A DNA stretch of 64,000 bases. It comes from Nonlabens marinus S1-08 (GTDB taxonomy: Bacteria; Bacteroidota; Bacteroidia; Flavobacteriales; Flavobacteriaceae). Location: the NCBI RefSeq assembly GCF_000831385.1, contig NZ_AP014548.1, positions 1,116,001-1,180,000 on the forward strand. The letters run 5' to 3'. The notes below the pieces were generated by a model. That model was not told the origin of the DNA. It was given only the letters and a program-made list of their open reading frames with translations, and did no database searches. Positions 1-64,000 of the stretch are shown in pieces. How positions within the stretch are numbered: position 1 is the first letter of the stretch; every line of letters begins with the position of its first letter. The position numbers were made by a program, and so were the translations under genes.

Positions 1-988
1 AGATCTCTACATTTTCTGGGATCTTGCCACTTACCTGAGATTTTTTAATGATGTCACGTATACTTTCTGCAGCCTCTATGGTATTTTTCCCAGACTGCTT
101 TTTAACATCAATCATCACAACAGGATCCCCAAACTCGCGTGCAAATGTCGTTTTGTCTTCTTCTTGAAAATTAACCTCGGCAATGTCAGTGAGGTAAATT
201 GGGCCATTCTCATTTTTTACCACAAATCGCTCTAGTTGCTCCGGTCTGCTGATCTCACCTAAAATCCTGATGGTGCGTCGTTGGTTTTCAGTCTTGATAT
301 TTCCAGCGCTTAGGGTAGAGTTCCCACCACGAACGGCATTTATGACATTGTCAAAACTAACTTTGGCCGCTGTCATTTTATAAATGTCAACAGCAACCTC
401 AACCTCTAATTCTTGAGCACCACGTATGCTTGCTTCTTTAATTTGTTCTAGAGCCTCAATTTCATCCTGTAGATACTCTGCAAATACCTTAAGCTCCCTA
501 ACGGTGTAATCACCACGCAGGTTGATGTTCATTATAGGGATTTCCTCACTGATTTTCAGGTCAAAAATATTGGGTTCAATCTTGGCATTATTGAATGTAG
601 GCCAGTCCTCGCTTGAGGTTTCTACATCAACCTCATCCTTGACTTTCTGTTTGGCGTCCTCAACAGCTATTTTTTCATTGAATTCTACTGTAATTATGGA
701 ATAGTCTTCCTGAGACGTGGAGAGTATTTCTACAACATTAGAAAGGTTTTTCAATTTATCTTCCAACGGCTCTGTGATGAGGCGTTCAATATCTTCAGCA
801 GTGTTACCTGGATAGACACTGGATATGTAGATCTTGGTTTCTTTTACCTCTGGATAATCTTCCCGTGGCATTGCAAAATAGCCTGATACCCCCAGAACGA
901 GAACCAAAGCAATAATGATCCATATGACTGTGGAATTGTTGATGGCCCATGAGGACAGTCCAAATTCCTTTTCGCTTTTCTTTCCCAT
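1..988 (-). CDS. RND-family efflux permease (AcrB/MdtB-like), N-terminal part only
   Basis: Inner-membrane proton-driven pump of a tripartite RND efflux system, expected to pass substrates to the adaptor and TolC-like channel encoded just upstream. The ATG lies at 988-986, 5 bp after the adaptor stop codon, and the frame stays open to the left edge, giving about 329 visible residues of a family that is usually 1000-1150 long. The start (MGKKSEKEFGLSSWAINN) is followed by the first membrane helix at about residues 17-36 and then the periplasmic porter region, with the typical PGNTAEDIERLITEPLE segment. The frame has no stop across the whole visible part. Substrate cannot be told from this fragment; drug or organic compound efflux is likelier than heavy metal because no metal-binding residues are visible. 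It is the last visible gene of the tetR operon. Confidence 0.93.
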   Translation of the reverse strand, partial: MGKKSEKEFGLSSWAINNSTVIWIIIALVLVLGVSGYFAMPREDYPEVKETKIYISSVYPGNTAEDIERLITEPLEDKLKNLSNVVEILSTSQEDYSIITVEFNEKIAVEDAKQKVKDEVDVETSSEDWPTFNNAKIEPNIFDLKISEEIPIMNINLRGDYTVRELKVFAEYLQDEIEALEQIKEASIRGAQELEVEVAVDIYKMTAAKVSFDNVINAVRGGNSTLSAGNIKTENQRRTIRILGEISRPEQLERFVVKNENGPIYLTDIAEVNFQEEDKTTFAREFGDPVVMIDVKKQSGKNTIEAAESIRDIIKKSQVSGKIPENVEI

Positions 989-993
989 TGCAG

Positions 994-2166
994 TTATGCT
1001 TTGATTCTAATTTTTTGATCTTCCTTGACGCTACGAGCACCTTCCACTATAATCAGATCTCCAGTTGCAAGACCTTCTGTGACTTCTATCATGTTGTCGC
1101 TTGTTTTGCCGGTCTTGATCAACTTCCTTTTCGCGACAGCTTCATTAAATTCTTCTCCTTGGCTAAGGTTGCTGGCCACCATCACGTATTGCTCACCATC
1201 TTGATTCTCGCTAATAACAGATAACGGCACAAGAATCGCATTCTTGCTGGTGTAGTCATTGATTTTTAATTTTGCGGTAAGATTGGGCTTTACATTTCCA
1301 GCTGGGTTCTTGACTGGTACTTCAATCTTGAAGGAACGGTTTGCTGGGTTTATGAAGGAACTGCTCTGTCTTACCTTACTGATTGACGTCTCGTTAAGAA
1401 CCGGAAAATTGATTACAACTTGTGTACCTTCATTGACTGATGCGATATAGGTTTCTGGAACTTCTACCTCAATATACATGTCGCTTAGGTTGACCAGACG
1501 AAATAATTCTGTCATTCCTGGCGATACAACATTTCCTTGCTCTGTAATCACGTTATCAATCACTCCAGAAAACGGAGCGGTAACCACGCTTTTTGCGAGC
1601 TGCTGCTGCATGGATCTGATGGCGCTTTGTTGGGCCTCATAATTCGCTTTAGCCTGTAGGTACTGGATTTCTGACCCTATGTTTTGATCCCAAAGTCTTT
1701 TTTGTCTCTCGAAGGTAGTTTTGGCAAGTTGTGCTTGAACTTTCATTTGTTCGATTTGCTGGGCGATACCACCATCATCGATTTTGGCAAGGCGTTGACC
1801 TTTTGAAACTCGTTGGCCTTCAGTAACATAAACATTAGTAAGGACACCAGCGGTTTCTGCCATTAAGGTGATGTTTTGCTTAGTATCAACACTTCCTTGT
1901 AGTTCTATGTAATGGTTAAAAAGCGTGTCAGTAAGCTTTTCAACACTTACTAGAGAACCTTCTTTTTGCTCCGTGTTATCATTCAGGTATTTTTCTATAC
2001 TGCTTATCTCGACCTCTAGTTCTTTTTTCTCATTAAGAAGCTCTGTCTTGCGCTGTGTGATGGCATCTGTGTCACCGGCCGCTATTAGGTCGTCAATGGA
2101 TTGCTCACCACCGCCACAGGCGATTAACAAAGGCAATAATAGTAAGTAGGCAAATTTATTTTTCAT
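994..2166 (-). CDS. RND efflux periplasmic adaptor (membrane fusion lipoprotein)
   Basis: Membrane fusion protein linking the RND pump to the outer-membrane channel. I chose the ATG at 2166, because it gives MKNKFAYLLLLPLLIACGGG, a lipoprotein signal with the lipid-carrying Cys at about residue 17. A start at 2193 would put nine polar residues before it. The protein (390 residues) has a coiled-coil hairpin (about 40-70 and 125-175) flanked by the two lipoyl half-motifs (TAGVLTNVYVTEGQRVSKGQRLAKI and VTAPFSGVIDNV), then beta-barrel and membrane-proximal domains, ending IKA. It overlaps or abuts tolC upstream (20 bp with this start) and the pump downstream (5 bp), so the four genes form one transcript. 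Confidence 0.93.
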   Translation of the reverse strand: MKNKFAYLLLLPLLIACGGGEQSIDDLIAAGDTDAITQRKTELLNEKKELEVEISSIEKYLNDNTEQKEGSLVSVEKLTDTLFNHYIELQGSVDTKQNITLMAETAGVLTNVYVTEGQRVSKGQRLAKIDDGGIAQQIEQMKVQAQLAKTTFERQKRLWDQNIGSEIQYLQAKANYEAQQSAIRSMQQQLAKSVVTAPFSGVIDNVITEQGNVVSPGMTELFRLVNLSDMYIEVEVPETYIASVNEGTQVVINFPVLNETSISKVRQSSSFINPANRSFKIEVPVKNPAGNVKPNLTAKLKINDYTSKNAILVPLSVISENQDGEQYVMVASNLSQGEEFNEAVAKRKLIKTGKTSDNMIEVTEGLATGDLIIVEGARSVKEDQKIRIKA

Positions 2167-2185
2167 GGTAGTATTCGTGTTATGG

Positions 2186-3568
2186 TCAGTCATTTCTAGG
2201 TGATAAATAATTAGGCGTGTTCAATACAGTCTCTAGAGCTGCCTTATTGGTAATTACTTGAAACATGCTGTTGAGGTATTCAGATTGTGCTTGGTAAAGT
2301 TGGGTTTGTGCCTGTCTTAAATCAAAGCTGGTAGATATACCTTCCGTAAACTTTATCTGGTTCTTGTTCTCAATACGTTCTGCCAGTTCCAGATTCTGCT
2401 TATTGGTATAATAGGTATCAATCGCAAGCTGATAATCGTTCACGGCGGTTTCATAATCCAACCTGACCTCTTGTGAGGTGCGTTCTAGATCAGTTTCCGC
2501 TTGACCCCATGCGATTTTTGCACGTGCTGTACGCGCTTTTCTGCCGAAGGATGTAAAAACCGGCCAGTTGATACTCACACCAGCGATGGATTGCTGGAAC
2601 CATTGTGTATTGTTGTTGAAGAACACAAAGTTATTATCAAATGCCTGCGTTCCATAATTGACAAAGCCAGTTACGGTAGGCAATGCTTTGCTGCGCTCTA
2701 GCTTATATTCCAGACGTCGCTGTTCTGTCATATTATAAGCAATCTGATAATCAACTGACTTTTCCAAAGTCAGGTCTTGAGCAGGTAGTGCAAGATCAAT
2801 AGTTTTTACCGCAAGGCTTTCCAGATTATCTGTTAGGAAGACATTAGTTGCCAGGTCAAGTCCTAGGGCAAGTTGGAACATATTTATTGCAATCTCTGTT
2901 TGACGTTTTGCGCTGTTCAATTGATTGGTCAACTGCAATGTAGTAATCTGCAATTGTTCCACATCTTCTTCTTCAGTCAGGCCGTTTTCAAAGATCTTTC
3001 TGGTCTCCTCCAGATTTTCCTTGACAGTTTCTAGGTTTTTGGTAATGATATCCACATTTTCTTGGGAAAGCAACACACCACCATAGGCGTTAATAACACC
3101 TTTGCGTACTTCTAGCTTTGTTTTGTTATTGGCATTTTCAGAAAAGTCCAGAAAGGTTTTAGATGCTTCCAGTGCAACAATGTAACTGCCGTCAAAGATG
3201 ATCTGGTTCAATGTCGCAGTAAGATTGGCACTTTGTTTAGGGGAAAAGGCCACCGGTACAAATGTTCCAGGTTCTCCACCTGCAATTTCAGCGGGTAATG
3301 GCGTGATGGGCTGCTTCAATTGATTTTGATAATCAGCGGTTCCCGTGATTTGTGGCAATCCTGTAGCTGTGGTTTCCCATTTTTGCTTTAATGCTTTGAC
3401 AATATCTCTTTTGGCGTTGATCGCTTGATAGTTATTTTCCAGAGCAAAGTTGATTGCTTCTTCTACTGTGAAACTATAGTTGTTAGGTGTTTCTTGAGAT
3501 TCTTGTGAGTTCGCTTTCGCGAAAGCGAAAAAAACCAGAAGCACTAAGGTGTTTTTGATTATTGACAT
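2186..3568 (-). CDS. TolC-family outer-membrane efflux channel
   Basis: Trimeric outer-membrane exit duct of the tripartite pump. The 460-residue length is typical of the OEP family, with two repeats of long helices (about 70-240 and 270-450) and short strand segments. The start is an ATG at 3568, directly after the tetR stop codon, so translation is probably coupled. The signal peptide reads MSIIKNTLVLLVFFAFAKA followed by NSQES; its end, FAFAKA with the A-K-A cleavage site, is encoded exactly by the genome-wide palindrome at 3510-3529. The end of the gene overlaps by 8 bp the longest possible reading of the adaptor gene. Family assignment is firm; substrate is not known. Confidence 0.94.
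   Translation of the reverse strand: MSIIKNTLVLLVFFAFAKANSQESQETPNNYSFTVEEAINFALENNYQAINAKRDIVKALKQKWETTATGLPQITGTADYQNQLKQPITPLPAEIAGGEPGTFVPVAFSPKQSANLTATLNQIIFDGSYIVALEASKTFLDFSENANNKTKLEVRKGVINAYGGVLLSQENVDIITKNLETVKENLEETRKIFENGLTEEEDVEQLQITTLQLTNQLNSAKRQTEIAINMFQLALGLDLATNVFLTDNLESLAVKTIDLALPAQDLTLEKSVDYQIAYNMTEQRRLEYKLERSKALPTVTGFVNYGTQAFDNNFVFFNNNTQWFQQSIAGVSINWPVFTSFGRKARTARAKIAWGQAETDLERTSQEVRLDYETAVNDYQLAIDTYYTNKQNLELAERIENKNQIKFTEGISTSFDLRQAQTQLYQAQSEYLNSMFQVITNKAALETVLNTPNYLSPRND
3510..3529. repeat. Palindromic repeat, perfect 20-bp copy inside the tolC signal peptide
   Basis: TTCGCTTTCGCGAAAGCGAA read on the coding strand as FAFAKA, preceded by GAG on the plus strand. It forms the hydrophobic end and A-x-A cleavage motif of the TolC leader. 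Confidence 0.96.
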
Positions 3569-4183
3569 TTAATCGTGGTTTGATTGGGTAATTTCATTTA
3601 AAATCTGACGTCCTGCAGGGGTGACAATCCCGCGCAGATGGTACTCTAAATACTGATCGTACAATTCATGAACCGGATATTGATCTGGAGGGAAAACGGT
3701 AATTTCCTTAATGCCCTGAAGGCCTATAAAGTACATACGGGCAATGAATCCAGTATCTATGTTATCCCGATAAAGCCCCAGTTCCATACCTCGCTGCACA
3801 TTTTTCTGGATACATCCATTCATGTGGTCAAACTGCATAAGCTCTACTTTTTTATGAACCTCAGGATAGTATTTCTTAAGTTGATAAATAGGTGAGGTGT
3901 TGTCGCCTTTAAGTTGCTGCATGACAAATTTCTTGACATCGTACAACTCTTCAATAGGGTTAGCACTCTCTGACGCAGAAATGGCATCCACACCGTCGCA
4001 AACTTTAGTGCAGAAATGTAGAGAAGCATCATGTACTAAAGATGCTTTAGTCTTAAAATGGGCGTAGAGCGTTTTCTTGCTCATACCAATTTTACTGGCA
4101 ATCTCGTCCATAGTCACACTCTTAAACCCTAAGGTCAAGAAGAGATCCATCGACTCTTTTAATATTAAATCTTTTGTTTCCAT
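3569..4183 (-). CDS. TetR-family transcriptional repressor, probable regulator of the efflux operon
   Basis: First gene of the operon tetR-tolC-MFP-RND. The helix-turn-helix lies at about residues 24-45 of METKDLILKESMDLFLTL..., with the classical TMDEIASKIGMSKKTLYAHF pattern; the remaining 150 residues are the helical ligand-binding and dimerisation domain. An ATG 15 bases further upstream (4198) is possible, but a promoter -7 element (TATTTTTG at 4203-4196) overlaps it, so transcription would start after it; the ATG at 4183 is therefore preferred (204 residues). A perfect 9-bp inverted repeat at 4210-4237 lies directly behind the -7 element, where a repressor would block the polymerase. Autorepression with relief by a pump substrate is the likely logic (inference). 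Confidence 0.9.
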   Translation of the reverse strand: METKDLILKESMDLFLTLGFKSVTMDEIASKIGMSKKTLYAHFKTKASLVHDASLHFCTKVCDGVDAISASESANPIEELYDVKKFVMQQLKGDNTSPIYQLKKYYPEVHKKVELMQFDHMNGCIQKNVQRGMELGLYRDNIDTGFIARMYFIGLQGIKEITVFPPDQYPVHELYDQYLEYHLRGIVTPAGRQILNEITQSNHD

Positions 4184-4195
4184 AAAATTGAGGTG

Positions 4196-4203
4196 CAAAA
4201 ATA
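4196..4203 (-). promoter_or_regulatory. Bacteroidota -7 promoter element of the tetR efflux operon
   Basis: TATTTTTG read on the minus strand matches the TAnnTTTG consensus of the Bacteroidota primary sigma factor, 12 nt before the chosen tetR ATG. There is no TTG at 17-23 nt upstream; that space is filled by the inverted repeat, so the -33 element is weak or absent. Confidence 0.55.
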
Positions 4204-4209
4204 CACTAA

Positions 4210-4237
4210 GGAAACTTTTAAAACTACTAAAGTTTCC
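4210..4237. promoter_or_regulatory. Probable TetR operator (inverted repeat)
   Basis: Perfect inverted repeat GGAAACTTT - 10 nt - AAAGTTTCC. It begins 6 bp upstream of the -7 element of the tetR promoter and covers the position of the -33 element. Size, symmetry and place fit an operator bound by the TetR protein encoded just downstream. The divergent polyprenyl synthetase gene starts 75 bp away on the other side, so it could also be affected. Confidence 0.6.
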
Positions 4238-4299
4238 AAAGTTTTAAAATTGTTTAACGATAGCCTTCACTTTCCCACTATGAACTAGGGATCCTTTCC

Positions 4300-4307
4300 T
4301 ATTTTTG
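4300..4307 (+). promoter_or_regulatory. Possible -7 promoter element before the polyprenyl synthetase gene
   Basis: TATTTTTG fits TAnnTTTG but ends only 5 nt before the ATG at 4313, so the message would be leaderless or nearly so. No TTG is seen 17-23 nt upstream. Weak call. Confidence 0.3.
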
Positions 4308-4312
4308 AACTC

Positions 4313-5296
4313 ATGATAGGGATAGAAAATTTGAGAACAGAGTTTCTCGAGCATTTAAAGCGCACGGTCAACCATTCTAAGCCAGAGGGACTTTACGAAC
4401 CGGTACAGTACATATTAGAATTAGGCGGGAAGCGATTGCGACCGGTACTCACATTAATGAGTGCACAGATGTACGGTGGCAAAGTAGAGCAAGCTATGGA
4501 CGCTGCGGTTGCAGTAGAGGTGTTTCATAATTTCACCTTGCTGCATGACGACATCATGGATGCGGCAGATTTGCGTCGAGGACAACCCACCGTACATAAA
4601 AAATGGGATGTCAATACGGGCATTTTAAGTGGCGATGCCATGATGATTCTAGCTTACCAGTGTTTTTTGAATTATGAGGTACAGACATTTTACGATCTGA
4701 ATCAACTATTTTCTAAAACGGCCTTAGAAGTTTGCGAGGGTCAACAGTACGATGTAGACTTTGAAACCAGAACAGATGTGACGGTGGAAGAATATTTATT
4801 AATGATCAAATTGAAGACCTCAGTTCTTGTAGGTTGCGCTCTCCAGATGGGAGCCATCATTGCTGGAAAAGAAATGAGCGAACAGCAAAAGATATACGAT
4901 TACGGTATCCAGTTAGGAATGGCATTCCAGCTTATGGATGATTATCTGGATGCATTTGGTGATCCAGAGACATTTGGGAAGGAAGTAGGAGGAGATATAC
5001 GAGAGAATAAGAAGACTTATTTGTATTTAAAATCCATTGACAATGCAGACTTTTCTGAAGAGTTACAAACCCTGTTTAAGCAAGATTACCAGGATCTAAA
5101 TGAGGATCAAATAGAACAAAAGAAAGAGCGGGCGAAAGAGTTATTTGTCAATAGTGGTGGTGCCAACCGCACTCTTGAAGCGATTCAAGAATATACAGAG
5201 AAAGCTTTAAAAACCATAGAATCCTTAGACATGGAAGCCTCACACAAAAAGGTTCTCAAACAATTTTCAGAAGATTTGATGTCTAGAATCAGCTAG
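4313..5296 (+). CDS. Polyprenyl (geranylgeranyl/hexaprenyl-type) diphosphate synthase
   Basis: Trans-prenyltransferase that extends allylic diphosphates with isopentenyl diphosphate; in a flavobacterium the products feed menaquinone side chains and carotenoids. The 327 residues carry both Asp-rich metal sites: DDIMD at 79-83 (followed by LRRGQPT) and DDYLD at 209-213, plus GGKRLRP near 38-44 and the KT pair at 168-169 that contacts the diphosphate. DDIMD has the two-residue spacing of FARM found in long-chain and bacterial enzymes. Product length cannot be read with confidence from the sequence. A 99-residue gene follows after 4 bp, indicating one transcript. Confidence 0.93.
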   Translation: MIGIENLRTEFLEHLKRTVNHSKPEGLYEPVQYILELGGKRLRPVLTLMSAQMYGGKVEQAMDAAVAVEVFHNFTLLHDDIMDAADLRRGQPTVHKKWDVNTGILSGDAMMILAYQCFLNYEVQTFYDLNQLFSKTALEVCEGQQYDVDFETRTDVTVEEYLLMIKLKTSVLVGCALQMGAIIAGKEMSEQQKIYDYGIQLGMAFQLMDDYLDAFGDPETFGKEVGGDIRENKKTYLYLKSIDNADFSEELQTLFKQDYQDLNEDQIEQKKERAKELFVNSGGANRTLEAIQEYTEKALKTIESLDMEASHKKVLKQFSEDLMSRIS

Positions 5297-5300
5297 TGCT

Positions 5301-5600
5301 ATGGAACTCGCTACAATACAAGAAAAATTAGAGGCAAAACACCACGTTTTCATGGTGTACCGCAATCAGGTCAACAAAGATCTGGAACGATCTGGTTTTG
5401 AAACTATAGAAGAAAATGAGCCGAATGCCTTCCTGCAAGAATTGGTTTCCGTTTTAAGTGAAGCTATTGAAGACAGCAACCCTAAACTGCAACAATTGTA
5501 TTACCTGGCAGATGTACAAGAAAAAAACCTAGAACAAGGGATTGTTCTAGGCTTCTTAACTCGTGAGTGGGTTAAAATTAGATTTCGTTTAAATCAGTAA
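5301..5600 (+). CDS. Small conserved-looking protein of unknown function
   Basis: 99 residues, no signal peptide and no membrane segment; rich in charged residues and predicted mostly helical (MELATIQEKLEAKHHVFMVY...). It lies 4 bp after the polyprenyl synthetase stop codon on the same strand, so the two are probably cotranscribed, and it ends 33 bp before the convergent lipoprotein gene. I do not recognise the family. Its codon use and composition look like those of its neighbours, and the frame has a good start, so I take it as real. Confidence 0.7.
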   Translation: MELATIQEKLEAKHHVFMVYRNQVNKDLERSGFETIEENEPNAFLQELVSVLSEAIEDSNPKLQQLYYLADVQEKNLEQGIVLGFLTREWVKIRFRLNQ

Positions 5601-5633
5601 GTACTGCGAAATCTAACTTTTCATAAAGGAAAT

Positions 5634-6689
5634 TTATTTCTGCATCTCTTCATTATACTCTTCCGTAGCGTCTCTTAATCGCTCTTTCATGGTTTGATTG
5701 GAATTGCTGTTGAACTCTTCCATAAATTCCTCGATAGCATCATTTTTGCGATCGTCATATTTCCTACGTGACTTCAATAACTCTTTATTAAGGTCATATA
5801 ATGCTTCATCAATTTCTTCAAGGTTTTCTAGTTGTTCGTCAAGATCGACATCGGCTTGAGCTTTTTCAGCCTCGTATTCTTTCAACTCTTTTCTGACGTC
5901 AGCAACAGCGTCCATAACATCATCAATTTTCAAATAGGCTGGCATTCTCGCTACCATATTGTTGAAACTATTACGTAAGCTTTGCTCATACGTATCTTTG
6001 TCAGCAGTAGCAGCAGTAATCAACGCCTCCCAATCATTTTGTACCTGCCCATATTCTTCAAAATTGATAATGGTAATGTACCCTTGATCATCATAATTTA
6101 CATTGTCGACAAAAGAACGGTAGGCATCAAAGTCAATAGTATTATCAGTTTCTAGACTCAATCGAACATCAACGATTTCATTGTTCAAATCTTCTACAGC
6201 TTCCTTAACTTTAGAAATATGTCTTTTAATAGTAGCTTCAGAAGTTGTGTTATCCTTTAAGTCTGCATTTAACTTATTCATAGCCATTCTTACATCGGCC
6301 ACTTCTTTCATGACGAGATTCGTTTTTAAATAGGCCGGCATTTCACCTACAAAATATTCAAATGCCTGGTACGCTTCCTTACCAGACATCACTTCTCTGG
6401 TATTTGGTTTTACCGATAAATTTCTTACTTGGTTTTGAAGTTGTCCGTAGGCTTTAAAACTTTTAATAGAGACTTGGTTATTCTCATCTAGCACCACATT
6501 CTCGCGCATGTCATTTGCCATAGTTTCAGCCTCTTCTCGAGTCACTACAACTACCGCATCTACTTCTTCATCTATAACTTCTTGTTCTGTTTCATATTCA
6601 GAAACGGTGAGATTATCTTTCTTTTTATTGTCATTACATGCTATAAGGGCTATTGATATAGCGAGCATGCTCCATAGTGTCTTCTTCAT
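5634..6689 (-). CDS. Lipoprotein with two copies of an internal domain, function unknown
   Basis: The ATG at 6689 gives MKKTLWSMLAISIALIACND, a lipoprotein signal peptide with the acylated Cys at residue 18; an upstream ATG at 6707 would only add MKKSIT. The remaining 333 residues are highly charged and helical. Two segments repeat the same layout: a YGQLQN or YGQVQN motif, then about 40 residues, then MPAYLK, a V-M-x2-VADVR block and a coiled-coil stretch. This points to an internal duplication. The protein is expected to be anchored in the periplasm-facing leaflet. It stands alone, convergent with the 99-residue gene. I do not recognise a named family. Confidence 0.8.
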   Translation of the reverse strand: MKKTLWSMLAISIALIACNDNKKKDNLTVSEYETEQEVIDEEVDAVVVVTREEAETMANDMRENVVLDENNQVSIKSFKAYGQLQNQVRNLSVKPNTREVMSGKEAYQAFEYFVGEMPAYLKTNLVMKEVADVRMAMNKLNADLKDNTTSEATIKRHISKVKEAVEDLNNEIVDVRLSLETDNTIDFDAYRSFVDNVNYDDQGYITIINFEEYGQVQNDWEALITAATADKDTYEQSLRNSFNNMVARMPAYLKIDDVMDAVADVRKELKEYEAEKAQADVDLDEQLENLEEIDEALYDLNKELLKSRRKYDDRKNDAIEEFMEEFNSNSNQTMKERLRDATEEYNEEMQK

Positions 6690-6846
6690 TGTGATTGACT
6701 TTTTCACAATTTAAGTGAGAGGCAAGTCAGATTTTCCCAAGTATTCATTAATCCTTCTGAAATTTTGCTTAAAACCTCCTAAGCTTAACCTTTTTTTGAA
6801 AAGCGTTTGATTTTAATTAAGACTTTAAAAGAATAAGGAGCGGGTT

Positions 6847-6866
6847 TTCGCTTTCGCGAAAGCGAA
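6847..6866. repeat. Palindromic repeat TTCGCTTTCGCGAAAGCGAA, perfect 20-bp copy
   Basis: Intergenic copy lying 2 nt after the stop codon of the outer-membrane barrel gene at 6869-7420 (minus strand). As RNA it could fold into a 10-bp hairpin, but there is no U run behind it on that strand. Confidence 0.95.
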
Positions 6867-6868
6867 CT

Positions 6869-7420
6869 CTAGAACAAGACTCTTACAAATGGTTGGATTC
6901 CATTGCGATAGATGCTGCGACCTTCATTGTAGAGAATATCATAACGAGCGCCAAAAACCACAGGGCCAGTAGCATAGCCAGCACCTAAGAATAATGCCGG
7001 CACCCAGTAATTATCATCGCGGAACATAGGGTCTTCAAAATCCCGATTTACATTCAAATATTCAAAATCAGTACTCAATTGAATTTCAGGAATAGGCTGA
7101 ACGATTCCTATAATGCTACCGCCTAGAATGGTGCTGGAATAATCTAAATTATCGCTAGCAAACCCGTTGTTGCGATCAAAGTTGCGATTGACATAACTTC
7201 CATTAAGTCCCAAACCTACGCCTACAATAGGATTCACCTGATAGACTGCCTGAGGAGCTAGCTGTACGGCCGTATAACCTGTGCCAAAACTTAACCCTAG
7301 ATTGCCTCCATAGCGCACTTGATTCCAAAAGTCAGTGGAGCCTGTTTGAGCAGTACTAAAAAAGGACAATAAAAACACTCCTAACAGGGTTGTTAAAAAA
7401 TTAAAACAGGTGCAATTCAT
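6869..7420 (-). CDS. Small outer-membrane beta-barrel protein
   Basis: The ATG at 7420 yields MNCTCFNFLTTLLGVFLLSFFSTAQ, a clear signal peptide; a start at 7456 would place a polar stretch before it. The mature part (about 158 residues) is built from short alternating strands (YGGNLGLSFGTGYTAVQLAPQ, VNPIVGVGLGLNGSY, VVFGARYDILY) and ends in FVRVLF with a terminal aromatic, as outer-membrane barrels do; about 8 strands fit. It sits divergently from sucA, 110 bp apart. Databases often name such sucA-adjacent proteins after 2-oxoglutarate decarboxylation; nothing in this sequence supports an enzyme. The palindrome copy at 6847-6866 follows the stop. Confidence 0.85.
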   Translation of the reverse strand: MNCTCFNFLTTLLGVFLLSFFSTAQTGSTDFWNQVRYGGNLGLSFGTGYTAVQLAPQAVYQVNPIVGVGLGLNGSYVNRNFDRNNGFASDNLDYSSTILGGSIIGIVQPIPEIQLSTDFEYLNVNRDFEDPMFRDDNYWVPALFLGAGYATGPVVFGARYDILYNEGRSIYRNGIQPFVRVLF

Positions 7421-7484
7421 CGGTATATCTTTCGGGCAATCGTTATAAATATACAAAAGGTTATGTGGTACAATGCCAATTCTT

Positions 7485-7492
7485 TACTTTTG
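7485..7492 (+). promoter_or_regulatory. -7 promoter element of sucAB
   Basis: TACTTTTG matches TAnnTTTG and lies 38 nt before the preferred sucA ATG at 7531. Transcription from here would begin after the first possible sucA start at 7465, which supports the later start. Confidence 0.5.
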
Positions 7493-7530
7493 CGAGAACT
7501 ATTGAACACGGGAAACCTCCCGACAGATTT

Positions 7531-10287
7531 ATGGACAGATTTTCTTTTCTGAATGCAGCGCACACTGCATACTTTGCACAACTTTACGATGAATACTTGA
7601 TCAATCCTGACCGCGTTGAGCCGTCTTGGCGAGCCTTTTTTCAAGGTTTTGACCTAGGAATGGAAACTGCAGGCGATGGGGAAGTTCAAGTAGTATATGA
7701 AGATCGAGGAGAAACTAAAAGCGTAGACGTATCTGAAAAGATGCGTAAGGAGTTTGAAGTTGTTCAGCTGATTGATGGTTATAGAACTCGCGGACATTTG
7801 TTTACTAAAACAAACCCAGTACGCGAGCGTCGCAAATATGAACCAACACTAGAATTAAGCAACTTCGGTTTATCAGATGCTGATTTGAATACGGAGTTTG
7901 AATCCGGTGAATTGATAGGTCTAGGAAAAACCAGTCTCAAAAATATCGTCGATCACCTAAAGCAGGTGTATTGTGAAAGTATAGGAGTAGAGTACATGTA
8001 TGTGCGCTCTCCAGAGCAAGTGAAATGGATTCAAAGCTGGTTGCACCGCAACAACAATCATCCTGAATTTGAGAATTCACAAAAAATACAAATACTTAAG
8101 AAACTCAATGAAGCAGTTGCTTTTGAATCCTTTTTACACACTAAATATGTAGGTCAAAAGCGATTTTCCCTAGAAGGAAATGAATCTTTGATTCCTGCAC
8201 TAGACAGCCTTATTGAAAATGCGGCTGACAAAGGTGTCAACCAGTTTGTACTAGGTATGGCGCACCGTGGTCGTTTGAATGTGCTCTCAAATATCTTTGG
8301 AAAACCAGTTTCTGATATATTCTCTGAATTTGATGGGAAAGACTACGAGCAGACTATTTTTGATGGGGACGTAAAGTATCACTTAGGATATACCAGTAAG
8401 CGCAAAACAGATAACGGGAATCAGATCAATATCAACATTGTTCCCAACCCCTCACACCTAGAAACCGTTGGTGCCGTAGTAGAAGGTATCGCCCGTGCGA
8501 AACAAGACATGCACACTCCAGACGATTTTTCTAAAGTACTGCCTATCGTATTACACGGAGATGCTGCTATCGCAGGTCAAGGTATCGTCTATGAGGTCGT
8601 GCAAATGGCCAAGCTGGATGCATATAAAACAGCTGGTACCATTCACCTAGTAGTGAATAACCAGGTAGGATTTACAACCAACTACTTAGATGCAAGATCC
8701 AGTACGTACTGTACTGATATTGCAAAAGTGACTCTGTCACCAGTTTTACACGTGAATGCAGATGATGCAGAAGCCGTAGTTCACGCCATGAACTTTGCAT
8801 TAGAATACAGAATGCAATTCCAGAGCGATGTATTTATTGACCTTTTGGGTTATAGAAAATACGGTCACAATGAAGGGGATGAGCCTAGGTTCACACAACC
8901 ACAATTGTATAAGGCGATTAGCAAGCATGAGAATCCGCGAGATATTTATGCAGATAAATTGTTGAAGGCAGGTATTATTGAAGAAGGAACAGTTTCAGAA
9001 ATGGAGAGCGCCTTCAAAGAAAAACTGGAAGACCAACTCGCTACCTCAAGAAAACAAGAGAATACTGTCATTACACCATTCATGCAAGATGAATGGGAAG
9101 GCTATGAAACTGCAGACGAGGACATGATGATGCTCAAGGTCGAGACGGGTGTAGCAAAGGAGAAGCTGGAAGAGGTGACTAAAGCTATTTCTTCCTTGCC
9201 AGAAGGTGAAAACTTCATCCGTAAGATTAAGAAGATTGTAGAGTCTCGTCAATCCATGTGGGATGACGGTAAGCTAGACTGGGCGATGGGTGAACACTTG
9301 GCTTACGGTACCTTGATGCAAGAAGGTTACAACGTTCGTATGAGTGGCCAGGATGTGGAGAGAGGGACTTTCTCTCACCGTCATGCAGTTGTGAAATCAG
9401 AGAATCACGAGAATGAATTTATACTCCACAACTTACTCGATGTAGAAGGAGTGATGGAGATTTACAATTCCCACTTATCTGAATATGGAGTGGTAGGATT
9501 TGAATATGGTTACGCCATGGCGCGACCAGAAACTTTGACGATATGGGAAGCGCAGTTTGGAGATTTCTCTAACGGTGCCCAGATCATGATTGACCAGTAC
9601 ATTAGTGCTGGCGAGGACAAGTGGAAAAACCAAAATGGACTGGTTCTATTGTTGCCCCACGGCTATGAAGGTCAGGGAGCAGAGCATTCCAGTGCACGTA
9701 TGGAGCGTTATTTGCAATTGTGTGCAAAGGACAATATGTGGATGGCAAACTGTACCACACCGGCAAACATGTTTCACTTGTTGAGACGTCAAATGTTGGT
9801 GAATTACCGCAAGCCTTTAGTGGTTTTTACTCCTAAGTCGCTCTTGAGAAGCCCACGTGCAGTGAGCAGTGTTGATGATTTCATTACCGGTCATTTTCAA
9901 GAAGTGATTGATGTGGATGGTGACGCTTTCGCGAAAGCGAAAACCCTAGTCTTCACCAGTGGAAAATTCTACTATGACCTATTGGAATATAGAGAAGAAC
10001 ACGATCGCCAAGACGTAGCCTTAGTAAGAGTAGAACAATTATTCCCATTACCCATTAAACAAATTAACGAAGTCATTGAAAAGTACGGGTCTAAAGACAT
10101 CGTATGGGCTCAAGAAGAGCCACGCAATATGGGAGCTTATGCCCACCTATTATTGCACATGACTGAAACCAGAAACTGGCGCGTATGCTCCAGGAACATG
10201 TATGCCGCTCCAGCCTCAGGAAGCTCCACGAGATCTAAGGCGAGACAGGCACGAGTAATAGAAGACGTATTTAATACCAACAAATAA
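7531..10287 (+). CDS. sucA: 2-oxoglutarate dehydrogenase E1 component
   Basis: Thiamine diphosphate enzyme that decarboxylates 2-oxoglutarate and reductively succinylates the lipoyl group of SucB in the TCA cycle. I start at the ATG at 7531 ([19 protein letters not shown], 918 residues); the reading could begin at 7465, but those 22 residues do not match the family and a promoter lies inside them. Visible: the N-terminal E2-binding motif ([20 protein letters not shown]), [11 protein letters not shown] near 242-252, the ThDP/Mg site with [10 protein letters not shown] near 341 and NNQVGF, and the C-terminal transketolase part with [16 protein letters not shown]. The palindrome at 9924-9939 is read in frame as DAFAKAK in a loop just before SGKFYYDL. 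sucB follows after 4 bp. Confidence 0.97.
9924..9939. repeat. Palindromic repeat, 16-bp core, inside sucA
   Basis: CGCTTTCGCGAAAGCG within the coding sequence; translated as AFAKA. The outer two bases on the left differ from the 20-bp form. Confidence 0.95.
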
Positions 10288-10291
10288 TATT

Positions 10292-11626
10292 ATGGCTCTA
10301 GAAATGAAAGTGCCTTCACCAGGCGAGTCGATTACAGAAGTAGAAATAGCAGAATGGTTAGTCGCTGACGGCGATTGGGTTGAAAAAGACCAAGCCATTG
10401 CAGAGGTTGATAGCGACAAGGCGACACTGGAACTTCCAGCAGAAGCCAGCGGTATCATTACCCTAAAAGCTGAAGAAGGCGATGCTGTAGCCGTAGGCGA
10501 GGTAGTTTGCCTGATCGATACTGAAGCAGAAAACCCGAACAAAGGTGGATCTACTGATAAAAAATCAGAAGCGGACAGCAACGAGAAAGATGCTAAAAAT
10601 GCTCCATCCTCAATGGGTAAAGGCGATGAAGGTGGTGGTTATGGTGGTAAGCCAGAACAGGAAATAGCAAAAAAGGACAATAAAACAGAAGACAAAAAGG
10701 ATTCTGAAAAAGCACCACAACCTAACGATGCCAAGAAAACTTACGCCAGCGGCACGCCAAGTCCTGCGGCAAAGAAAACACTGGACGAGAAAGGTATCGA
10801 TGCAGGATCTGTAAAAGGAACTGGTCGTGATGGTAGAATCACAAAAGATGACGCTGTAAAAGCAGAAGGAAAACCATCCATGGGAACTCCTGGATCTGGA
10901 TCTCGTGGCGAGTCTCGTTCTAAGCTATCCATGTTGCGTAGAAAAGTGGCAGAACGTCTGGTTAGTGCCAAGAATAAAACCGCCATGCTAACGACCTTTA
11001 ACGAGGCGGATATGAACGCGATTTTCGCTTTACGTACGGAATATAAAGATGCATTTAAAGCAAAGCACGGTGTTTCACTAGGATTCATGTCCTTCTTTAC
11101 TAAAGCAGTCGTGAGAGCGCTGGAACTATATCCAGCAGTCAACTCCATGATTGATGGTAAAGAGATGATTTCTTACGATTTCGCTGATATATCCATAGCG
11201 GTTTCAGGACCTAAAGGATTGATGGTACCGGTAATTAGAAATGCGGAAAACCTTTCTTTTAGAGGAGTAGAGCAAGAAGTAAAACGTTTGGCATTGCGCG
11301 CGAGAGATGGTGAGATTACTGTTGACGAAATGACTGGTGGTACGTTTACTATTACTAATGGTGGAGTTTTTGGAAGTATGATGAGTACACCAATTATCAA
11401 CCCGCCACAAAGCGCAATCTTAGGTATGCACAATATCATCGAGCGACCAGTAGTTATCGATGGCGACATCGTTGCACGACCTATGATGTACCTAGCGGTT
11501 TCTTATGATCACAGGATCATTGACGGTAAAGAATCTGTTGGATTCTTGGTAGCGATTAAAGAAGCATTAGAAAACCCGATTGAGTTACTGATGGATAATG
11601 ATGTCAAGAAGGCGTTGGAGCTATAA
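10292..11626 (+). CDS. sucB: Dihydrolipoamide succinyltransferase, E2 of 2-oxoglutarate dehydrogenase
   Basis: Core acyltransferase of the complex, moving succinyl from lipoate to CoA. Domains in order: lipoyl domain (1-78) with the lipoylated Lys at residue 43 in [10 protein letters not shown]; a long charged linker rich in Lys, Asp and Gly (80-150); a peripheral subunit-binding domain (about 153-190, [18 protein letters not shown] and [12 protein letters not shown]); a second linker; the catalytic domain (about 210-444) with the active-site motif YDHRIIDG near the C terminus. Length 444 is normal. It begins 4 bp after sucA and is followed by a strong terminator, so sucAB is a closed two-gene operon; the E3 gene is elsewhere. 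Confidence 0.97.
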
Positions 11627-11648
11627 GCTCGCTGCGTTCACAAGTTTC

Positions 11649-11690
11649 AAATCCCAAGCTCCAAATTTCAAATTGGAGCTTGGGATTTTT
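11649..11690 (+). terminator. Rho-independent-type terminator of sucAB
   Basis: Perfect 16-bp stem (AAATCCCAAGCTCCAA at 11649-11664 with its complement at 11673-11688), 8-nt loop, followed by a T run. It lies 23 bp after the sucB stop. Confidence 0.85.
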
Positions 11691-11745
11691 GTTTTCAGTC
11701 AGGCGAGTATTGGTGTTTTATCGATTGCCAAAATGCTTTTAAACC

Positions 11746-11831
11746 AGTATCGAGCGGCAGTCGAGATTTGGTTTTATTAGAATTCCTATCATATAGATAC
11801 CGCTCTTTCTCGACTGCCGCTCGAAACGGCT
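11746..11831. repeat. Long-loop inverted repeat, member of a dispersed intergenic repeat family
   Basis: Perfect 17-bp arms (TCGAGCGGCAGTCGAGA at 11750-11766 and its complement at 11808-11824) around a 41-bp loop. The left part, AGTATC...GGTTT at 11746-11774, recurs at 26615-26643 with 25 of 29 bases equal, and the right part TTTCTCGAC...TCGAAAYGGCT recurs at 26532-26582. The spacer 11627-12024 otherwise holds only the sucAB terminator and the octamer tandem; no gene is visible. Confidence 0.75.
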
Positions 11832-11966
11832 AATTTATTAGGTCTTTATAGTGTAAAAGAGATGTTTGATCGAGCTTAGTTGATGTCGTTTTAGTAGTAC
11901 TTAGTTCAAGGAATTCTCCTAATAAAAATTTGTTAACGATTTCTTAACCTTGAATAATTCACATTT

Positions 11967-11998
11967 AAATCCCTAAATCCCTAAATCCCTAAATCCCT
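11967..11998. repeat. Tandem repeat: 4 copies of the octamer AAATCCCT
   Basis: Four exact, head-to-tail copies of 8 bp, ending 26 bp before the ATG of the lipoprotein gene at 12025. Such a tract may change in copy number by slippage; being in the 5' region it could alter promoter spacing or leader length. Confidence 0.9.
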
Positions 11999-12024
11999 AC
12001 ATTTCAAATATCAAAACCAACCAG

Positions 12025-13494
12025 ATGATTTGGAATTTTAAGTTGCGTAACTGTTTTGTTGCGATTTTAGCAATTTGCTGTTTGATTTCTTGCGAGAAGG
12101 ATGAGATACAGATCGTAACAGAAGAATCCATATTTCCAGAAATAACGGGAAGGGTTATTTCTGCTAAAGATTTGGCTTCAAAGCCTATCGTCTATAGTCG
12201 ATTAATGGATTATTTGCAAAAACCAGTGGCAAAATCGAGTTCTGGTATAGAATTGGACACTTCTTACATTAAGGTTATGGAAACAGATCGCTATACCTCT
12301 TTTACCTTTAAGATTAAACAGGATTCTATGGAACGTCAACATGTTCTTAGAAACTTTATGCTAACCATGGTTAATGATACGATTCAAATACAGCATCTGG
12401 TGGACTATTCAGTTTTAAGTGATGGTAGTTTAGATATGAATAATATTCAAATGAAACGTCTGGTTGGAGAAGAGCTTTTAAATTTATGGCAGCCTAAGTG
12501 TGGAGGTACTACCGTTCGGTTTGAGAGCTATATGTCATGTTTTATGTCGCCATGCAGCTCTAGGTACGGTCACACGGATCCATCAGAGTGTGATTTCGCC
12601 AATTCTTCTTATGTTGGATCAGGTATCCCGCCAACGGAAGTTTGTATTGAGCTTTGGAGAGAAGTTTCTATTAGGGAGCCACGATGCATTGATTCCGGAC
12701 CGAGCTCAACAGCTGGCGGTGAAGGCGATGGTAGCAACGGGCCTGGTGGATCGGGCACCGCAGCAGATACTGATGAGCAGCCAGATGAAGATGATGATAT
12801 TTTAATTGGGATGGATCCTAATGATGGTCCGGACAAAGAGGTTATAGAAAAAGATTGCATCAATGTTGGAGAAAAATTCGGTGAGCCAAAGTTGAAAGCC
12901 GAATTAGACAAATTAAAACAAAATACACGATTGAATCACGAAACAGGAATTGATTTCCAGTCAAATGGTGAAGTTAAAAATCTTGAAGTGAATGGGAGGA
13001 ATAGAGTAACGTTTATTCCTAATTTACAATCTTTAATTGCTGGACATGTACATGTAAACCAGATGATTGTTGGTGATAAACTGGAAACACAAATCCCTAT
13101 ATTTTCACCTGCCGATTTCAATAATTATTTACTCTGGTTGAAGTACGCCAAAAATAGCGGAATTGACATTTATTCAATAATTCCTTTCTTAATAATCGAA
13201 ACTAGAGATATTAGAGGTAATCCAACTGGTAATTATGAAACGCTGGTTATTAAGTACAATGGTAGAGTTGAGGATTTACCTAATGCATATCCTTATACAC
13301 CGGATCAAGTCAAAAAGTATGCAAAACGAGTTCCTAAATCTTTAAAGCGAAATTTTTTGAAGTTTTTAAAAAATGAATCAAATACAAACTTAGATAAATT
13401 TAATTTTTATAAAATTGATAATCAAGGAGAAGTTAGTGAGTTTTATCTTGACGATGAGAATATTCTTAAATCTAAAAAATGTTATGAAAACTAA
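12025..13494 (+). CDS. Modular lipoprotein with acidic linker and AT-rich C-terminal module, unknown function
   Basis: 489 residues starting MIWNFKLRNCFVAILAICCLISCEKDE, a lipoprotein signal with the acylated Cys at residue 23. An N-terminal domain (24-160) is followed by a Cys-rich stretch (about 153-225), a Gly/Ser/Asp/Glu linker (about 226-265, run of acidic residues) and a C-terminal module (about 285-489). The C-terminal module holds GHVHVNQM then IPIFSPADF, which recalls the HxH(P/N)...FSxxD layout of JAB/MPN-like metallopeptidases, but this is a weak resemblance and I do not claim activity. DNA from about 12840 on is clearly richer in A+T than the 5' half and than sucB, suggesting a swapped or acquired 3' module. 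The next gene overlaps by 11 bp. Confidence 0.75.
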   Translation: MIWNFKLRNCFVAILAICCLISCEKDEIQIVTEESIFPEITGRVISAKDLASKPIVYSRLMDYLQKPVAKSSSGIELDTSYIKVMETDRYTSFTFKIKQDSMERQHVLRNFMLTMVNDTIQIQHLVDYSVLSDGSLDMNNIQMKRLVGEELLNLWQPKCGGTTVRFESYMSCFMSPCSSRYGHTDPSECDFANSSYVGSGIPPTEVCIELWREVSIREPRCIDSGPSSTAGGEGDGSNGPGGSGTAADTDEQPDEDDDILIGMDPNDGPDKEVIEKDCINVGEKFGEPKLKAELDKLKQNTRLNHETGIDFQSNGEVKNLEVNGRNRVTFIPNLQSLIAGHVHVNQMIVGDKLETQIPIFSPADFNNYLLWLKYAKNSGIDIYSIIPFLIIETRDIRGNPTGNYETLVIKYNGRVEDLPNAYPYTPDQVKKYAKRVPKSLKRNFLKFLKNESNTNLDKFNFYKIDNQGEVSEFYLDDENILKSKKCYEN

Positions 13495-14077
13495 ATATCT
13501 TATACTCGTAATAGTTCTAGCTAATTCTATTCACTCAACCTTTTCTCAAACTTTAGACCTTAAAGTTTATTATGATTATATCTCTACAGGTAATGATTTG
13601 CCAGAAAATATCAGTCGCATAGAGGATCGAAGTGGGATATTAAATCCATTTATAGGTGTTTGGAAAGGTACTATTAACGATAGACAGATAACTCTAAAAA
13701 TCGAAAAAGGCACTTACTTTGATGATTATTCTAATTCTACGGAAGATGTCTTATTAACGAGATTTCTTTTAAGCGATAGGAACGGTTTAACCATTTCTTC
13801 CACCTTCGATTTAAATAATGACGAGATATCTGTTATTCAAAGCAGGTATTTAAGTGACGGGATAATGTACAATGATTTTTACGAAGGAGGCGCTTGTGGC
13901 AACTGGGTACAATTAGATTATAAATTTCTTGGCAAGGATCCTACGACCACAAAAATAATGATGCAAGTAGGAACAGTGGTACGATCAGAAGAGATCGCTG
14001 GAGCCACACTTTGCACAAGCGGATTTCCGCAACCATCATTTCCAACGGGAGAAGATATCATTTTTACCAAGCAATAG
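13484..14077 (+). CDS. Exported protein, DUF6705-like, unknown function
   Basis: The ATG at 13484 (MKTKYLILVIVLANSIHSTFSQ) begins with a signal peptide and overlaps the preceding lipoprotein stop by 11 bp; the reading could open at 13415, but those residues do not fit a secreted protein. 198 residues. After the leader comes an NPFIGVWKGTINDRQITLKIEKG segment and a series of beta strands, a layout I associate with small flavobacterial exported proteins of the DUF6705 type (from memory, moderate certainty). The overlap implies translational coupling with the upstream lipoprotein, so the two products probably act together. The DNA is AT-rich like the 3' end of that gene. Confidence 0.75.
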   Translation: MKTKYLILVIVLANSIHSTFSQTLDLKVYYDYISTGNDLPENISRIEDRSGILNPFIGVWKGTINDRQITLKIEKGTYFDDYSNSTEDVLLTRFLLSDRNGLTISSTFDLNNDEISVIQSRYLSDGIMYNDFYEGGACGNWVQLDYKFLGKDPTTTKIMMQVGTVVRSEEIAGATLCTSGFPQPSFPTGEDIIFTKQ

Positions 14078-14207
14078 CTTGGCTCTATGCAGACTATAAT
14101 GTTTTCTTGATTAAGATATTTGTATCCTAAAATATAGAGGCGTACCGCTAACCTTAATATTGGTAAATGTAATCGTTCCCAATTTAGAGAAATCTAGATC
14201 CTTAAAA

Positions 14208-15098
14208 TTAGATCCCTGGAGCCTCGGCTTGACTCACTGGAACACTACGGTCAATTTTCCCAATCATTCCTTGCAATGCTTTTCCTGGTCCTACTTCAAT
14301 AAATTCAGTCGCACCGTCCTTGATCATTTCTTGAATGGATTGGGTCCATTTTACAGGTGCTGTGAGTTGGTAGATGAGGTTTGTGACAATATCATCTGTT
14401 GCTGTAGTAGCAAGGTTCGTTACGTTTTGGTAGATAGGACATAAAGGTTTTTCAAACTCGGTAGCGTCAATTGCTTTTGCAAGACGTTCTCTAGCAGGTT
14501 CCATAAGTGGGGAATGAAATGCACCACCTACAGGCAATACAAGGGCTCTTTTAGCGCCTTTGTCTTTAAGGGTAGCACAGGCTGCTTCAACTGCTGGAAT
14601 TTCCCCAGAGATGACAAGCTGGCCAGGACAATTGTAATTAGCTGCCACTACCACTCCGCTTGTATCGCTGCATACCTTTTCTATTACATCATCTTGCAAC
14701 CCTAATATTGCCGCCATGGTACTGGCTTGCATCTCGCAAGCATCTTGCATGGCAAGAGCACGCTCACTTACAATACGCAATCCATCCTCAAAGCTTAAGG
14801 CGCCTATTGCTGTTAACGCACTCAGTTCGCCTAGACTGTGTCCTGCAACCATATCTGGCGCAAAATCCTCTCCCATGACTTTAGCAAGAATCACCGAGTG
14901 CAAGAATACTGCAGGTTGAGTCACTTTAGTCTCTTTTAATTCGTCTGCCGTTCCTTCAAACATGATTTTAGAAATATCGAATCCTAGGATTTCATTGGCT
15001 TGATGAAAAAGGTCTCTAGCCACTTCAAAATGGTCGTACAAATCTTTTCCCATTCCTGTAAATTGTGCTCCTTGACCTGGAAATACGTATGCTTTCAT
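14208..15098 (-). CDS. fabD: Malonyl-CoA:ACP transacylase
   Basis: Loads malonyl groups onto acyl carrier protein to start fatty acid elongation; cytoplasmic. 296 residues, a usual length. It shows the N-terminal GQGAQ loop (9-13), the nucleophile in AGHSLGE (Ser88), Arg113 for the carboxylate of malonate, and the catalytic His195 in GGAFHSPLM, ending with the GKALQGMIGKIDR segment. It stands downstream of the DHFR gene on the same strand but 179 bp away and behind its own promoter (15117-15144), so it is probably transcribed separately. No other fab genes are close. Confidence 0.97.
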   Translation of the reverse strand: MKAYVFPGQGAQFTGMGKDLYDHFEVARDLFHQANEILGFDISKIMFEGTADELKETKVTQPAVFLHSVILAKVMGEDFAPDMVAGHSLGELSALTAIGALSFEDGLRIVSERALAMQDACEMQASTMAAILGLQDDVIEKVCSDTSGVVVAANYNCPGQLVISGEIPAVEAACATLKDKGAKRALVLPVGGAFHSPLMEPARERLAKAIDATEFEKPLCPIYQNVTNLATTATDDIVTNLIYQLTAPVKWTQSIQEMIKDGATEFIEVGPGKALQGMIGKIDRSVPVSQAEAPGI

Positions 15099-15116
15099 GT
15101 TAGTTGTTTGTGTCTA

Positions 15117-15144
15117 CAAAATTAATGGTTTGTGTCTTTATCAA
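15117..15144 (-). promoter_or_regulatory. Promoter of fabD
   Basis: On the minus strand TTG (15144-15142), a 17-nt spacer, then TAATTTTG (15124-15117), a good match to the Bacteroidota TTG-N17..23-TAnnTTTG promoter. It leaves a leader of roughly 10-15 nt before the fabD ATG at 15098. Confidence 0.7.
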
Positions 15145-15198
15145 CGAGTACATTGATGTTTGAAAGTCAATATTTTTTTAACTTCCTAACTGTTCTCC

Positions 15199-15214
15199 TG
15201 CCTGCCGGCAGGCA
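15199..15214. repeat. 16-bp perfect palindrome TGCCTGCCGGCAGGCA
   Basis: Single intergenic copy upstream of the fabD promoter. It is GC-rich, in contrast to its surroundings, and different from the CGCTTTCG family. No second copy is seen in this window. Confidence 0.85.
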
Positions 15215-15240
15215 AGCAACTGCGCTTGAATTGACATTTT

Positions 15241-15289
15241 TCTTAACTCTTAACTCTTAACTCTTAACTCTTAACTCTTAACTCTTGAC
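15241..15289. repeat. Heptamer tandem repeat (TCTTAAC x6 plus one variant) overlapping the DHFR stop codon
   Basis: Six exact TCTTAAC copies (15241-15282) followed by TCTTGAC. Read on the minus strand the tract begins inside the last codons of the DHFR gene and supplies its TAA stop at 15280-15278; every later unit carries further in-array stop codons. Confidence 0.95.
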
Positions 15290-16204
15290 TCGTTCCCAGG
15301 TCTCATAATCAAAGGAGTAATCGTGGCGCTCATCTTTCCCATGCGGTTCACTGCTTATGAGCTTCCAATGTTTAGTATCAATGTTTGGAAAATAAGTGTC
15401 GGCATTAAAAGTTCCATGAACCCTTGTTAACTCAATCTGGTTAGCGTAGGGCATTCCTAGAGAATAAATCTCTCCACCACCTATAATAAATGGATTTTGA
15501 TCAGATCCTGTAGCGGCAAGTGCGGTCTCCATATCGTGAACTACAATGGCATTGTCACTTTTATAAGATTTGTCTCTAGTAACTACAATATGGGTACGAT
15601 TAGGAAGTGGCTTGTCAAAGCCAGCGAAAGTCTTACGACCCATGATGATATGATGACCTGAGGTCAATGCTTTAAAACGTTTGAAATCATCTGGTAAATG
15701 CCAGACCAAATCTCCGTCTTTTCCCAACTCATTATTTTCTCCAGCGGCAGCTATCATGGTGATCTTTCTTTCAGTCTTAGCAGGTGCTATCACAGTTTTC
15801 GTTTCAGACATTGGAAAATTTTTATCCACCTTCACCTGCAATTGCTGAATGCGATCTTTTTGTTTTTGAACCAGTCGCTCGTATTGTCGCTTTTCCCATT
15901 CAGGTCCTAAAATTCTTTTGGTAATGAAAACACTGAAGGCATGATACACCAGAATCAAAACCCAAATCATAATCAACCAGATCCACCAGTCAGTTTCCAG
16001 CAAACTCTCACGTTCCAAAATAGGCGAACCTTCTACCGAATCTTGACGCACGCCAACAACTATCAAAGCCACAGACCCTAGAAGAAAGATCACAAAGTGA
16101 GTAAATAAGCCTCGCTTTTGCTTTATACGTATTCGTGCATTGTCAATCATCTCCTTTTGGTCGGGATCAATTGCCCCACCCGTTTTTTTCTTGCTACCAA
16201 ACAT
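15278..16204 (-). CDS. folA: Dihydrofolate reductase fused to an N-terminal two-helix membrane (2TM) domain
   Basis: NADPH-dependent reduction of dihydrofolate to tetrahydrofolate. Residues 147-308 are a full-length DHFR (ITMIAAAGENNELGKDGDLVW, then HLPDDFKRFK with the acidic substrate-binding Asp173, IIMGRKTFAGF, PNRTHIVVT and the IGGGEIY motif). Residues 1-130 are a separate domain: a basic start, membrane helices at about 34-51 and 73-95, then a charged helix ending in a coiled-coil, which matches flavobacterial 2TM domains. The frame is continuous, so the enzyme would be tethered to the inner membrane. An internal ATG (Met132) could also give a soluble DHFR. The 3' end runs into a heptamer tandem repeat. 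Confidence 0.9.
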   Translation of the reverse strand: MFGSKKKTGGAIDPDQKEMIDNARIRIKQKRGLFTHFVIFLLGSVALIVVGVRQDSVEGSPILERESLLETDWWIWLIMIWVLILVYHAFSVFITKRILGPEWEKRQYERLVQKQKDRIQQLQVKVDKNFPMSETKTVIAPAKTERKITMIAAAGENNELGKDGDLVWHLPDDFKRFKALTSGHHIIMGRKTFAGFDKPLPNRTHIVVTRDKSYKSDNAIVVHDMETALAATGSDQNPFIIGGGEIYSLGMPYANQIELTRVHGTFNADTYFPNIDTKHWKLISSEPHGKDERHDYSFDYETWERVKS

Positions 16205-16258
16205 TGCTTTACATTTATGTCAAATTTAATAGATACAAAGCCGCCTTCCTCTTAACCT

Positions 16259-17347
16259 ATGCATAATTTAAAGAAGCTTTACCTAGCGCTGAATCATTAT
16301 ACGTACCTTGACACTGCTACCCACGGCCTGTTGAGTACTACGCTAGTGGAGCATAAGAGTAAGCTTCATCAACAATTAGCTGTAGGTGGGAGTATATACG
16401 CCGCAAATGCAGAAGAATTGATCCATAACGCGCGTCATACCCTTGCAAACTTCTTAGATGCTGCACCGCAGTTAACGGCTCTGGTTCCTAACTTCTCACT
16501 AGCGTTCAACGCTTTACTAGAAGGAATCTCATCTTCCCATACTTTTTTACTGGTAAAAGGAGATTACCCATCAGTGAATTGGCCTGTGGAAGCACGAGGT
16601 TTCAACTGCTACTATGCCACACTCAATGCGACTCTCGAGCAAAACATTTGGCAAGCTTGTGAAGAGCACCAGCCTGATTTTTTGGCGCTTTCGCTGGTGC
16701 AATACATTAGTGGTATAAAAATCAATTTAGATTTCTTAAAAGAACTCAAGGTGCAATTCCCTGACTTGATCATTATCGCAGACGCAACGCAGTTCATAGG
16801 CGTGGAAGAATTTCGCTTTCGCGAAAGCGGAATAGACATCATCGCAGCAAGTTGCTACAAGTGGCTCAATGCAGGCGATGGTAATGCATTTATGGCATTT
16901 AAGGAAGAAGTGGCAGAGCGAGTAAAACCAAAATATACCGGGTACAACAGCAAGCAAGGGTTTAAAAACGACCGTGGATCGTTCATGGGTCATTTTGAGC
17001 CTGGACATCAAGACAGTGCTTCATTCAGCGGCCTTGAGAAAGCAATTGAGTTTGTGAACGATTATAGTATTCACAACATCTGCTCTAAGATTCAACACTT
17101 AGCGACGACCGCTAAACATCGGTTTGCAGAATTAGATTTGATACAGCCAGAAGTTGTATTGCGAGAGCAGCATTCATCTATTTTTAATATATCAGGAGAC
17201 CAACGGCTGCATGATAGGTTGAGAAAAGAAAACATATTGACAGCTATGCGTGGTCCAGGTATACGAGTGAGTTTTTCTTATTACAATGACGAGTCTGACT
17301 TAGATCAGTTGATCGAGTGTTTGAAAAAATATGATGACAGGTATTAG
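16259..17347 (+). CDS. Class V PLP-dependent aminotransferase-fold enzyme
   Basis: 362 residues of the cysteine desulfurase/isopenicillin epimerase-like class V fold. The cofactor Lys is residue 201 in ASCYKWLNAGDGN, preceded by the PLP-ring Asp in IADATQF (about residue 175). The Gly-rich segment and C-terminal RVSFSYYN are also typical. Whether it is a desulfurase, a selenocysteine lyase or an aminotransferase cannot be decided; no active-site Cys loop is evident, so a desulfurase is less likely. The palindrome at 16812-16831 encodes FRFRES just before GIDII. The next gene starts inside its last codons. Confidence 0.88.
   Translation: MHNLKKLYLALNHYTYLDTATHGLLSTTLVEHKSKLHQQLAVGGSIYAANAEELIHNARHTLANFLDAAPQLTALVPNFSLAFNALLEGISSSHTFLLVKGDYPSVNWPVEARGFNCYYATLNATLEQNIWQACEEHQPDFLALSLVQYISGIKINLDFLKELKVQFPDLIIIADATQFIGVEEFRFRESGIDIIAASCYKWLNAGDGNAFMAFKEEVAERVKPKYTGYNSKQGFKNDRGSFMGHFEPGHQDSASFSGLEKAIEFVNDYSIHNICSKIQHLATTAKHRFAELDLIQPEVVLREQHSSIFNISGDQRLHDRLRKENILTAMRGPGIRVSFSYYNDESDLDQLIECLKKYDDRY
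16812..16831. repeat. Palindromic repeat inside the class V aminotransferase gene
   Basis: Core CGCTTTCGCGAAAGCG at 16814-16829 intact; the right outer bases differ (GA for AA). Read in frame as RFRES, the only copy in this window using that frame. Confidence 0.95.
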
Positions 17348-19448
17348 GTATATAGGGATACTAATTTTGTTTTTAGCATTACCGATCCTGGTGTGTTCAC
17401 AACGAGCACGTCCCGACCCTAATGATTGTCGTGGCGCCATATTGATTTGTGGTGATACAGAATTAGGGCTTACCCCCAACGGTGTGGGCTATAATGAATT
17501 TGAGGATCCAGGAAACCCCACGCCAACTTGTTTAGATTTTGGGTCTTTTGCACAAGCTTGGTTCAAAGTAGAAGTAGGGTCAGATGGAACTTTTGAATTT
17601 GTTATAGAGCCAGACGACGGTGTAGCAGATTATGATTTTGCCGTGTTTGGTCCAACAACCGATTGCAGTAATCTAGGCGCAGCGATTAGATGCTCGAGTA
17701 CGAACCCGCAAGCTGCCAATGTGCCAGCAGCTACAGGCTTAAACGCTACATCGACTGATGTTGAGGAAGGTCCAGGTGGAAATGGTGATGGGTTCTTAAG
17801 ACAACTTGATGTGCTGGCGGGTGAAACTTATTATATCGTAGTAGCGTTGGCGGTTGGTGAAGGAGGTTTCTCCATAAATACAGGTGGAACAACCACATTC
17901 CCTCAGGCCGCATTTGCAAATGATGTACCTGATATTATGGAATGCGACGACGACGACGGCAGTCGGGATGGATTTAAAACTTTTGACTTTACTTCATTAA
18001 ATGATGATATTTTGAACGGTCAAATGAATGCTGTTGTTTCCTTTTATACATCTTTAAACGATGCTAACATTGGAAACAATCCAATTAGCTTTCCTTTTAC
18101 TAATACTACAAATCCTCAAGAAATCTTCTATCGTGTGGAACGCACAGATTCTGAATGTGCTGATTTCAATCAGTTTGAAGTTACTGTAGATGACAGTAGA
18201 ATTGACACAGAAGCTGATGAAATTATAATTTGCTCGACGCAAGCCAGTGAAAATTTTGATTTAATATCTATTATAGATCAATTAGTTCCTAACAGCAATC
18301 TTTTTAATATCACGTATCACAACTCCCTAAATGATGCAATTATTGGTAGCAATGCTAGAGTAGAAATGGTTACAGTAACTCCCATACCACAGTCGATATA
18401 CATTAAGGTGACTGACCCTATAGGAGCTCTTTGCGATGCGGTAATCAGTGTGCCGTTACGTTTAATGAATCCACCAGTAATTACAATACCTGCAGATCTA
18501 TTTGTTTGTGACGATGATTTTGATGGGTTTGTAACCACAAATTTGAATGTGCAAACTACTGAAATATTGAACGGACTGGATCCATCAGATCATAATGTTA
18601 GGTACTATGCAAACGCAGCTGATCGAGATACAGGAATGAATAGTGTGACCAATTTTAGGAATACAATCAATCCGCAAACCTTATTCACAAGAGTTACTCA
18701 AATTTCAACAGGTTGCACGTCAGATGTAGAATTTCAATTGTTGGTAACTACAAAACCGACGCTCGCCATTCAAGAGCCTAAGATTCTTTGTTTAAATGCT
18801 GTTGACCCTATGCCTCTGACTGTAGAAACTGGCTTTGATCTGTATGAATGGAGCACAGGAGAGAGCGGCGCCAGTTTAAATGAAATTTTAATTGGTACTC
18901 CTGGAGATTATACAGTAACAGTTACCAATAGGTCTGGTTGCCAATCCTCACTTACGATGACCGTCAATGCCTCTGACATTGCTGTGCTAGATAGTATAGA
19001 TGTTACAGACTTCCAGCGTGGGAATAATAGTGTGACTATTAATGCGACAGGACCAGGTGATTATGAGTTTGCAGTTGATAATGATGTTTTTCAAGATAGT
19101 CCAGATTTTACAGGGTTAGCTAGTGGCTATCACAATCTACAGGTGCGGGACAAAAATGGATGCGGAGTATATAGTTCGCAATTTGCCATACTCGATTTCC
19201 AAACATTTTTCACTCCTAACGCAGATTCCTATAATGATTTATGGACTCTTGATGCATTGTCAGATTTTCCAGAAGCCAGATTGCTGATTTACGATCGTTA
19301 CGGGAAATTGCTCAAGCAACTTTCTCCAGATTCAAGTGGATGGGATGGTACATTCATGGGCGAGCCCTTACCTTCCAGCACGTATTGGTTCACTCTAGAA
19401 TTACCAGACCGCCCTATAGTTCGTGGGTATTTTGCGCTCAAGCGATAA
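17331..19448 (+). CDS. Secreted multi-repeat protein with T9SS type-B sorting domain
   Basis: 705 residues. The start MMTGIRYIGILILFLALPILVCSQ (either of two adjacent ATGs) is a signal peptide and overlaps the aminotransferase gene by 17 bp. An N-terminal domain (24-200) begins with a DCRGAILICGDTEL segment. Then come three related modules of about 85-90 residues, each opening with a C-D/S-x acidic motif and containing a LNDxxIGxN or similar segment. The C-terminal 85 residues (FFTPNADSYNDLW, LLIYDRYGKLLKQL, WDGTFMGEPLPSSTYWFTLEL) are a type-B CTD, so the protein should be exported by the SprA-dependent type IX system and shown at or shed from the surface. An adhesin-like role is likely but unproven. 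Confidence 0.88.
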   Translation: MMTGIRYIGILILFLALPILVCSQRARPDPNDCRGAILICGDTELGLTPNGVGYNEFEDPGNPTPTCLDFGSFAQAWFKVEVGSDGTFEFVIEPDDGVADYDFAVFGPTTDCSNLGAAIRCSSTNPQAANVPAATGLNATSTDVEEGPGGNGDGFLRQLDVLAGETYYIVVALAVGEGGFSINTGGTTTFPQAAFANDVPDIMECDDDDGSRDGFKTFDFTSLNDDILNGQMNAVVSFYTSLNDANIGNNPISFPFTNTTNPQEIFYRVERTDSECADFNQFEVTVDDSRIDTEADEIIICSTQASENFDLISIIDQLVPNSNLFNITYHNSLNDAIIGSNARVEMVTVTPIPQSIYIKVTDPIGALCDAVISVPLRLMNPPVITIPADLFVCDDDFDGFVTTNLNVQTTEILNGLDPSDHNVRYYANAADRDTGMNSVTNFRNTINPQTLFTRVTQISTGCTSDVEFQLLVTTKPTLAIQEPKILCLNAVDPMPLTVETGFDLYEWSTGESGASLNEILIGTPGDYTVTVTNRSGCQSSLTMTVNASDIAVLDSIDVTDFQRGNNSVTINATGPGDYEFAVDNDVFQDSPDFTGLASGYHNLQVRDKNGCGVYSSQFAILDFQTFFTPNADSYNDLWTLDALSDFPEARLLIYDRYGKLLKQLSPDSSGWDGTFMGEPLPSSTYWFTLELPDRPIVRGYFALKR

Positions 19449-19634
19449 ATTTTCTAGACTTAACTTTTTTGTGCCGTTCATTCATAGGCTTTATCTTAAT
19501 TATAAATAGGCTTAAAATGAGAATCGATAAGATTATTGTGTTAATAATTGTGAATTCCAGTTAAAAGCTAGTGAATTACCTACAATTACATAATTTGATT
19601 TTTTAAATTAGGTAAACAATTTAAAATCAACACT

Positions 19635-20108
19635 ATGAAGTATTTAATAACAGCCGCAGTATCTGTATTTTTATTTAGTACTCCACTGCAGGCACAAGAC
19701 AAACTGGAGAATAAAACAAAAGAAACTAAAGTCACTGAAATAACCCAAGGCGGCGAAAAGATTTTTGAGTCTAAAGTAGTCAGGGAAGAAATCCAAAAAT
19801 TAAAATTTACAGAGTCAAGTGAAGGTTCTTATGAAAAGGATTTGGATTTAGATGGATCGCCGTTTAAAGTCATAAAAACGGTTTGGATAGATAACGATAT
19901 GGACAATCGGTATGATAAAATGATTCGTCTCTCCTATGATAAAAAATTTGATGAACAAGTGACTTTTGAACCTACAGCTGATGGTCTTTTATTTAAAGAT
20001 GATGAAGGACATAGCATGCTAGTAACAGACTACGGGTACTACGTAATGAATTCTGGTCAAGATGACGAGATTTTAATTACCGTGGATCCTTCAAATGAAA
20101 CTTACTAA
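19635..20108 (+). CDS. Small exported protein, unknown function
   Basis: 157 residues with a clean signal peptide (MKYLITAAVSVFLFSTPLQAQ, cleavage after AQA or AQ). The mature part is Lys/Glu/Asp-rich with beta-strand pattern: repeated short strands such as KVIKTVWIDNDMDNRYDKMIRLSYDKK. The DNDMDNRYD acidic stretch might bind calcium (inference). It is a single gene followed by a good terminator at 20133-20162. I do not recognise the family. Confidence 0.75.
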   Translation: MKYLITAAVSVFLFSTPLQAQDKLENKTKETKVTEITQGGEKIFESKVVREEIQKLKFTESSEGSYEKDLDLDGSPFKVIKTVWIDNDMDNRYDKMIRLSYDKKFDEQVTFEPTADGLLFKDDEGHSMLVTDYGYYVMNSGQDDEILITVDPSNETY

Positions 20109-20132
20109 TTCTTAAATGCTTAATTTCTAAAG

Positions 20133-20162
20133 AAGCTGGGAGTACTACTTCCAGCTTTTTTT
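20133..20162 (+). terminator. Rho-independent-type terminator after the 157-residue protein gene
   Basis: AAGCTGG (20133-20139) pairs with CCAGCTT (20151-20157); the inner AGTA/TACT can also pair across a one-base centre; a run of seven T follows. Nothing else is seen in the 20109-20345 spacer. Confidence 0.85.
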
Positions 20163-20345
20163 ATGCCAATACTTTGTGAAATATTTGATATTTAACGACT
20201 TACAGTCTTAAGTATTTGAAATTGCCATTAACTTCCAATCTGCGTAACATCTTCTTTTTCAGTCGCATTTTTGGATTCTGGTGCGTGAATTTCAGAAAAA
20301 CATGATTTTGTCCAGTATATTACTAGTTTAAAGATAACTCCCATC

Positions 20346-21917
20346 ATGCCAAGATTTTTACTAAGCCTGTTTCTTATTATTGCTGCCACGTTTTCAGCGT
20401 TTAGCCAGCAAATGCCTATTGACTTTTCAGACAGTCAGGATGTCTTTACAGGTTTTTCAGGAGCTTCTTTTTCACAAGCGTCCGATCCACAAGATGGATC
20501 GAATAGGGTTGGAAGATTCCAAAACTCAGGAAACGACCTATATGAAGGTTTTTTTATCGATTTAGACAGGCCTGTGGATACCAATACTGATAAGATTATA
20601 AATACCAGGGTTTATGTTTTCGACAATCAAGCGCATAGTATTCTCATCAAATTAGAGCGTGGAACAGAAAACGATGTTGAGGTTCCTAAGGGAATACCAG
20701 CGGGTATGGCAAATCGTTGGGTAGATTTAAGTTTTGATTTTGGTAATGCTGTGGTCAGTGGTACAAGTACGGTGATCAATGCAGATGGTGCTTACGATAG
20801 GTTGACTGTTTTCTTGGAACCCAACGAGAGTAAGTCTGGAGTTTTTCTAATTGATGACATGGATGACGGTTCCACACCAACAAATCAAAATAGGATTGAT
20901 GTCGAATATACAGAGCTTGTTTGGAGTGATGAATTTGAGACTACTGCTGGATCTAAACAACCTATCAATCCCAACAACTGGTTCCATCAAACAAAATTAC
21001 CGTCTGGAGGCAGCTGGTTCAACGGCGAGGTACAGCATTATACAGACCGTATTGAAAATTCCTATATGGAAAATGGATTTTTATACATCAATGCCAAACG
21101 AGAGACCTTTACCGATCAAGGAGAAACCAAGCAATTCACGTCAGCACGCTTGAATTCAAAATTTGCTTTTACTTACGGAAGGATTGATGTAAGAGCAAAA
21201 TTACCTTTTGGCGATGGTACCTGGCCTGCGATCTGGACCCTTGGAAAAAACATAAATGAAGATGGTGGCTATTGGGACGATCAATTCGGTACCGTAAGCT
21301 GGCCGGCTTGTGGCGAAATTGATGTCATGGAACACGGCCTTGCTGCCCCTAATGAAGTTTCCAGCGCATTGCATACTCCTAGTAGTTTTGGTAACACGGT
21401 GAATGTCAAAAAGCGCATGCTGGATGATGTGGCCAATAATTTTTATGTGTACTCCATGAACTGGTCTCCTAACCAGATTACGTTTTTAATTGATGACGTT
21501 CCCTATTATACCTATAACCCTACCGTCAAGGATAATAGTAATTACCCCTTTACAAAAGATCAATATATTCTACTTAATGTCGCTATGGGCGGAATCGCGG
21601 GAAACATTGATCCAGGTTTTACCCAGAGCCCAATGGTTATTGATTATGTGAGGGTATACCAAGAAAATACGGCAAGTGAGGACGATATCAACGGCTTTGA
21701 GTTTATACTTTATCCTAATCCAGCTGCGGATCTAGTACAGATCAAAGCACAACAGAACATAGATACTGTTGAATTATATAATTTGCTGGGATCTAAAATT
21801 GAAATCTCATTAAGCACTGACAATAGCTTTTCAGTAAACGAGCTTTCTAGCGGGATCTATTTTCTTAAGGTTTATGCAGGAGCAGCTGCGACTACTAAAC
21901 GATTACTGGTGAAGTAG
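20346..21917 (+). CDS. Secreted GH16 beta-glucanase (laminarinase-like) with T9SS type-A sorting domain
   Basis: Endo-beta-glucanase that probably cuts laminarin or a related marine beta-glucan. 523 residues: signal peptide (MPRFLLSLFLIIAATFSAFSQ), an N-terminal beta-sandwich carbohydrate-binding-like domain (about 24-185), the GH16 catalytic domain (about 190-440) with the catalytic GEIDVMEHG motif (nucleophile Glu324, Asp326, acid/base Glu329) and WPAIWTLG upstream, and a C-terminal type-A sorting domain (450-523: FILYPNPAADLVQIKA ... SGIYFLKVY ... TTKRLLVK). The beta-bulge ExDxxE form fits laminarinases and related GH16 members. No SusC/D pair is nearby, so this is not inside a visible polysaccharide utilisation locus. 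Confidence 0.93.
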   Translation: MPRFLLSLFLIIAATFSAFSQQMPIDFSDSQDVFTGFSGASFSQASDPQDGSNRVGRFQNSGNDLYEGFFIDLDRPVDTNTDKIINTRVYVFDNQAHSILIKLERGTENDVEVPKGIPAGMANRWVDLSFDFGNAVVSGTSTVINADGAYDRLTVFLEPNESKSGVFLIDDMDDGSTPTNQNRIDVEYTELVWSDEFETTAGSKQPINPNNWFHQTKLPSGGSWFNGEVQHYTDRIENSYMENGFLYINAKRETFTDQGETKQFTSARLNSKFAFTYGRIDVRAKLPFGDGTWPAIWTLGKNINEDGGYWDDQFGTVSWPACGEIDVMEHGLAAPNEVSSALHTPSSFGNTVNVKKRMLDDVANNFYVYSMNWSPNQITFLIDDVPYYTYNPTVKDNSNYPFTKDQYILLNVAMGGIAGNIDPGFTQSPMVIDYVRVYQENTASEDDINGFEFILYPNPAADLVQIKAQQNIDTVELYNLLGSKIEISLSTDNSFSVNELSSGIYFLKVYAGAAATTKRLLVK

Positions 21918-21944
21918 ATTTGCTTTCGCGTAATTAATTATACA

Positions 21945-21974
21945 AAACCCCAGAAGCATTTGCTTCTGGGGTTT
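21945..21974. terminator. Bidirectional terminator hairpin between the GH16 gene and polA
   Basis: Perfect 14-bp stem AAACCCCAGAAGCA / TGCTTCTGGGGTTT with a 2-nt centre. A-rich on the left and T-rich on the right, so it can serve both convergent genes. Confidence 0.75.
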
Positions 21975-22041
21975 ACTTTCAAAGAACATTTCGTTACAGA
22001 ATTAGTAATTCTCTAGAACAGATATCATTCTGCGCAGGGAT

Positions 22042-24879
22042 TTAATGCGCCTCCAACCAGTCTTCTCCAACGCCCACCTCCACATCCAGCGGTACAATCA
22101 ATTTATAAGCATTTTGCATTTCTTCCTGGATTAGTTTTTTCATGTCGTCCAGTTCATCTTTATGGATGTCAAAAACCAATTCATCATGCACCTGCAAGAG
22201 CATTTTTGATTTGCATTGCAGCTCTTCAAACTTCTTAAAGATGTTGATCATGGCAATTTTAATAATGTCAGCAGCACTTCCCTGAATAGGTGCGTTCACT
22301 GCATTACGCTCCGCTGCGCCTCGCACAACTGCGTTAGAACTGTTGATGTCTTTTAAATAGCGACGTCTTCCCAGTACGGTTTCTACATAGCCGTTCTCTC
22401 GAGCAAAATCTACCAATTCATCCATGTAGGAGCGCAATTTTGGATAGGTCTTGTAATAGGTTTCAATCAGTTCTTTAGATTCCGTTCGATCCAGGTCAGT
22501 TTGATTGCTTAGTCCAAAAGCGGACACTCCATAGATGATCCCAAAGTTTACTGTTTTAGCATTGCTACGCTGTTCTCTTGTTACATCTTCTAGTGCTACA
22601 TCAAATACTCGAGCAGCGGTGGAAGAGTGAATGTCTGCACCGCTCTTAAAGGCTTCCATCATGTTGTCTTCTTCGCTTAATGCGGCAATGATGCGCAATT
22701 CAATCTGCGAATAATCTGCTGCGAGCAAGACATAATTCTCATCTCTAGGCACAAAAGCTTTACGTACTTGACGTCCACGCTCCGTTCTGATTGGGATGTT
22801 TTGCAGGTTAGGATCTGTAGAACTCAAACGTCCAGTAGCTGCGACCGTTTGCATGTAGTTCGTATGTATGCGCTGGGTTGTGGGATTCACTTGATGAGGC
22901 AAGGCGTCGACATAAGTACTTTGCAATTTAGCCAGGCCACGATATTCTAACACATCTGCAATGATTTGATGGTCTGTCGCTAGGTAGCTCAACACATCTT
23001 CTGCAGTTGAATATTGACCGGTTTTGGTCTTTTTAGGCTTGTCTACCAGTTTTAACTTACCGAATAATATTTCTCCCAATTGCTTCGGTGAACCTATGTT
23101 GAATTCTTCTCCTGCTTCTTTAAAGATATTTTCTTGTAGTGATGCAATGTCTTCTGTTAGCTTTCGCGAAAGCGAACTTAAATAATCTTCATCCAGATTG
23201 ATGCCTTCAATTTCCATCGCTGCGAGTACTTTGAGCAATGGGATTTCAATATCGTGGAAGAGTTTGTCTAGGTCTGCGGCTTTTAATTCTGGCGTGAAAT
23301 GCTGTTTAAGCTGGAACGTAATGTCTGCATCTTCTACCGCGTATTCCTTAACTTTTTCTACGGCAACATCACGCATGGATTTTTGGTTCTTACCTTTTTT
23401 ACCTATCAATTCCACAATGGATTGTGGGGTGTAGTTGAGGTACGTCTCTGCCAGAATATCCATGTTGTGGCGCATGTCTGGGTTGATCAAGTAGTGTGCG
23501 AGCATAGTGTCAAATAGCGGGCCTTTAACTTCCACACCGTACTTGTCTAGCACTTTGATGTCGTATTTTAGATTCTGCCCGATTTTCTCAATGCCGGTAC
23601 TTTCAAAAAATGGCTTAAGTTGATCAACAATCGCTTGTGCTTGCTCACGATCCTCAGGAATAGGCAAGTAATACCCTTTTCCTTTTTCCCAACAAAAGGC
23701 AATCCCAACAAGCTCTGCCGCTAGCGGATCTAATCCTGTGGTTTCCGTGTCAAAACAAACGCTAGTTTGTTTCATCAATGTTTGTAGGAACAATTTGGTT
23801 CCCATTCCTTCTTGAACTGTTTGATATAGATGATCTGTTGTAGCTAGCGTTTGACGGCCCGTAGCTTGGGCTTCAGCTTTTGTGCCAGATCCTGGCGCAT
23901 CGAATAGGGAGAATTGACCAGAGCCGGCTCCATTTGAACCGGTCTCGGCTGGGCTCGAACTTACATTTTGCTCTAAAACCTCTTTAGAGAAAATCTTAGC
24001 GAGTGTCTCTTTGGCTCTTCTAAATTCAAGTTCGTCAAAGATCACATGAACGGCCTCCACATCTGGATCGTCGAGTGTGTATTTTTCGGCACTAAATTTT
24101 ACAGGGCAATCGAGCTTTATAGTGGCAAGTTGTTTAGAAAGTCGACCTAGCTGGGCATTAGCCAAAATTTTCTCACCCAGTTTTCCTTTAATATTGTGCG
24201 CATCGTCAAGGAGCGCTTCCATGGAACCGTATTGTTTGATAAATTTCTTAGCCGTTTTATCTCCCACACCAGGCAATCCCGGAATATTATCACTGGCATC
24301 ACCCATCATTCCTAGGTAATCGATTACTTGTTCTGGATGTTCTACTTCAAAACGTTTTTGAACTTCAGGAATTCCCCAGATCTCGATGCCATTACCCATA
24401 CGGGCAGGCTTGTACATGTAAATATTTTCTGAAACCAGCTGTGCGTAATCCTTGTCTGGCGTTACCATGTATACGGTAAAACCTTCTTTCTCAGCTTGTT
24501 TAGAAAGTGTCCCGATCAAATCGTCAGCCTCAATACCTGCTTCAACGACGATAGGAATGTGCATGGCTTTAAGAATACGCTGGATGTATGGAATGGCGAG
24601 TCTAATGGCTTCAGGCGTCTCATCGCGGTTGGCTTTATAGTCTTCATAAAGCTCCGTACGCTCAGCACTTCCTTCTTTGTCAAAAGCGACGGCTAGATAT
24701 TCAGGTTTTTCCCGGCGTATGACATCAAAAAGCGAGTTGGTAAAACCCATAATGGCACTGGTGTCCATTCCTTGAGAATTGATGCGTGGATTCTTGATCA
24801 GCGCATAATAACCTCTAAAAATCAGCGCATAGGCATCTAGTAAAAACAGTCTTTTATCGTCAGTTCCGTCGTTTGTCAA
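22042..24879 (-). CDS. polA: DNA polymerase I
   Basis: Repair and Okazaki-fragment polymerase. 945 residues with all three domains: 5'-3' exonuclease (1-300, LFLLDAYALIFRGYYAL, DDLIGT, DASDNIPG), 3'-5' proofreading exonuclease (about 355-540) with an intact DTETTGLDP motif, and the polymerase domain with DYSQIELR (motif A), the KTVNFGIIYG O-helix and HDELVFD (motif C). The start must be a TTG (24879-24877, MTNDGTDDKRLF): no ATG or GTG is available before the conserved LLDAYAL. The palindrome at 23157-23176 is read as SLSRK in a non-conserved helix just before the polymerase domain. Confidence 0.96.
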   Translation of the reverse strand: MTNDGTDDKRLFLLDAYALIFRGYYALIKNPRINSQGMDTSAIMGFTNSLFDVIRREKPEYLAVAFDKEGSAERTELYEDYKANRDETPEAIRLAIPYIQRILKAMHIPIVVEAGIEADDLIGTLSKQAEKEGFTVYMVTPDKDYAQLVSENIYMYKPARMGNGIEIWGIPEVQKRFEVEHPEQVIDYLGMMGDASDNIPGLPGVGDKTAKKFIKQYGSMEALLDDAHNIKGKLGEKILANAQLGRLSKQLATIKLDCPVKFSAEKYTLDDPDVEAVHVIFDELEFRRAKETLAKIFSKEVLEQNVSSSPAETGSNGAGSGQFSLFDAPGSGTKAEAQATGRQTLATTDHLYQTVQEGMGTKLFLQTLMKQTSVCFDTETTGLDPLAAELVGIAFCWEKGKGYYLPIPEDREQAQAIVDQLKPFFESTGIEKIGQNLKYDIKVLDKYGVEVKGPLFDTMLAHYLINPDMRHNMDILAETYLNYTPQSIVELIGKKGKNQKSMRDVAVEKVKEYAVEDADITFQLKQHFTPELKAADLDKLFHDIEIPLLKVLAAMEIEGINLDEDYLSSLSRKLTEDIASLQENIFKEAGEEFNIGSPKQLGEILFGKLKLVDKPKKTKTGQYSTAEDVLSYLATDHQIIADVLEYRGLAKLQSTYVDALPHQVNPTTQRIHTNYMQTVAATGRLSSTDPNLQNIPIRTERGRQVRKAFVPRDENYVLLAADYSQIELRIIAALSEEDNMMEAFKSGADIHSSTAARVFDVALEDVTREQRSNAKTVNFGIIYGVSAFGLSNQTDLDRTESKELIETYYKTYPKLRSYMDELVDFARENGYVETVLGRRRYLKDINSSNAVVRGAAERNAVNAPIQGSAADIIKIAMINIFKKFEELQCKSKMLLQVHDELVFDIHKDELDDMKKLIQEEMQNAYKLIVPLDVEVGVGEDWLEAH
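23157..23176. repeat. Palindromic repeat inside polA
   Basis: 19 of 20 bases match; the perfect core here is GCTTTCGCGAAAGC (23160-23173). Read on the polA strand as SSLSRK. Confidence 0.93.
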
Positions 24880-24974
24880 AGTGTAGAAATTTTGTGGAGG
24901 CTAAAGATAAAATTCTCATGGAACTTAAACTTGAATTTGAACTCGAAGTTGAAAACTATGCTTGACTGTGCGCG

Positions 24975-25094
24975 CAACACCCATTGCCTTCGGCATTTCC
25001 CTCAAGGGAAACAAGTCGGATAGTTATTTTGAACATTTATTTTAATAGTACTTATATATCCTCTTCCCTTAAGGGAAGACCGAGATGGGTGTTG
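24975..25094. repeat. Inverted-repeat element between polA and the MFS gene (miniature-element-like)
   Basis: CAACACCCAT at 24975-24984 is matched by ATGGGTGTTG at 25085-25094. Inside lie two nested palindromes, an imperfect TTCCCTCAAGGGAA near 24997-25011 and a perfect CTTCCCTTAAGGGAAG at 25063-25078. The 120-bp unit has no coding capacity. The 24880-25198 spacer otherwise contains one copy of the CGCTTTCG palindrome and nothing that looks like a gene. No target-site duplication could be confirmed by eye. Confidence 0.6.
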
Positions 25095-25120
25095 GTGAGT
25101 GATTATTTTTGATCAAAGTC

Positions 25121-25136
25121 CGCTTTCGCGAAAGCG
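25121..25136. repeat. Palindromic repeat, intergenic copy between the MFS gene and polA
   Basis: Core CGCTTTCGCGAAAGCG intact, extended to CGAACT on the right side. It lies 62 bp after the MFS stop codon (minus strand). Confidence 0.95.
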
Positions 25137-25198
25137 AACTAACTAGAACTATCCTGCAGGAAAGAGTCTTTTTACTTAATACTCAGTACTTGATACTT

Positions 25199-26464
25199 TT
25201 ACTCCTTATCATTCTCCTCAAAATCCTTTCTCAAATCAAGTTTTCTGAAGGTAGGAGAGATAACTCCAGTAGTCACTACGGTAATCAAGGTCATGGTGCC
25301 ACCAAAAACAACTGCCGTTACTGTTCCCATAAGTTTTGCAGTAACACCGCTTTCAAATGCGCCCAGCTCATTAGAAGAGCCTACAAACATAGAATTGACA
25401 CTTGCAACACGGCCACGCATATGATCTGGTGTTTTAAGTTGTAGAATGGTTTGCCTGATCACCATGGAAACGCCATCAGTTACACCGCTGAAGAATAGAG
25501 CCAGCAGCGATATCCAGAATATTTCTGATAAGCCGAACACGATGATGCAAATCCCGAAACCGAAAATCGCAATCAACAATTTCATACCTGCATTTTTACT
25601 AATAGGGATGTATGCTGTGGCAATCATAGTCAAGATTGCGCCTACTGATGGTGCGGCTCGTAAAATGCCAAAACCTTCAGCACCTACTTTCAAAATATCC
25701 TGCGCAAAAATGGGCAGTAGTATTACCGCGCCTCCAAAAAGAACGGAAACCATATCGAGCGTCAAAGCTCCTAGAATTGCTTTAGTTCTAAAAACAAAAC
25801 TCAACCCTTCTTTTAGGCTTTGCTTGATAGGTTCGTTGATTTTGGTATTGAGAATGGGCTTTTTAGCAACACCAAAAACGGTCAGCAACGCCAGCATCAC
25901 AAGGCTGAAAACAATCAATAATGACCAATGAACCCCAAACCAACTGATCGAAAATCCTGAAAATGCCAATCCGACGACAGATGCAATCTGCCAGGAAGAA
26001 CTGCTCCAGGTCGCAGCATTAGGATACACCTTTTTAGGAACTATAAGTGCAATAAGTGAGAATAGAATAGGTCCAAAAAAGGAGCGCATAAATCCACCGA
26101 AGAAGACCAGTGCATAAATCAAATACAATATGGTATTTGTTGACTGACCTTCAACGACCTCTGGCCAGGTCAAAAGGAAGAGCCCTAAACTGATCAAAGA
26201 AAAACCACCTATACATAAGGCGAGAAGGTTGCGTTTTTCACGTTGATCCACGATGTGTCCCGCAAACAATGCCATTCCAAAAGCAGGAACAAATTCCACT
26301 AGCCCAATAATGGCTAGTGATAGAGGGTCTTTAGTCAAGGAATAGACTTCCCATTCAATGACAATAAACTGCATCGACCATCCAAAAACCAGTAGAAACC
26401 GCATCAATAGAAAAGTGTTGAATTCTTTGTAGCGTAGTGCTGCGTATGGATCGTTTTTGGCCAA
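25199..26464 (-). CDS. Major facilitator superfamily exporter (MFS_3/EntS-like)
   Basis: 421-residue inner-membrane protein with about 12 membrane helices in two halves of six and the loop between helices 2 and 3 bearing the MFS motif AGHIVDQREKRNLLALC (motif A: G-x3-D-x-R-x2-R). The closest look is to the MFS_3 subgroup that includes enterobactin and drug exporters. Helix content and length are normal. It is a single gene, 320 bp upstream of polA on the same strand; polA probably has its own promoter. Substrate unknown; drug, siderophore or metabolite efflux are possible. Confidence 0.9.
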   Translation of the reverse strand: MAKNDPYAALRYKEFNTFLLMRFLLVFGWSMQFIVIEWEVYSLTKDPLSLAIIGLVEFVPAFGMALFAGHIVDQREKRNLLALCIGGFSLISLGLFLLTWPEVVEGQSTNTILYLIYALVFFGGFMRSFFGPILFSLIALIVPKKVYPNAATWSSSSWQIASVVGLAFSGFSISWFGVHWSLLIVFSLVMLALLTVFGVAKKPILNTKINEPIKQSLKEGLSFVFRTKAILGALTLDMVSVLFGGAVILLPIFAQDILKVGAEGFGILRAAPSVGAILTMIATAYIPISKNAGMKLLIAIFGFGICIIVFGLSEIFWISLLALFFSGVTDGVSMVIRQTILQLKTPDHMRGRVASVNSMFVGSSNELGAFESGVTAKLMGTVTAVVFGGTMTLITVVTTGVISPTFRKLDLRKDFEENDKE

Positions 26465-26531
26465 TGCGCTGTTGATTTGAGTGTGAAATTAAAACATAGC
26501 TTCCAGCCAAGAGCAGAAAATCTAGCTCGCT

Positions 26532-26643
26532 TTTCTCGACACTTCGACAATACTCAGTGCAGCGCTGTCAGTCGAAATGGCTTGTTCCCTAATTTTACAC
26601 GGATTCTGTAAATTAGTATCAAGCAGCAGTCTAGATATGGTTT
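26532..26643. repeat. Second copy region of the dispersed intergenic repeat seen at 11746-11831
   Basis: TTTCTCGAC (26532) ... CAGTCGAAATGGCT (26569-26582) and AGTATCAAGCAGCAGTCTAG...GGTTT (26615-26643) match the two ends of the first element but in swapped order. The spacer 26465-26816 contains these, one CGCTTTCG palindrome, and no gene. Confidence 0.6.
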
Positions 26644-26699
26644 GGATTTCAACTTCCTGTTTTACCAATACGTTCTTGCAGGCGATTTGTGAATTATTC

Positions 26700-26715
26700 C
26701 GCTTTCGCGAAAGCG
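26700..26715. repeat. Palindromic repeat, intergenic copy between divergent MFS and metallophosphoesterase genes
   Basis: Core CGCTTTCGCGAAAGCG intact with AA on the right; 102 bp before the phosphoesterase ATG. Confidence 0.95.
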
Positions 26716-26816
26716 AAAAACCGTTCAAAACATCCGTACGTCAATAGGTATCAATTTATGACAAACTTAAGTAGCGCTCGAGTGAATGGCATGTTTATTC
26801 ATAGTAGTTTCGCAAC

Positions 26817-28034
26817 ATGAGATGGATTGTAGCCTTACTAGTAGTAATTGTATTTGAATTTTATTCATTCCAATTAATTAGAACTTTATCACGCGGCCAT
26901 TGGTGGAAATGGGTTTATTTGGCCATCGCTATAGGTGTTTTTGCTAATTTGATACTGCAATTTTACCTGAATCCGGACCGGTCTGTCATATCTGATTCCC
27001 GGGATTTTGCAATCACTTTGTTTCTTGCTTTTTTACTAGCTAAGGTGATTTTCATACTTTTTATGTTAGGAGAGGATATTTACAGGATTGGTAAAGGCCT
27101 GGTAGGTAAAATCACGGGTGGCAGTGCAGAAAGCAGTTTTATGCCTGACAGGCGTAAGTTTATTTCAATGATAGGTTTAGGAATTGCAGCTCTTCCATTC
27201 GGCGCTATTCTGTATGGAGCTTTTAAAGGAAAATACAACTATCAAGTACGGGAATATGAATTGTCTTTTAAAGACTTACCAGATGCTTTTGATGGATATA
27301 AAATTACCCAGATCAGTGATATACATGTGGGCTCTTTTGATGATCGGGAAGAGGTAGCCTATGCACTGGATTTAGTCAATAAGCAGGAGGGTGATGTGAT
27401 TCTTTTTACGGGAGACCTGGTCAACAACGTTTCTGAAGAGATGAATGGTTGGGAAGAATTATTTGGTTCACTTAATGCAAAAGATGGCGTTTTTTCAGTG
27501 CTAGGGAACCATGACTATGGTGATTACGCAAGTTGGGAATCTGCTGCAGCCAAAGAACAAAACATGCAACAACTGTATGCTATCCAAGAAGGAATGGGCT
27601 GGAGATTATTATTGGATGAGAATGTCTCCATTGACCGTGGGTCTGATTCCTTGAAAATAGTAGGTGTTCAAAATTGGGGTGGTGGTCGTTTCCCTAAATA
27701 TGGTGATCTCAAAAAGGCTTCCGTAGGATTGCGACCAGATGATTTCAAAGTATTGCTATCTCACGATCCAACGCACTGGGACGAACAAGTCAAGAATAAC
27801 GATACAAATTTCCATTTAACACTAAGTGGTCATACGCATGGAATGCAAATGGGAATCGAGATTCCTGGCTGGATCAAGCTGAGTCCTGCCTGGTTTGTTT
27901 ATAAAAAGTGGGCGGGTATCTATAAAGAATCCGACCGCTTTCTGAATGTGAATCGAGGTTTTGGGTTTTTAGGGTATTCTGGTCGTGCTGGGATCTGGCC
28001 TGAAATTACTGTGATAAATTTGAAGAAAGCTTAA
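26817..28034 (+). CDS. Membrane-anchored metallophosphoesterase (YkuE/YaeI-like)
   Basis: 405 residues. The first 150 carry four predicted membrane helices (about 1-17, 25-50, 58-85, 115-140), then the calcineurin-like phosphoesterase domain (about 155-400) with all metal motifs: DIHVGSF (DxH), GDLVNN (GDxxN/D), GNHDYG (GNHD) and the C-terminal SGHTHGMQMG (GHTH). These bind a dinuclear metal centre. The domain should face the periplasm or cytoplasm next to the membrane; YkuE-type homologues act on lipid-linked or phospholipid headgroups, but the substrate here is unknown. The gene is divergent from the MFS gene and followed by the thioredoxin-like gene 101 bp on. Confidence 0.92.
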   Translation: MRWIVALLVVIVFEFYSFQLIRTLSRGHWWKWVYLAIAIGVFANLILQFYLNPDRSVISDSRDFAITLFLAFLLAKVIFILFMLGEDIYRIGKGLVGKITGGSAESSFMPDRRKFISMIGLGIAALPFGAILYGAFKGKYNYQVREYELSFKDLPDAFDGYKITQISDIHVGSFDDREEVAYALDLVNKQEGDVILFTGDLVNNVSEEMNGWEELFGSLNAKDGVFSVLGNHDYGDYASWESAAAKEQNMQQLYAIQEGMGWRLLLDENVSIDRGSDSLKIVGVQNWGGGRFPKYGDLKKASVGLRPDDFKVLLSHDPTHWDEQVKNNDTNFHLTLSGHTHGMQMGIEIPGWIKLSPAWFVYKKWAGIYKESDRFLNVNRGFGFLGYSGRAGIWPEITVINLKKA

Positions 28035-28135
28035 GTCTTACAAAGCATTACAAATCGAATGATTGCTTCATTAAGAAGACCTTTAGACACTAAAACCCAT
28101 TTTTCATTACATTTACCTTACTAATAGGACTTTCT

Positions 28136-28435
28136 ATGTCAAAATTTGGTGATTTAATCAGTGCAAATGTACCTGTCTTATTCAATTTCTTTACAGAATG
28201 GAATGAAGAAAGCGTGAGCATGCATCCAGTGCTGCGAGATGTGGCAGCCGCGGTAGGGGACAACGCTCGCATCATTAAGATCAATGTAGATAAAAACCCT
28301 GAGCTCTCTGAAGCGTTACGAATCAAGGGTTTACCTACCTTAATTATCTACAAACAAGGGGAGATGAAGTGGCGACAAAGTGGCGTTCAAGATGGTGACT
28401 CATTGATCAACTTACTCAATAAATACACGTCTTAG
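28136..28435 (+). CDS. Thioredoxin-fold protein lacking the CXXC redox site
   Basis: 99 residues with the complete thioredoxin fold: strand PVLFNFF, active-site loop, helix, central strand ARIIKINVDKNP, cis-Pro at GLPTLIIY (Pro67) and the final KWRQSGVQDGDSLINLL. The expected WCGPC is replaced by W-N-E-E-S at 22-26, and there is no Cys in the whole protein, so it cannot do thiol-disulfide exchange. It may be a binding or scaffold protein, or a partner of another reductase (inference). Its last codons overlap the convergent polysaccharide deacetylase stop by 4 bp. Confidence 0.88.
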   Translation: MSKFGDLISANVPVLFNFFTEWNEESVSMHPVLRDVAAAVGDNARIIKINVDKNPELSEALRIKGLPTLIIYKQGEMKWRQSGVQDGDSLINLLNKYTS

Positions 28436-29049
28436 AACAATTGCGTGCGATAGCCTTCACAGGTTAACCATTCTAAATATTCAGGCAGTACTTTTTTCAA
28501 TATTGGAAACGCTTTTACACTATCGTGAAAAACGATAACGCTCCCATTCTTTGTGTTTTTCTTTAGGGATTTAAGACACTTTTCAGGAGACCTGCTTGAG
28601 TCAAAATCTCCAGACAACACATCCCACATCACGATTTTGTATCCTAAATCTCTAATCTGTTTTGAGATTTTTATTGTGATTCTTCCATACGGCGGTCTGA
28701 ACAATTCAGAATCTATAATTTCGGCAGCCTTTATTACATTGGCGACATATTCCTCACTGGAAGTTTTCCATCCATCTAAATGATTGTAGGTGTGATTCCC
28801 TATTTGATGGCCAGATTCTAGCAGTCGATTTTTTAAAAGAGGCTCTCGCTTTACGCAATCACCTATCAAAAAAAAAGTCGCTTTAAAACCGTATAAATCT
28901 AACTGTTGCAATACAAAGTCGGTCACTAGAGGTGTAGGTCCATCATCAAACGTAAGATGTACACAAGGGAAATCTCTAGTAGCATGCCAGATGTAATTAG
29001 GAAATAACCTACTAACGACACCTGGGATGTGATCAGGATACCAAGCCAC
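28432..29049 (-). CDS. Polysaccharide deacetylase (NodB/CE4 family)
   Basis: 205 residues, close to the minimal NodB domain. It keeps the metal triad and catalytic residues: TFDDGPT (catalytic Asp35, metal Asp36), HxxxH in GNHTYNH (His86 and His90), and RPPYGR (118-123); a C-terminal VFHDS supplies the catalytic His. It would remove N-acetyl or O-acetyl groups from a cell-wall or exported sugar polymer. There is no clear signal peptide, so either it acts inside the cell or an atypical route is used. It follows the DUF2723 gene by 2 bp, so the two are one operon. Confidence 0.93.
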   Translation of the reverse strand: MAWYPDHIPGVVSRLFPNYIWHATRDFPCVHLTFDDGPTPLVTDFVLQQLDLYGFKATFFLIGDCVKREPLLKNRLLESGHQIGNHTYNHLDGWKTSSEEYVANVIKAAEIIDSELFRPPYGRITIKISKQIRDLGYKIVMWDVLSGDFDSSRSPEKCLKSLKKNTKNGSVIVFHDSVKAFPILKKVLPEYLEWLTCEGYRTQLF

Positions 29050-29051
29050 TG

Positions 29052-32000
29052 CTATAGAGAATCTCCTAAAGGTTCTACCGTTCGCTCCGCATCTGCATTA
29101 TCAATCTCTGTCTTTATTAAATCAATTAGTTCATCCTGGCCAGGCGCATCTGACATTTTGAGTTGTTCTTCAGGACTGTAGAATCTTGGAAACGCCATGA
29201 CATATTCATTGAATGCGTCAAAGTGCTTTTCAATCTCTGGGTCGTCCTCATATTCTAACGCAGTTCTAACAAGTCCTCGATATCGCTCGATAGCTGTGAT
29301 GACTTCTTGACCTATTTGCGCTTGTTCCTCTAATGGTAAACTCTTGTAATAATCTAATTCTCCTTGATATTTTAGAATCACCGAGTCTAGCAGCTTTCCA
29401 GCTTTGGAAACATTTCCTAATTCATAGTAACCTCTAACAAAAGGCTCTATCATAGAATAGTGACGGAAAAATTCCAACGGCATTTTTTCCATCCCTAGAT
29501 CCAGTAATTCTTCGGCTTTTTTGGTTTGACCATCTTCAATTAAAGCCATTGCTGCTCGTGTTACATTACTACGGTACCCTACACTATTACGTCTGGTTTC
29601 CACGTCATGATAGATATCTGGACTTCCGCTATTACCCCAATCCCATCCTTTAATAACTTTATAAGCATAATCAGGGTCCACACGTCCCATATCAAATGGA
29701 TCCCTATCGTTAGAGGGAGGTGTATAAATAGGAGTCAATCGATAAGCACAACCGTCCAACTGCAAGTAGTCTTTCATCCAGATGTAATCTTCATCGCCAA
29801 AAGCTCCTCCAGAAAAGTAAATAGGACGTTCCCAGTTGTTAGCGTTGATGATATCCAGCATGAACATGCGGTTTTTGTAAACCAGTTGTGAGTTGATATT
29901 TATGATGATCTCGTCCACAATCTTATCCGCATCTTTAGCGGCCACCACCCCATTTTTAAGAACAGCCTCCTTGTTTACTGGTATGCGAATCGCTCTTGTA
30001 GGGAACGTATGTTCGTAATGATCGTTGCGCATCAACTCTTGAGTAATCTTGTTTTCACTTGCGACCCATTCCATCCATTTGTCCAGATTCATAGTGTCTG
30101 GAAAAATATAGTTAGGATCTTGTTGCGCCTGTCTTAGACGCTCTTGAATTCGACCATTCTCGTTCCCGTACCACAAGGCATCTCTAGTCCCGTAGGAATA
30201 TTTGTCATGGGTAAGCGTGGAAGGAACAGGCTCGCTCTCATAGGCTTGTTTCTTCATATCATCCATGTACCAGTCGGTACTAAGTAAAGAGGTACATACC
30301 ACACGCACATCCGTGCGGTAGCCTTCTACCTCTTGAGCATACCATAAAGGAAAGGTGTCGTTATCACCAATGGTAAATATGAGTGCGTTAGGCAAACAAC
30401 TATCTAGGTATTTTTTGGCACTAGCAAGAGCCGTATATTTTTCAGACCGATCGTGGTCGTCCCAATTTTGAAAACCCATCAATAGAGGAACGGCTAGGAA
30501 ACAAACTGCTAGTGTGGCATACTTGACCACAGGCTTGTTAAATTTCTCTCGGATTCCATCAAATAAGGCATAGACACCTATACCTATCCACATAGCAAAA
30601 ACTAAAAAGGATCCTACATAAGCATAATCACGCTCGCGCACTTGGAACATGCTTTGGTTCAGGTAAACTATGATAGCTAATCCTGTAAACAGGAATAACA
30701 TTAAGGTTACAAAGAAAGATTTTGGATCTTTTTTAGCATGGAATACGGCTCCTAAAACACCCAACAGTAAAGGAAGGAAAAAATAAAAGTTTCGGCCTTT
30801 ATTGGTCTTCATGTCTTCGCTTAAGTTGTCTTGTGAACCTATACGCCAGGAATCAATAAACGGAATCCCGCTCATCCAGTTTCCATCAAACCTGTCCCAA
30901 TTGCCTTGTTCATCGTTTTGTTTCCCGACAAAATTCCACATGAAATAACGCAAATACATATAACTCACCTGGTAACTCACTAGATAACTCAGATTATCAC
31001 CGAAGGATGGTTTTTGAATCTCAACCGCCTCACTTAAAGAAGCAATGGTTTTAATATACTCGTCTGCAGTAATGCGCCCGCGTTCAAACTGGCGTTCATA
31101 ATCGTCGAGAACACTTAGTAACTCTTGATTTCCTTGATATCCAGGTTTGATAGTATAATCCAGTCCGCCCATAAAGTCCACATAATTACTTGCACGACTG
31201 GCGTCTGTCATTCTAGGAAAAAATCCTTTGTGGGCGTCATTGGTATTTTGAACTGCATTTTTGTAATCATTGACAATTACATATTTACCCGCTCCATAGT
31301 CGCGCTCATACTTCGGTTTTTCATCAATGTAAGGCTCATCTGGATCTAGACCGGCATACATATCAGTAAATGCCTCTCCATAGAAAAGAGCAGGAGCAGG
31401 GTATTGCTCTCGATTGTAATAAGCTAATAAAGCACGGGCATCGTTTGGATTGTTTTCGTTAATCGGTGTTCCGGCATTTGCTCTGATAGGTAGCATCGTC
31501 CAGCTGGAAAAGCCTACCAATACAAATAGAATACATAAAGTAATGGTGTTGAGTAGTGGTTTGTTACGCTTTCGCGAAAGCGAAATTAACCACACAAACA
31601 CAACCACGATCAAGATGAATGCGATGATGGTTCCACTGTTGAAAGGCAAACCTATGTCGTTGACAAAGAAAACCTCTAGGTAACCAAAAATACTGAGCGT
31701 GGTAGGCAGGAGCAATTTGAAAACGAAAAGCAAAACTGCAGTCACAGAGACAACGGCAACGATGAAATTGAATGGTGTGACTTTTTTATAATGTCTGAAA
31801 TACCACAACATTCCTATCGCCGGTATGGTCAAAATTCCTAAAAAGTGAACCCCAAAGGAAAGTCCAATAATAAAAGACATGAGGATCAACCAGCGATTCC
31901 CTCGTGGCTCCATCATATCGCGTTCCCACAATAACCCCAGATAAAACATGCTGCTCATGATTAATGCCGCTGGAGCGTATACTTCTGCCTCGACTGCATT

Positions 32001-32405
32001 AAACCAGAAGCTATCTGATACAGCAAACGCAAGCGAGCCTATAAACGCTGCGCCTAGGATCATGGTTTTATCCATGCGTTCCTTAATAATGTGCCTTTTT
32101 AATAATAAAGTAAGCGACCAAAACATGAACAATATGGTAAACGCACTCGATAGCGCTGCCATAAAGTTGACCATGTAAGCGATATTTGAAGCCTCAGTAG
32201 CAAATATGGCGACCGCAGCGACCATCATTTGGTACAATGGTGCTCCAGGTGGGTGACCTACTTCAAGGTTAGATGAGGTGGCTATATATTCTCCTGCATC
32301 CCAAAAACTAACCGTAGGTTCCAGGGTCAACCAGTAGATAACTAGAGCGATAACAAAGACTGTCCAGCCTAAAACTTTATTCAATTGTGGGTAACTTAAT
32401 TTCAT
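29052..32405 (-). CDS. Large DUF2723 membrane protein (PMT/TMEM260-like glycosyltransferase)
   Basis: About 1117 residues with the start MKLSYPQLNKVLGWTVFV (an ATG two codons upstream is equally possible). The N-terminal half has about 12 membrane helices; the first luminal loop carries TVSFWDAGEYIATSSNLEVGHPPGAPLYQ, with the acidic residue typical of GT-C (O-mannosyltransferase-like) enzymes. The C-terminal half is soluble, with helical TPR-like features. DUF2723 proteins in Bacteroidota have been linked to protein O-glycosylation or envelope sugar transfer; the exact reaction is not known to me. It forms an operon with the polysaccharide deacetylase. The palindrome at 31567-31582 encodes SLSRKR right after a membrane helix, as a positive-inside loop. 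Confidence 0.92.
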   Translation of the reverse strand: MKLSYPQLNKVLGWTVFVIALVIYWLTLEPTVSFWDAGEYIATSSNLEVGHPPGAPLYQMMVAAVAIFATEASNIAYMVNFMAALSSAFTILFMFWSLTLLLKRHIIKERMDKTMILGAAFIGSLAFAVSDSFWFNAVEAEVYAPAALIMSSMFYLGLLWERDMMEPRGNRWLILMSFIIGLSFGVHFLGILTIPAIGMLWYFRHYKKVTPFNFIVAVVSVTAVLLFVFKLLLPTTLSIFGYLEVFFVNDIGLPFNSGTIIAFILIVVVFVWLISLSRKRNKPLLNTITLCILFVLVGFSSWTMLPIRANAGTPINENNPNDARALLAYYNREQYPAPALFYGEAFTDMYAGLDPDEPYIDEKPKYERDYGAGKYVIVNDYKNAVQNTNDAHKGFFPRMTDASRASNYVDFMGGLDYTIKPGYQGNQELLSVLDDYERQFERGRITADEYIKTIASLSEAVEIQKPSFGDNLSYLVSYQVSYMYLRYFMWNFVGKQNDEQGNWDRFDGNWMSGIPFIDSWRIGSQDNLSEDMKTNKGRNFYFFLPLLLGVLGAVFHAKKDPKSFFVTLMLFLFTGLAIIVYLNQSMFQVRERDYAYVGSFLVFAMWIGIGVYALFDGIREKFNKPVVKYATLAVCFLAVPLLMGFQNWDDHDRSEKYTALASAKKYLDSCLPNALIFTIGDNDTFPLWYAQEVEGYRTDVRVVCTSLLSTDWYMDDMKKQAYESEPVPSTLTHDKYSYGTRDALWYGNENGRIQERLRQAQQDPNYIFPDTMNLDKWMEWVASENKITQELMRNDHYEHTFPTRAIRIPVNKEAVLKNGVVAAKDADKIVDEIIININSQLVYKNRMFMLDIINANNWERPIYFSGGAFGDEDYIWMKDYLQLDGCAYRLTPIYTPPSNDRDPFDMGRVDPDYAYKVIKGWDWGNSGSPDIYHDVETRRNSVGYRSNVTRAAMALIEDGQTKKAEELLDLGMEKMPLEFFRHYSMIEPFVRGYYELGNVSKAGKLLDSVILKYQGELDYYKSLPLEEQAQIGQEVITAIERYRGLVRTALEYEDDPEIEKHFDAFNEYVMAFPRFYSPEEQLKMSDAPGQDELIDLIKTEIDNADAERTVEPLGDSL
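31565..31584. repeat. Palindromic repeat inside the DUF2723 gene
   Basis: Core CGCTTTCGCGAAAGCG (31567-31582) intact, one outer mismatch. Read as SLSRKR on the coding strand, just after a transmembrane helix, where basic residues are favoured. Confidence 0.95.
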
Positions 32406-32509
32406 GGGCATTTTTAACAGCTGCTAAAATAGTAATAATAAAAAGACACAGTAGTAGTACAACGTGCGTAGTCCATTTTCATTTTACAAGAATTAATTTT
32501 TTAAAAGGG

Positions 32510-32539
32510 TTGCATAAAAACAGAATTGTTTTAAATTTG
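32510..32539 (+). promoter_or_regulatory. Promoter of the tRNA-Gln gene
   Basis: TTG (32510-32512), 19-nt spacer, TAAATTTG (32532-32539); the tRNA begins 11 nt later. Same spacing as the rimP promoter. Confidence 0.8.
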
Positions 32540-32549
32540 CACCCGCAAT

Positions 32550-32620
32550 TGTCCCATGGTGTAATGGTAACACTACGGTTTTTGGTACCGTCATTCAAGG
32601 TTCGAATCCTTGTGGGACAA
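32550..32620 (+). tRNA. tRNA-Gln (anticodon TTG)
   Basis: 71-nt cloverleaf: acceptor stem TGTCCCA / TGGGACA with discriminator A, D loop with GGTAA, anticodon stem ACGGT / ACCGT with loop TTTTGGT giving anticodon TTG, and T arm CAAGG TTCGAAT CCTTG. CCA is not encoded. It stands alone between DUF2723 (divergent) and the GDPD gene (convergent). Confidence 0.97.
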
Positions 32621-32628
32621 CTGATAAG

Positions 32629-32660
32629 ATTCCGATTCATTTATTTGAATCGGAATTTTT
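32629..32660 (+). terminator. Terminator after tRNA-Gln
   Basis: ATTCCGATTCA (32629-32639) pairs with TGAATCGGAAT (32646-32656) around a 6-nt loop, followed by T residues. The rest of 32621-32786 shows nothing further. Confidence 0.85.
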
Positions 32661-32786
32661 GGTTTTAGATGTTTTGTAAATTAGAAAGATAGCCTTGAAT
32701 CGCTCGCTTTCCCCTTGTGCCAAGTTTAATGGATGATACCTCGATATAATGAGGGAGGTTTCTGGGAAGTGTAATTAATGGAACAC

Positions 32787-33623
32787 CTACTGAAGTCCTT
32801 GTTTTAGGATTTGAGTCAATCGTCCAGGGTAATCGGTAATGATACCATCGACGTTTATCGATAACAAATACTCCATGTCTTTGCGCTTATTGACTGTCCA
32901 GGGAATTACTTTCATTCCATGCTCTTGTGCTTGAGCAACTAGTCCAGGTGTTAGGATTTTAAACGCAGGGCTAAAAATATCAGGATGACAATCAGCAAGC
33001 ATTAAATGTTCTGCTAAAGATTTACTGCCATCCGCAGTAAGGTAGGCGATGCTAATTTCTGGAAAGGAACGCCGCACTTCTTGAATTTGCCGTACATCAA
33101 AGGACTGCAGGCAACAACGATCAGCTACTTTAAGTTTCTCAAGTACGGCCGCCACTTGAGCGACTAGCTGCTCGGGTTCGGGATGGTAGGTCAGATCAGT
33201 TTTAGGATCAGATTTAATTTCAATAGTATAGAAAACGGGCTCCCGTTGTTCTCTGGTGGTAAAGTCTTCTACAGCAGTGATCAAGTTTTTTAGCGTGGGT
33301 ATGGAAACTTTTACCTTCTCTTGCTTTGGGAATCCAGCATGAAACTTACTGCCGACATCGTACTGTTCTATAGCAGCGTAAGGCATTTGACTGAAGTATG
33401 AGGGCTTGTCCGGCAATTCATTTCCATACTTGTCTAGGGTAAATTTTGAATTCACATATGGGTCGTGAGCTACGATCACCTTGCCATCACCGGTAAACTG
33501 GATATCCATTTCTAGCATTTCGGCACCATCCTCTACGGCTCGAATCATACTGGGAATCGTATTTTCTGGCAACAGCCCTCGAGCGCCTCGATGGCCAATA
33601 GTAATAAAGTCAGGCAGCTCCAT
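32787..33623 (-). CDS. Glycerophosphodiester phosphodiesterase
   Basis: 278-residue TIM-barrel enzyme that hydrolyses glycerophosphodiesters to glycerol-3-phosphate and an alcohol. Metal and catalytic residues are all visible: HRGARG (His11, Arg12), ENT at 20-22, EMDIQ (Glu38, Asp40) and AHDP (His53), followed by the conserved FYTIEIKSD and later SFD and ITDYPG segments. No signal peptide or lipobox is seen, so it is probably cytoplasmic, taking up degraded phospholipid head groups. The gene is on its own, divergent from rimP with a palindrome copy between them. Confidence 0.94.
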   Translation of the reverse strand: MELPDFITIGHRGARGLLPENTIPSMIRAVEDGAEMLEMDIQFTGDGKVIVAHDPYVNSKFTLDKYGNELPDKPSYFSQMPYAAIEQYDVGSKFHAGFPKQEKVKVSIPTLKNLITAVEDFTTREQREPVFYTIEIKSDPKTDLTYHPEPEQLVAQVAAVLEKLKVADRCCLQSFDVRQIQEVRRSFPEISIAYLTADGSKSLAEHLMLADCHPDIFSPAFKILTPGLVAQAQEHGMKVIPWTVNKRKDMEYLLSINVDGIITDYPGRLTQILKQGLQ

Positions 33624-33714
33624 TGCTTTTATTCAAGTAGTTTGAAGTATTCTGGTAAAAGTATTGCTTTTCGGTTTTGAAAATGGGTTCGAGTTTAAAG
33701 CTGTTTGTGATGAG

Positions 33715-33734
33715 TTCGCTTTCGCGAAAGCGAA
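33715..33734. repeat. Palindromic repeat, perfect 20-bp copy between divergent GDPD and rimP genes
   Basis: Full TTCGCTTTCGCGAAAGCGAA preceded by GAG, 92 bp from the GDPD ATG and 104 bp upstream of the rimP -33 element. Confidence 0.95.
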
Positions 33735-33818
33735 AACTATCTCATCATCTTTGCACCCATACATAAGGGGCAATAGATAGCTAATTTCAGTACCAGCGTG
33801 TATTGCACAAACCTTATC

Positions 33819-33848
33819 TTGCAGAACCTCAAAAAAATAGTATCTTTG
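33819..33848 (+). promoter_or_regulatory. Promoter of rimP-nusA-infB
   Basis: TTG (33819-33821), 19-nt spacer, TATCTTTG (33841-33848): the best-formed promoter in the window. It produces a leader of about 45 nt that contains the hairpin at 33868-33893. Confidence 0.8.
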
Positions 33849-33867
33849 CACTGTATTTGAGCAATAT

Positions 33868-33893
33868 GAGGGGACAAAAAGTCCCCTCTTTTT
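33868..33893 (+). terminator. Terminator-like hairpin in the rimP-nusA-infB leader (possible attenuator)
   Basis: Perfect 8-bp stem GAGGGGAC / GTCCCCTC, AAAAA loop, immediately followed by TTTTT; it ends 7 nt before the rimP ATG. Between the promoter and the first gene of an operon, a terminator of this quality suggests transcript attenuation, and the operon encodes NusA, a modulator of exactly such hairpins. Confidence 0.75.
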
Positions 33894-33900
33894 ATAAAAT

Positions 33901-34368
33901 ATGTTGGAAAAACGAGTTGTGGAGCTGCTAGATGCGGCATTTGAAGAGCGGCCAGATTTATTTTTAATAGATCTGGATATCAGTACTGGTAACGTGATTA
34001 AAGTCATAGTGGATGGAGATCAAGATGTTAAGGTTTCTGATTGTATTTTTGTATCAAGAGCTGTAGAGCATCAACTGGACCGTGAGGAACAAGATTTTTC
34101 TCTAGAAGTGACAAGTGCAGGAGTAGGTAAGCCGTTGAAAAATTACCGACAGTTTGTGAAGAACATTGGTAGAACGCTGGAAATCACAGATAGGGAAAAG
34201 ACCAAAGAAACTGGTGTCCTGGAAAGTGCCGATAAGGATCAAGTAACCATTACATGGAAAGCTAGAGAGCCTAAGCCGGTCGGGAAAGGAAAAGTTACAG
34301 TTGAGAAAAAGTGGTCGATAGCCTACGAGGATATCAAACAAGCAAAAGTTGTTATAACATTTAATTAA
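33901..34368 (+). CDS. rimP: Ribosome maturation factor RimP
   Basis: 155-residue cytoplasmic factor needed for 30S subunit assembly. The N-terminal alpha/beta domain (1-80, with LFLIDLDISTGNVIKVIVDGD and the CIFVSRAVEHQLD segment, then FSLEVTSAGVGKPLK) and the C-terminal SH3-like barrel are both present. The start is the ATG at 33901, 7 nt after the leader hairpin. It is the first gene of rimP-nusA-infB, an order conserved in most bacteria, and the nusA ATG lies 9 bp after its stop. Confidence 0.95.
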   Translation: MLEKRVVELLDAAFEERPDLFLIDLDISTGNVIKVIVDGDQDVKVSDCIFVSRAVEHQLDREEQDFSLEVTSAGVGKPLKNYRQFVKNIGRTLEITDREKTKETGVLESADKDQVTITWKAREPKPVGKGKVTVEKKWSIAYEDIKQAKVVITFN

Positions 34369-34377
34369 AAAGTGAAT

Positions 34378-35610
34378 ATGGAAAATCTCGCATTGATCGA
34401 GTCTTTTTCTGAGTTTAAAGATGATAAAATGATAGATCGCGTCACCTTGATGGCGATCTTGGAAGATGTTTTTAGAAGTGCTCTAAAAAGGAAATATGGT
34501 GAGGATGACAATTTTGACATCATTATCAATCCAGACAAGGGTGATTTAGAAATATGGCGTAATCGCGTCGTGGTAGCAGACGGAGAGGTTGAAGATGAAA
34601 ATTCAGAAATTTCCCTTACTGAAGCTCGTAAGATTGAGCCCGATTATGAAGTTGGCGAGGATGTGGCGGAAGAAGTAAAGTTGATCCAGCTGGGTCGACG
34701 CGCGATTCTTGCATTGCGTCAAAACTTGATCTCTAAAATTCATGAGCATGACAATACTAATATCTTCAAACACTTTAAAGAGTTAGAAGGTGAATTGTAT
34801 AATGCTGAGGTACATCACATCAGACATCGTGCAATTATCTTACTGGATGATGATGGTAATGAAATCATCATGCCTAAAGACCGACAGATACCATCTGACT
34901 TCTTCCGCAAGGGTGAAAATGTAAGAGGTATTATTGAAAGTGTTGAGTTAAGAGGTAATAAGCCTAACATTATTTTGTCGAGAACTTCTCCTAAATTTTT
35001 GGAGAAATTATTTGAACAAGAAATCCCTGAAGTATTTGATGGTTTAATTACTGTTAAAGCGGTAGTTCGTGAGCCGGGAGAGAAAGCTAAAGTAGCTGTA
35101 GATAGTTACGACGATCGTATTGATCCTGTAGGAGCTTGTGTAGGAGTAAAAGGAAGCCGTATTCATGGCATTGTTCGTGAGTTAGGAAATGAAAATATTG
35201 ATGTGATCAACTGGACAGCAAATACGCAACTCTATATAGGTAGAGCGTTGAGTCCAGCAAAAATTGTCTCCATCACTATTGATGAAGAAAATAAAAAGGC
35301 TGAGGTTCGCTTGAATCCAGAAGAGGTTTCTAAAGCCATCGGTCGTAGAGGTCATAATATTAGATTAGCCGGTAAATTAACAGGCTATGAAATTGATGTG
35401 ATCCGTGAAGGAGTAGAGGAAGATGTTGAGTTAACAGAATTCTCTGATGAAATCGAAGGATGGATTATTGAAGAATTAAGTAAGATAGGTCTAGATACTG
35501 CAAAGAGTGTATTGGAGCAGGATGTAGATGATTTAGTAAAGCGTACAGATCTGGAAGAGGAGACCATCGTTGAATTGATGAACATCCTTAAGTCAGAATT
35601 TGAAGATTAA
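34378..35610 (+). CDS. nusA: Transcription termination/antitermination factor NusA
   Basis: 410 residues from the ATG at 34378; a GTG two codons earlier (34372) is possible but less likely. Domains in order: N-terminal RNA-polymerase-binding domain (1-125), S1 domain (about 128-195), two KH domains (about 200-340, with VGVKGSRIHGIVRELGNENIDVINW and IGRRGHNIRLAGKLTGYEIDV), then a short C-terminal helical tail with one HhH-like region. The second acidic repeat of E. coli NusA is missing, as is usual outside Gammaproteobacteria. It pauses polymerase and promotes hairpin termination, and may act on the hairpin in its own leader. Confidence 0.96.
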   Translation: MENLALIESFSEFKDDKMIDRVTLMAILEDVFRSALKRKYGEDDNFDIIINPDKGDLEIWRNRVVVADGEVEDENSEISLTEARKIEPDYEVGEDVAEEVKLIQLGRRAILALRQNLISKIHEHDNTNIFKHFKELEGELYNAEVHHIRHRAIILLDDDGNEIIMPKDRQIPSDFFRKGENVRGIIESVELRGNKPNIILSRTSPKFLEKLFEQEIPEVFDGLITVKAVVREPGEKAKVAVDSYDDRIDPVGACVGVKGSRIHGIVRELGNENIDVINWTANTQLYIGRALSPAKIVSITIDEENKKAEVRLNPEEVSKAIGRRGHNIRLAGKLTGYEIDVIREGVEEDVELTEFSDEIEGWIIEELSKIGLDTAKSVLEQDVDDLVKRTDLEEETIVELMNILKSEFED

Positions 35611-35638
35611 GAATTAAAAGACAACCCATAGGTATTTT

Positions 35639-38470
35639 ATGGCCGAAGTAAAAAACATGAGACTCAATAAGGTGCTGAGAGAATTTAATATCTCTCTAGA
35701 CCGCGCTGTGGAATATCTCTCTGCCCAAGGCATTGAGATCGAGGCTCGCCCTACCACAAAAATTGACGCGTCCGTCTATCAAGCATTAGCTGATGAGTTT
35801 CAAACAGACAAAAGCAAAAAAGTAGCTTCTAAAGAAGTTGGTGCAGAGCGTCGTAAAGAGCAGGAAGAACTGCGCTTACAACGCGAGCAGGAACAAGAAG
35901 AGCGACAACGCAAGCAGCAGGAGGTCGTCAAAGCCAAGGCTGAAGTTACTGGTCCTAAAACTGTGGGTAGTATTGATCTGGATGCCGGTAAAAAAACGGC
36001 CCCAGAAAAAACCACCGATAACGTTGAGGTCAATAAACAACCAGAAGAGAAGAAAGCGGAAGCTGTAAAAGAAGCGGTTCAGGAACCTGAAGTTGTTTCT
36101 AATAGGCCTAAAGTTTCTGGAACGACGGTTAAAGGTAAAATTGATCTGGATAAAGGAAAGCCGAAAGCAAAGAAGGAAGAGCCTAAAGCCGCTCCTGTAG
36201 CTAAAGCTGAACCTGCAAAACCAGAGGTGGCAAAAGAGCCAGCGAAGCCTGTTGAAGAGAAAAAGACAGAGCCAGCAGCTGCAAAAGCATCTGAAACACC
36301 TGTCAAGGAAGAACCTGCGGCGGCAGAAACTGCCGAGGGAGAATCTGCTGATGGTGAAGTCATCAAGACAGAATACAAAAAATTAGGTGGCCTTAAGGTG
36401 ACCGGGCAAAAAATCGATCTTTCGAAATTTGCCAAGCCTAAGAAGAAAGAGGATAATAAGCGCAAGCGCAAACGTATCACTAAACCAGGTGCCGCAGGCG
36501 GTACTAAAGGTGGATCACGTCGTGGAGCTCCAGGGGCAGGGCGTAAAAATATTGTCAAGGCAGAGCCTACTGAAGAAGAAATCCAAAAGCAGGTTAGAGA
36601 GACTCTTGAAAAGCTTCAAGGGAAATCTTCTAAATCTAAAGCAGCCAGATACCGTAGAGATAAACGTGATACCCACCGTGAGAAAGTGGAAGCTCAAGAA
36701 CAAGAGCAAGCGGAAGACAAAAAAATCCAGGTTACTGAGTTTGTAACAGTAAGCGACTTGTCTACCATGATGGACGTGCCAGTGAACCAGGTAATTGGTG
36801 CTTGTATGTCACTGGGTATGATGGTAACCATGAATCAACGATTGGATGCTGAAACGATGACTATCGTAGCAGAGGAATTCGGTTTTGAAATGGACTTTGT
36901 CAATGCAGATATTGAAGAAAGTATTGCGGAAGTTGAAGATACTGAAGAGCAATTAGTAACTCGCGCTCCTATCGTTACCGTAATGGGTCACGTAGATCAC
37001 GGTAAAACATCACTTCTGGATTACATCCGTGAAGAGAATGTTATTGCTGGTGAGAGTGGTGGAATTACACAGCACATAGGTGCATACGGAGTAGAATTGA
37101 AAGGTGGGCAAAAAATCGCCTTCCTTGATACTCCTGGTCACGAGGCCTTTACCGCAATGCGTGCACGTGGTGCGCAGGTAACTGACCTTGCTATTATTGT
37201 AATTGCTGCAGATGATGATGTGATGCCGCAAACTAAAGAGGCAATTAGTCACGCGCAAGCAGCGGGTGTCCCTATTGTTTTTGCAATTAATAAGGTAGAC
37301 CGCGATGCGGCAAACCCAGAAAAGATTAAAGAATCCTTAGCTAACATGAATTTGTTAGTAGAAGATTGGGGTGGTAAAATCCAATCCCATGATATCTCGG
37401 CCAAAACTGGACTGGGGGTTGCAGAACTTCTTGAGAAGGTATTGTTAGAGGCAGAATTATTGGATCTTAAAGCAAACCCGGACAAACAGGCTACAGGTAC
37501 TGTTGTAGAGGCATTCCTTGATAAAGGTCGTGGATATGTATCTACTATATTAGTACAAGCTGGAACCTTGAAAGTGGGTGATTATGTACTAGCTGGACGT
37601 ACGCATGGTAAGGTAAAAGCGATGCAAGATGAACGTGGGCACGATGTGCAAGCAGCTGGTCCATCTACACCTGTATCCATACTAGGTCTAGATGGTGCGC
37701 CACAAGCAGGTGACAAATTCCATGTGTTTGAGGACGAAAGAGAAGCGAAGTCCATTGCTTCTAGAAGAACTCAATTACAACGTGAGCAATCTGTAAGAAC
37801 TCAGAAAACTCTTTCTCTTGATGAGATTGGAAGACGTATTGCACTTGGTGACTTTAAAGAACTGAACTTGATCCTTAAAGGTGATGTGGATGGTTCTGTG
37901 GAGGCATTAACAGATTCCTTCCAGAAATTATCTACTGAGGAAATTCAAGTAAATATTATACACAAGGCAGTTGGTGCGATCACAGAAAGTGATGTGCTAT
38001 TGGCAAGTGCTTCTGATGCGATCATTATCGGATTTAATGTACGTCCACAAGGAAATGCAAGATCTGTAGCTGAACAGGAAGAGGTAGATATCAGAATGTA
38101 CTCAATCATCTATGACGCGATCAATGATCTTAAAGATGCCATGGAGGGAATGCTTTCTCCAGAGCTTAAAGAAGAGATTACAGGATCTGCTGAAGTTAGA
38201 GCAACATTTAAAATCTCTAAAGTCGGTACCATCGCAGGTTGTATGGTTCAAGATGGTAAAATCTACCGCAATAGCGGCGTGAGATTGATACGTGATGGTG
38301 TAGTAGTTTACACGGGTGAACTGTCTACATTGAAACGATTCAAAGACGATGTTAAGGAGGTAGCTAAAGGTTACGAGTGTGGTATACAAATCAAGAACTA
38401 CAACGACTTACAAGAAGGCGATGTAATTGAGAGTTTCCGTGAGGTAGAGGTAAGAAAGAAGCTTAAGTAA
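35639..38470 (+). CDS. infB: Translation initiation factor IF-2
   Basis: GTPase that places initiator tRNA on the 30S subunit. 943 residues: a short N-terminal IF2_N fold (about 1-55), a very long charged Ala/Lys/Glu/Pro-rich linker (60-360), a second IF2_N-like domain (about 365-425), then the G domain with G1 GHVDHGKT (450-457), G3 DTPGHEAF and G4 NKVD, and the C-terminal domains 2-4. The long linker is normal for Bacteroidota and is the source of several spurious antisense reading frames. It ends the rimP-nusA-infB operon and is followed by a strong terminator. Confidence 0.97.
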
Positions 38471-38490
38471 AACAAAGCTCGTTATAAATT

Positions 38491-38525
38491 AAAAAGCCGT
38501 TCCAAATCATTGGAACGGCTTTTTT
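38491..38525. terminator. Strong bidirectional terminator between infB and the SPOR-domain gene
   Basis: Perfect 15-bp stem AAAAAGCCGTTCCAA / TTGGAACGGCTTTTT with ATCA loop and a T run on the right, A run on the left; serves both convergent genes. Confidence 0.92.
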
Positions 38526-38596
38526 ATGAACTGATATCTGGTAGAAGCTCTTTTACTTACGCTCTGATATTTCTCTCTAGAGTTGTCTAGTGCTTT

Positions 38597-38971
38597 CTAA
38601 GGTTTCAAAACCTTAGCGTTAGGAAACGAGCGTTGGATCGTCAATAGCGCACGGTCGGCTTCTAGACGACTGCGGTATTTTCCTATCCATACCTTGTGAT
38701 TGGGAGCATCATACATCAATTCAGATTTCCAACTTAATCCAAGTGCATCATATCTAGATTGAACGCTAGAGGCTTCTTGATTGCTGCCTTGAAAAATATG
38801 AATGGTGAACCTATCGTTGAACTCCCCTTTTTTATCCATGTCTAATTTGGTGGTCACCAGTCGTTCAAGAACCGCTTCATTAACCTTAGAGGTGCTCTGT
38901 GCAAAACCTATTTGGGACGTAAGAACCACACTACCAATAAGTAAGATGGATTTAATCGTTTTTGTAATCAT
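38597..38971 (-). CDS. Small exported SPOR-domain protein
   Basis: 124 residues: signal peptide (MITKTIKSILLIGSVVLTSQIGFAQ), a short linker and one SPOR domain (about 50-124) with the usual RFTIHIFQGS opening, the SSVQSRYDALGL helix, and the KVWIGKYRSRLEADRALLTIQRSFPNAKVLKP closing strand-helix-strand. SPOR domains bind denuded glycan strands of septal peptidoglycan, so a role near the division site or in envelope maintenance is likely. It is a single gene, divergent from the cytochrome operon with a palindrome copy between them. Confidence 0.88.
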   Translation of the reverse strand: MITKTIKSILLIGSVVLTSQIGFAQSTSKVNEAVLERLVTTKLDMDKKGEFNDRFTIHIFQGSNQEASSVQSRYDALGLSWKSELMYDAPNHKVWIGKYRSRLEADRALLTIQRSFPNAKVLKP

Positions 38972-38989
38972 AGCAACGTTTTTGGTGAG

Positions 38990-39009
38990 TTCGCTTTCGC
39001 GAAAGCGAA
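38990..39009. repeat. Palindromic repeat, perfect 20-bp copy between divergent SPOR and act operons
   Basis: Full TTCGCTTTCGCGAAAGCGAA preceded by GAG and followed by C; 19 bp before the SPOR-protein ATG, so it lies in its 5' leader or promoter. Confidence 0.95.
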
Positions 39010-39077
39010 CATCTATTTAGAACCTTTATAAATTAATTTCTTCATTATCTCCTCCCAAAATTAAACCATTTATGACC

Positions 39078-39085
39078 TATTTTTG
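39078..39085 (+). promoter_or_regulatory. Possible -7 promoter element of the act-cox operon
   Basis: TATTTTTG fits TAnnTTTG, 70 nt before the actA ATG. No TTG at the right distance, so this is a modest call. Confidence 0.4.
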
Positions 39086-39155
39086 CAAGGCATTAAGGAT
39101 ACGGTAGACTACTGTAAATATTGTGCCAAAGTTATCGTAATAATTATTAAACGAG

Positions 39156-40508
39156 ATGACAAAAAAGAATTTACATCTTTCATCATTACAGCTGTTTCTA
39201 GCTTCCTTATTCTTGGTTTTTTCCATGATGAGCGCATCTGCTCAAGAGGATTTGACTACGTCAGACGGTGAGCCTGCTGTGCCTGTTGAAGCTACTACAG
39301 ACGCTGGAACCGTTGGAAATGCGACTCAAGGTGAGGCGTTATTTAAAGCAAACTGTGCTGCATGTCACAAGTTGTACAAACGTGCTACAGGACCTGCGCT
39401 ATTTCAAGTATCGCAACGTCATGACCGCGAGTGGTTGTACGAGTGGATCAAGAACTCTGCTGCCTTAATTGCTAGTGGGGATCCAGAAGCTGTTGCCATC
39501 TACAATGAGTACAACCAGTCTAACATGAATGCGTTCCCTCAGTTATCCAACAGCGATATTGACGATATTCTTGCTTATACAGATACGGAGCCGCCGGTTC
39601 CTACCGCTGCAGTAGCTGGAGTTGATGAAGTTGCAGGTGGTGGTGCTAGCAGTGAAACTACTAACAATATAGTATTAGGTGTTTTAGCCCTCGTGCTAAT
39701 TATCCTAATCGTGGTATTGTTTGCAGTAAACGCTACTCTTAAAAGATTTGCTGCTGCTAATGGTATTCAAACAGAGTTTGAAGAAGATAAGCCTGCAAGA
39801 ACTCCTATCTGGAAAGCCTTTGTTCAAAATCAATTCTTAATTTTAGTTACAGCGATTTTCTTGCTGCTGGCAAGTGCTTATTTTGTGTATGGTGCTTTTA
39901 TGAGTGTAGGTGTTGACCAAGGCTATGCGCCAGTGCAACCTATTCACTATTCGCACAGGATTCACGCGGGTGTAAGTCAGATTGAGTGTAAATACTGTCA
40001 CTCGAGTGCTAGAGAGTCTAAGCATTCTGGTATCCCATCCTTAAACGTTTGTATGAACTGTCACAAGTCTATTGCAGAGGTTTCTGATGATACGTATGCT
40101 GAGGGAATGGAAGAATACGGTGTTGATTACAATAAGGAGATTCAAAAATTATACGCTGCCACAGGATGGAGTGAAGCAGAGCAAGCTTATACAGGTGAGG
40201 AAGAGCCAGTAAGATGGGTTCGTATTCACAACTTGCCAGACCTTGCTTACTTTAATCACGCGCAACACGTAACTGCAGGTAATATTGATTGTCAAACCTG
40301 TCACGGGCCGGTTGAAGAAATGGAAATTATGTACCAATATTCTCCATTAACTATGGGATGGTGTATTAACTGTCACCGCGAAACAAATGTTGATTTGGAT
40401 AACGGTTACTACGAAGAGATCCATAAAGAATTGTCTGAGAAAAGAGGTGGTCGTCAATTGACGATTGCAGACTTAGGAGGACTTGAATGTGGTAAGTGCC
40501 ACTATTAA
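39156..40508 (+). CDS. actA: Alternative complex III subunit A: monoheme domain fused to pentaheme cytochrome c
   Basis: Periplasmic cytochrome that takes electrons within the quinol-oxidising alternative complex III. 450 residues with six CxxCH heme sites: CAACH (Cys67) in an N-terminal cytochrome c domain, then, after a membrane helix (about 172-192) and a second one (about 228-250), CKYCH, CMNCH, CQTCH, CINCH and the final CGKCHY in the pentaheme part. The signal sequence is at 1-29. Plain ActA has five hemes; the added monoheme domain is common in Bacteroidota as far as I recall. First gene of the operon actABCDEF-coxBA. Confidence 0.93.
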   Translation: MTKKNLHLSSLQLFLASLFLVFSMMSASAQEDLTTSDGEPAVPVEATTDAGTVGNATQGEALFKANCAACHKLYKRATGPALFQVSQRHDREWLYEWIKNSAALIASGDPEAVAIYNEYNQSNMNAFPQLSNSDIDDILAYTDTEPPVPTAAVAGVDEVAGGGASSETTNNIVLGVLALVLIILIVVLFAVNATLKRFAAANGIQTEFEEDKPARTPIWKAFVQNQFLILVTAIFLLLASAYFVYGAFMSVGVDQGYAPVQPIHYSHRIHAGVSQIECKYCHSSARESKHSGIPSLNVCMNCHKSIAEVSDDTYAEGMEEYGVDYNKEIQKLYAATGWSEAEQAYTGEEEPVRWVRIHNLPDLAYFNHAQHVTAGNIDCQTCHGPVEEMEIMYQYSPLTMGWCINCHRETNVDLDNGYYEEIHKELSEKRGGRQLTIADLGGLECGKCHY

Positions 40509-40528
40509 AACAATAGCTTTAGAAATTT

Positions 40529-43500
40529 ATGGCTACTACTAAAAAATACTGGAAAAGCAGCGCTCAACTTGATGAGAGCAATGAGATGGTAAAATCTCTT
40601 GAGCAAAACGAGTTCGCTACCGCTATTCCAACCGAAGAGTTTTTAGGAAACGATAAAGCGATGGAGGCTTCTAGCACCACGCGTCGTGACTTCCTTAAAT
40701 ACGTAGGGTTCAGTACTGCAGCAGCATCTCTTGCGGCTTGTGAAGGGCCTGTAATTAATTCTGTTCCTTATGTGAACCAGCCAGAGCGCTTGATTCCAGG
40801 AATGGCAAATTACTATGCGACTACCATTGCAAATGGATATGATTTTGCAAGCGTGGTTGTGAAAACTCGTGAGGGGAGACCTATCAAGATTGAAGGCAAT
40901 AGAGATATCAATGCTCGCGGTAATGCAAATGCTCGTGTTCATGCATCCGTTCTAGGGTTGTATGATAACAATCGTTTAAAGACTCCTTTAGTTAAAGGTA
41001 AAGAAGCAACTTGGTCGCAGTTAGATGAAGAGGTTCGTCAGCAATTGAATGCAAATGCTGGAAAGCAAATCGTTTTCTTAACCCAAACTTTTGCAAGTCC
41101 TTCTGTTACAAAATTGATGGAAGAATTCAAAGCAGCCTATCCTAATGTACGCCAAGTAGTCTACGATACGGTAGGTGAAGACGCAGCATTGGATGCTTTT
41201 GAAGCAAAATACTTTCAGCGCGGTCTTGCAGACTATGACTTTAAAGATGCGGAATGCATCGTGGGTGTAGGAGCAGACTTTGTGGGTGATTGGCAAGGTG
41301 GTAATTTTGATACCAACTACGCACAATCTAGAGTTCCTAAGAATGGGAAGATGTCTCATCACGTTCAGTTTGAGTCTAACATGACTCTTTCTGGTGCTAA
41401 TGCAGATAGACGTTACCCAGTAACTCCAACGGAACAAAAACAAATTATAGCAGCTCTTTACAGTAAGGTAGTTGGCGGTTCTGCCAACAGTAATCTTTCT
41501 GATAAAGTGGCTAAAGCTGTGGAAGAAGCAGCACAATCTTTACGCCGTGCTGGTAGTAAAGCTGTCGTTCTTTGTGGTATTCCTGATCAAGGAGCGCAAC
41601 AATTGACGTTAGAAATCAACGAGAGACTCGGTAGTACGATTATCGATACAGCCGCGCCTATTTTGACCCGTCAAGGTAGCCGTGCAGCAGTGAATCAACT
41701 GGTGAAAGACATGGAAAGCGGTGCCGTGGGTGCTGTGTTTGTTGCAGGTGTTGATCCGGTTTACAGTTATGATGAAAGTGACGCTTTCGCGAAAGCGTGG
41801 AAGAATGTACCTCTTAAGGTATCTTTTGCATCTCGTTTAGATGCTACAGCAGCACAGTCTGACTATGTAGCCACTACACCTCACTACCTAGAATCATGGG
41901 GGGATGTAGAAATGAAGAAAGGAACAGTTTCCTTAATGCAGCCTACCATCCAGCCGTTATTCGACACGCGCCAGATGCAAGACTCTTTATTGAAGTGGTC
42001 TGGTAGCGATGTGTCTTATAAGGATTATTTAAAGAACAGTTCTACGGCCAACGGTTCCAGCTGGAATCAATCGCTACAGGATGGTTTCTATACCGCAACA
42101 GCATCTGAGACTTTGGGTGGTGATGTGGAAACACCAACCGTAAATAACGCAAGTGCATTACGGGACTTGTCTGCAGCTACAAAAACAGGTGATTTTGAGT
42201 TGGTGTTGTATACTAAGACAGCTCTAGGAGATGGTTCACAAGCGAACAACCCATGGTTGCAGGAGCTTCCTGATCCTATCACAAGAACTACTTGGGATAA
42301 TTACATGACAATCTCGCAAAAGGATGCAGAGCGTCTAGGGATTGAAAACTATAACGTAGCAAATGGTGCTTTAGACGGTACCTATGCTATTGTTAAAATG
42401 GACGGTGTGGAACGTAAAATTCCAGCATTGATCCAGCCAGGTCAAGCAGAAGGTACCGTTGGTATCGCTTTGGGTTACGGTCGTACGGCTGGAATCCAAG
42501 AGGAGATGCAAACAGGTGTGAATGCATTCCCGTTCTTTAAGAATGGAGTATCTATTCAATCTGTGGGTGTTGTATCTGGTGGTGGTATTCACGAGTTTGC
42601 TTGTACACAATTGCAAAATACCATGATGGGTCGCGATATCATTCGTGAAACAGACATGGCAACTTATTTAACAGGAAATAAGGATTACTTCAATCCTATG
42701 CCTGAGGTTTCTTTGAATCACATTGAAACCCCAGTAACTTCTCCAGATGTAGATCTTTGGGAAAGTTTTGATAGGTCTGTAGGACACCATTTCAACATGT
42801 CGATTGACTTGAACGCTTGTACAGGTTGTGGTGCATGTGTTGTTGCTTGTCATGCAGAAAATAATGTGCCTGTAGTTGGAAAAACTGAGGTAAGAAGATC
42901 AAGAGATATGCACTGGTTGCGTATCGATAGATACTACTCTTCTACCGATAGTTTTGAGGATGATGAGGCTAAGAAAGATGGTTTCTCTGGATTGTTTGGA
43001 GAAAATGGATCTCTTGGAGGTTTCGGAGAGTTGGAAATCCCAGCTGATGAGCCACAGGTTGCTTTCCAGCCATTGATGTGTCAGCACTGTAACCACGCTC
43101 CATGTGAGACGGTTTGTCCAGTCGCAGCATCTTCACACGGTCGTCAAGGTCAAAACCACATGATTTACAACCGTTGTGTAGGTACCAGATATTGTGCGAA
43201 CAACTGTCCATATAAAGTTCGTCGATTCAACTGGTTCTTGTACAATGGAAATGATGAGTTTGATTACCATATGAATAATGATCTAGGTCGCATGGTTATC
43301 AATCCAGATGTTACCGTACGTTCTAGAGGTGTGATGGAGAAATGTTCTATGTGTATTCAAATGACACAGATGACCATTCTTGAAGCCAAAAAAGACGGTC
43401 GCATGATTGAAGATGGAGAATTTGCTACGGCTTGTTCTAATGCTTGTTACAATGGTGCCATTACTTTTGGAGATATCAATGATAAAGATTCAGAGATCTA

Positions 43501-43600
43501 CAAAGTGAAGCAACAAGATCGTATGTATCACTTATTAGAAGAAGTTGGAACAGAGCCTAACGTGATGTATCAGGTTAAGGTAAGAAACTATAATAACTAA
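40529..43600 (+). CDS. actB: Alternative complex III subunit B: molybdopterin-oxidoreductase-like iron-sulfur protein
   Basis: 1023 residues. A Tat-like signal TTRRDFLKYVGFSTAAASL (50-68) is followed by a lipobox Cys71, and, unusually, preceded by about 48 residues of cytoplasmic-type sequence; this is the TAT-variant type of ActB. Residues about 75-720 are the molybdopterin-oxidoreductase-like fold without cofactor-binding Cys. The C-terminal 250 residues bind iron-sulfur clusters: CTGCGACVVAC, CQHCNHAPCETVCP, CVGTRYCANNCPYKVRRF and CSMCIQ...CSNAC. The palindrome at 41782-41797 encodes DAFAKAW. It passes electrons between quinol-side and heme subunits. Confidence 0.95.
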   Translation: MATTKKYWKSSAQLDESNEMVKSLEQNEFATAIPTEEFLGNDKAMEASSTTRRDFLKYVGFSTAAASLAACEGPVINSVPYVNQPERLIPGMANYYATTIANGYDFASVVVKTREGRPIKIEGNRDINARGNANARVHASVLGLYDNNRLKTPLVKGKEATWSQLDEEVRQQLNANAGKQIVFLTQTFASPSVTKLMEEFKAAYPNVRQVVYDTVGEDAALDAFEAKYFQRGLADYDFKDAECIVGVGADFVGDWQGGNFDTNYAQSRVPKNGKMSHHVQFESNMTLSGANADRRYPVTPTEQKQIIAALYSKVVGGSANSNLSDKVAKAVEEAAQSLRRAGSKAVVLCGIPDQGAQQLTLEINERLGSTIIDTAAPILTRQGSRAAVNQLVKDMESGAVGAVFVAGVDPVYSYDESDAFAKAWKNVPLKVSFASRLDATAAQSDYVATTPHYLESWGDVEMKKGTVSLMQPTIQPLFDTRQMQDSLLKWSGSDVSYKDYLKNSSTANGSSWNQSLQDGFYTATASETLGGDVETPTVNNASALRDLSAATKTGDFELVLYTKTALGDGSQANNPWLQELPDPITRTTWDNYMTISQKDAERLGIENYNVANGALDGTYAIVKMDGVERKIPALIQPGQAEGTVGIALGYGRTAGIQEEMQTGVNAFPFFKNGVSIQSVGVVSGGGIHEFACTQLQNTMMGRDIIRETDMATYLTGNKDYFNPMPEVSLNHIETPVTSPDVDLWESFDRSVGHHFNMSIDLNACTGCGACVVACHAENNVPVVGKTEVRRSRDMHWLRIDRYYSSTDSFEDDEAKKDGFSGLFGENGSLGGFGELEIPADEPQVAFQPLMCQHCNHAPCETVCPVAASSHGRQGQNHMIYNRCVGTRYCANNCPYKVRRFNWFLYNGNDEFDYHMNNDLGRMVINPDVTVRSRGVMEKCSMCIQMTQMTILEAKKDGRMIEDGEFATACSNACYNGAITFGDINDKDSEIYKVKQQDRMYHLLEEVGTEPNVMYQVKVRNYNN
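41782..41797. repeat. Palindromic repeat, 16-bp core, inside actB
   Basis: CGCTTTCGCGAAAGCG read in frame as AFAKAW; flanks differ from the 20-bp form. Confidence 0.95.
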
Positions 43601-43618
43601 GAAACTAATCAACGCATT

Positions 43619-45055
43619 ATGGCTCATTACGAAGCGTCCATAAGAAAACCACTAGTTACCGGCGACAAAACGTATGCTGATGTTACTAGAGATATTGCTT
43701 TTCCTGTAGAAGGACCGGCAAATAAGCAGTGGTGGCTGGTATTCACCATTGCTCTTATCGCTTTTCTTTATGGAATAGGATGTATTACTTACACGATCTC
43801 TACAGGAATCGGTGTTTGGGGATTGAACAAGACCATTGGATGGGCTTGGGATATTACCAACTTTGTATGGTGGGTAGGAATTGGTCACGCAGGAACTTTG
43901 ATTTCTGCCGTACTCTTGCTCTTCCGTCAAAAATGGAGAATGGCGATCAACAGGTCTGCAGAAGCAATGACTATTTTCTCTGTAATCCAGGCAGGTTTAT
44001 TCCCTATCATTCACATGGGTCGACCATGGTTGGCTTACTGGGTATTACCTATTCCTAACCAGTTTGGTTCTTTATGGGTGAACTTTAACTCACCACTTCT
44101 TTGGGATGTATTTGCGATTTCTACCTATTTGTCGGTTTCTTTAGTATTCTGGTGGACAGGATTGCTTCCTGACTTTGCTATGATTCGCGATAGAGCGATT
44201 ACTCCTTTTAATAAAAAGATTTACGGTATCCTTTCCTTTGGATGGTCTGGTAGAGCTAAAGACTGGCAGCGTTTTGAAGAGGTTTCATTGGTTCTGGCAG
44301 GACTTGCAACACCATTGGTACTTTCGGTACACACGATTGTATCCTTTGACTTTGCTACCTCGGTAATTCCAGGATGGCACACCACGATTTTCCCTCCATA
44401 CTTCGTTGCAGGAGCGGTATTCTCAGGTTTTGCGATGGTAAACACGCTTTTGATCGTGATGAGGAAAGTGTGTCACTTAGAAGACTACATCACTATTCAG
44501 CACATTGAATTGATGAACCTTGTAATTATGATTACTGGTTCCATTGTAGGTGTGGCTTATATCACAGAGCTATTTATGGCTTGGTATTCCGGAGTGGAGT
44601 ACGAGCAATATGCTTTCTTGAATAGGGCTACAGGACCATACGCTTGGGCTTACTGGGCGATGATGACCTGTAATGTGTTCTCACCGCAGTTCATGTGGTT
44701 CAAGAAATTACGTACCAGTATCATGTTCTCTTTTGCCATCTCTATTGTAGTAAACATTGGAATGTGGTTTGAACGATTTGTAATTATTGTGACTTCGTTG
44801 CACCGTGATTACGTTCCTTCCTCATGGACAATGTTCTCACCTACCTTTGTAGATATAGGTATATTCATAGGTACTATAGGATTCTTCTTTGTATTGTTTT
44901 TGTTGTATTCCAGAACGTTCCCGGTAATCGCACAAGCAGAGGTGAAGTCCATCTTGAAGTCTAGTGGTAACAAGTACAAGGAAATGAGAGAAAATAAAAC
45001 GACGTCTAACCCAAATGCTGCTTCCGGTGACCCGATAGCACATCCAAGCGAGTAA
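43619..45055 (+). CDS. actC: Alternative complex III subunit C, NrfD-like quinol-binding membrane protein
   Basis: 478 residues with about ten membrane helices of the NrfD/PsrC family, the quinol-oxidising and proposed proton-translocating core of the complex. Visible features include the HAGTLISAVLLLFRQKWRMAINRSAEAMT segment with the conserved His, and long periplasmic loops. Position between actB and actD and length fit exactly. The hydrophilic tail (450-478) is short and Asn/Ser-rich. Confidence 0.95.
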   Translation: MAHYEASIRKPLVTGDKTYADVTRDIAFPVEGPANKQWWLVFTIALIAFLYGIGCITYTISTGIGVWGLNKTIGWAWDITNFVWWVGIGHAGTLISAVLLLFRQKWRMAINRSAEAMTIFSVIQAGLFPIIHMGRPWLAYWVLPIPNQFGSLWVNFNSPLLWDVFAISTYLSVSLVFWWTGLLPDFAMIRDRAITPFNKKIYGILSFGWSGRAKDWQRFEEVSLVLAGLATPLVLSVHTIVSFDFATSVIPGWHTTIFPPYFVAGAVFSGFAMVNTLLIVMRKVCHLEDYITIQHIELMNLVIMITGSIVGVAYITELFMAWYSGVEYEQYAFLNRATGPYAWAYWAMMTCNVFSPQFMWFKKLRTSIMFSFAISIVVNIGMWFERFVIIVTSLHRDYVPSSWTMFSPTFVDIGIFIGTIGFFFVLFLLYSRTFPVIAQAEVKSILKSSGNKYKEMRENKTTSNPNAASGDPIAHPSE

Positions 45056-45060
45056 ATAAC

Positions 45061-45594
45061 ATGGCGACACATAAAATACATGCTCTTTACAATGATGATG
45101 ATGTTTTACTGCGTGCAGTAAAACAAGTCAGAGAGCAACATTTCCATATTGAAGATATTTTCTGTCCTTTCCCAGTTCACGGACTTGAAAAGGCGATGGG
45201 TCTAGCAGATACCCGATTAGCTATCAACGCGTTTCTTTATGGAATCGTGGGTCTAGCCGTAGGAACTGCCATGATGAATTACATCATGATTGAGGATTGG
45301 CCACAAAATATAGGTGGAAAGCCTAGTTTTTCTTATTTGGAAAATATGCCTGCATTCGTGCCTATCATGTTTGAGTTAACAGTATTCTTTGCCGCGCACT
45401 TGATGGTAATCACATTTTACTTGCGCAGTAGATTATGGCCATTTAAGAAAGCAGAAAACCCAGATGTAAGAACCACAGACGATCATTTCTTGATGGAAGT
45501 AGATGCTCATGGAGAAGACATTGACTCGATCACAAAATTTTTATACGATACAGGAGCCGTTGAGCTTGTATTAATCGACAAAGAAGATCATTGA
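45061..45594 (+). CDS. actD: Alternative complex III subunit D (DUF3341)
   Basis: 177 residues: a soluble N-terminal domain with a ferredoxin-like pattern (1-60; YNDDDVLLRAVKQVREQHF, then the CPFPVHGLEKAMGL motif), two membrane helices (about 58-80 and 98-120), and a short C-terminal domain. DUF3341 is the ActD family. Its stop codon overlaps the actE start (TGATG), so translation is coupled. Confidence 0.94.
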   Translation: MATHKIHALYNDDDVLLRAVKQVREQHFHIEDIFCPFPVHGLEKAMGLADTRLAINAFLYGIVGLAVGTAMMNYIMIEDWPQNIGGKPSFSYLENMPAFVPIMFELTVFFAAHLMVITFYLRSRLWPFKKAENPDVRTTDDHFLMEVDAHGEDIDSITKFLYDTGAVELVLIDKEDH

Positions 45595-46337
45595 TGAATA
45601 CGTATTTAAAATCAGTACTATGGGCACTTGCTGTCCTACTTACAGTTTCTTGCCAGAGTGGTGGTGAGAAGGAAGTAGGCGCAAAATCCAATCGCAGTGT
45701 GCAATACTTTCCTAACATGTATGAAGATGTAGGTTACAGCACTTATTCTGAAGGCGATGTGTTTACGAACAACATGGAAGCACAAAAGCCAGTTGATGGA
45801 ACCGTTTCTCGTGGGTGGTTGCCATATAACTATGAAGATGATAATGAAGGGTACGCTTCCGCGAAAGCGAACTTAACCAACCCAGTACCATTAACAGAAG
45901 ATCATCTGGCTAACGGACAAGCATTATACGGAATTTATTGTGCTATCTGTCACGGAAATAAAGGAGATGGACAAGGTCACTTGGTGAAGACTGAAAAGAT
46001 CCTAGGTGTTCCAAGTTATGACGCTAGAGAAATAACTCAAGGTTCAATTTATCACGTAATGTATTATGGTATTAATTCCATGGGATCCTATGCGTCACAG
46101 ACAAGTACAGAGGAACGTTGGGAAATAGCACATTATGTAGATGCTTTGAGAGCTGACCTGATGGGTGTTGCTAGAAAGCCAGTAATGGATAAAACGGGTA
46201 GCGTAACAAACTCCCCTGTTACCGCTACTGACTCTACAGCTACAATGACGGAAGTTCCTGTGGAGGAAAACACCGCAACTGATGCTGGTAACTCAGTAGA
46301 TCAGCAAGAAGTACAACAAATGAACGACGGTCAGTAA
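45594..46337 (+). CDS. actE: Alternative complex III subunit E, monoheme cytochrome c lipoprotein
   Basis: The ATG at 45594 overlaps the actD stop by one base. 247 residues: lipoprotein signal MNTYLKSVLWALAVLLTVSC with acylated Cys20, a cytochrome c domain with one heme site CAICH (Cys116), axial Met in YYGINSMGSY, and a Thr/Glu/Val-rich tail (about 205-247). It probably hands electrons to the oxidase. At 45854-45869 a single-mismatch copy of the genome palindrome encodes ASAKAN, close to the FAFAKA frame used in other genes. Confidence 0.94.
   Translation: MNTYLKSVLWALAVLLTVSCQSGGEKEVGAKSNRSVQYFPNMYEDVGYSTYSEGDVFTNNMEAQKPVDGTVSRGWLPYNYEDDNEGYASAKANLTNPVPLTEDHLANGQALYGIYCAICHGNKGDGQGHLVKTEKILGVPSYDAREITQGSIYHVMYYGINSMGSYASQTSTEERWEIAHYVDALRADLMGVARKPVMDKTGSVTNSPVTATDSTATMTEVPVEENTATDAGNSVDQQEVQQMNDGQ
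45854..45869. repeat. Degenerate palindromic repeat (one mismatch) inside actE
   Basis: CGCTTCCGCGAAAGCG: one T-to-C change at 45859 in the left arm of the 16-bp core. Either a decayed or a not yet completed copy. Confidence 0.8.
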
Positions 46338-46359
46338 CCGGATCAAGAAGATATTATAT

Positions 46360-47793
46360 ATGTATACTCTTACAACCAAATTGAAAGTTTTTGCAATCAT
46401 CCTTATGATATTGGGAGGATTGTTAACAGCTGTAGGTTTCTTAACTGCACCGGCTAGCGAGGCTGAAGTGGAACAAATGCTTGCTGAGGAAGCAGAACAT
46501 GGCGGTGGTCATGGAGAAGCTGCAGAACATGGTGAAACTATGGAGCATGGCGCGACAGGTACACACGATGCAGAGCCACATAAAGAAACTGGTTACATCA
46601 CTGACAACAGCACAGAACACGCTGATGATGCCCACACGACCACACCTCACGAGGCTGAAGATCACGGTGGTTCTCATGCGGAGCATGTGTATCATCAATT
46701 AGTGAACAGACCTTGGTCAGCAATTTATGTTGCTTGTTTCTTCTTCTTCATGATAGGTCTTGGAACTCTAGCGTTTCTTGCTATTCAAAAAGTAGCACAA
46801 GCAGGTTGGTCTCCCGTGCTTTTTAGAGTAATGGAAGGAATCAGCAGTTACATACTACCGGGTGGTATCATTATGTTCATATTGTTATTGCTGTCTGGAC
46901 TTGGTTTGAATCATATTTTCACTTGGATGGAACCTGGTATCGATGATCCTACAAGTGAAGCTTACGACCATATTGTTGCCGGAAAGACAGGATTTTTAAA
47001 TGTGCCATTTTGGTTGATTCGCGCTGGTATATTCTTAGTGGGTTGGAATATTTACCGCTGGAACATTCGCAGATTCGGTTTGAATCAAGACGATAAACCA
47101 GAAGGTAACGTATGGTATAAAAAAGCCTTTAAGCATAGTGCCATGTTCTTAGTATTCTTTATTGTTACAGAATCTATCATGGCTTGGGACTGGATCTTAA
47201 GTTTTGACCCACACTGGTTCTCTACACTTTTTGGATGGTATGTATTTGCCAGCATGATTGTGTCAGCAGTTACCACAATAGCGTTAGTAACGATTTTCTT
47301 GAAAGGAAAAGGATATCTAGAATTCGTGAACGATTCACACATTCATGATTTAGCTAAATTCATGTTTGGTTTCAGTATTTTCTGGACTTACTTATGGTTC
47401 TCCCAGTTCATGTTGATCTGGTACTCTAATATTCCTGAAGAGGTAACCTACTTCGTAACACGTATAGAGGACTATAACATTCTATTCTTTGGAATGGTGG
47501 CAATCAACTTCTTGTTCCCGTTATTAATTCTAATGAATTCCGACTTTAAACGAGTGAATTGGTTTGTAGTTACTGCTGGTATCTTTATCCTAATCGGGCA
47601 TTACCTTGATATTTTTGTAATGATTATGCCAGGAACGGTAGGGGCATCTTGGTTCATAGGATTCCCTGAAATCGGCGCATTCTTATTCTTTGCAGGCTTA
47701 TTTTTGTTGTATGTATTTCATAACATATCTAAGGCTCCATTGCTAGCTAAGGGTGACCCGTTCATAGGTGAGAGTAAACATTTCCATTATTAA
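46360..47793 (+). CDS. actF: Alternative complex III subunit F, NrfD-like membrane protein with His-rich insert
   Basis: 477 residues and about ten membrane helices of the NrfD family; second quinol-binding-type core subunit. Between the first helix (about 8-30) and the second (about 122-146) lies a loop (residues about 35-115) with more than 15 His and many Glu/Asp, for example EHGGGHGEAAEHGETMEHG. This could bind metal ions on the periplasmic side; ActF of other phyla has a much shorter loop (from memory). Followed 22 bp later by coxB. Confidence 0.93.
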   Translation: MYTLTTKLKVFAIILMILGGLLTAVGFLTAPASEAEVEQMLAEEAEHGGGHGEAAEHGETMEHGATGTHDAEPHKETGYITDNSTEHADDAHTTTPHEAEDHGGSHAEHVYHQLVNRPWSAIYVACFFFFMIGLGTLAFLAIQKVAQAGWSPVLFRVMEGISSYILPGGIIMFILLLLSGLGLNHIFTWMEPGIDDPTSEAYDHIVAGKTGFLNVPFWLIRAGIFLVGWNIYRWNIRRFGLNQDDKPEGNVWYKKAFKHSAMFLVFFIVTESIMAWDWILSFDPHWFSTLFGWYVFASMIVSAVTTIALVTIFLKGKGYLEFVNDSHIHDLAKFMFGFSIFWTYLWFSQFMLIWYSNIPEEVTYFVTRIEDYNILFFGMVAINFLFPLLILMNSDFKRVNWFVVTAGIFILIGHYLDIFVMIMPGTVGASWFIGFPEIGAFLFFAGLFLLYVFHNISKAPLLAKGDPFIGESKHFHY

Positions 47794-47815
47794 AATTTCA
47801 TAGAAAAAAACTGTA

Positions 47816-48895
47816 ATGACAGCATTTCTAATCATATTAATTGCAGCACTTCTTGCCATCTCAATTTGGCAAATCTCAAAGATCTTTAAGCTGGGCAAAG
47901 CACCAGATCAGGATACTGAATTGAGTGAGGTAGCTAACGACAACGATAATAAACGTAACGGTCAGGGTATGTTGATCTTTGTGATCAGCATGTACATCAT
48001 GATGATCGCATGTTTCGTAGGATACAGTGACTATTTTTTACCAGATGCAGGATCAGAGCATGGTGCAGAATACGACAACCTATTGCTTTTGACCACAGTA
48101 GTGATCATGGTAACTCAAGTATTTACTCAAGGATTGTTACACTGGTTCTCTTATAAGTACCACGGTAAGAAATCTCAGCGAGCTTTGTTTTATGCAGATA
48201 ACGATCGCCTAGAGTTTATCTGGACGGCTATTCCAGTAGTGGTTCTTTCTGGATTGATTCTTTGGGGTCTATTTTCATGGAATGATATTATGGACGCTAA
48301 TACGGATGATGATCCAATAATAGTAGAGGTATACGCTTATCAATTCGGTTGGAAGATTAGATATGGCGGAGAGGACCAAACACTGGGTGATGCTAATGTT
48401 AGGTTTATAGAAGGTGTCAATGAATTAGGTATTGACCCTACAGATGCAGATGGTGTTGATGATATTTTCACTAACGAGGCATTACACCTACCTGTAAATC
48501 GTCCTGTATTATTTAAGTTTAGAAGTCAGGATGTATTGCACTCTGCTTACATGCCCCACTTTAGAGCACAGATGAATGTAGTACCTGGAATGGTAACGCA
48601 ATTTAAATTCACACCTACAGTGACTTCAGAGGAGTATAGATCTACTGAATTTATGACAGCAAAAGTTCGTAAGATTAATGAAATCCGACGACAAAAAAGC
48701 AAGGAACTAATGGCTGACGGTGATGTTCCATTGGACCCTTACGAATTTCAATATTACCTTTTGTGTAATAAGATTTGCGGAAAATCTCACTACAACATGC
48801 AGATTAACATAGTAGTGGAGACAGAAGAAGAATTTAATGAGTGGCTTGCTACTCAGAAGACATTTGAACAAAAATTAGCTAGCGCTGAAAATTAG
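47816..48895 (+). CDS. coxB: Cytochrome c oxidase subunit II
   Basis: 359 residues. N-terminal membrane helices (about 2-20, 45-65, 88-108, 143-163 including the usual two helices of subunit II and one or two extra), then the periplasmic cupredoxin domain with the CuA site: first His in SQDVLHSAYMPHF and CNKICGKSHYNM supplying both Cys, the His and the Met. It accepts electrons for the haem-copper centre in CoxA. Length is larger than the common 230-320 because of the added N-terminal part. coxA follows by 4 bp. Confidence 0.95.
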   Translation: MTAFLIILIAALLAISIWQISKIFKLGKAPDQDTELSEVANDNDNKRNGQGMLIFVISMYIMMIACFVGYSDYFLPDAGSEHGAEYDNLLLLTTVVIMVTQVFTQGLLHWFSYKYHGKKSQRALFYADNDRLEFIWTAIPVVVLSGLILWGLFSWNDIMDANTDDDPIIVEVYAYQFGWKIRYGGEDQTLGDANVRFIEGVNELGIDPTDADGVDDIFTNEALHLPVNRPVLFKFRSQDVLHSAYMPHFRAQMNVVPGMVTQFKFTPTVTSEEYRSTEFMTAKVRKINEIRRQKSKELMADGDVPLDPYEFQYYLLCNKICGKSHYNMQINIVVETEEEFNEWLATQKTFEQKLASAEN

Positions 48896-48899
48896 TATT

Positions 48900-50723
48900 A
48901 TGGGACAAGCTGTTGCAGTTGCACATGATGACCACGGCCATGACGATGGGCATCACCACCACAAAGAAACTTTTGTAACGAAATATATTTTCTCTCAAGA
49001 CCATAAGATGATTGCTAAGCAATATCTTATTACTGGTCTTATTATGGGGGTTATCGGTATTGCAATGTCTCTATTAATGAGAATGCAAATCGCAAATCCT
49101 GAACAACCTAATGTGATTTTTGAAGCGCTTTTAGGAAAGTGGGCTCCAGGCGGTATCATGGATCCAGAAATTTACTTAGCACTAGTAACCATTCACGGTA
49201 CCATTATGGTGTTTTTTGTACTTACTGCAGGTTTAAGTGGTACGTTCTCTAACTTCTTGATTCCTTTACAAATAGGTGCTCGAGATATGGCGTCAGGATT
49301 CTTGAATATGGTTTCTTATTGGTTGTTCTTTGTTTCCTCAGCGATCATGATAGGTTCCTTGTTCGTTGAACTAGGACCAGCATCTGCTGGTTGGACGATA
49401 TATCCACCATTAAGTGCCCTGCCAGAAGCTATAGGTGGTTCTGCAATGGGTATGACCTTATGGTTGGTTTCAATGGCCATCTTTATTGCTTCTTCACTTT
49501 TAGGTTCTTTGAACTATGTAGTAACGGTAATCAATTTGCGTACGAAAGGAATGTCAATGACACGTCTGCCACTTACGATCTGGGCATTTTTTGTGACCGC
49601 TATTATCGGTATCGTTTCCTTTCCCGTTTTGTTTGCAGCAGCTTTGTTGTTAATCATGGACAGAAGTTTCGGTACATCTTTCTTCTTATCTGATATCTAC
49701 ATTAAAGGAGAGGTTCTGGCACATCAAGGTGGTTCCCCAGTTCTTTTTGAACACTTGTTTTGGTTCTTAGGTCACCCTGAGGTTTACATCGTACTATTAC
49801 CAGCATTAGGTATCACGTCTGAGATTATTGCTACCAACTCCCGTAAACCGATTTTCGGTTACCGCGCGATGGTTGCATCTATTCTTGCGATTGCATTCCT
49901 TTCTACAATCGTTTGGGGTCACCACATGTTTATCTCTGGAATGAACCCATTCCTTGGATCTGTATTTACCTTCACAACCTTGTTGATTGCAATACCTTCA
50001 GGGGTAAAAGCATTTAACTATATCACCACCTTATGGAAAGGTAACCTCCAGATGAATCCAGCGATGCTGTTTTCTATCGGTTTGGTTTCTACCTTTATTA
50101 CAGGTGGTTTAACTGGAATTATTTTAGGAGACAGTACGTTAGACATTAACGTACACGATACTTATTTTGTAGTAGCTCACTTCCACTTGGTAATGGGCAT
50201 ATCTGCTTTGTATGGTTTATTTGCAGGGGTATACCACTGGTTCCCTAAGATGTTCAACAAGATGATGGATAAAAACTTAGGTTATGTTCACTTCTGGTTA
50301 ACTGCGATTGGAGCTTATGGAGTATTCTTCCCTATGCATTTTGTGGGTATGGCTGGTCTTCCTAGAAGATATTATACCAATACCAACTTCCCTTATTTTG
50401 ATGATTTAGCAGATACGAATTCCTTAATTACTTATTTCGCGATATTCACTGCAATAGCGCAGCTGGTATTCGCTTATAATTTTGTAAAGAGTATTTTCTT
50501 CGGTAAGAAAGCACCGTTGAATCCTTGGAAATCCAATACATTGGAATGGACAACTGGAGACAAACACATCCACGGTAACTGGGCAGGAGCGATCCCTCAT
50601 GTATACAGATGGCCTTATGATTACAGCAAACTGAATGAGGATGAAGAATATGTTATTGCTGGGCAGGACTATGTACCGCAGCACATACCGCTACAGCCTA
50701 AGGAAGAGGAGATGAATCACTAG
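48900..50723 (+). CDS. coxA: Cytochrome c oxidase subunit I
   Basis: Haem-copper core that reduces oxygen to water and pumps protons. 607 residues, 12 membrane helices. Conserved: HGTIMVFFVLTAG with the low-spin haem His, GHPEVYI with the CuB His linked to Tyr, WGHHMFISG with two CuB His, and HDTYFVVAHFHLVMG with both haem His. The start (MGQAVAVAHDDHGHDDGHHHHKE) is His-rich and would lie in the cytoplasm or at the membrane face. Last gene of the operon; a good terminator follows. Subunits III and IV are not in this cluster. Confidence 0.97.
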   Translation: MGQAVAVAHDDHGHDDGHHHHKETFVTKYIFSQDHKMIAKQYLITGLIMGVIGIAMSLLMRMQIANPEQPNVIFEALLGKWAPGGIMDPEIYLALVTIHGTIMVFFVLTAGLSGTFSNFLIPLQIGARDMASGFLNMVSYWLFFVSSAIMIGSLFVELGPASAGWTIYPPLSALPEAIGGSAMGMTLWLVSMAIFIASSLLGSLNYVVTVINLRTKGMSMTRLPLTIWAFFVTAIIGIVSFPVLFAAALLLIMDRSFGTSFFLSDIYIKGEVLAHQGGSPVLFEHLFWFLGHPEVYIVLLPALGITSEIIATNSRKPIFGYRAMVASILAIAFLSTIVWGHHMFISGMNPFLGSVFTFTTLLIAIPSGVKAFNYITTLWKGNLQMNPAMLFSIGLVSTFITGGLTGIILGDSTLDINVHDTYFVVAHFHLVMGISALYGLFAGVYHWFPKMFNKMMDKNLGYVHFWLTAIGAYGVFFPMHFVGMAGLPRRYYTNTNFPYFDDLADTNSLITYFAIFTAIAQLVFAYNFVKSIFFGKKAPLNPWKSNTLEWTTGDKHIHGNWAGAIPHVYRWPYDYSKLNEDEEYVIAGQDYVPQHIPLQPKEEEMNH

Positions 50724-50742
50724 GATGTAAATCACTGATATT

Positions 50743-50774
50743 AAAAAAGGTGGAGCTCATGCTCCACCTTTTTT
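50743..50774. terminator. Terminator of the act-cox operon
   Basis: Perfect stem AAAAAAGGTGGAGC / GCTCCACCTTTTTT, TCAT loop, six T; 20 bp after the coxA stop. Also usable for the convergent peroxiredoxin-like gene. Confidence 0.93.
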
Positions 50775-50858
50775 ATTTAAATTTTAGTCTCATTCCTCAG
50801 ATTAACAGTTTGAGAGAACTCTAGCTAGGAATAGGAGAACTATTTTCCTTACTGCTAA

Positions 50859-51365
50859 TTACGCTTCTCCACGGGCTGGATAGCCTTCCTTTTCTACAAA
50901 ATCAATTGCTCCCAGAATATCATCTAGTGCAGGTCGTGCAAAGGGCATGGTTTGTACTGATGAGGCGTACAATGTTCCATCTTTCTTGATCAAAAACATT
51001 CCTGGTTCAGAGAATAAGTCTGGCTCCTTGTCGCTGATACCTTTAGATAAGTACAGTCCCCATTCTTTAGCCTGTTCTTTGCTCAATTCATAAGCAACTG
51101 GAATACTACTGATGTCCCATTCGTCTCCTGTTTTCTTAGCACGCTCTTCTGTGTCCATACTTATGGCTACCACATTTATCCCACGATCTACAAATTTCTG
51201 AAGCTTGTCTTTCAGTGATTCTAGTTGTTTTTTACAAACTGGGCAATGGTAACCACGGTAAAACAGGATCATGGTATATTTTTCTGGATCTTGCTTTGAC
51301 ATGTCCCATTTGGTTCCATTAATCAGGTCTAGTTCTAGATGTGGTACTTTTTCTTGTGGTTTCAT
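50859..51365 (-). CDS. Peroxiredoxin-like AhpC/TSA-fold protein
   Basis: 168 residues with the thioredoxin-like fold of the AhpC/TSA family. The peroxidatic-type Cys sits in FYRGYHCPVCKKQLESL, where CPVC replaces the usual PxxxTxxC motif, so it is closer to the peroxiredoxin-like 2 or bacterioferritin-comigratory type than to classical AhpC. Also visible are VVAISMDTEER and a Lys-rich ending. Likely thiol peroxidase or disulfide reductase activity in the cytoplasm, with no signal peptide. Single gene. Confidence 0.9.
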   Translation of the reverse strand: MKPQEKVPHLELDLINGTKWDMSKQDPEKYTMILFYRGYHCPVCKKQLESLKDKLQKFVDRGINVVAISMDTEERAKKTGDEWDISSIPVAYELSKEQAKEWGLYLSKGISDKEPDLFSEPGMFLIKKDGTLYASSVQTMPFARPALDDILGAIDFVEKEGYPARGEA

Positions 51366-51443
51366 ATTTTTATTTTCAATATAAATTTCAGATCCTGCTT
51401 ATTTATTAAATTGAAGCTAATTAGCACAACGTTGATGGTTGAG

Positions 51444-51463
51444 TTCGCTTTCGCGAAAGCGAA
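51444..51463. repeat. Palindromic repeat, perfect 20-bp copy between divergent peroxiredoxin-like and ruvB genes
   Basis: Full TTCGCTTTCGCGAAAGCGAA preceded by GAG; 79 bp from one ATG and 60 bp from the other. Confidence 0.95.
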
Positions 51464-51510
51464 TATCCTACATCATCCCTGCAACACATCGATCCAATTC
51501 TTCTATCGAC

Positions 51511-51518
51511 TATCTTTG
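51511..51518 (+). promoter_or_regulatory. -7 promoter element of ruvB
   Basis: TATCTTTG exactly fits TAnnTTTG and ends 4 nt before the ruvB ATG, implying a leaderless or nearly leaderless message. No clear -33 TTG. Confidence 0.5.
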
Positions 51519-51522
51519 AATT

Positions 51523-52557
51523 ATGAATGAAAACCTTGAGGCCACAGGCGAAAACTTTTCTAGTGAAGAACGCGATATAGAACGTGCCTTAAGGCCGCTG
51601 TCCTTTGATGATTTTGCTGGACAGGATCAAATCTTGGAAAACTTAAAAGTTTTTGTTCAAGCCTCTAATCAGCGTGGAGATGCTTTAGATCACGCGTTGT
51701 TTCATGGACCTCCCGGGTTAGGTAAAACCACATTAGCACACATACTTGCAGCAGAATTAGGCGTAGGGATCAAAGTGACTTCTGGACCCGTTTTAGACAA
51801 GCCAGGTGATCTGGCTGGTTTGTTGACTAACCTAGATGAGCGAGATGTCCTATTTATTGATGAGATCCACCGTTTGAGCCCAATCGTTGAAGAATACTTG
51901 TATTCGGCAATGGAGGATTACAAGATCGATATCATGATAGAGACCGGTCCTAACGCACGAACGGTTCAAATCAATCTGGCACCATTTACCTTGATAGGTG
52001 CCACCACCAGAAGCGGATTACTTACAGCACCGATGCGAGCGCGTTTCGGTATATCCTCTAGATTACAATATTATTCTACAGAACTTTTATCAACCATTGT
52101 GACGCGAAGTTCTGAAATACTTCAGGTTGAGATAAATGAAGACGCTGCCATCGAGATCGCAGGACGCAGCCGTGGAACTCCTCGTATTGCCAATGCTTTG
52201 TTGCGCCGGGTGCGTGATTTTGCCCAAATCAAAGGAACTGGAAATATTGATTTGAGTATTGCTCAATTTTCATTGAAAGCATTGAATGTAGACGCACATG
52301 GACTGGATGAGATGGATAATAAAATATTGACCACCATTATCGATAAGTTTAAAGGCGGCCCAGTGGGGATCACCACGCTCTCCACCGCTGTATCAGAAAG
52401 TGCCGAAACTATTGAAGAGGTCTACGAACCCTTCTTGATCCAGCAAGGGTTTATCATTCGCACGCCTAGAGGTCGTGAGGTTACTGAGCATGCATACAAG
52501 CATTTGGGGCGCACGCCTAATGCAAGGATGGGTGGGCTTTTCGACCAAAACCAGTAA
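51523..52557 (+). CDS. ruvB: Holliday junction branch-migration helicase RuvB
   Basis: 344-residue AAA+ motor that, with RuvA, drives branch migration of recombination intermediates. Visible: the N-terminal [12 protein letters not shown], Walker [10 protein letters not shown], Walker [10 protein letters not shown], sensor 1 IGATTRSG, the arginine-finger region MRARFGIS, and the C-terminal winged helix ending in [17 protein letters not shown]. Its TAA stop overlaps the P450 ATG (TAATG). ruvA is 4 kb downstream, separated by P450 and maeB, so they are not cotranscribed. Confidence 0.97.
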
Positions 52558-53894
52558 TGCGCACCATACACAAAGTTTCCGCTTTTAGATTCCTTTCCAG
52601 ATCCCGACAGATCTATAAAGACCCATTGCCTTTTCACAGAGAGAATTTTCAACGCTATGGGAACACCTTTAAAATCAGTCCAAAGCCTGGCTTGATGATT
52701 CATTTTACCTGCGATACAGAACTTACCCAGCACATTTTGCAAAAGAATCAGCGCAACTTTCACAAGTCTAGTCTACAAACAGATGATCTAGGCAAGTACA
52801 TAGGTCACGGACTATTGACTGCAAACGGCGAGGAGTGGCGCAATAATCGCAAACTGGTTCAACCTGCTTTCTACAAAAAGCAGTTGGCTACTCTGGTCGA
52901 TTCCATGGAGCAGGTGATTCAAAAAGAATTGAGCCGTATTCAGCCAGTAGTGGTCACTGATATCCACGATATTTTTAGCGATCTAGCGTTTAAGGTTGTA
53001 GCCCGCAGCTTGTTTTATCTGGAAGATATGGACGAGCGTATCAACAGGCTTCAACACATTACAGAGCAAGCCCAAAAAATGTTGATCAAAGAGCTGCGCT
53101 TGCCTTTTTTACAATGGTATTACGACCGCCGCTGGCTTTCTGGCGATTCCAGTATCGCGTATCATTTGGAACTAATCGATGAGGCGCGAGCGATTTTGCA
53201 AGACATCATCGACCATCGTCGTGCGGATACAAAAGAGTACGGTGACCTTCTCGATATGTTGCTGCAATCTACTTATGAAGATGGGTCGCATATGAGCGAT
53301 AGGCAATTGATTGATGAGATATTGGTGTTGTTCATTGCAGGACATGAAACCACAGCCAATGTGTTGACTTTTGCCGCCCAACTCTTAGCTCAACATCCCG
53401 ACAAAGCCAAAGCAGTTCAACAAGAGATCGCAAACCTTTCCTCGCAAGATTTGATGGAACAGCTCAAGGAACTGGAGTATACTAAACAGGTGCTTGAAGA
53501 AACCATGAGACTATACCCGCCAGCCTACGTGACAGATCGTGTGGCGGTGGCAGAAGATTCTTGCGGCGATATAGAAATACCTAAAGGCAGTATCTGGTTG
53601 ATCTCCTTCTTTGAAATGCACCGCCGCAAGGATTTGTGGGAGCGACCTGACGATTTCCTGCCAGAACGTTTTGAGCCAGAATTGCGCAAATCCTATACGG
53701 ATCACTATTTTCCATTTGGCGCGGGACCTCGCATGTGTATTGGGAATAATTTTGCGATGTTTGAAATGGCGTTGGTACTCAAAAATATTCTTGCCAATTA
53801 TGACATTCAACCTGTAGGTAATTCTATTGAGTACCATCCATTGATCACATTGCGACCTAAAAATGCACGGGTTATCTTCACCGCTAGAAAGTAG
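52557..53894 (+). CDS. Cytochrome P450
   Basis: 445-residue haem-thiolate monooxygenase. The oxygen-activation motif AGHETTAN, the ExxR of the K helix (ETMRLYPP), the PERF motif (FLPERFEPE) and the haem loop FGAGPRMCIG with the Cys ligand are all present. No N-terminal membrane helix is visible, so it is soluble or peripheral. It overlaps ruvB by one base and is thus probably translated with it. Sequence style is like CYP102/CYP4-related bacterial class E enzymes that hydroxylate fatty acids or carotenoids; the substrate is not known. No dedicated ferredoxin or reductase gene is nearby. Confidence 0.94.
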   Translation: MRTIHKVSAFRFLSRSRQIYKDPLPFHRENFQRYGNTFKISPKPGLMIHFTCDTELTQHILQKNQRNFHKSSLQTDDLGKYIGHGLLTANGEEWRNNRKLVQPAFYKKQLATLVDSMEQVIQKELSRIQPVVVTDIHDIFSDLAFKVVARSLFYLEDMDERINRLQHITEQAQKMLIKELRLPFLQWYYDRRWLSGDSSIAYHLELIDEARAILQDIIDHRRADTKEYGDLLDMLLQSTYEDGSHMSDRQLIDEILVLFIAGHETTANVLTFAAQLLAQHPDKAKAVQQEIANLSSQDLMEQLKELEYTKQVLEETMRLYPPAYVTDRVAVAEDSCGDIEIPKGSIWLISFFEMHRRKDLWERPDDFLPERFEPELRKSYTDHYFPFGAGPRMCIGNNFAMFEMALVLKNILANYDIQPVGNSIEYHPLITLRPKNARVIFTARK

Positions 53895-53910
53895 CAGTTT
53901 GTGGGTGAAA

Positions 53911-53934
53911 AGTTCGCTTTCGCGAAAGCGAACT
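53911..53934. repeat. Palindromic repeat, longest copy (24-bp perfect palindrome)
   Basis: The 20-bp form at 53913-53932 is extended by AG and CT to a perfect 24-bp palindrome. It lies 17 bp after the P450 stop and upstream of maeB, on no gene. Confidence 0.96.
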
Positions 53935-54001
53935 CCTTCCAGTCACATCAATTTTATCAAGGACTGTGCGATCTTAAAAAGATAGGAAACCCTTTAATCG
54001 C

Positions 54002-54009
54002 TACCTTTG
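54002..54009 (+). promoter_or_regulatory. -7 promoter element of maeB
   Basis: TACCTTTG fits TAnnTTTG; it lies 21 nt before the maeB ATG at 54031. No -33 TTG at the right spacing. Confidence 0.45.
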
Positions 54010-54030
54010 TTCTAGCCTAAAAAGCAATTT

Positions 54031-56343
54031 ATGAGCAGCAAGCCTAGTAGAAGGAGAGAAGCACTGGTTTATCACGCAAAACCTACACCTGGAAAGATCA
54101 AGGTGGTACCTACCAAAAAATACAGCAGTCAGCGCGACTTGTCGCTTGCCTACAGTCCAGGAGTGGCTGAACCTTGTCTTGAAATCGTTAAGGACCCAGC
54201 GAATGTCTATAAATACACTACTAAAGGAAATCTAGTTGCGGTCATTAGTAATGGTACCGCAGTTTTAGGATTAGGAGACATCGGCCCATTAGCCAGCAAG
54301 CCTGTCATGGAAGGTAAAGGCCTTCTCTTCAAGATTTTTGCAGATCTAGATTGTTTTGATATCGAGGTGGACACTAAGAATATAGAAGAGTTCATTGCTA
54401 CAGTAAAGAATATCGCTCCCACTTTTGGAGGTATCAATCTAGAGGACATTAAAGCTCCAGAAGCGTTTGAAATTGAAAGAAGACTTAAAGAGGAACTGGA
54501 CATTCCCGTCATGCATGACGATCAGCATGGTACGGCTATTATTTCTAGTGCAGCATTACTTAATGCGCTGGAACTGGCAGGTAAAAAAATCCAAGATGTG
54601 CAAATCGTAATTTCTGGGGCTGGTAGCGCTGCGATTTCTTGTACGTCCCTTTATGTGAAGTTAGGAGCGCGCAAGGAAAATATCATGATGTTTGATATTG
54701 ATGGCTTGATTACTAAAAACAGAACGGATCTGGGTGAGATGCAAATGCAATTTGCTACAGATAAAGAGCCTATGTCACTAGCGCAAGCCATGGTTGGGTC
54801 TGATGTGTTCCTTGGGTTATCTGCTGGTAATATTGTAAGCCAGGAAATGGTGCAAAGCATGAATGCAGATCCTATCGTTTTTGCAATGGCCAATCCAACG
54901 CCAGAGATTGATTATGATCTTGCGATGGCAGCACGAGAGGATATTATTATGGCGACCGGTCGTAGCGACCACCCTAATCAGGTGAATAATGTGCTGGGCT
55001 TTCCGTTCATCTTTAGAGGGGCGATGGACGTACGTGCGACCATGATTAATGAAGAAATGAAACTGGCAGCAACGCATGCTATCGCTAACCTTGCCAAGGA
55101 ACCGGTTCCAGAGCAAGTGAATATTGCATACGGAGAATTGAGGCTCAACTTCGGGAGGGATTATATTATTCCAAAGCCATTTGACCCACGATTGATCGCT
55201 ACAATTCCGCCTGCTGTAGCGAGAGCAGCAATGGAGTCAGGAGTAGCGCAAGAACCTATTACGGATTGGGATAAATATGAAGAGCAGTTATTGAGCCGTA
55301 TGGGCTCTGACAATAAGCTAGTCCGTTTGCTACTCAATCGTGCACGTATCAACCCTAAACGCATCGTTTTTGCTGAGGCAGATAACATTGACGTCTTAAA
55401 AGCGGCACAAATTGTCTTGGAAGAAGGAATCGGAACTCCGATCCTGCTAGGAAGAAAGGATGTGATTGAAGAAATGAAAAAAGAGCTGGAATTTGATGAG
55501 CCTTGCTTGATCATTGACCCTAAAACAGACGAGGAGTCTGCAAGACGAGATCGTTATGCCCACGAATTCTGGAAACTACGCCAGCGTAAAGGTGTTACAG
55601 AGTTTGACGCAGGAAAAACATTACGTCAGCGCAACTACTTTGCAGCGATGATGGTAAAAGTAGGAGATGCAGATGCACTGATTACAGGTGTGGCACAATC
55701 CTACCCGCGATCCGTTCGTCCTATGATGGAAATTATTGGGATGGCGCCAGGGGTAGAGAAAATTGCAACCACTAACTTAATGATCACAGATCGCGGACCA
55801 CTATTCATTTCTGACACATCGATTAATATCAATCCAGACTCTTTAGCACTTGCCAAAATTGCTCAGATGACCGGTAAAACTGCAACCATGTTTGGTGTAG
55901 AGCCAGTGATAGCCATGATTTCTTATGCTAACTTTGGTTCTAGCAAGCATCCTCACGCAACTAAAGTGACTGATGCGGTAAAGTACTTGCATCAATATTA
56001 CCCAAGCATTATAGTAGATGGAGAAATTCAAACCGACTTTGCGCTAAATGCAGAAATGCTTCAGCAAAAATTTCCATTCTCTAAGCTGGCGGGTAAAAAA
56101 GTCAATACACTAATCTTTCCTAATCTGGAAAGTAGCAATTCTACTTACAAATTACTGAAAGAATTACGTGGTATCGATTCTATTGGACCTATCATGATGG
56201 GAATGCAAAAGCCTTGTCACATACTCCAGCTAGGAGCTAGTGTGGACGAGATCGTTAACATGGCGGCAGTAGCTGTTATCGATGCCCAACAAAAAGAGAA
56301 AAAAGCTGCGCAACAGTCTCAAGCGAGCGTAAAGGCAGACTAA
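54031..56343 (+). CDS. maeB: NADP-type malic enzyme with C-terminal phosphotransacetylase-like domain
   Basis: Oxidative decarboxylation of malate to pyruvate, yielding NAD(P)H. 770 residues, the typical MaeB hybrid: malic domain (about 20-160, with YSPGVAEPC and the NGTAVLGLGDIG segment), the catalytic Lys and acidic metal ligands around MHDDQHGTA, the NAD-binding domain (about 165-400, ISGAGSAAISC), and a phosphotransacetylase-like domain (about 430-760) that in homologues binds acetyl-CoA as an allosteric regulator and is not a working transacetylase. It has its own promoter and terminator. Confidence 0.96.
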   Translation: MSSKPSRRREALVYHAKPTPGKIKVVPTKKYSSQRDLSLAYSPGVAEPCLEIVKDPANVYKYTTKGNLVAVISNGTAVLGLGDIGPLASKPVMEGKGLLFKIFADLDCFDIEVDTKNIEEFIATVKNIAPTFGGINLEDIKAPEAFEIERRLKEELDIPVMHDDQHGTAIISSAALLNALELAGKKIQDVQIVISGAGSAAISCTSLYVKLGARKENIMMFDIDGLITKNRTDLGEMQMQFATDKEPMSLAQAMVGSDVFLGLSAGNIVSQEMVQSMNADPIVFAMANPTPEIDYDLAMAAREDIIMATGRSDHPNQVNNVLGFPFIFRGAMDVRATMINEEMKLAATHAIANLAKEPVPEQVNIAYGELRLNFGRDYIIPKPFDPRLIATIPPAVARAAMESGVAQEPITDWDKYEEQLLSRMGSDNKLVRLLLNRARINPKRIVFAEADNIDVLKAAQIVLEEGIGTPILLGRKDVIEEMKKELEFDEPCLIIDPKTDEESARRDRYAHEFWKLRQRKGVTEFDAGKTLRQRNYFAAMMVKVGDADALITGVAQSYPRSVRPMMEIIGMAPGVEKIATTNLMITDRGPLFISDTSININPDSLALAKIAQMTGKTATMFGVEPVIAMISYANFGSSKHPHATKVTDAVKYLHQYYPSIIVDGEIQTDFALNAEMLQQKFPFSKLAGKKVNTLIFPNLESSNSTYKLLKELRGIDSIGPIMMGMQKPCHILQLGASVDEIVNMAAVAVIDAQQKEKKAAQQSQASVKAD

Positions 56344-56363
56344 TTAGAGTCTTAATTAAATAG

Positions 56364-56405
56364 CAAGGATGACGTCTATTAGTGGCGGCATCCTTGTTTT
56401 TATTT
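56364..56405 (+). terminator. Terminator of maeB
   Basis: CAAGGATG (56364-56371) pairs with CATCCTTG (56389-56396); loop of 17 nt; T-rich tail. Good but not perfect. Confidence 0.7.
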
Positions 56406-56439
56406 TGTTACATTTGGTCGATTGCAAATATCCTGTTAA

Positions 56440-57021
56440 ATGATTGCTCAACTGCAAGGCCAGCTGGTCGAGAAGAATCTTACTGATGTCGTTATAGATT
56501 GCGCTGGTGTAGGCTATTTTGTAGAGATCTCTCTACATACCTATTCCCTTATACCGGACGGTGAACATATCAAATTATATACTTACTTACTAGTACGCGA
56601 GGATGCCCAGCGTCTTTTCGGTTTTGCTGAAAAAAGTGAGCGTGAGGTTTTTAAACTTTTGTTGACGGTTTCTGGTATAGGCGCTAATACCGCAAGAACC
56701 ATGCTTTCCAGTCTAGATCCTTCCCAGATTGCACAAGCCATTGCAAATGGCGACGTGCGCACGATCCAGAGCGTAAAAGGAATTGGCGCTAAAACAGCCC
56801 AGCGCGTCATTCTAGATTTGAGAGATAAAATTTTGCAGGTTCTAGAAGATCCACAAATTTCAGTGCTGCCAAGCAATAGAGGCAGAGATGAGGCGTTATC
56901 TGCTTTGGAAACCTTAGGGTACGTACGTAAACAGGCTCAGAAAGTGGTTGATAAAATCCTTTCAGACCAGCCAGATGCGACTACAGAACAACTCATTAAG
57001 CAAGCACTTAAACAACTATAG
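56440..57021 (+). CDS. ruvA: Holliday junction DNA-binding protein RuvA
   Basis: 193 residues; four of these clamp a Holliday junction and guide RuvB. Domains: OB fold (1-65), the two helix-hairpin-helix motifs SGIGANTARTML and KGIGAKTAQRVIL (about 75-130), and the C-terminal RuvB-binding helices (150-193). A TACATTTG hexamer-type -7 sequence lies at 56409-56416, 24 nt before the ATG. sprA begins 3 bp after the stop codon, the usual flavobacterial order. Confidence 0.96.
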   Translation: MIAQLQGQLVEKNLTDVVIDCAGVGYFVEISLHTYSLIPDGEHIKLYTYLLVREDAQRLFGFAEKSEREVFKLLLTVSGIGANTARTMLSSLDPSQIAQAIANGDVRTIQSVKGIGAKTAQRVILDLRDKILQVLEDPQISVLPSNRGRDEALSALETLGYVRKQAQKVVDKILSDQPDATTEQLIKQALKQL

Positions 57022-57024
57022 GAT

Positions 57025-60000
57025 TTGAGGCAAGATTATATCAATCTGATACGCAAGTATTTATATGTCGTAATGTGTTTAGTTGTTTTCGCTTTCGCGA
57101 AAGCGCAAGTACCATCCACCACACCGCAAGATTCAACTGAAACTGGATTTAAAGTAGGTAAACTCACCTTACCCGACCCGCCCAGCATTACCACACTTTA
57201 CTTATACGATCCAGATTTAGATCGGTATATTTTTTCTAGCCGCTTTGCCCAGTACCGCATTCAATACCCATTTACCTTAACTCGAGAAGAGTATCAGCAA
57301 ATGGTGATTAAAGAGCAAATACGTTCCTATTTTCAAGAAAAATCTGCCACACTAGCCGGTAAGACGGAAGCTGATAAAGAAAAGCAGAAAAATTTGCTTC
57401 CTAATTTCTATGTAGATTCTGATTTGTTTAATAGCATTTTTGGCGGGAGTGAGATTTCTATCATTCCTCAAGGAAACGTGGCGATTGATTTAGGACTTCT
57501 GTATAATAAAACAGATAACCCTAGTTTTTCCCCTAGGAACCGGCAGAACCTCACCTTTGATTTTAATCAGCGCATCAACCTGAGTTTGACGGGTACGGTA
57601 GGTACTCGACTGAATGTGAATGCGAACTATGATACGGAAGGCTCTTTTGACTTTCAGAATCAAATCAAACTGGACTATACACCTACGGAAGATGATATTT
57701 TACAAAGTATTGAAGTAGGTAACGTGAGCATGCCGCTCAACTCGCAGTTGATACGAGGAGCGCAAAGCCTTTTTGGGGTAAAGACGGAATTACAGTTTGG
57801 TAAAACCAGAATTACAAGTGTTTTCTCAGAGCAGCAATCAGAATCTAGGACCGTTCAGGCGGCTGGTGGTGCGACCATCAATGACTTCGATTTTTTCTCT
57901 TTAGATTATGATGAGAATAGGCACTTCTTTTTAGCCCATTATTTTAGAGATAACTATGATAAGACATTAGCTAACTATCCATTTCTCAATACTAATATTC
58001 AGATCACGAGAGCTGAGGTATGGATCACCAACCGAGGAAATCGAACACAAGATGTAAGAAACCTAGTAGCTATTCAAGATATAGGAGAATCAGATCCTTC
58101 TAATATAGGTCTAGATCAGGTTCCACCTGGATTTTTGAATGCGGCACCGGGTAGCTTTCCTAGCAATCGAAATAATGATTTTAACCCAGTAGCCATCAGC
58201 AATGGTGGTGAAACGATATTGAATCGACAGATACGTGACGTAGCTACGGTGGAACAAGGCTTTGGAAGTGCCCAAGTGAATGAGGGGTTTGACTATGTAG
58301 TGTTAGAAAATGCACGTCAATTAAATCCTAGTGAGTACAAATTAAACCCGCAATTGGGTTATATCTCTTTAAACCAACGTTTGAACAATGATGAAGTAGT
58401 CGCGGTAGCGTTTCAATATACAGTAGGCGGTCAGGTTTTTCAAGTAGGTGAGTTTGCAAATGATGGAGTTACAGCCACTGAGGTGAATCAAAACCAAGGC
58501 GCGACCCAGCAGGTGGTGACAAACCAGAATTTAGTGGTGAAATTATTGAAGAGTAATTTGACTAATGTTTCAGAACCTATCTGGGACTTGATGATGAAGA
58601 ACATCTATAATCTGGGCGGTAGTCGTTTGTCTGCCGAAGATTTTAAACTGAACATCTTTTATCAATACCCACCAGAGCTCAATTATCTCACGGCTGCTCC
58701 TGGAACATTAGCTAATCCCGCTGTACCATTACCAGACGATGTCGATCAAACTACCTTACTTAGAGTTTTTAACCTTGACAACTTAAACCAGCAACTAGAC
58801 CCGCAACCATCAGGCGACGGTTTCTTCGACTTTGTTCCAGAAATCACTATTGAACCAGAAACAGGCAGAATCATTTTCACCACAGTAGAGCCCTTTGGAG
58901 AACATTTGTTTGATGAATTGGACAACACTCCTGTAGGCGGAACAGAAAACTACAACGATCCTACTACATATAATGCAAATCAAGCTCAGTACGTTTATAG
59001 AGAAATGTATCGCACTACCAAGGCACAAGCTTTACAGAATACCGAAAAGAATAAATATTTAATTAGAGGAGAATACAAATCAAGCGGTCAACAAGGTATA
59101 CCCATTGGTGGCTTCAATGTACCACGCGGTTCCGTTACGGTAAATGCTGGAGGAAGAACATTGCAGGAGGGTATTGATTATACAGTAGATTATGCCCGTG
59201 GTGTCGTGATCATATTAGATCAGGCTTTGTTAAATTCTAACGTTCCAATCCAAGTTTCTACTGAAAACAACTCGACTTTCAATCAGCAAACCAAACGATT
59301 TACGGGAATCAATGTAGAACATCAATTCAGTGAAGATTTAATAATAGGCGGTACGTTCCTAAACTTGAAAGAACGCCCCATTACTCAGAAGTCCACTTAT
59401 GGAACAGAGCCTATAAACAACACCATAATAGGCGCTAACTTTTTGTACAATACAGAGCTTCCATTCCTTACCAGACTGGCTAACCGCCTTCCCAATATTG
59501 ATACAGATGTAATGTCGAATCTTTCCCTACGAGGTGAGGCAGCTTACTTATTTCCAGGATCGCCTGATAGTGATAATTTCAACGGGCAAGCAGCTGCATA
59601 TGTCGATGATTTTGAAGGGTCCCAGACGTCTATTGATATCTTGTCTCCACTCAGCTGGAATCTGGCAAGTACTCCTGTGGCATTTGAAGGAGCAGGAAGT
59701 CCTAATAACCCATTAGCATACAATTATAGCCGTGGGAGATTGGCCTGGTACACCATTGACCCCATATTTTATGGAAACCAACGTCCCACAGGAATCAGCG
59801 ATGCTGATGTTTCCGACTATCGTACACGTCGCGTTTTTATCGATGAAATTTTTCCTCAAGTCGATATTCAGCAAGGTTTAACTCAGGTTATTAATACACT
59901 AGACTTATCCTTTTACCCAGATGAACGAGGTTCTTATAATTACAACCCGGCAGCTGCTGGAACTAATTTATTGCCTAATCCACAAAATAGCTGGGGTGGA

Positions 60001-63000
60001 ATAACCAGAACCTTTTTGAGTACAGATTTTGAACAAACTAATGTAGAGTACGTTCAATTTTGGGTAATGGACCCATTCTTATACGATCCAGCAAATGATG
60101 GGGGTACGATTTCTTTGAACTTAGGAAGCATCTCTGAAGATATTTTAAAGGACAATCGCAAGCAGTATGAGAATGGACTGCCGGAGGATGGCGGCACAGA
60201 TCTTACAGTTCCCACAGCTTTTGGAAAAGTACCTTTGAATCAATCGCTGATCTATGCGTTTGATACTGAAGGTCAAGAGCGCATCAATCAGGATATAGGT
60301 CTGGATGGTTATAGCGATGCTGAGGAAGTTCGTGACTTTCCGCAATTCGGCCCAGAGGATCCAGCAGCAGATAATTATGAATATTACCTCGCTGCCACAG
60401 GAGATGTGTTGGAAAGATACAAGCGCTATAACAATACAGAGGGAAACTCACCTACCCAAGTCACTCAAACCAATCGCGGTTCTACTACGTTACCAGATGT
60501 GGAAGACATCAACAGGGACAATACCATGAATACGATCGATAGCTATTTTGAATATGATATCGATGTCTATCCTGGAATGGATGTAGATAACAATCCATAC
60601 ATCAATGACTCAAGGTTAGTGAACACGACCTTGCCTAATGGTTCAACCATTGAAACTCGCTGGGTACAATTCCGTGTACCATTGAATGACCCAACTCGGG
60701 AGGCGATTGGTGGAATCAATGATTTCAGGGCTATACGATTCATGAGAATGTATTTGTCAGATTTTGAGGTGGATACGTTTTTGCGTTTTGGTGCTATGGA
60801 TTTGGTACGAGGCGATTACCGTCGTTTCACGGCATCGCTAGATCCTAATGATCCTAATGTAGACGACGATGCTACGACTTTTGAAGTACAAGCGGTGAAT
60901 ATTGAAACTAATGATGCTCGTACTCCCATACCGTACCGTTTACCTCCTGGAGTAATAAGAGAAGAGCTACGCACTCAAAATCAAAACATACGTCAAAACG
61001 AGCAATCTCTTTCCTTGCGAGTAGAAGATCTAGAAGCATTTGATAGAAGAGCGGTATTTAAAAATATTCGTATTGATATGCGTCAATATGAAAACTTGCA
61101 AATGTTTGTGCATGCAGAGTCTCTGGTAAACGATACTCCATTAAATGATGGAGAATTGGAAGCCTTTATTCGTATAGGTGTTGATTTTACAAACAATTAT
61201 TATGAAGTAAGAATACCACTTACCACAACTCCATTTGGAACCACCATACCATCAGAAATTTGGCCAGCGGCAAATGAGTTTGATATCGACCTTTCCTTGT
61301 TACAAGAAATCAAGTCAAGGGTGTTGAGTGATCCAACTCTCATAAATAGTGAAGTTAATTTCTTCAATCAAGCAGATTTAGAACCTGATTCTGCAGGAGA
61401 GCCTAACCAGCAGATTTATGGAATTAAAGGGAATCCAAATTTTGGCGACGTTAGAGCAATAATGCTAGGAGTTCGCAATAGCGGGAAATCAACAATTGGT
61501 GGCGAAGTTTGGTTCAATGAGTTGCGACTTTCAGGGCTTAAAAATCAAGGAGGCTATGCGGCCGTCATGAATCTTGACGCAAACGTGGCTGACTTTGCTA
61601 CGATCAGCGCTAATGGTAGAAGAAGCACGGTAGGTTTTGGAGCAATAGAGCAAGGACCTAATGAGCGCAGCCGTGAAGACGTCACACAATACGATGTAAC
61701 CACAAGTATAGGAGTGGGTCAGCTATTCCCTAAGAAATGGGGGTTAAATATTCCTTTTTCGTATAGAATTGAAGAGGAAACAGTAACACCACAATTTGAT
61801 CCACAATTTGAGGATATTGAGTTAGATACCCGACTTGCAAATGCAACTAGCGATGAAGAGCGCGATGCCATACAGGAACAGTCAGAAGATTATACTAGAC
61901 GTCAAAGTATCAACTTAATTGGAGTAGGGAAGGATCGTACAGGCGATAGTAAACCCATGCCCTACGATATCGAAAACTTTATTTTTTCAGGATCGTACAA
62001 TCAAACAGACCAGCGCAATTTTGAGATTGAGCAATTTAAAAATCAAGCGGTGAATGTAAATGCAACTTACAATTATGCATTTCCAGAATTTAAAGTAGAG
62101 CCCTTTAAAGAGGCGGACACTACCCTTGCGGGAGATTATTTGAAGTTTATTCGAGACATCAATTTTAACCTGTTGCCTAATAATTTTACAGCTAGCGGGT
62201 CTATAGTTAGACAATTCAATAAGCAAACTTTCCGTGATTTACAGTTGGACACTAATCCTGTAGATTTAGATGGTGACGGGATTCCTGACGCCCAAAACAT
62301 TGCCATTGCACCGCTTACAAATCGCAACTTTACTTTAGGGAATAGATACGCTATTACATGGGACTTGACCCAGTCGCTCAATTTGAACATTTCTGCAAAC
62401 AACGACCGGATTGTACGCAGTTACATAGATAATGAGACGAACACTATTGATGAGAATTATACGCTCTGGAGCAATTTCTTGGATGAAGGAATTCCAGATT
62501 CCCATACACAACAGTTTAAAGCGACTTATCAAGTACCCTTCAGTAAGCTGCCTTTTCTCGCTTTCGCGAAAGCGACATATACCTACACCGCAGACTTTAA
62601 TTGGCAACGTAATTCCCAGCAATTCCAGCAATTAGAAGGAATTCCGAATTTAGGAAACAGTGTGCAAAACGCCAACACGCATCGTATTAATGGGAATTTA
62701 GATCTAGACAAGTTGTACAAATACGTAGGTTTAGAAAAGAAAAAATTTGGAGCTGCAGCACGCAAGGATGCCCAGCAAAGATCAAGAAGTACTTCTAGAA
62801 GTAGACTTCCTAGAGCAAATCAAGAAAGCGGCAATCTTGCTGAGGTAGAAAAGAAAGAGGACATCAATATTCCTAAAGAAAATTTTGCCAATAAGACATA
62901 CAACACTGTAGTCGGAGTTTTAACATCAATAAAGCGGGCCACAATCAATTACGAGGAAAATAATGGGACATATCTTCCTGGATATACCCCTAGCGTTGGG

Positions 63001-64000
63001 TTTATAGGAACATTTAGACCTACAACAGCTTTTACATTTGGTAGTCAGGCAGAGGTTCGTGATTTTGCAGCCCGACAAGGTTGGTTGACATTGTACCAAG
63101 ATTTTAACGAACAATACTTTGAAACTGAACGTAAGGAACTTTCCGTGAATTTCAATGTGGATCTACTTCCTGACCTTAAGATTGATATCATTACTAATAG
63201 AGAATATCAAGAAACCTTTACTGAAAACTATAGAATAAATCCAGATGATTTGTCTTACCAGTCACTGACTCCGCAGACTTTTGGAAACTTCAGTATTTCA
63301 ACGATCATGATAGGGACAGCTTTTAATCCAAGTTCCATCGATAATTCTCAGGTGTTCAATAATTTTAGAACGTATCGTCTGGATGTAGCAAATCGACTGG
63401 CTCGTGACTTCTATGGAGGTAATAATTTCTCCAGGGACGAGAACGGCTACCCTAATGGATTCAGTCGTAACAGTCAAACAGTATTACTTCCCGCCTTTTT
63501 GGCCGCCTATGAAGGTCGCAATCCAGACGACCAGCGCAAGAGTGCCTTCAAAGATATTCCACTTCCTAACTGGGATGTGAAGTATACAGGTTTGATGAAA
63601 TTAAAATGGTTCCAGAAGCGATTCAAACGATTCTCTTTACAGCATGGCTATCGATCTGCCTACACTATTAATAGGTTCCAAACTAATTTAGACTTTGTAG
63701 ATGGAAATGGTGGATTGAGTTACGAGCAACAAAATAGACAGGCCTTGAATCAAAACGGTGACTTTAAACCTCAAGACTTATTCTTTAATATCTATTTAGA
63801 AGAACGATTTACACCATTAATTAAAGTGGATTTTGAAATGAAAAACTCGCTATCCATTTCAGCAGAGTTGAAGAAAGATCGTGCTGTATCGTTGAGTTTT
63901 GACAATAATCTATTAGCTGAAATTAGCGGTAATGAATTGGTATTAGGAGTAGGATACAGAATTAAAGATGTACCATTCCGTACTAACTTTAGTGGGCGCA
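57025..64000 (+). CDS. sprA: SprA, giant outer-membrane translocon of the type IX secretion system (cut by right edge)
   Basis: Very large outer-membrane barrel through which T9SS cargo leaves the cell; also needed for gliding. 2325 residues are visible of a family of about 2300-2500, so little is missing. Start choice: a TTG at 57025 (LRQDYINLIRKYLYVVMCLVVFAFAKAQ) gives a textbook signal peptide with basic n-region and starts 3 bp after ruvA; the first ATG at 57073 would leave only MCLVVFAFAKAQ without positive charge. The frame is open to 64000, in the window's last base. The protein shows the Pro/Asn-rich strand pattern with RLNVNANYDTEG and many YDTEG-type repeats. Palindromes are at 57088-57107 (encoding the AFAKA signal end) and 62559-62574. 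Confidence 0.93.
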   Translation, partial: MRQDYINLIRKYLYVVMCLVVFAFAKAQVPSTTPQDSTETGFKVGKLTLPDPPSITTLYLYDPDLDRYIFSSRFAQYRIQYPFTLTREEYQQMVIKEQIRSYFQEKSATLAGKTEADKEKQKNLLPNFYVDSDLFNSIFGGSEISIIPQGNVAIDLGLLYNKTDNPSFSPRNRQNLTFDFNQRINLSLTGTVGTRLNVNANYDTEGSFDFQNQIKLDYTPTEDDILQSIEVGNVSMPLNSQLIRGAQSLFGVKTELQFGKTRITSVFSEQQSESRTVQAAGGATINDFDFFSLDYDENRHFFLAHYFRDNYDKTLANYPFLNTNIQITRAEVWITNRGNRTQDVRNLVAIQDIGESDPSNIGLDQVPPGFLNAAPGSFPSNRNNDFNPVAISNGGETILNRQIRDVATVEQGFGSAQVNEGFDYVVLENARQLNPSEYKLNPQLGYISLNQRLNNDEVVAVAFQYTVGGQVFQVGEFANDGVTATEVNQNQGATQQVVTNQNLVVKLLKSNLTNVSEPIWDLMMKNIYNLGGSRLSAEDFKLNIFYQYPPELNYLTAAPGTLANPAVPLPDDVDQTTLLRVFNLDNLNQQLDPQPSGDGFFDFVPEITIEPETGRIIFTTVEPFGEHLFDELDNTPVGGTENYNDPTTYNANQAQYVYREMYRTTKAQALQNTEKNKYLIRGEYKSSGQQGIPIGGFNVPRGSVTVNAGGRTLQEGIDYTVDYARGVVIILDQALLNSNVPIQVSTENNSTFNQQTKRFTGINVEHQFSEDLIIGGTFLNLKERPITQKSTYGTEPINNTIIGANFLYNTELPFLTRLANRLPNIDTDVMSNLSLRGEAAYLFPGSPDSDNFNGQAAAYVDDFEGSQTSIDILSPLSWNLASTPVAFEGAGSPNNPLAYNYSRGRLAWYTIDPIFYGNQRPTGISDADVSDYRTRRVFIDEIFPQVDIQQGLTQVINTLDLSFYPDERGSYNYNPAAAGTNLLPNPQNSWGGITRTFLSTDFEQTNVEYVQFWVMDPFLYDPANDGGTISLNLGSISEDILKDNRKQYENGLPEDGGTDLTVPTAFGKVPLNQSLIYAFDTEGQERINQDIGLDGYSDAEEVRDFPQFGPEDPAADNYEYYLAATGDVLERYKRYNNTEGNSPTQVTQTNRGSTTLPDVEDINRDNTMNTIDSYFEYDIDVYPGMDVDNNPYINDSRLVNTTLPNGSTIETRWVQFRVPLNDPTREAIGGINDFRAIRFMRMYLSDFEVDTFLRFGAMDLVRGDYRRFTASLDPNDPNVDDDATTFEVQAVNIETNDARTPIPYRLPPGVIREELRTQNQNIRQNEQSLSLRVEDLEAFDRRAVFKNIRIDMRQYENLQMFVHAESLVNDTPLNDGELEAFIRIGVDFTNNYYEVRIPLTTTPFGTTIPSEIWPAANEFDIDLSLLQEIKSRVLSDPTLINSEVNFFNQADLEPDSAGEPNQQIYGIKGNPNFGDVRAIMLGVRNSGKSTIGGEVWFNELRLSGLKNQGGYAAVMNLDANVADFATISANGRRSTVGFGAIEQGPNERSREDVTQYDVTTSIGVGQLFPKKWGLNIPFSYRIEEETVTPQFDPQFEDIELDTRLANATSDEERDAIQEQSEDYTRRQSINLIGVGKDRTGDSKPMPYDIENFIFSGSYNQTDQRNFEIEQFKNQAVNVNATYNYAFPEFKVEPFKEADTTLAGDYLKFIRDINFNLLPNNFTASGSIVRQFNKQTFRDLQLDTNPVDLDGDGIPDAQNIAIAPLTNRNFTLGNRYAITWDLTQSLNLNISANNDRIVRSYIDNETNTIDENYTLWSNFLDEGIPDSHTQQFKATYQVPFSKLPFLAFAKATYTYTADFNWQRNSQQFQQLEGIPNLGNSVQNANTHRINGNLDLDKLYKYVGLEKKKFGAAARKDAQQRSRSTSRSRLPRANQESGNLAEVEKKEDINIPKENFANKTYNTVVGVLTSIKRATINYEENNGTYLPGYTPSVGFIGTFRPTTAFTFGSQAEVRDFAARQGWLTLYQDFNEQYFETERKELSVNFNVDLLPDLKIDIITNREYQETFTENYRINPDDLSYQSLTPQTFGNFSISTIMIGTAFNPSSIDNSQVFNNFRTYRLDVANRLARDFYGGNNFSRDENGYPNGFSRNSQTVLLPAFLAAYEGRNPDDQRKSAFKDIPLPNWDVKYTGLMKLKWFQKRFKRFSLQHGYRSAYTINRFQTNLDFVDGNGGLSYEQQNRQALNQNGDFKPQDLFFNIYLEERFTPLIKVDFEMKNSLSISAELKKDRAVSLSFDNNLLAEISGNELVLGVGYRIKDVPFRTNFSGR
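57088..57107. repeat. Palindromic repeat in the sprA signal peptide
   Basis: 19 of 20 bases (core CGCTTTCGCGAAAGCG at 57090-57105), translated as FAFAKAQ with A-K-A at the likely signal peptidase I site. Same use as in tolC. Confidence 0.95.
62559..62574. repeat. Palindromic repeat inside sprA, second copy
   Basis: Core CGCTTTCGCGAAAGCG read as LAFAKAT near residue 1845 of SprA. Confidence 0.95.

What the first reader, a model, noticed from the sequence alone, without database searches (positions are those of the whole stretch)
3510..62574. Highly iterated palindrome TTCGCTTTCGCGAAAGCGAA across coding and intergenic DNA
Seen directly: 15 copies with a perfect core of 14 bp or more at 3510, 6847, 9924, 16814, 23160, 25121, 26700, 31567, 33715, 38990, 41782, 51444, 53911, 57090 and 62559, plus a one-mismatch copy at 45854 and a half copy near 21921. 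With equal base use a 14-mer is expected about 0.0002 times and a 16-mer about 0.000015 times in 64 kb. The copies share an extended consensus (A)GTTCGCTTTCG/CGAAAGCGAAC(T). They are not clustered, not in tandem and not bounded by direct repeats, so they do not look like an insertion sequence. The behaviour resembles HIP1 (GCGATCGC) in cyanobacteria, or a binding site for a chromosome-organising protein or a methyltransferase. I know of no described function for this sequence.
Basis: partly seen in the sequence, partly recalled or inferred. Interest (0 to 1): 0.9.

Follow-up and report, generated by a model that had tools for sequence, protein, structure and literature searches.

The report
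Genome-wide spaced palindrome in Nonlabens
A marine bacterium of the genus Nonlabens and its relatives keep an exact 14-letter palindrome every four thousand or so letters around the chromosome, and it behaves like a DNA 'self' signal whose reader is unknown.

Summary
GCTTTCGCGAAAGC occurs 728 times in the 2.916-Mb genome and 288-857 times in each of 23 Nonlabens genomes; the reversed-letter control gives 0. Copies are nearly all-or-none (728 exact, 91 with one mismatch). They exclude each other at short range: 5 of 162 sampled gaps are under 1 kb against 41.5 expected. They lie in and between genes and are held in place: 57 of 63 aligned comparisons with five relatives are exact, against a 4-6% background.

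A C-poor/G-poor flank reaches about 25 bp from the centre without pairing. Of 393 sampled Flavobacteriaceae genomes outside the genus, two carry hundreds of copies and 73 carry 1-19, in some inside metal-resistance islands, in others mismatch-rich. One pair of related Nonlabens phages has none; other phage contigs do.

Most likely: the site of a symmetric DNA-binding protein, working like a DNA-uptake (self) signal. A chromosome-structuring site is the main rival. The reader protein was not found. The papers searched held no report of it.

The parts
3513..3526 (.). palindrome copy, exact 14-mer core (inside TolC-like gene 2186-3568)
   Evidence: (TolC match below NCBIfam cut-off); exact in 5 of 5 relatives
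6850..6863 (.). palindrome copy, intergenic
   Evidence: exact in 4 of 4 relatives aligned
9925..9938 (.). palindrome copy inside sucA (7465-10287)
   Evidence: exact in 20 of the 21 Nonlabens sucA genes that cover it (own genome included), one mismatch in G009
16815..16828 (.). palindrome copy inside ORF 16259-17347
   Evidence: exact in 5 of 5 relatives
21921..21929 (.). half copy GCTTTCGCG
23160..23173 (.). palindrome copy inside polA (22042-24879, minus strand)
   Evidence: exact in 5 of 5 window relatives; exact in 5 and absent in 5 of 10 other Nonlabens PolA rows (two of the rows identical), exact also in G229, G086 and G436
25122..25135 (.). palindrome copy, intergenic by the ORF caller
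   Evidence: 3 mismatches in G008, 5 in G020, unaligned in three
26701..26714 (.). palindrome copy, divergent intergenic
   Evidence: unaligned in all 5 relatives
31568..31581 (.). palindrome copy inside ORF 29052-32411
   Evidence: exact in 5 of 5 relatives
33718..33731 (.). palindrome copy, divergent intergenic
   Evidence: exact in 4 of 4 relatives aligned
38993..39006 (.). palindrome copy, intergenic
   Evidence: exact in 4 of 5 relatives, 8 mismatches in G009
41783..41796 (.). palindrome copy inside ORF 40529-43600
   Evidence: exact in 4 of 5 relatives, one mismatch in G009
45855..45868 (.). one-mismatch copy GCTTCCGCGAAAGC inside ORF 45591-46337
51447..51460 (.). palindrome copy, divergent intergenic
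   Evidence: exact in 5 of 5 relatives
53916..53929 (.). palindrome copy, intergenic
   Evidence: exact in 3 of 4 relatives aligned, 7 mismatches in G020
57091..57104 (.). palindrome copy near the start of the large ORF 57025-63999 (open at the window end)
   Evidence: exact in 5 of 5 relatives
62560..62573 (.). palindrome copy inside the large ORF 57025-63999
   Evidence: exact in 4 of 4 relatives aligned

Best explanation
The palindrome is the recognition site of a symmetric (dimeric) sequence-specific DNA-binding protein that is active in Nonlabens and two other genera. My preferred role is a DNA-uptake or self-DNA signal, working like the DUS of Neisseria or the USS of Haemophilus but palindromic: DNA carrying at least one site is favoured on entry or recombination, so alleles with exact sites replace alleles without. 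That would explain exact copies, spacing about the length of an incoming fragment, little gain from a second site nearby, preference for permissive places, and absence from DNA with no such history. Shown here: the copy number, exactness, spacing, position conservation, flank signal, clade distribution, and a higher share of mismatched copies outside the clade. Inferred: that a protein reads it, and that the role is uptake or self-recognition.
For: Exact copies far outnumber one-mismatch copies: 728 to 91, about 8:1; Neisseria DUS has about 2.4:1 (PMC2397512, passages). Gaps under 1 kb: 5 of 162 against 41.5 in a control matched for coding and intergenic placement. Sampled density is uniform along the chromosome. 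Intergenic density is 5.7 times the coding density, and coding frames are 67/26/25 with the AFAKA frame commonest. Two deserts were read: the ribosomal-protein/secY/rpoA operon and a stretch with type I HsdM and HsdS genes. DNA within 500 bp of a site is 2-4 points more divergent from relatives than DNA over 1 kb away (four relatives, P 0.018-0.096, not independent); DUS are likewise in permissive places (PMC2397512, passages). Sites are conserved in 57 of 63 aligned comparisons and 112 of 114 between G004 and G008. In pairwise comparisons a missing site often aligns to DNA with many mismatches (13 of 39 cases have 8; few distinct loci), as block replacement would give and as reported for DUS. 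Two related Nonlabens phages have no copy within 2 mismatches in 35.7 kb each. ComEC is present in 23 of 23 Nonlabens. Riemerella, placed in Flavobacteriaceae by those papers, transforms naturally with essential genes of unknown function (PMC8459023, abstract and sections 19-20), and R. columbina is reported to prefer its own DNA (PMC7965970, passages).
Against: No reader protein or receptor was found. ComEC is nearly universal among the relatives (37 of 39), so it is not diagnostic. Flavobacterium johnsoniae was not transformable under the same conditions as Riemerella (PMC7965970, abstract start). Divergence between the close pair G004 and G008 does not depend on distance to the nearest site (difference 0.0010, shift-null sd 0.0024, P = 0.31), so no site-centred recombination was detected, and the two differing sites of that pair are single mismatches, not blocks. 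Phage contigs with capsid and portal genes carry near-exact sites, which a chromosome-structuring or nuclease-protection role explains as well. Known uptake signals are not palindromic (recalled). My search found no natural-transformation paper for Nonlabens.
Confidence: 0.42

Rival explanations
1. Chromosome-structuring site: an unidentified nucleoid protein binds each copy, and the even spacing sets loops or domains of a few kb. Each site is kept by weak selection.
For: Uniform sampled density, strong spacing exclusion, position conservation, a flank signal covering about 50 bp, and presence in phage contigs.
Against: No shared extra ParB/Noc-like paralog: each of 18 Nonlabens, G229 and G244 has one ParB of about 300 aa, plus a 616-aa form in two Nonlabens. 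No origin or terminus bias of the kind seen for Noc, SlmA or MatP (those biases recalled). 318 of 397 family genomes have no exact copy.
Confidence: 0.3
2. Two-way Chi-like site: a recombination or nuclease complex is attenuated at the core from either side. The C-poor, T/G-enriched 5' flank on each strand would help RecA load.
For: Density of about 1 per 4 kb is close to E. coli Chi (recalled). The 5' flank on each strand is C-poor and T/G-enriched. Absent from one pair of phages.
Against: Known Chi sites are 5-8 nt, read as single strands and oriented (recalled); this is a 14-bp exact palindrome. Even spacing is not a Chi trait that I know of. No divergence gradient around sites in the close pair.
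Confidence: 0.12
3. HIP1-like element maintained with an orphan DNA methyltransferase.
For: Same style: short iterated palindrome in coding and intergenic DNA, clade-wide. HIP genomes carry matching methylases (PMC4390886, passages).
Against: C5 methylases are absent from 9 of 21 Nonlabens tested and from G229. Outside full sites no subword is raised more than about 1.7-fold; CGCG (998 against 1455) and TTCG (1488 against 2639) are rarer than expected. 14 invariant positions is long for a methylase (recalled). N6/N4 classes not surveyed.
Confidence: 0.08
4. RNA-level element (terminator, attenuator or processing hairpin).
For: A perfect palindrome would form a hairpin in RNA.
Against: 118 of 201 copies are inside ORFs, in all three frames. 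Intergenic copies are not enriched between convergent genes: 5 of 42. Flanks are T-rich before and A-rich after the palindrome, the reverse of a terminator, and the arms beyond position 9 do not pair more than column composition predicts.
Confidence: 0.03
5. Mobile element or transposon footprint.
For: Clusters of copies sit in islands of other genera.
Against: No shared sequence beyond the site and its flank composition. SucA and PolA copies align to siteless relatives mostly without a gap. The island ORFs scanned in three stretches are mainly metal-resistance cargo, not one element ending in the palindrome.
Confidence: 0.02

Closest known systems
Neisseria DNA uptake sequence (DUS) and Haemophilus uptake signal sequence (USS)
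   Same: Hundreds of copies, exact copies favoured, in more permissive places, conserved in position, sometimes gained or lost by block replacement (PMC2397512, passages including the abstract; here).
   Different: Palindromic, 14 invariant bases, spacing of about 4 kb rather than about 1.1-1.5 kb, in Bacteroidota; receptor unknown and uptake untested. One desert is a core operon; phage contigs carry sites.
HIP1 of cyanobacteria (GCGATCGC)
   Same: Short palindrome iterated genome-wide in coding and intergenic DNA across a clade.
   Different: 14-bp core, about 1 per 4 kb, no C5-methylase link found.
E. coli Chi
   Same: Similar density (recalled), T/G-enriched 5' flank, missing from one pair of phages.
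   Different: Palindrome, no orientation, about twice the length, evenly spaced.
Noc-binding sites / parS
   Same: Palindromes of 14-16 bp with TTTC...GAAA halves (recalled).
   Different: Different centre spacing and far more copies (recalled comparison), no terminus gap, no shared extra ParB paralog.

Membership tests
DNA uptake sequence (DUS/USS) | overrepresented genome-wide with exact copies favoured | tested here: met
DNA uptake sequence (DUS/USS) | more even than random spacing | tested here: met
   in the first 94 listed sites of G004 the short-gap deficit recurs, but the overall CV is 0.92
DNA uptake sequence (DUS/USS) | scarce in recently acquired DNA | tested here: inconclusive
   one stretch with HsdM/HsdS genes is a desert, but phage contigs carry sites and another desert is the ribosomal operon
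DNA uptake sequence (DUS/USS) | sites lie in permissive, more divergent places | tested here: met
   2-4 points more divergence within 500 bp in four relatives, P 0.018, 0.026, 0.034 and 0.096, not independent; no such effect in the close pair
DNA uptake sequence (DUS/USS) | enhances DNA uptake through a receptor | not testable with these tools
   needs transformation assays
DNA uptake sequence (DUS/USS) | recombination concentrated near sites | tested here: not met
   no distance effect between G004 and G008 (P = 0.31); divergence is an indirect measure and power is limited
HIP1 | sequence GCGATCGC | tested here: not met
   the iterated word is GCTTTCGCGAAAGC
HIP1 | companion orphan methylase | tested here: inconclusive
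   C5 methylase not conserved; N6/N4 classes not surveyed
Chi | oriented, non-palindromic, octamer or shorter (recalled) | tested here: not met
   exact palindrome of 14 bp
Noc/parS | cognate ParB-family paralog | tested here: not met
Noc/parS | depleted near terminus or clustered at origin (recalled) | tested here: not met
   38 stretches of 20 kb
REP/BIME | intergenic only (recalled) | tested here: not met
   118 of 201 in ORFs
Intrinsic terminator | hairpin followed by T run at gene ends | tested here: not met
Transposon end / insertion | indel relative to empty site | tested here: not met
   two genes examined; 3 of 16 other-genus SucA rows do have a gap there

The most novel reading that the evidence does not exclude
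A palindromic self-DNA or uptake signal in Bacteroidota, read by an unknown symmetric receptor without type IV pili, ancient enough that a PolA copy is shared at saturated synonymous divergence with a genus that has since lost most of its sites. It would be a third, independently evolved kind of uptake signal and a natural tracer of gene flow out of Nonlabens.
Probability: 0.35. Interest if true: 0.92.

Novelty: new variant of a known kind. Interest (0 to 1): 0.8.

Why it matters
Iterated genome-wide words are uncommon, and the best known palindromic one (HIP1) has, as far as I recall, no agreed function. Here the word is longer, exact, evenly spaced and concentrated in a small clade, with related genera holding few or decayed copies. 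That allows keeper and non-keeper genomes to be compared directly for the missing protein, and the sites altered in a small marine bacterium. If it is an uptake signal it opens DNA import in Bacteroidota, where the Riemerella screen found essential genes unlike any known machinery (PMC8459023, abstract and two sections); if it is architectural it gives a countable, kilobase-scale chromosome ruler.

Tried and rejected
RNA-family explanation: only one tRNA-Gln in the window. Terminator or hairpin: rejected. Subword recognition or avoidance: outside full sites some 7- and 8-mers are raised 1.4-1.7-fold, TTCG/CGAA and CGCG are depleted, nothing points to a shorter recognised word. C5 methylase as keeper: rejected. 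ParB/Noc paralog: rejected. Equivalent palindromes in Maribacter, Aquimarina, Muricauda, Leeuwenhoekiella, Zobellia, Arenibacter or Croceitalea: nothing comparable in the 38-387 kb per genus held; the most frequent 14-letter palindrome has 6 copies in 255 kb, and enriched 9-mers in five of these genera are weak. Recent transfer as the source of the PolA site in G086 and G436: no raised local nucleotide identity to G229 or the window. Distance effect of sites on divergence between G004 and G008: hinted at in 64 kb, absent in 464 kb.

Literature: the 16-mer is in no paper held. 'Nonlabens' with 'palindrom' gives 7 papers, none on this by title and abstract start. 'highly iterated palindrom' gives 14 papers, none of whose titles or abstract starts names Flavobacteria. 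'iterated palindrom' with 'Bacteroidetes' gives 0, 'Nonlabens' with 'natural transformation' 0, 'natural transformation' with 'Flavobacteri' and 'uptake sequence' 3, none on this by listing. The library holds open-licence papers only.
Full report
What is there. The window lies at 1,116,001-1,180,000 of a single-contig 2,915,920-base genome. It is placed in the genus Nonlabens (Flavobacteriaceae): the nearest named PolA locus is N. xylanidelens at 83% identity, and one same-genus genome (G007) has a PolA identical to N. xylanidelens. Genome-wide there are 653 exact 16-mers and 728 exact 14-mers, with 0 for the letter-reversed control.

Nearly all-or-none. Allowing one mismatch raises the count only from 728 to 819, so there are 91 one-mismatch copies although 42 such words exist. 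In 38 stretches (760 kb) the counts for 0, 1, 2 and 3 mismatches are 186, 15, 11 and 30. Under a simple two-state balance the genome ratio corresponds to a scaled strength ln(42 x exact/one-mismatch) of about 5.8 (my own model). The DUS paper gives exact to one-mismatch of about 2.4 and 2Nes of about 4 for Neisseria (PMC2397512, passages). In 464 kb with sites masked, no 4- to 8-mer of the palindrome is raised more than about 1.7-fold over its Markov expectation; TTCG (1488 against 2639) and CGCG (998 against 1455) are depleted, and several other palindromic 4-mers are depleted too. The unit kept is therefore best read as the whole 14-mer.

Anatomy. Position -8 is C in 93%; -9 to -12 favour T, T, T/G and A. 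From -10 to -25 C falls to 2-14% (background 20%) on the 5' side, and G falls on the 3' side by symmetry (the 200 sites of the 824-kb sample that had full flanks, of 201). The same holds separately for 118 coding and 82 intergenic sites; it is also seen in five Nonlabens relatives and G244, and is weaker in G229 and the islands. Symmetric positions beyond 9 do not pair more often than column composition predicts. So the flank is a composition preference, not a longer hairpin.

Placement. In 824 kb (window plus 38 stretches), 118 sites are in ORFs and 83 between them, with intergenic density 5.7 times higher; coding frames are 67, 26 and 25, the commonest reading as AFAKA. These numbers rest on a mechanical ORF caller of 100 codons or more. 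Spacing: the first 100 16-mer sites have a coefficient of variation of 0.61 against 0.99 for random placement. Of 162 gaps in the sample, 5 are under 1 kb against 41.5 (minimum 26) in a control that keeps coding and intergenic numbers. In the first 94 listed sites of G004 the short-gap deficit recurs, 5 against 18.6 of 93 gaps, though the overall CV is 0.92. Sites per 20 kb average 5.3, 4.6, 4.8 and 4.9 in the four quarters of the chromosome, with index of dispersion 0.49. Two large deserts were read: one is the ribosomal-protein/secY/rpoA operon (the phage-family scan gave no phage structural genes), the other holds type I HsdM and HsdS genes and others, with no HsdR among the ORFs scanned. 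DNA within 500 bp of a site is 2.1-3.8 points more divergent from four relatives than DNA over 1 kb away (P 0.018 to 0.096 by shifting the sites, relatives not independent).

Conservation. Against five relatives at 75-78% identity over the window, sites stay exact in 13 of 13, 13 of 14, 11 of 13, 8 of 11 and 12 of 12 aligned cases; a random aligned 14-mer is identical in 4-6%. The 12 of 75 site comparisons that did not align were dropped from these counts. The SucA copy is exact in 20 of 21 Nonlabens that cover it, own genome included, synonymous positions and all; two further partial sequences do not reach it. The PolA copy is less constant: exact in 5 and absent in 5 of 10 other Nonlabens rows. 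Other genera align there without a gap in 13 of 16 SucA rows and in all 17 siteless PolA rows, so these copies arose by substitution or block replacement. Between G004 and G008 (about 4% divergent) 112 of 114 aligned sites are kept, core divergence is 0.3%, and the two exceptions are single mismatches. In pairwise comparisons over the window a missing site most often aligns to DNA with 8 mismatches (13 of 39 cases, few distinct loci); the ten one-mismatch cases are the same two sites of G009 seen in five comparisons.

Clade distribution. All 23 Nonlabens genomes carry 288-857 exact 14-mers. Of 397 family genomes sampled (4 of them Nonlabens), 79 have at least one; outside Nonlabens only G229 (408) and G244 (857) have hundreds, and 73 others have 1-19. 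In a PolA tree Nonlabens, G229 and G244 branch near one another, but that node is unresolved and midpoint-rooted. In seven low-copy genomes from which stretches were taken, copies are at least partly grouped. ORFs scanned in three of those stretches are mainly copper or other metal-efflux genes (RND pumps, multicopper oxidase, P-type ATPases, ArsP), and by my count the 16 island stretches hold 34 exact, 10 one-mismatch and 9 two-mismatch copies. Some genera look like relics, with one-mismatch copies outnumbering exact ones: G436 15 exact and 30, G086 6 and 19, G186 9 and 20, G362 6 and 17, G350 4 and 20, controls 0 or 1; others do not (G120 16 and 10, G323 19 and 9, G095 17 and 7). The PolA copy of Nonlabens and G229 recurs at the same codons in G086 and G436, while flanking synonymous codons are saturated and overall local identity is not raised. 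This suggests an older origin with loss, on one locus only.

Phages. Two published Nonlabens phages, close relatives of each other, taken as lytic (recalled; no integrase is annotated), have nothing within two mismatches. Exact 16-mers occur in 41 fetched viral stretches. In the 34 of these with GC at or below 50%, there are 56 exact, 10 one-mismatch and 1 two-mismatch 14-mers, with 11 of 22 gaps between 4.1 and 5.2 kb, some of them repeats of the same gap in like contigs. Two of them were scanned and carry portal, capsid and, in one, tape-measure genes. These stretches were selected for having a site, and calling them temperate is my inference.

Mechanism. The exactness, symmetry and wide flank argue for a dimeric protein reading double-stranded DNA. 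I prefer an uptake or self signal because exactness, spacing and permissive placement match the DUS description, and because some bacteria placed in Flavobacteriaceae by the papers are known to transform with partly unknown machinery (PMC8459023, abstract and sections 19-20; PMC7965970, passages). ComEC is present in all 23 Nonlabens but in 37 of 39 relatives overall, so it does not discriminate. Against it: no divergence gradient in the close pair, phage contigs carry sites, and no receptor is known. A chromosome-structuring protein is the main rival. A C5 methylase and an extra ParB were tested and are not the common factor.

Verdict. Real, genome-wide, clade-wide and kept against mutation; like DUS and HIP1 in behaviour but not filed as a member of either on the tests run. 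Function inferred, reader unknown.

Noticed in passing
L205, L206, L214, L216 (genomes G131, G253, G122, G145): Two palindromes exactly 933 bp apart recur in four genera; in L206 both lie inside an outer-membrane efflux gene of a metal-resistance block, and in L214 inside an ORF of the same length that was not scanned.
   Followed up: partly
G009 (L237-L240) and G021: Nonlabens genomes with raised one-mismatch to exact ratios (125:478 and 133:288); G009 has one-mismatch copies of two sites kept in its relatives, so maintenance may be weakening there.
   Followed up: partly
L220, L288 (genome G244): G244 sites favour the flank TAC/GTA where Nonlabens favours TTC/GAA, which looks like a dialect of the flank.
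   Followed up: no
G000:C1:1269093 and G015, G253, G186: A 616-aa ParB-domain protein (also a 598-aa one in G253) is present besides the usual ParB in some genomes, perhaps on mobile elements.
   Followed up: no
G000 sampled stretches: Other repeated words outside the palindrome: TTAAGAGTTAAG (9) and TTCCCTCAAGGG (7) among 12-mers.
   Followed up: no
L221, L222, L289 (genome G229): TAATGGGTT-like 9-mers are enriched (12 against about 1 expected) in 60 kb, a possible second repeat of that genome.
   Followed up: no
L309 (G000:C1:63001-81000): A desert of the palindrome holds HsdM, HsdS, an AAA ATPase and a serine beta-lactamase-family protein.
   Followed up: partly
window 57025-63999: A reading frame of at least 2325 codons runs off the window end and holds two of the palindromes; its family was not examined.
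   Followed up: no
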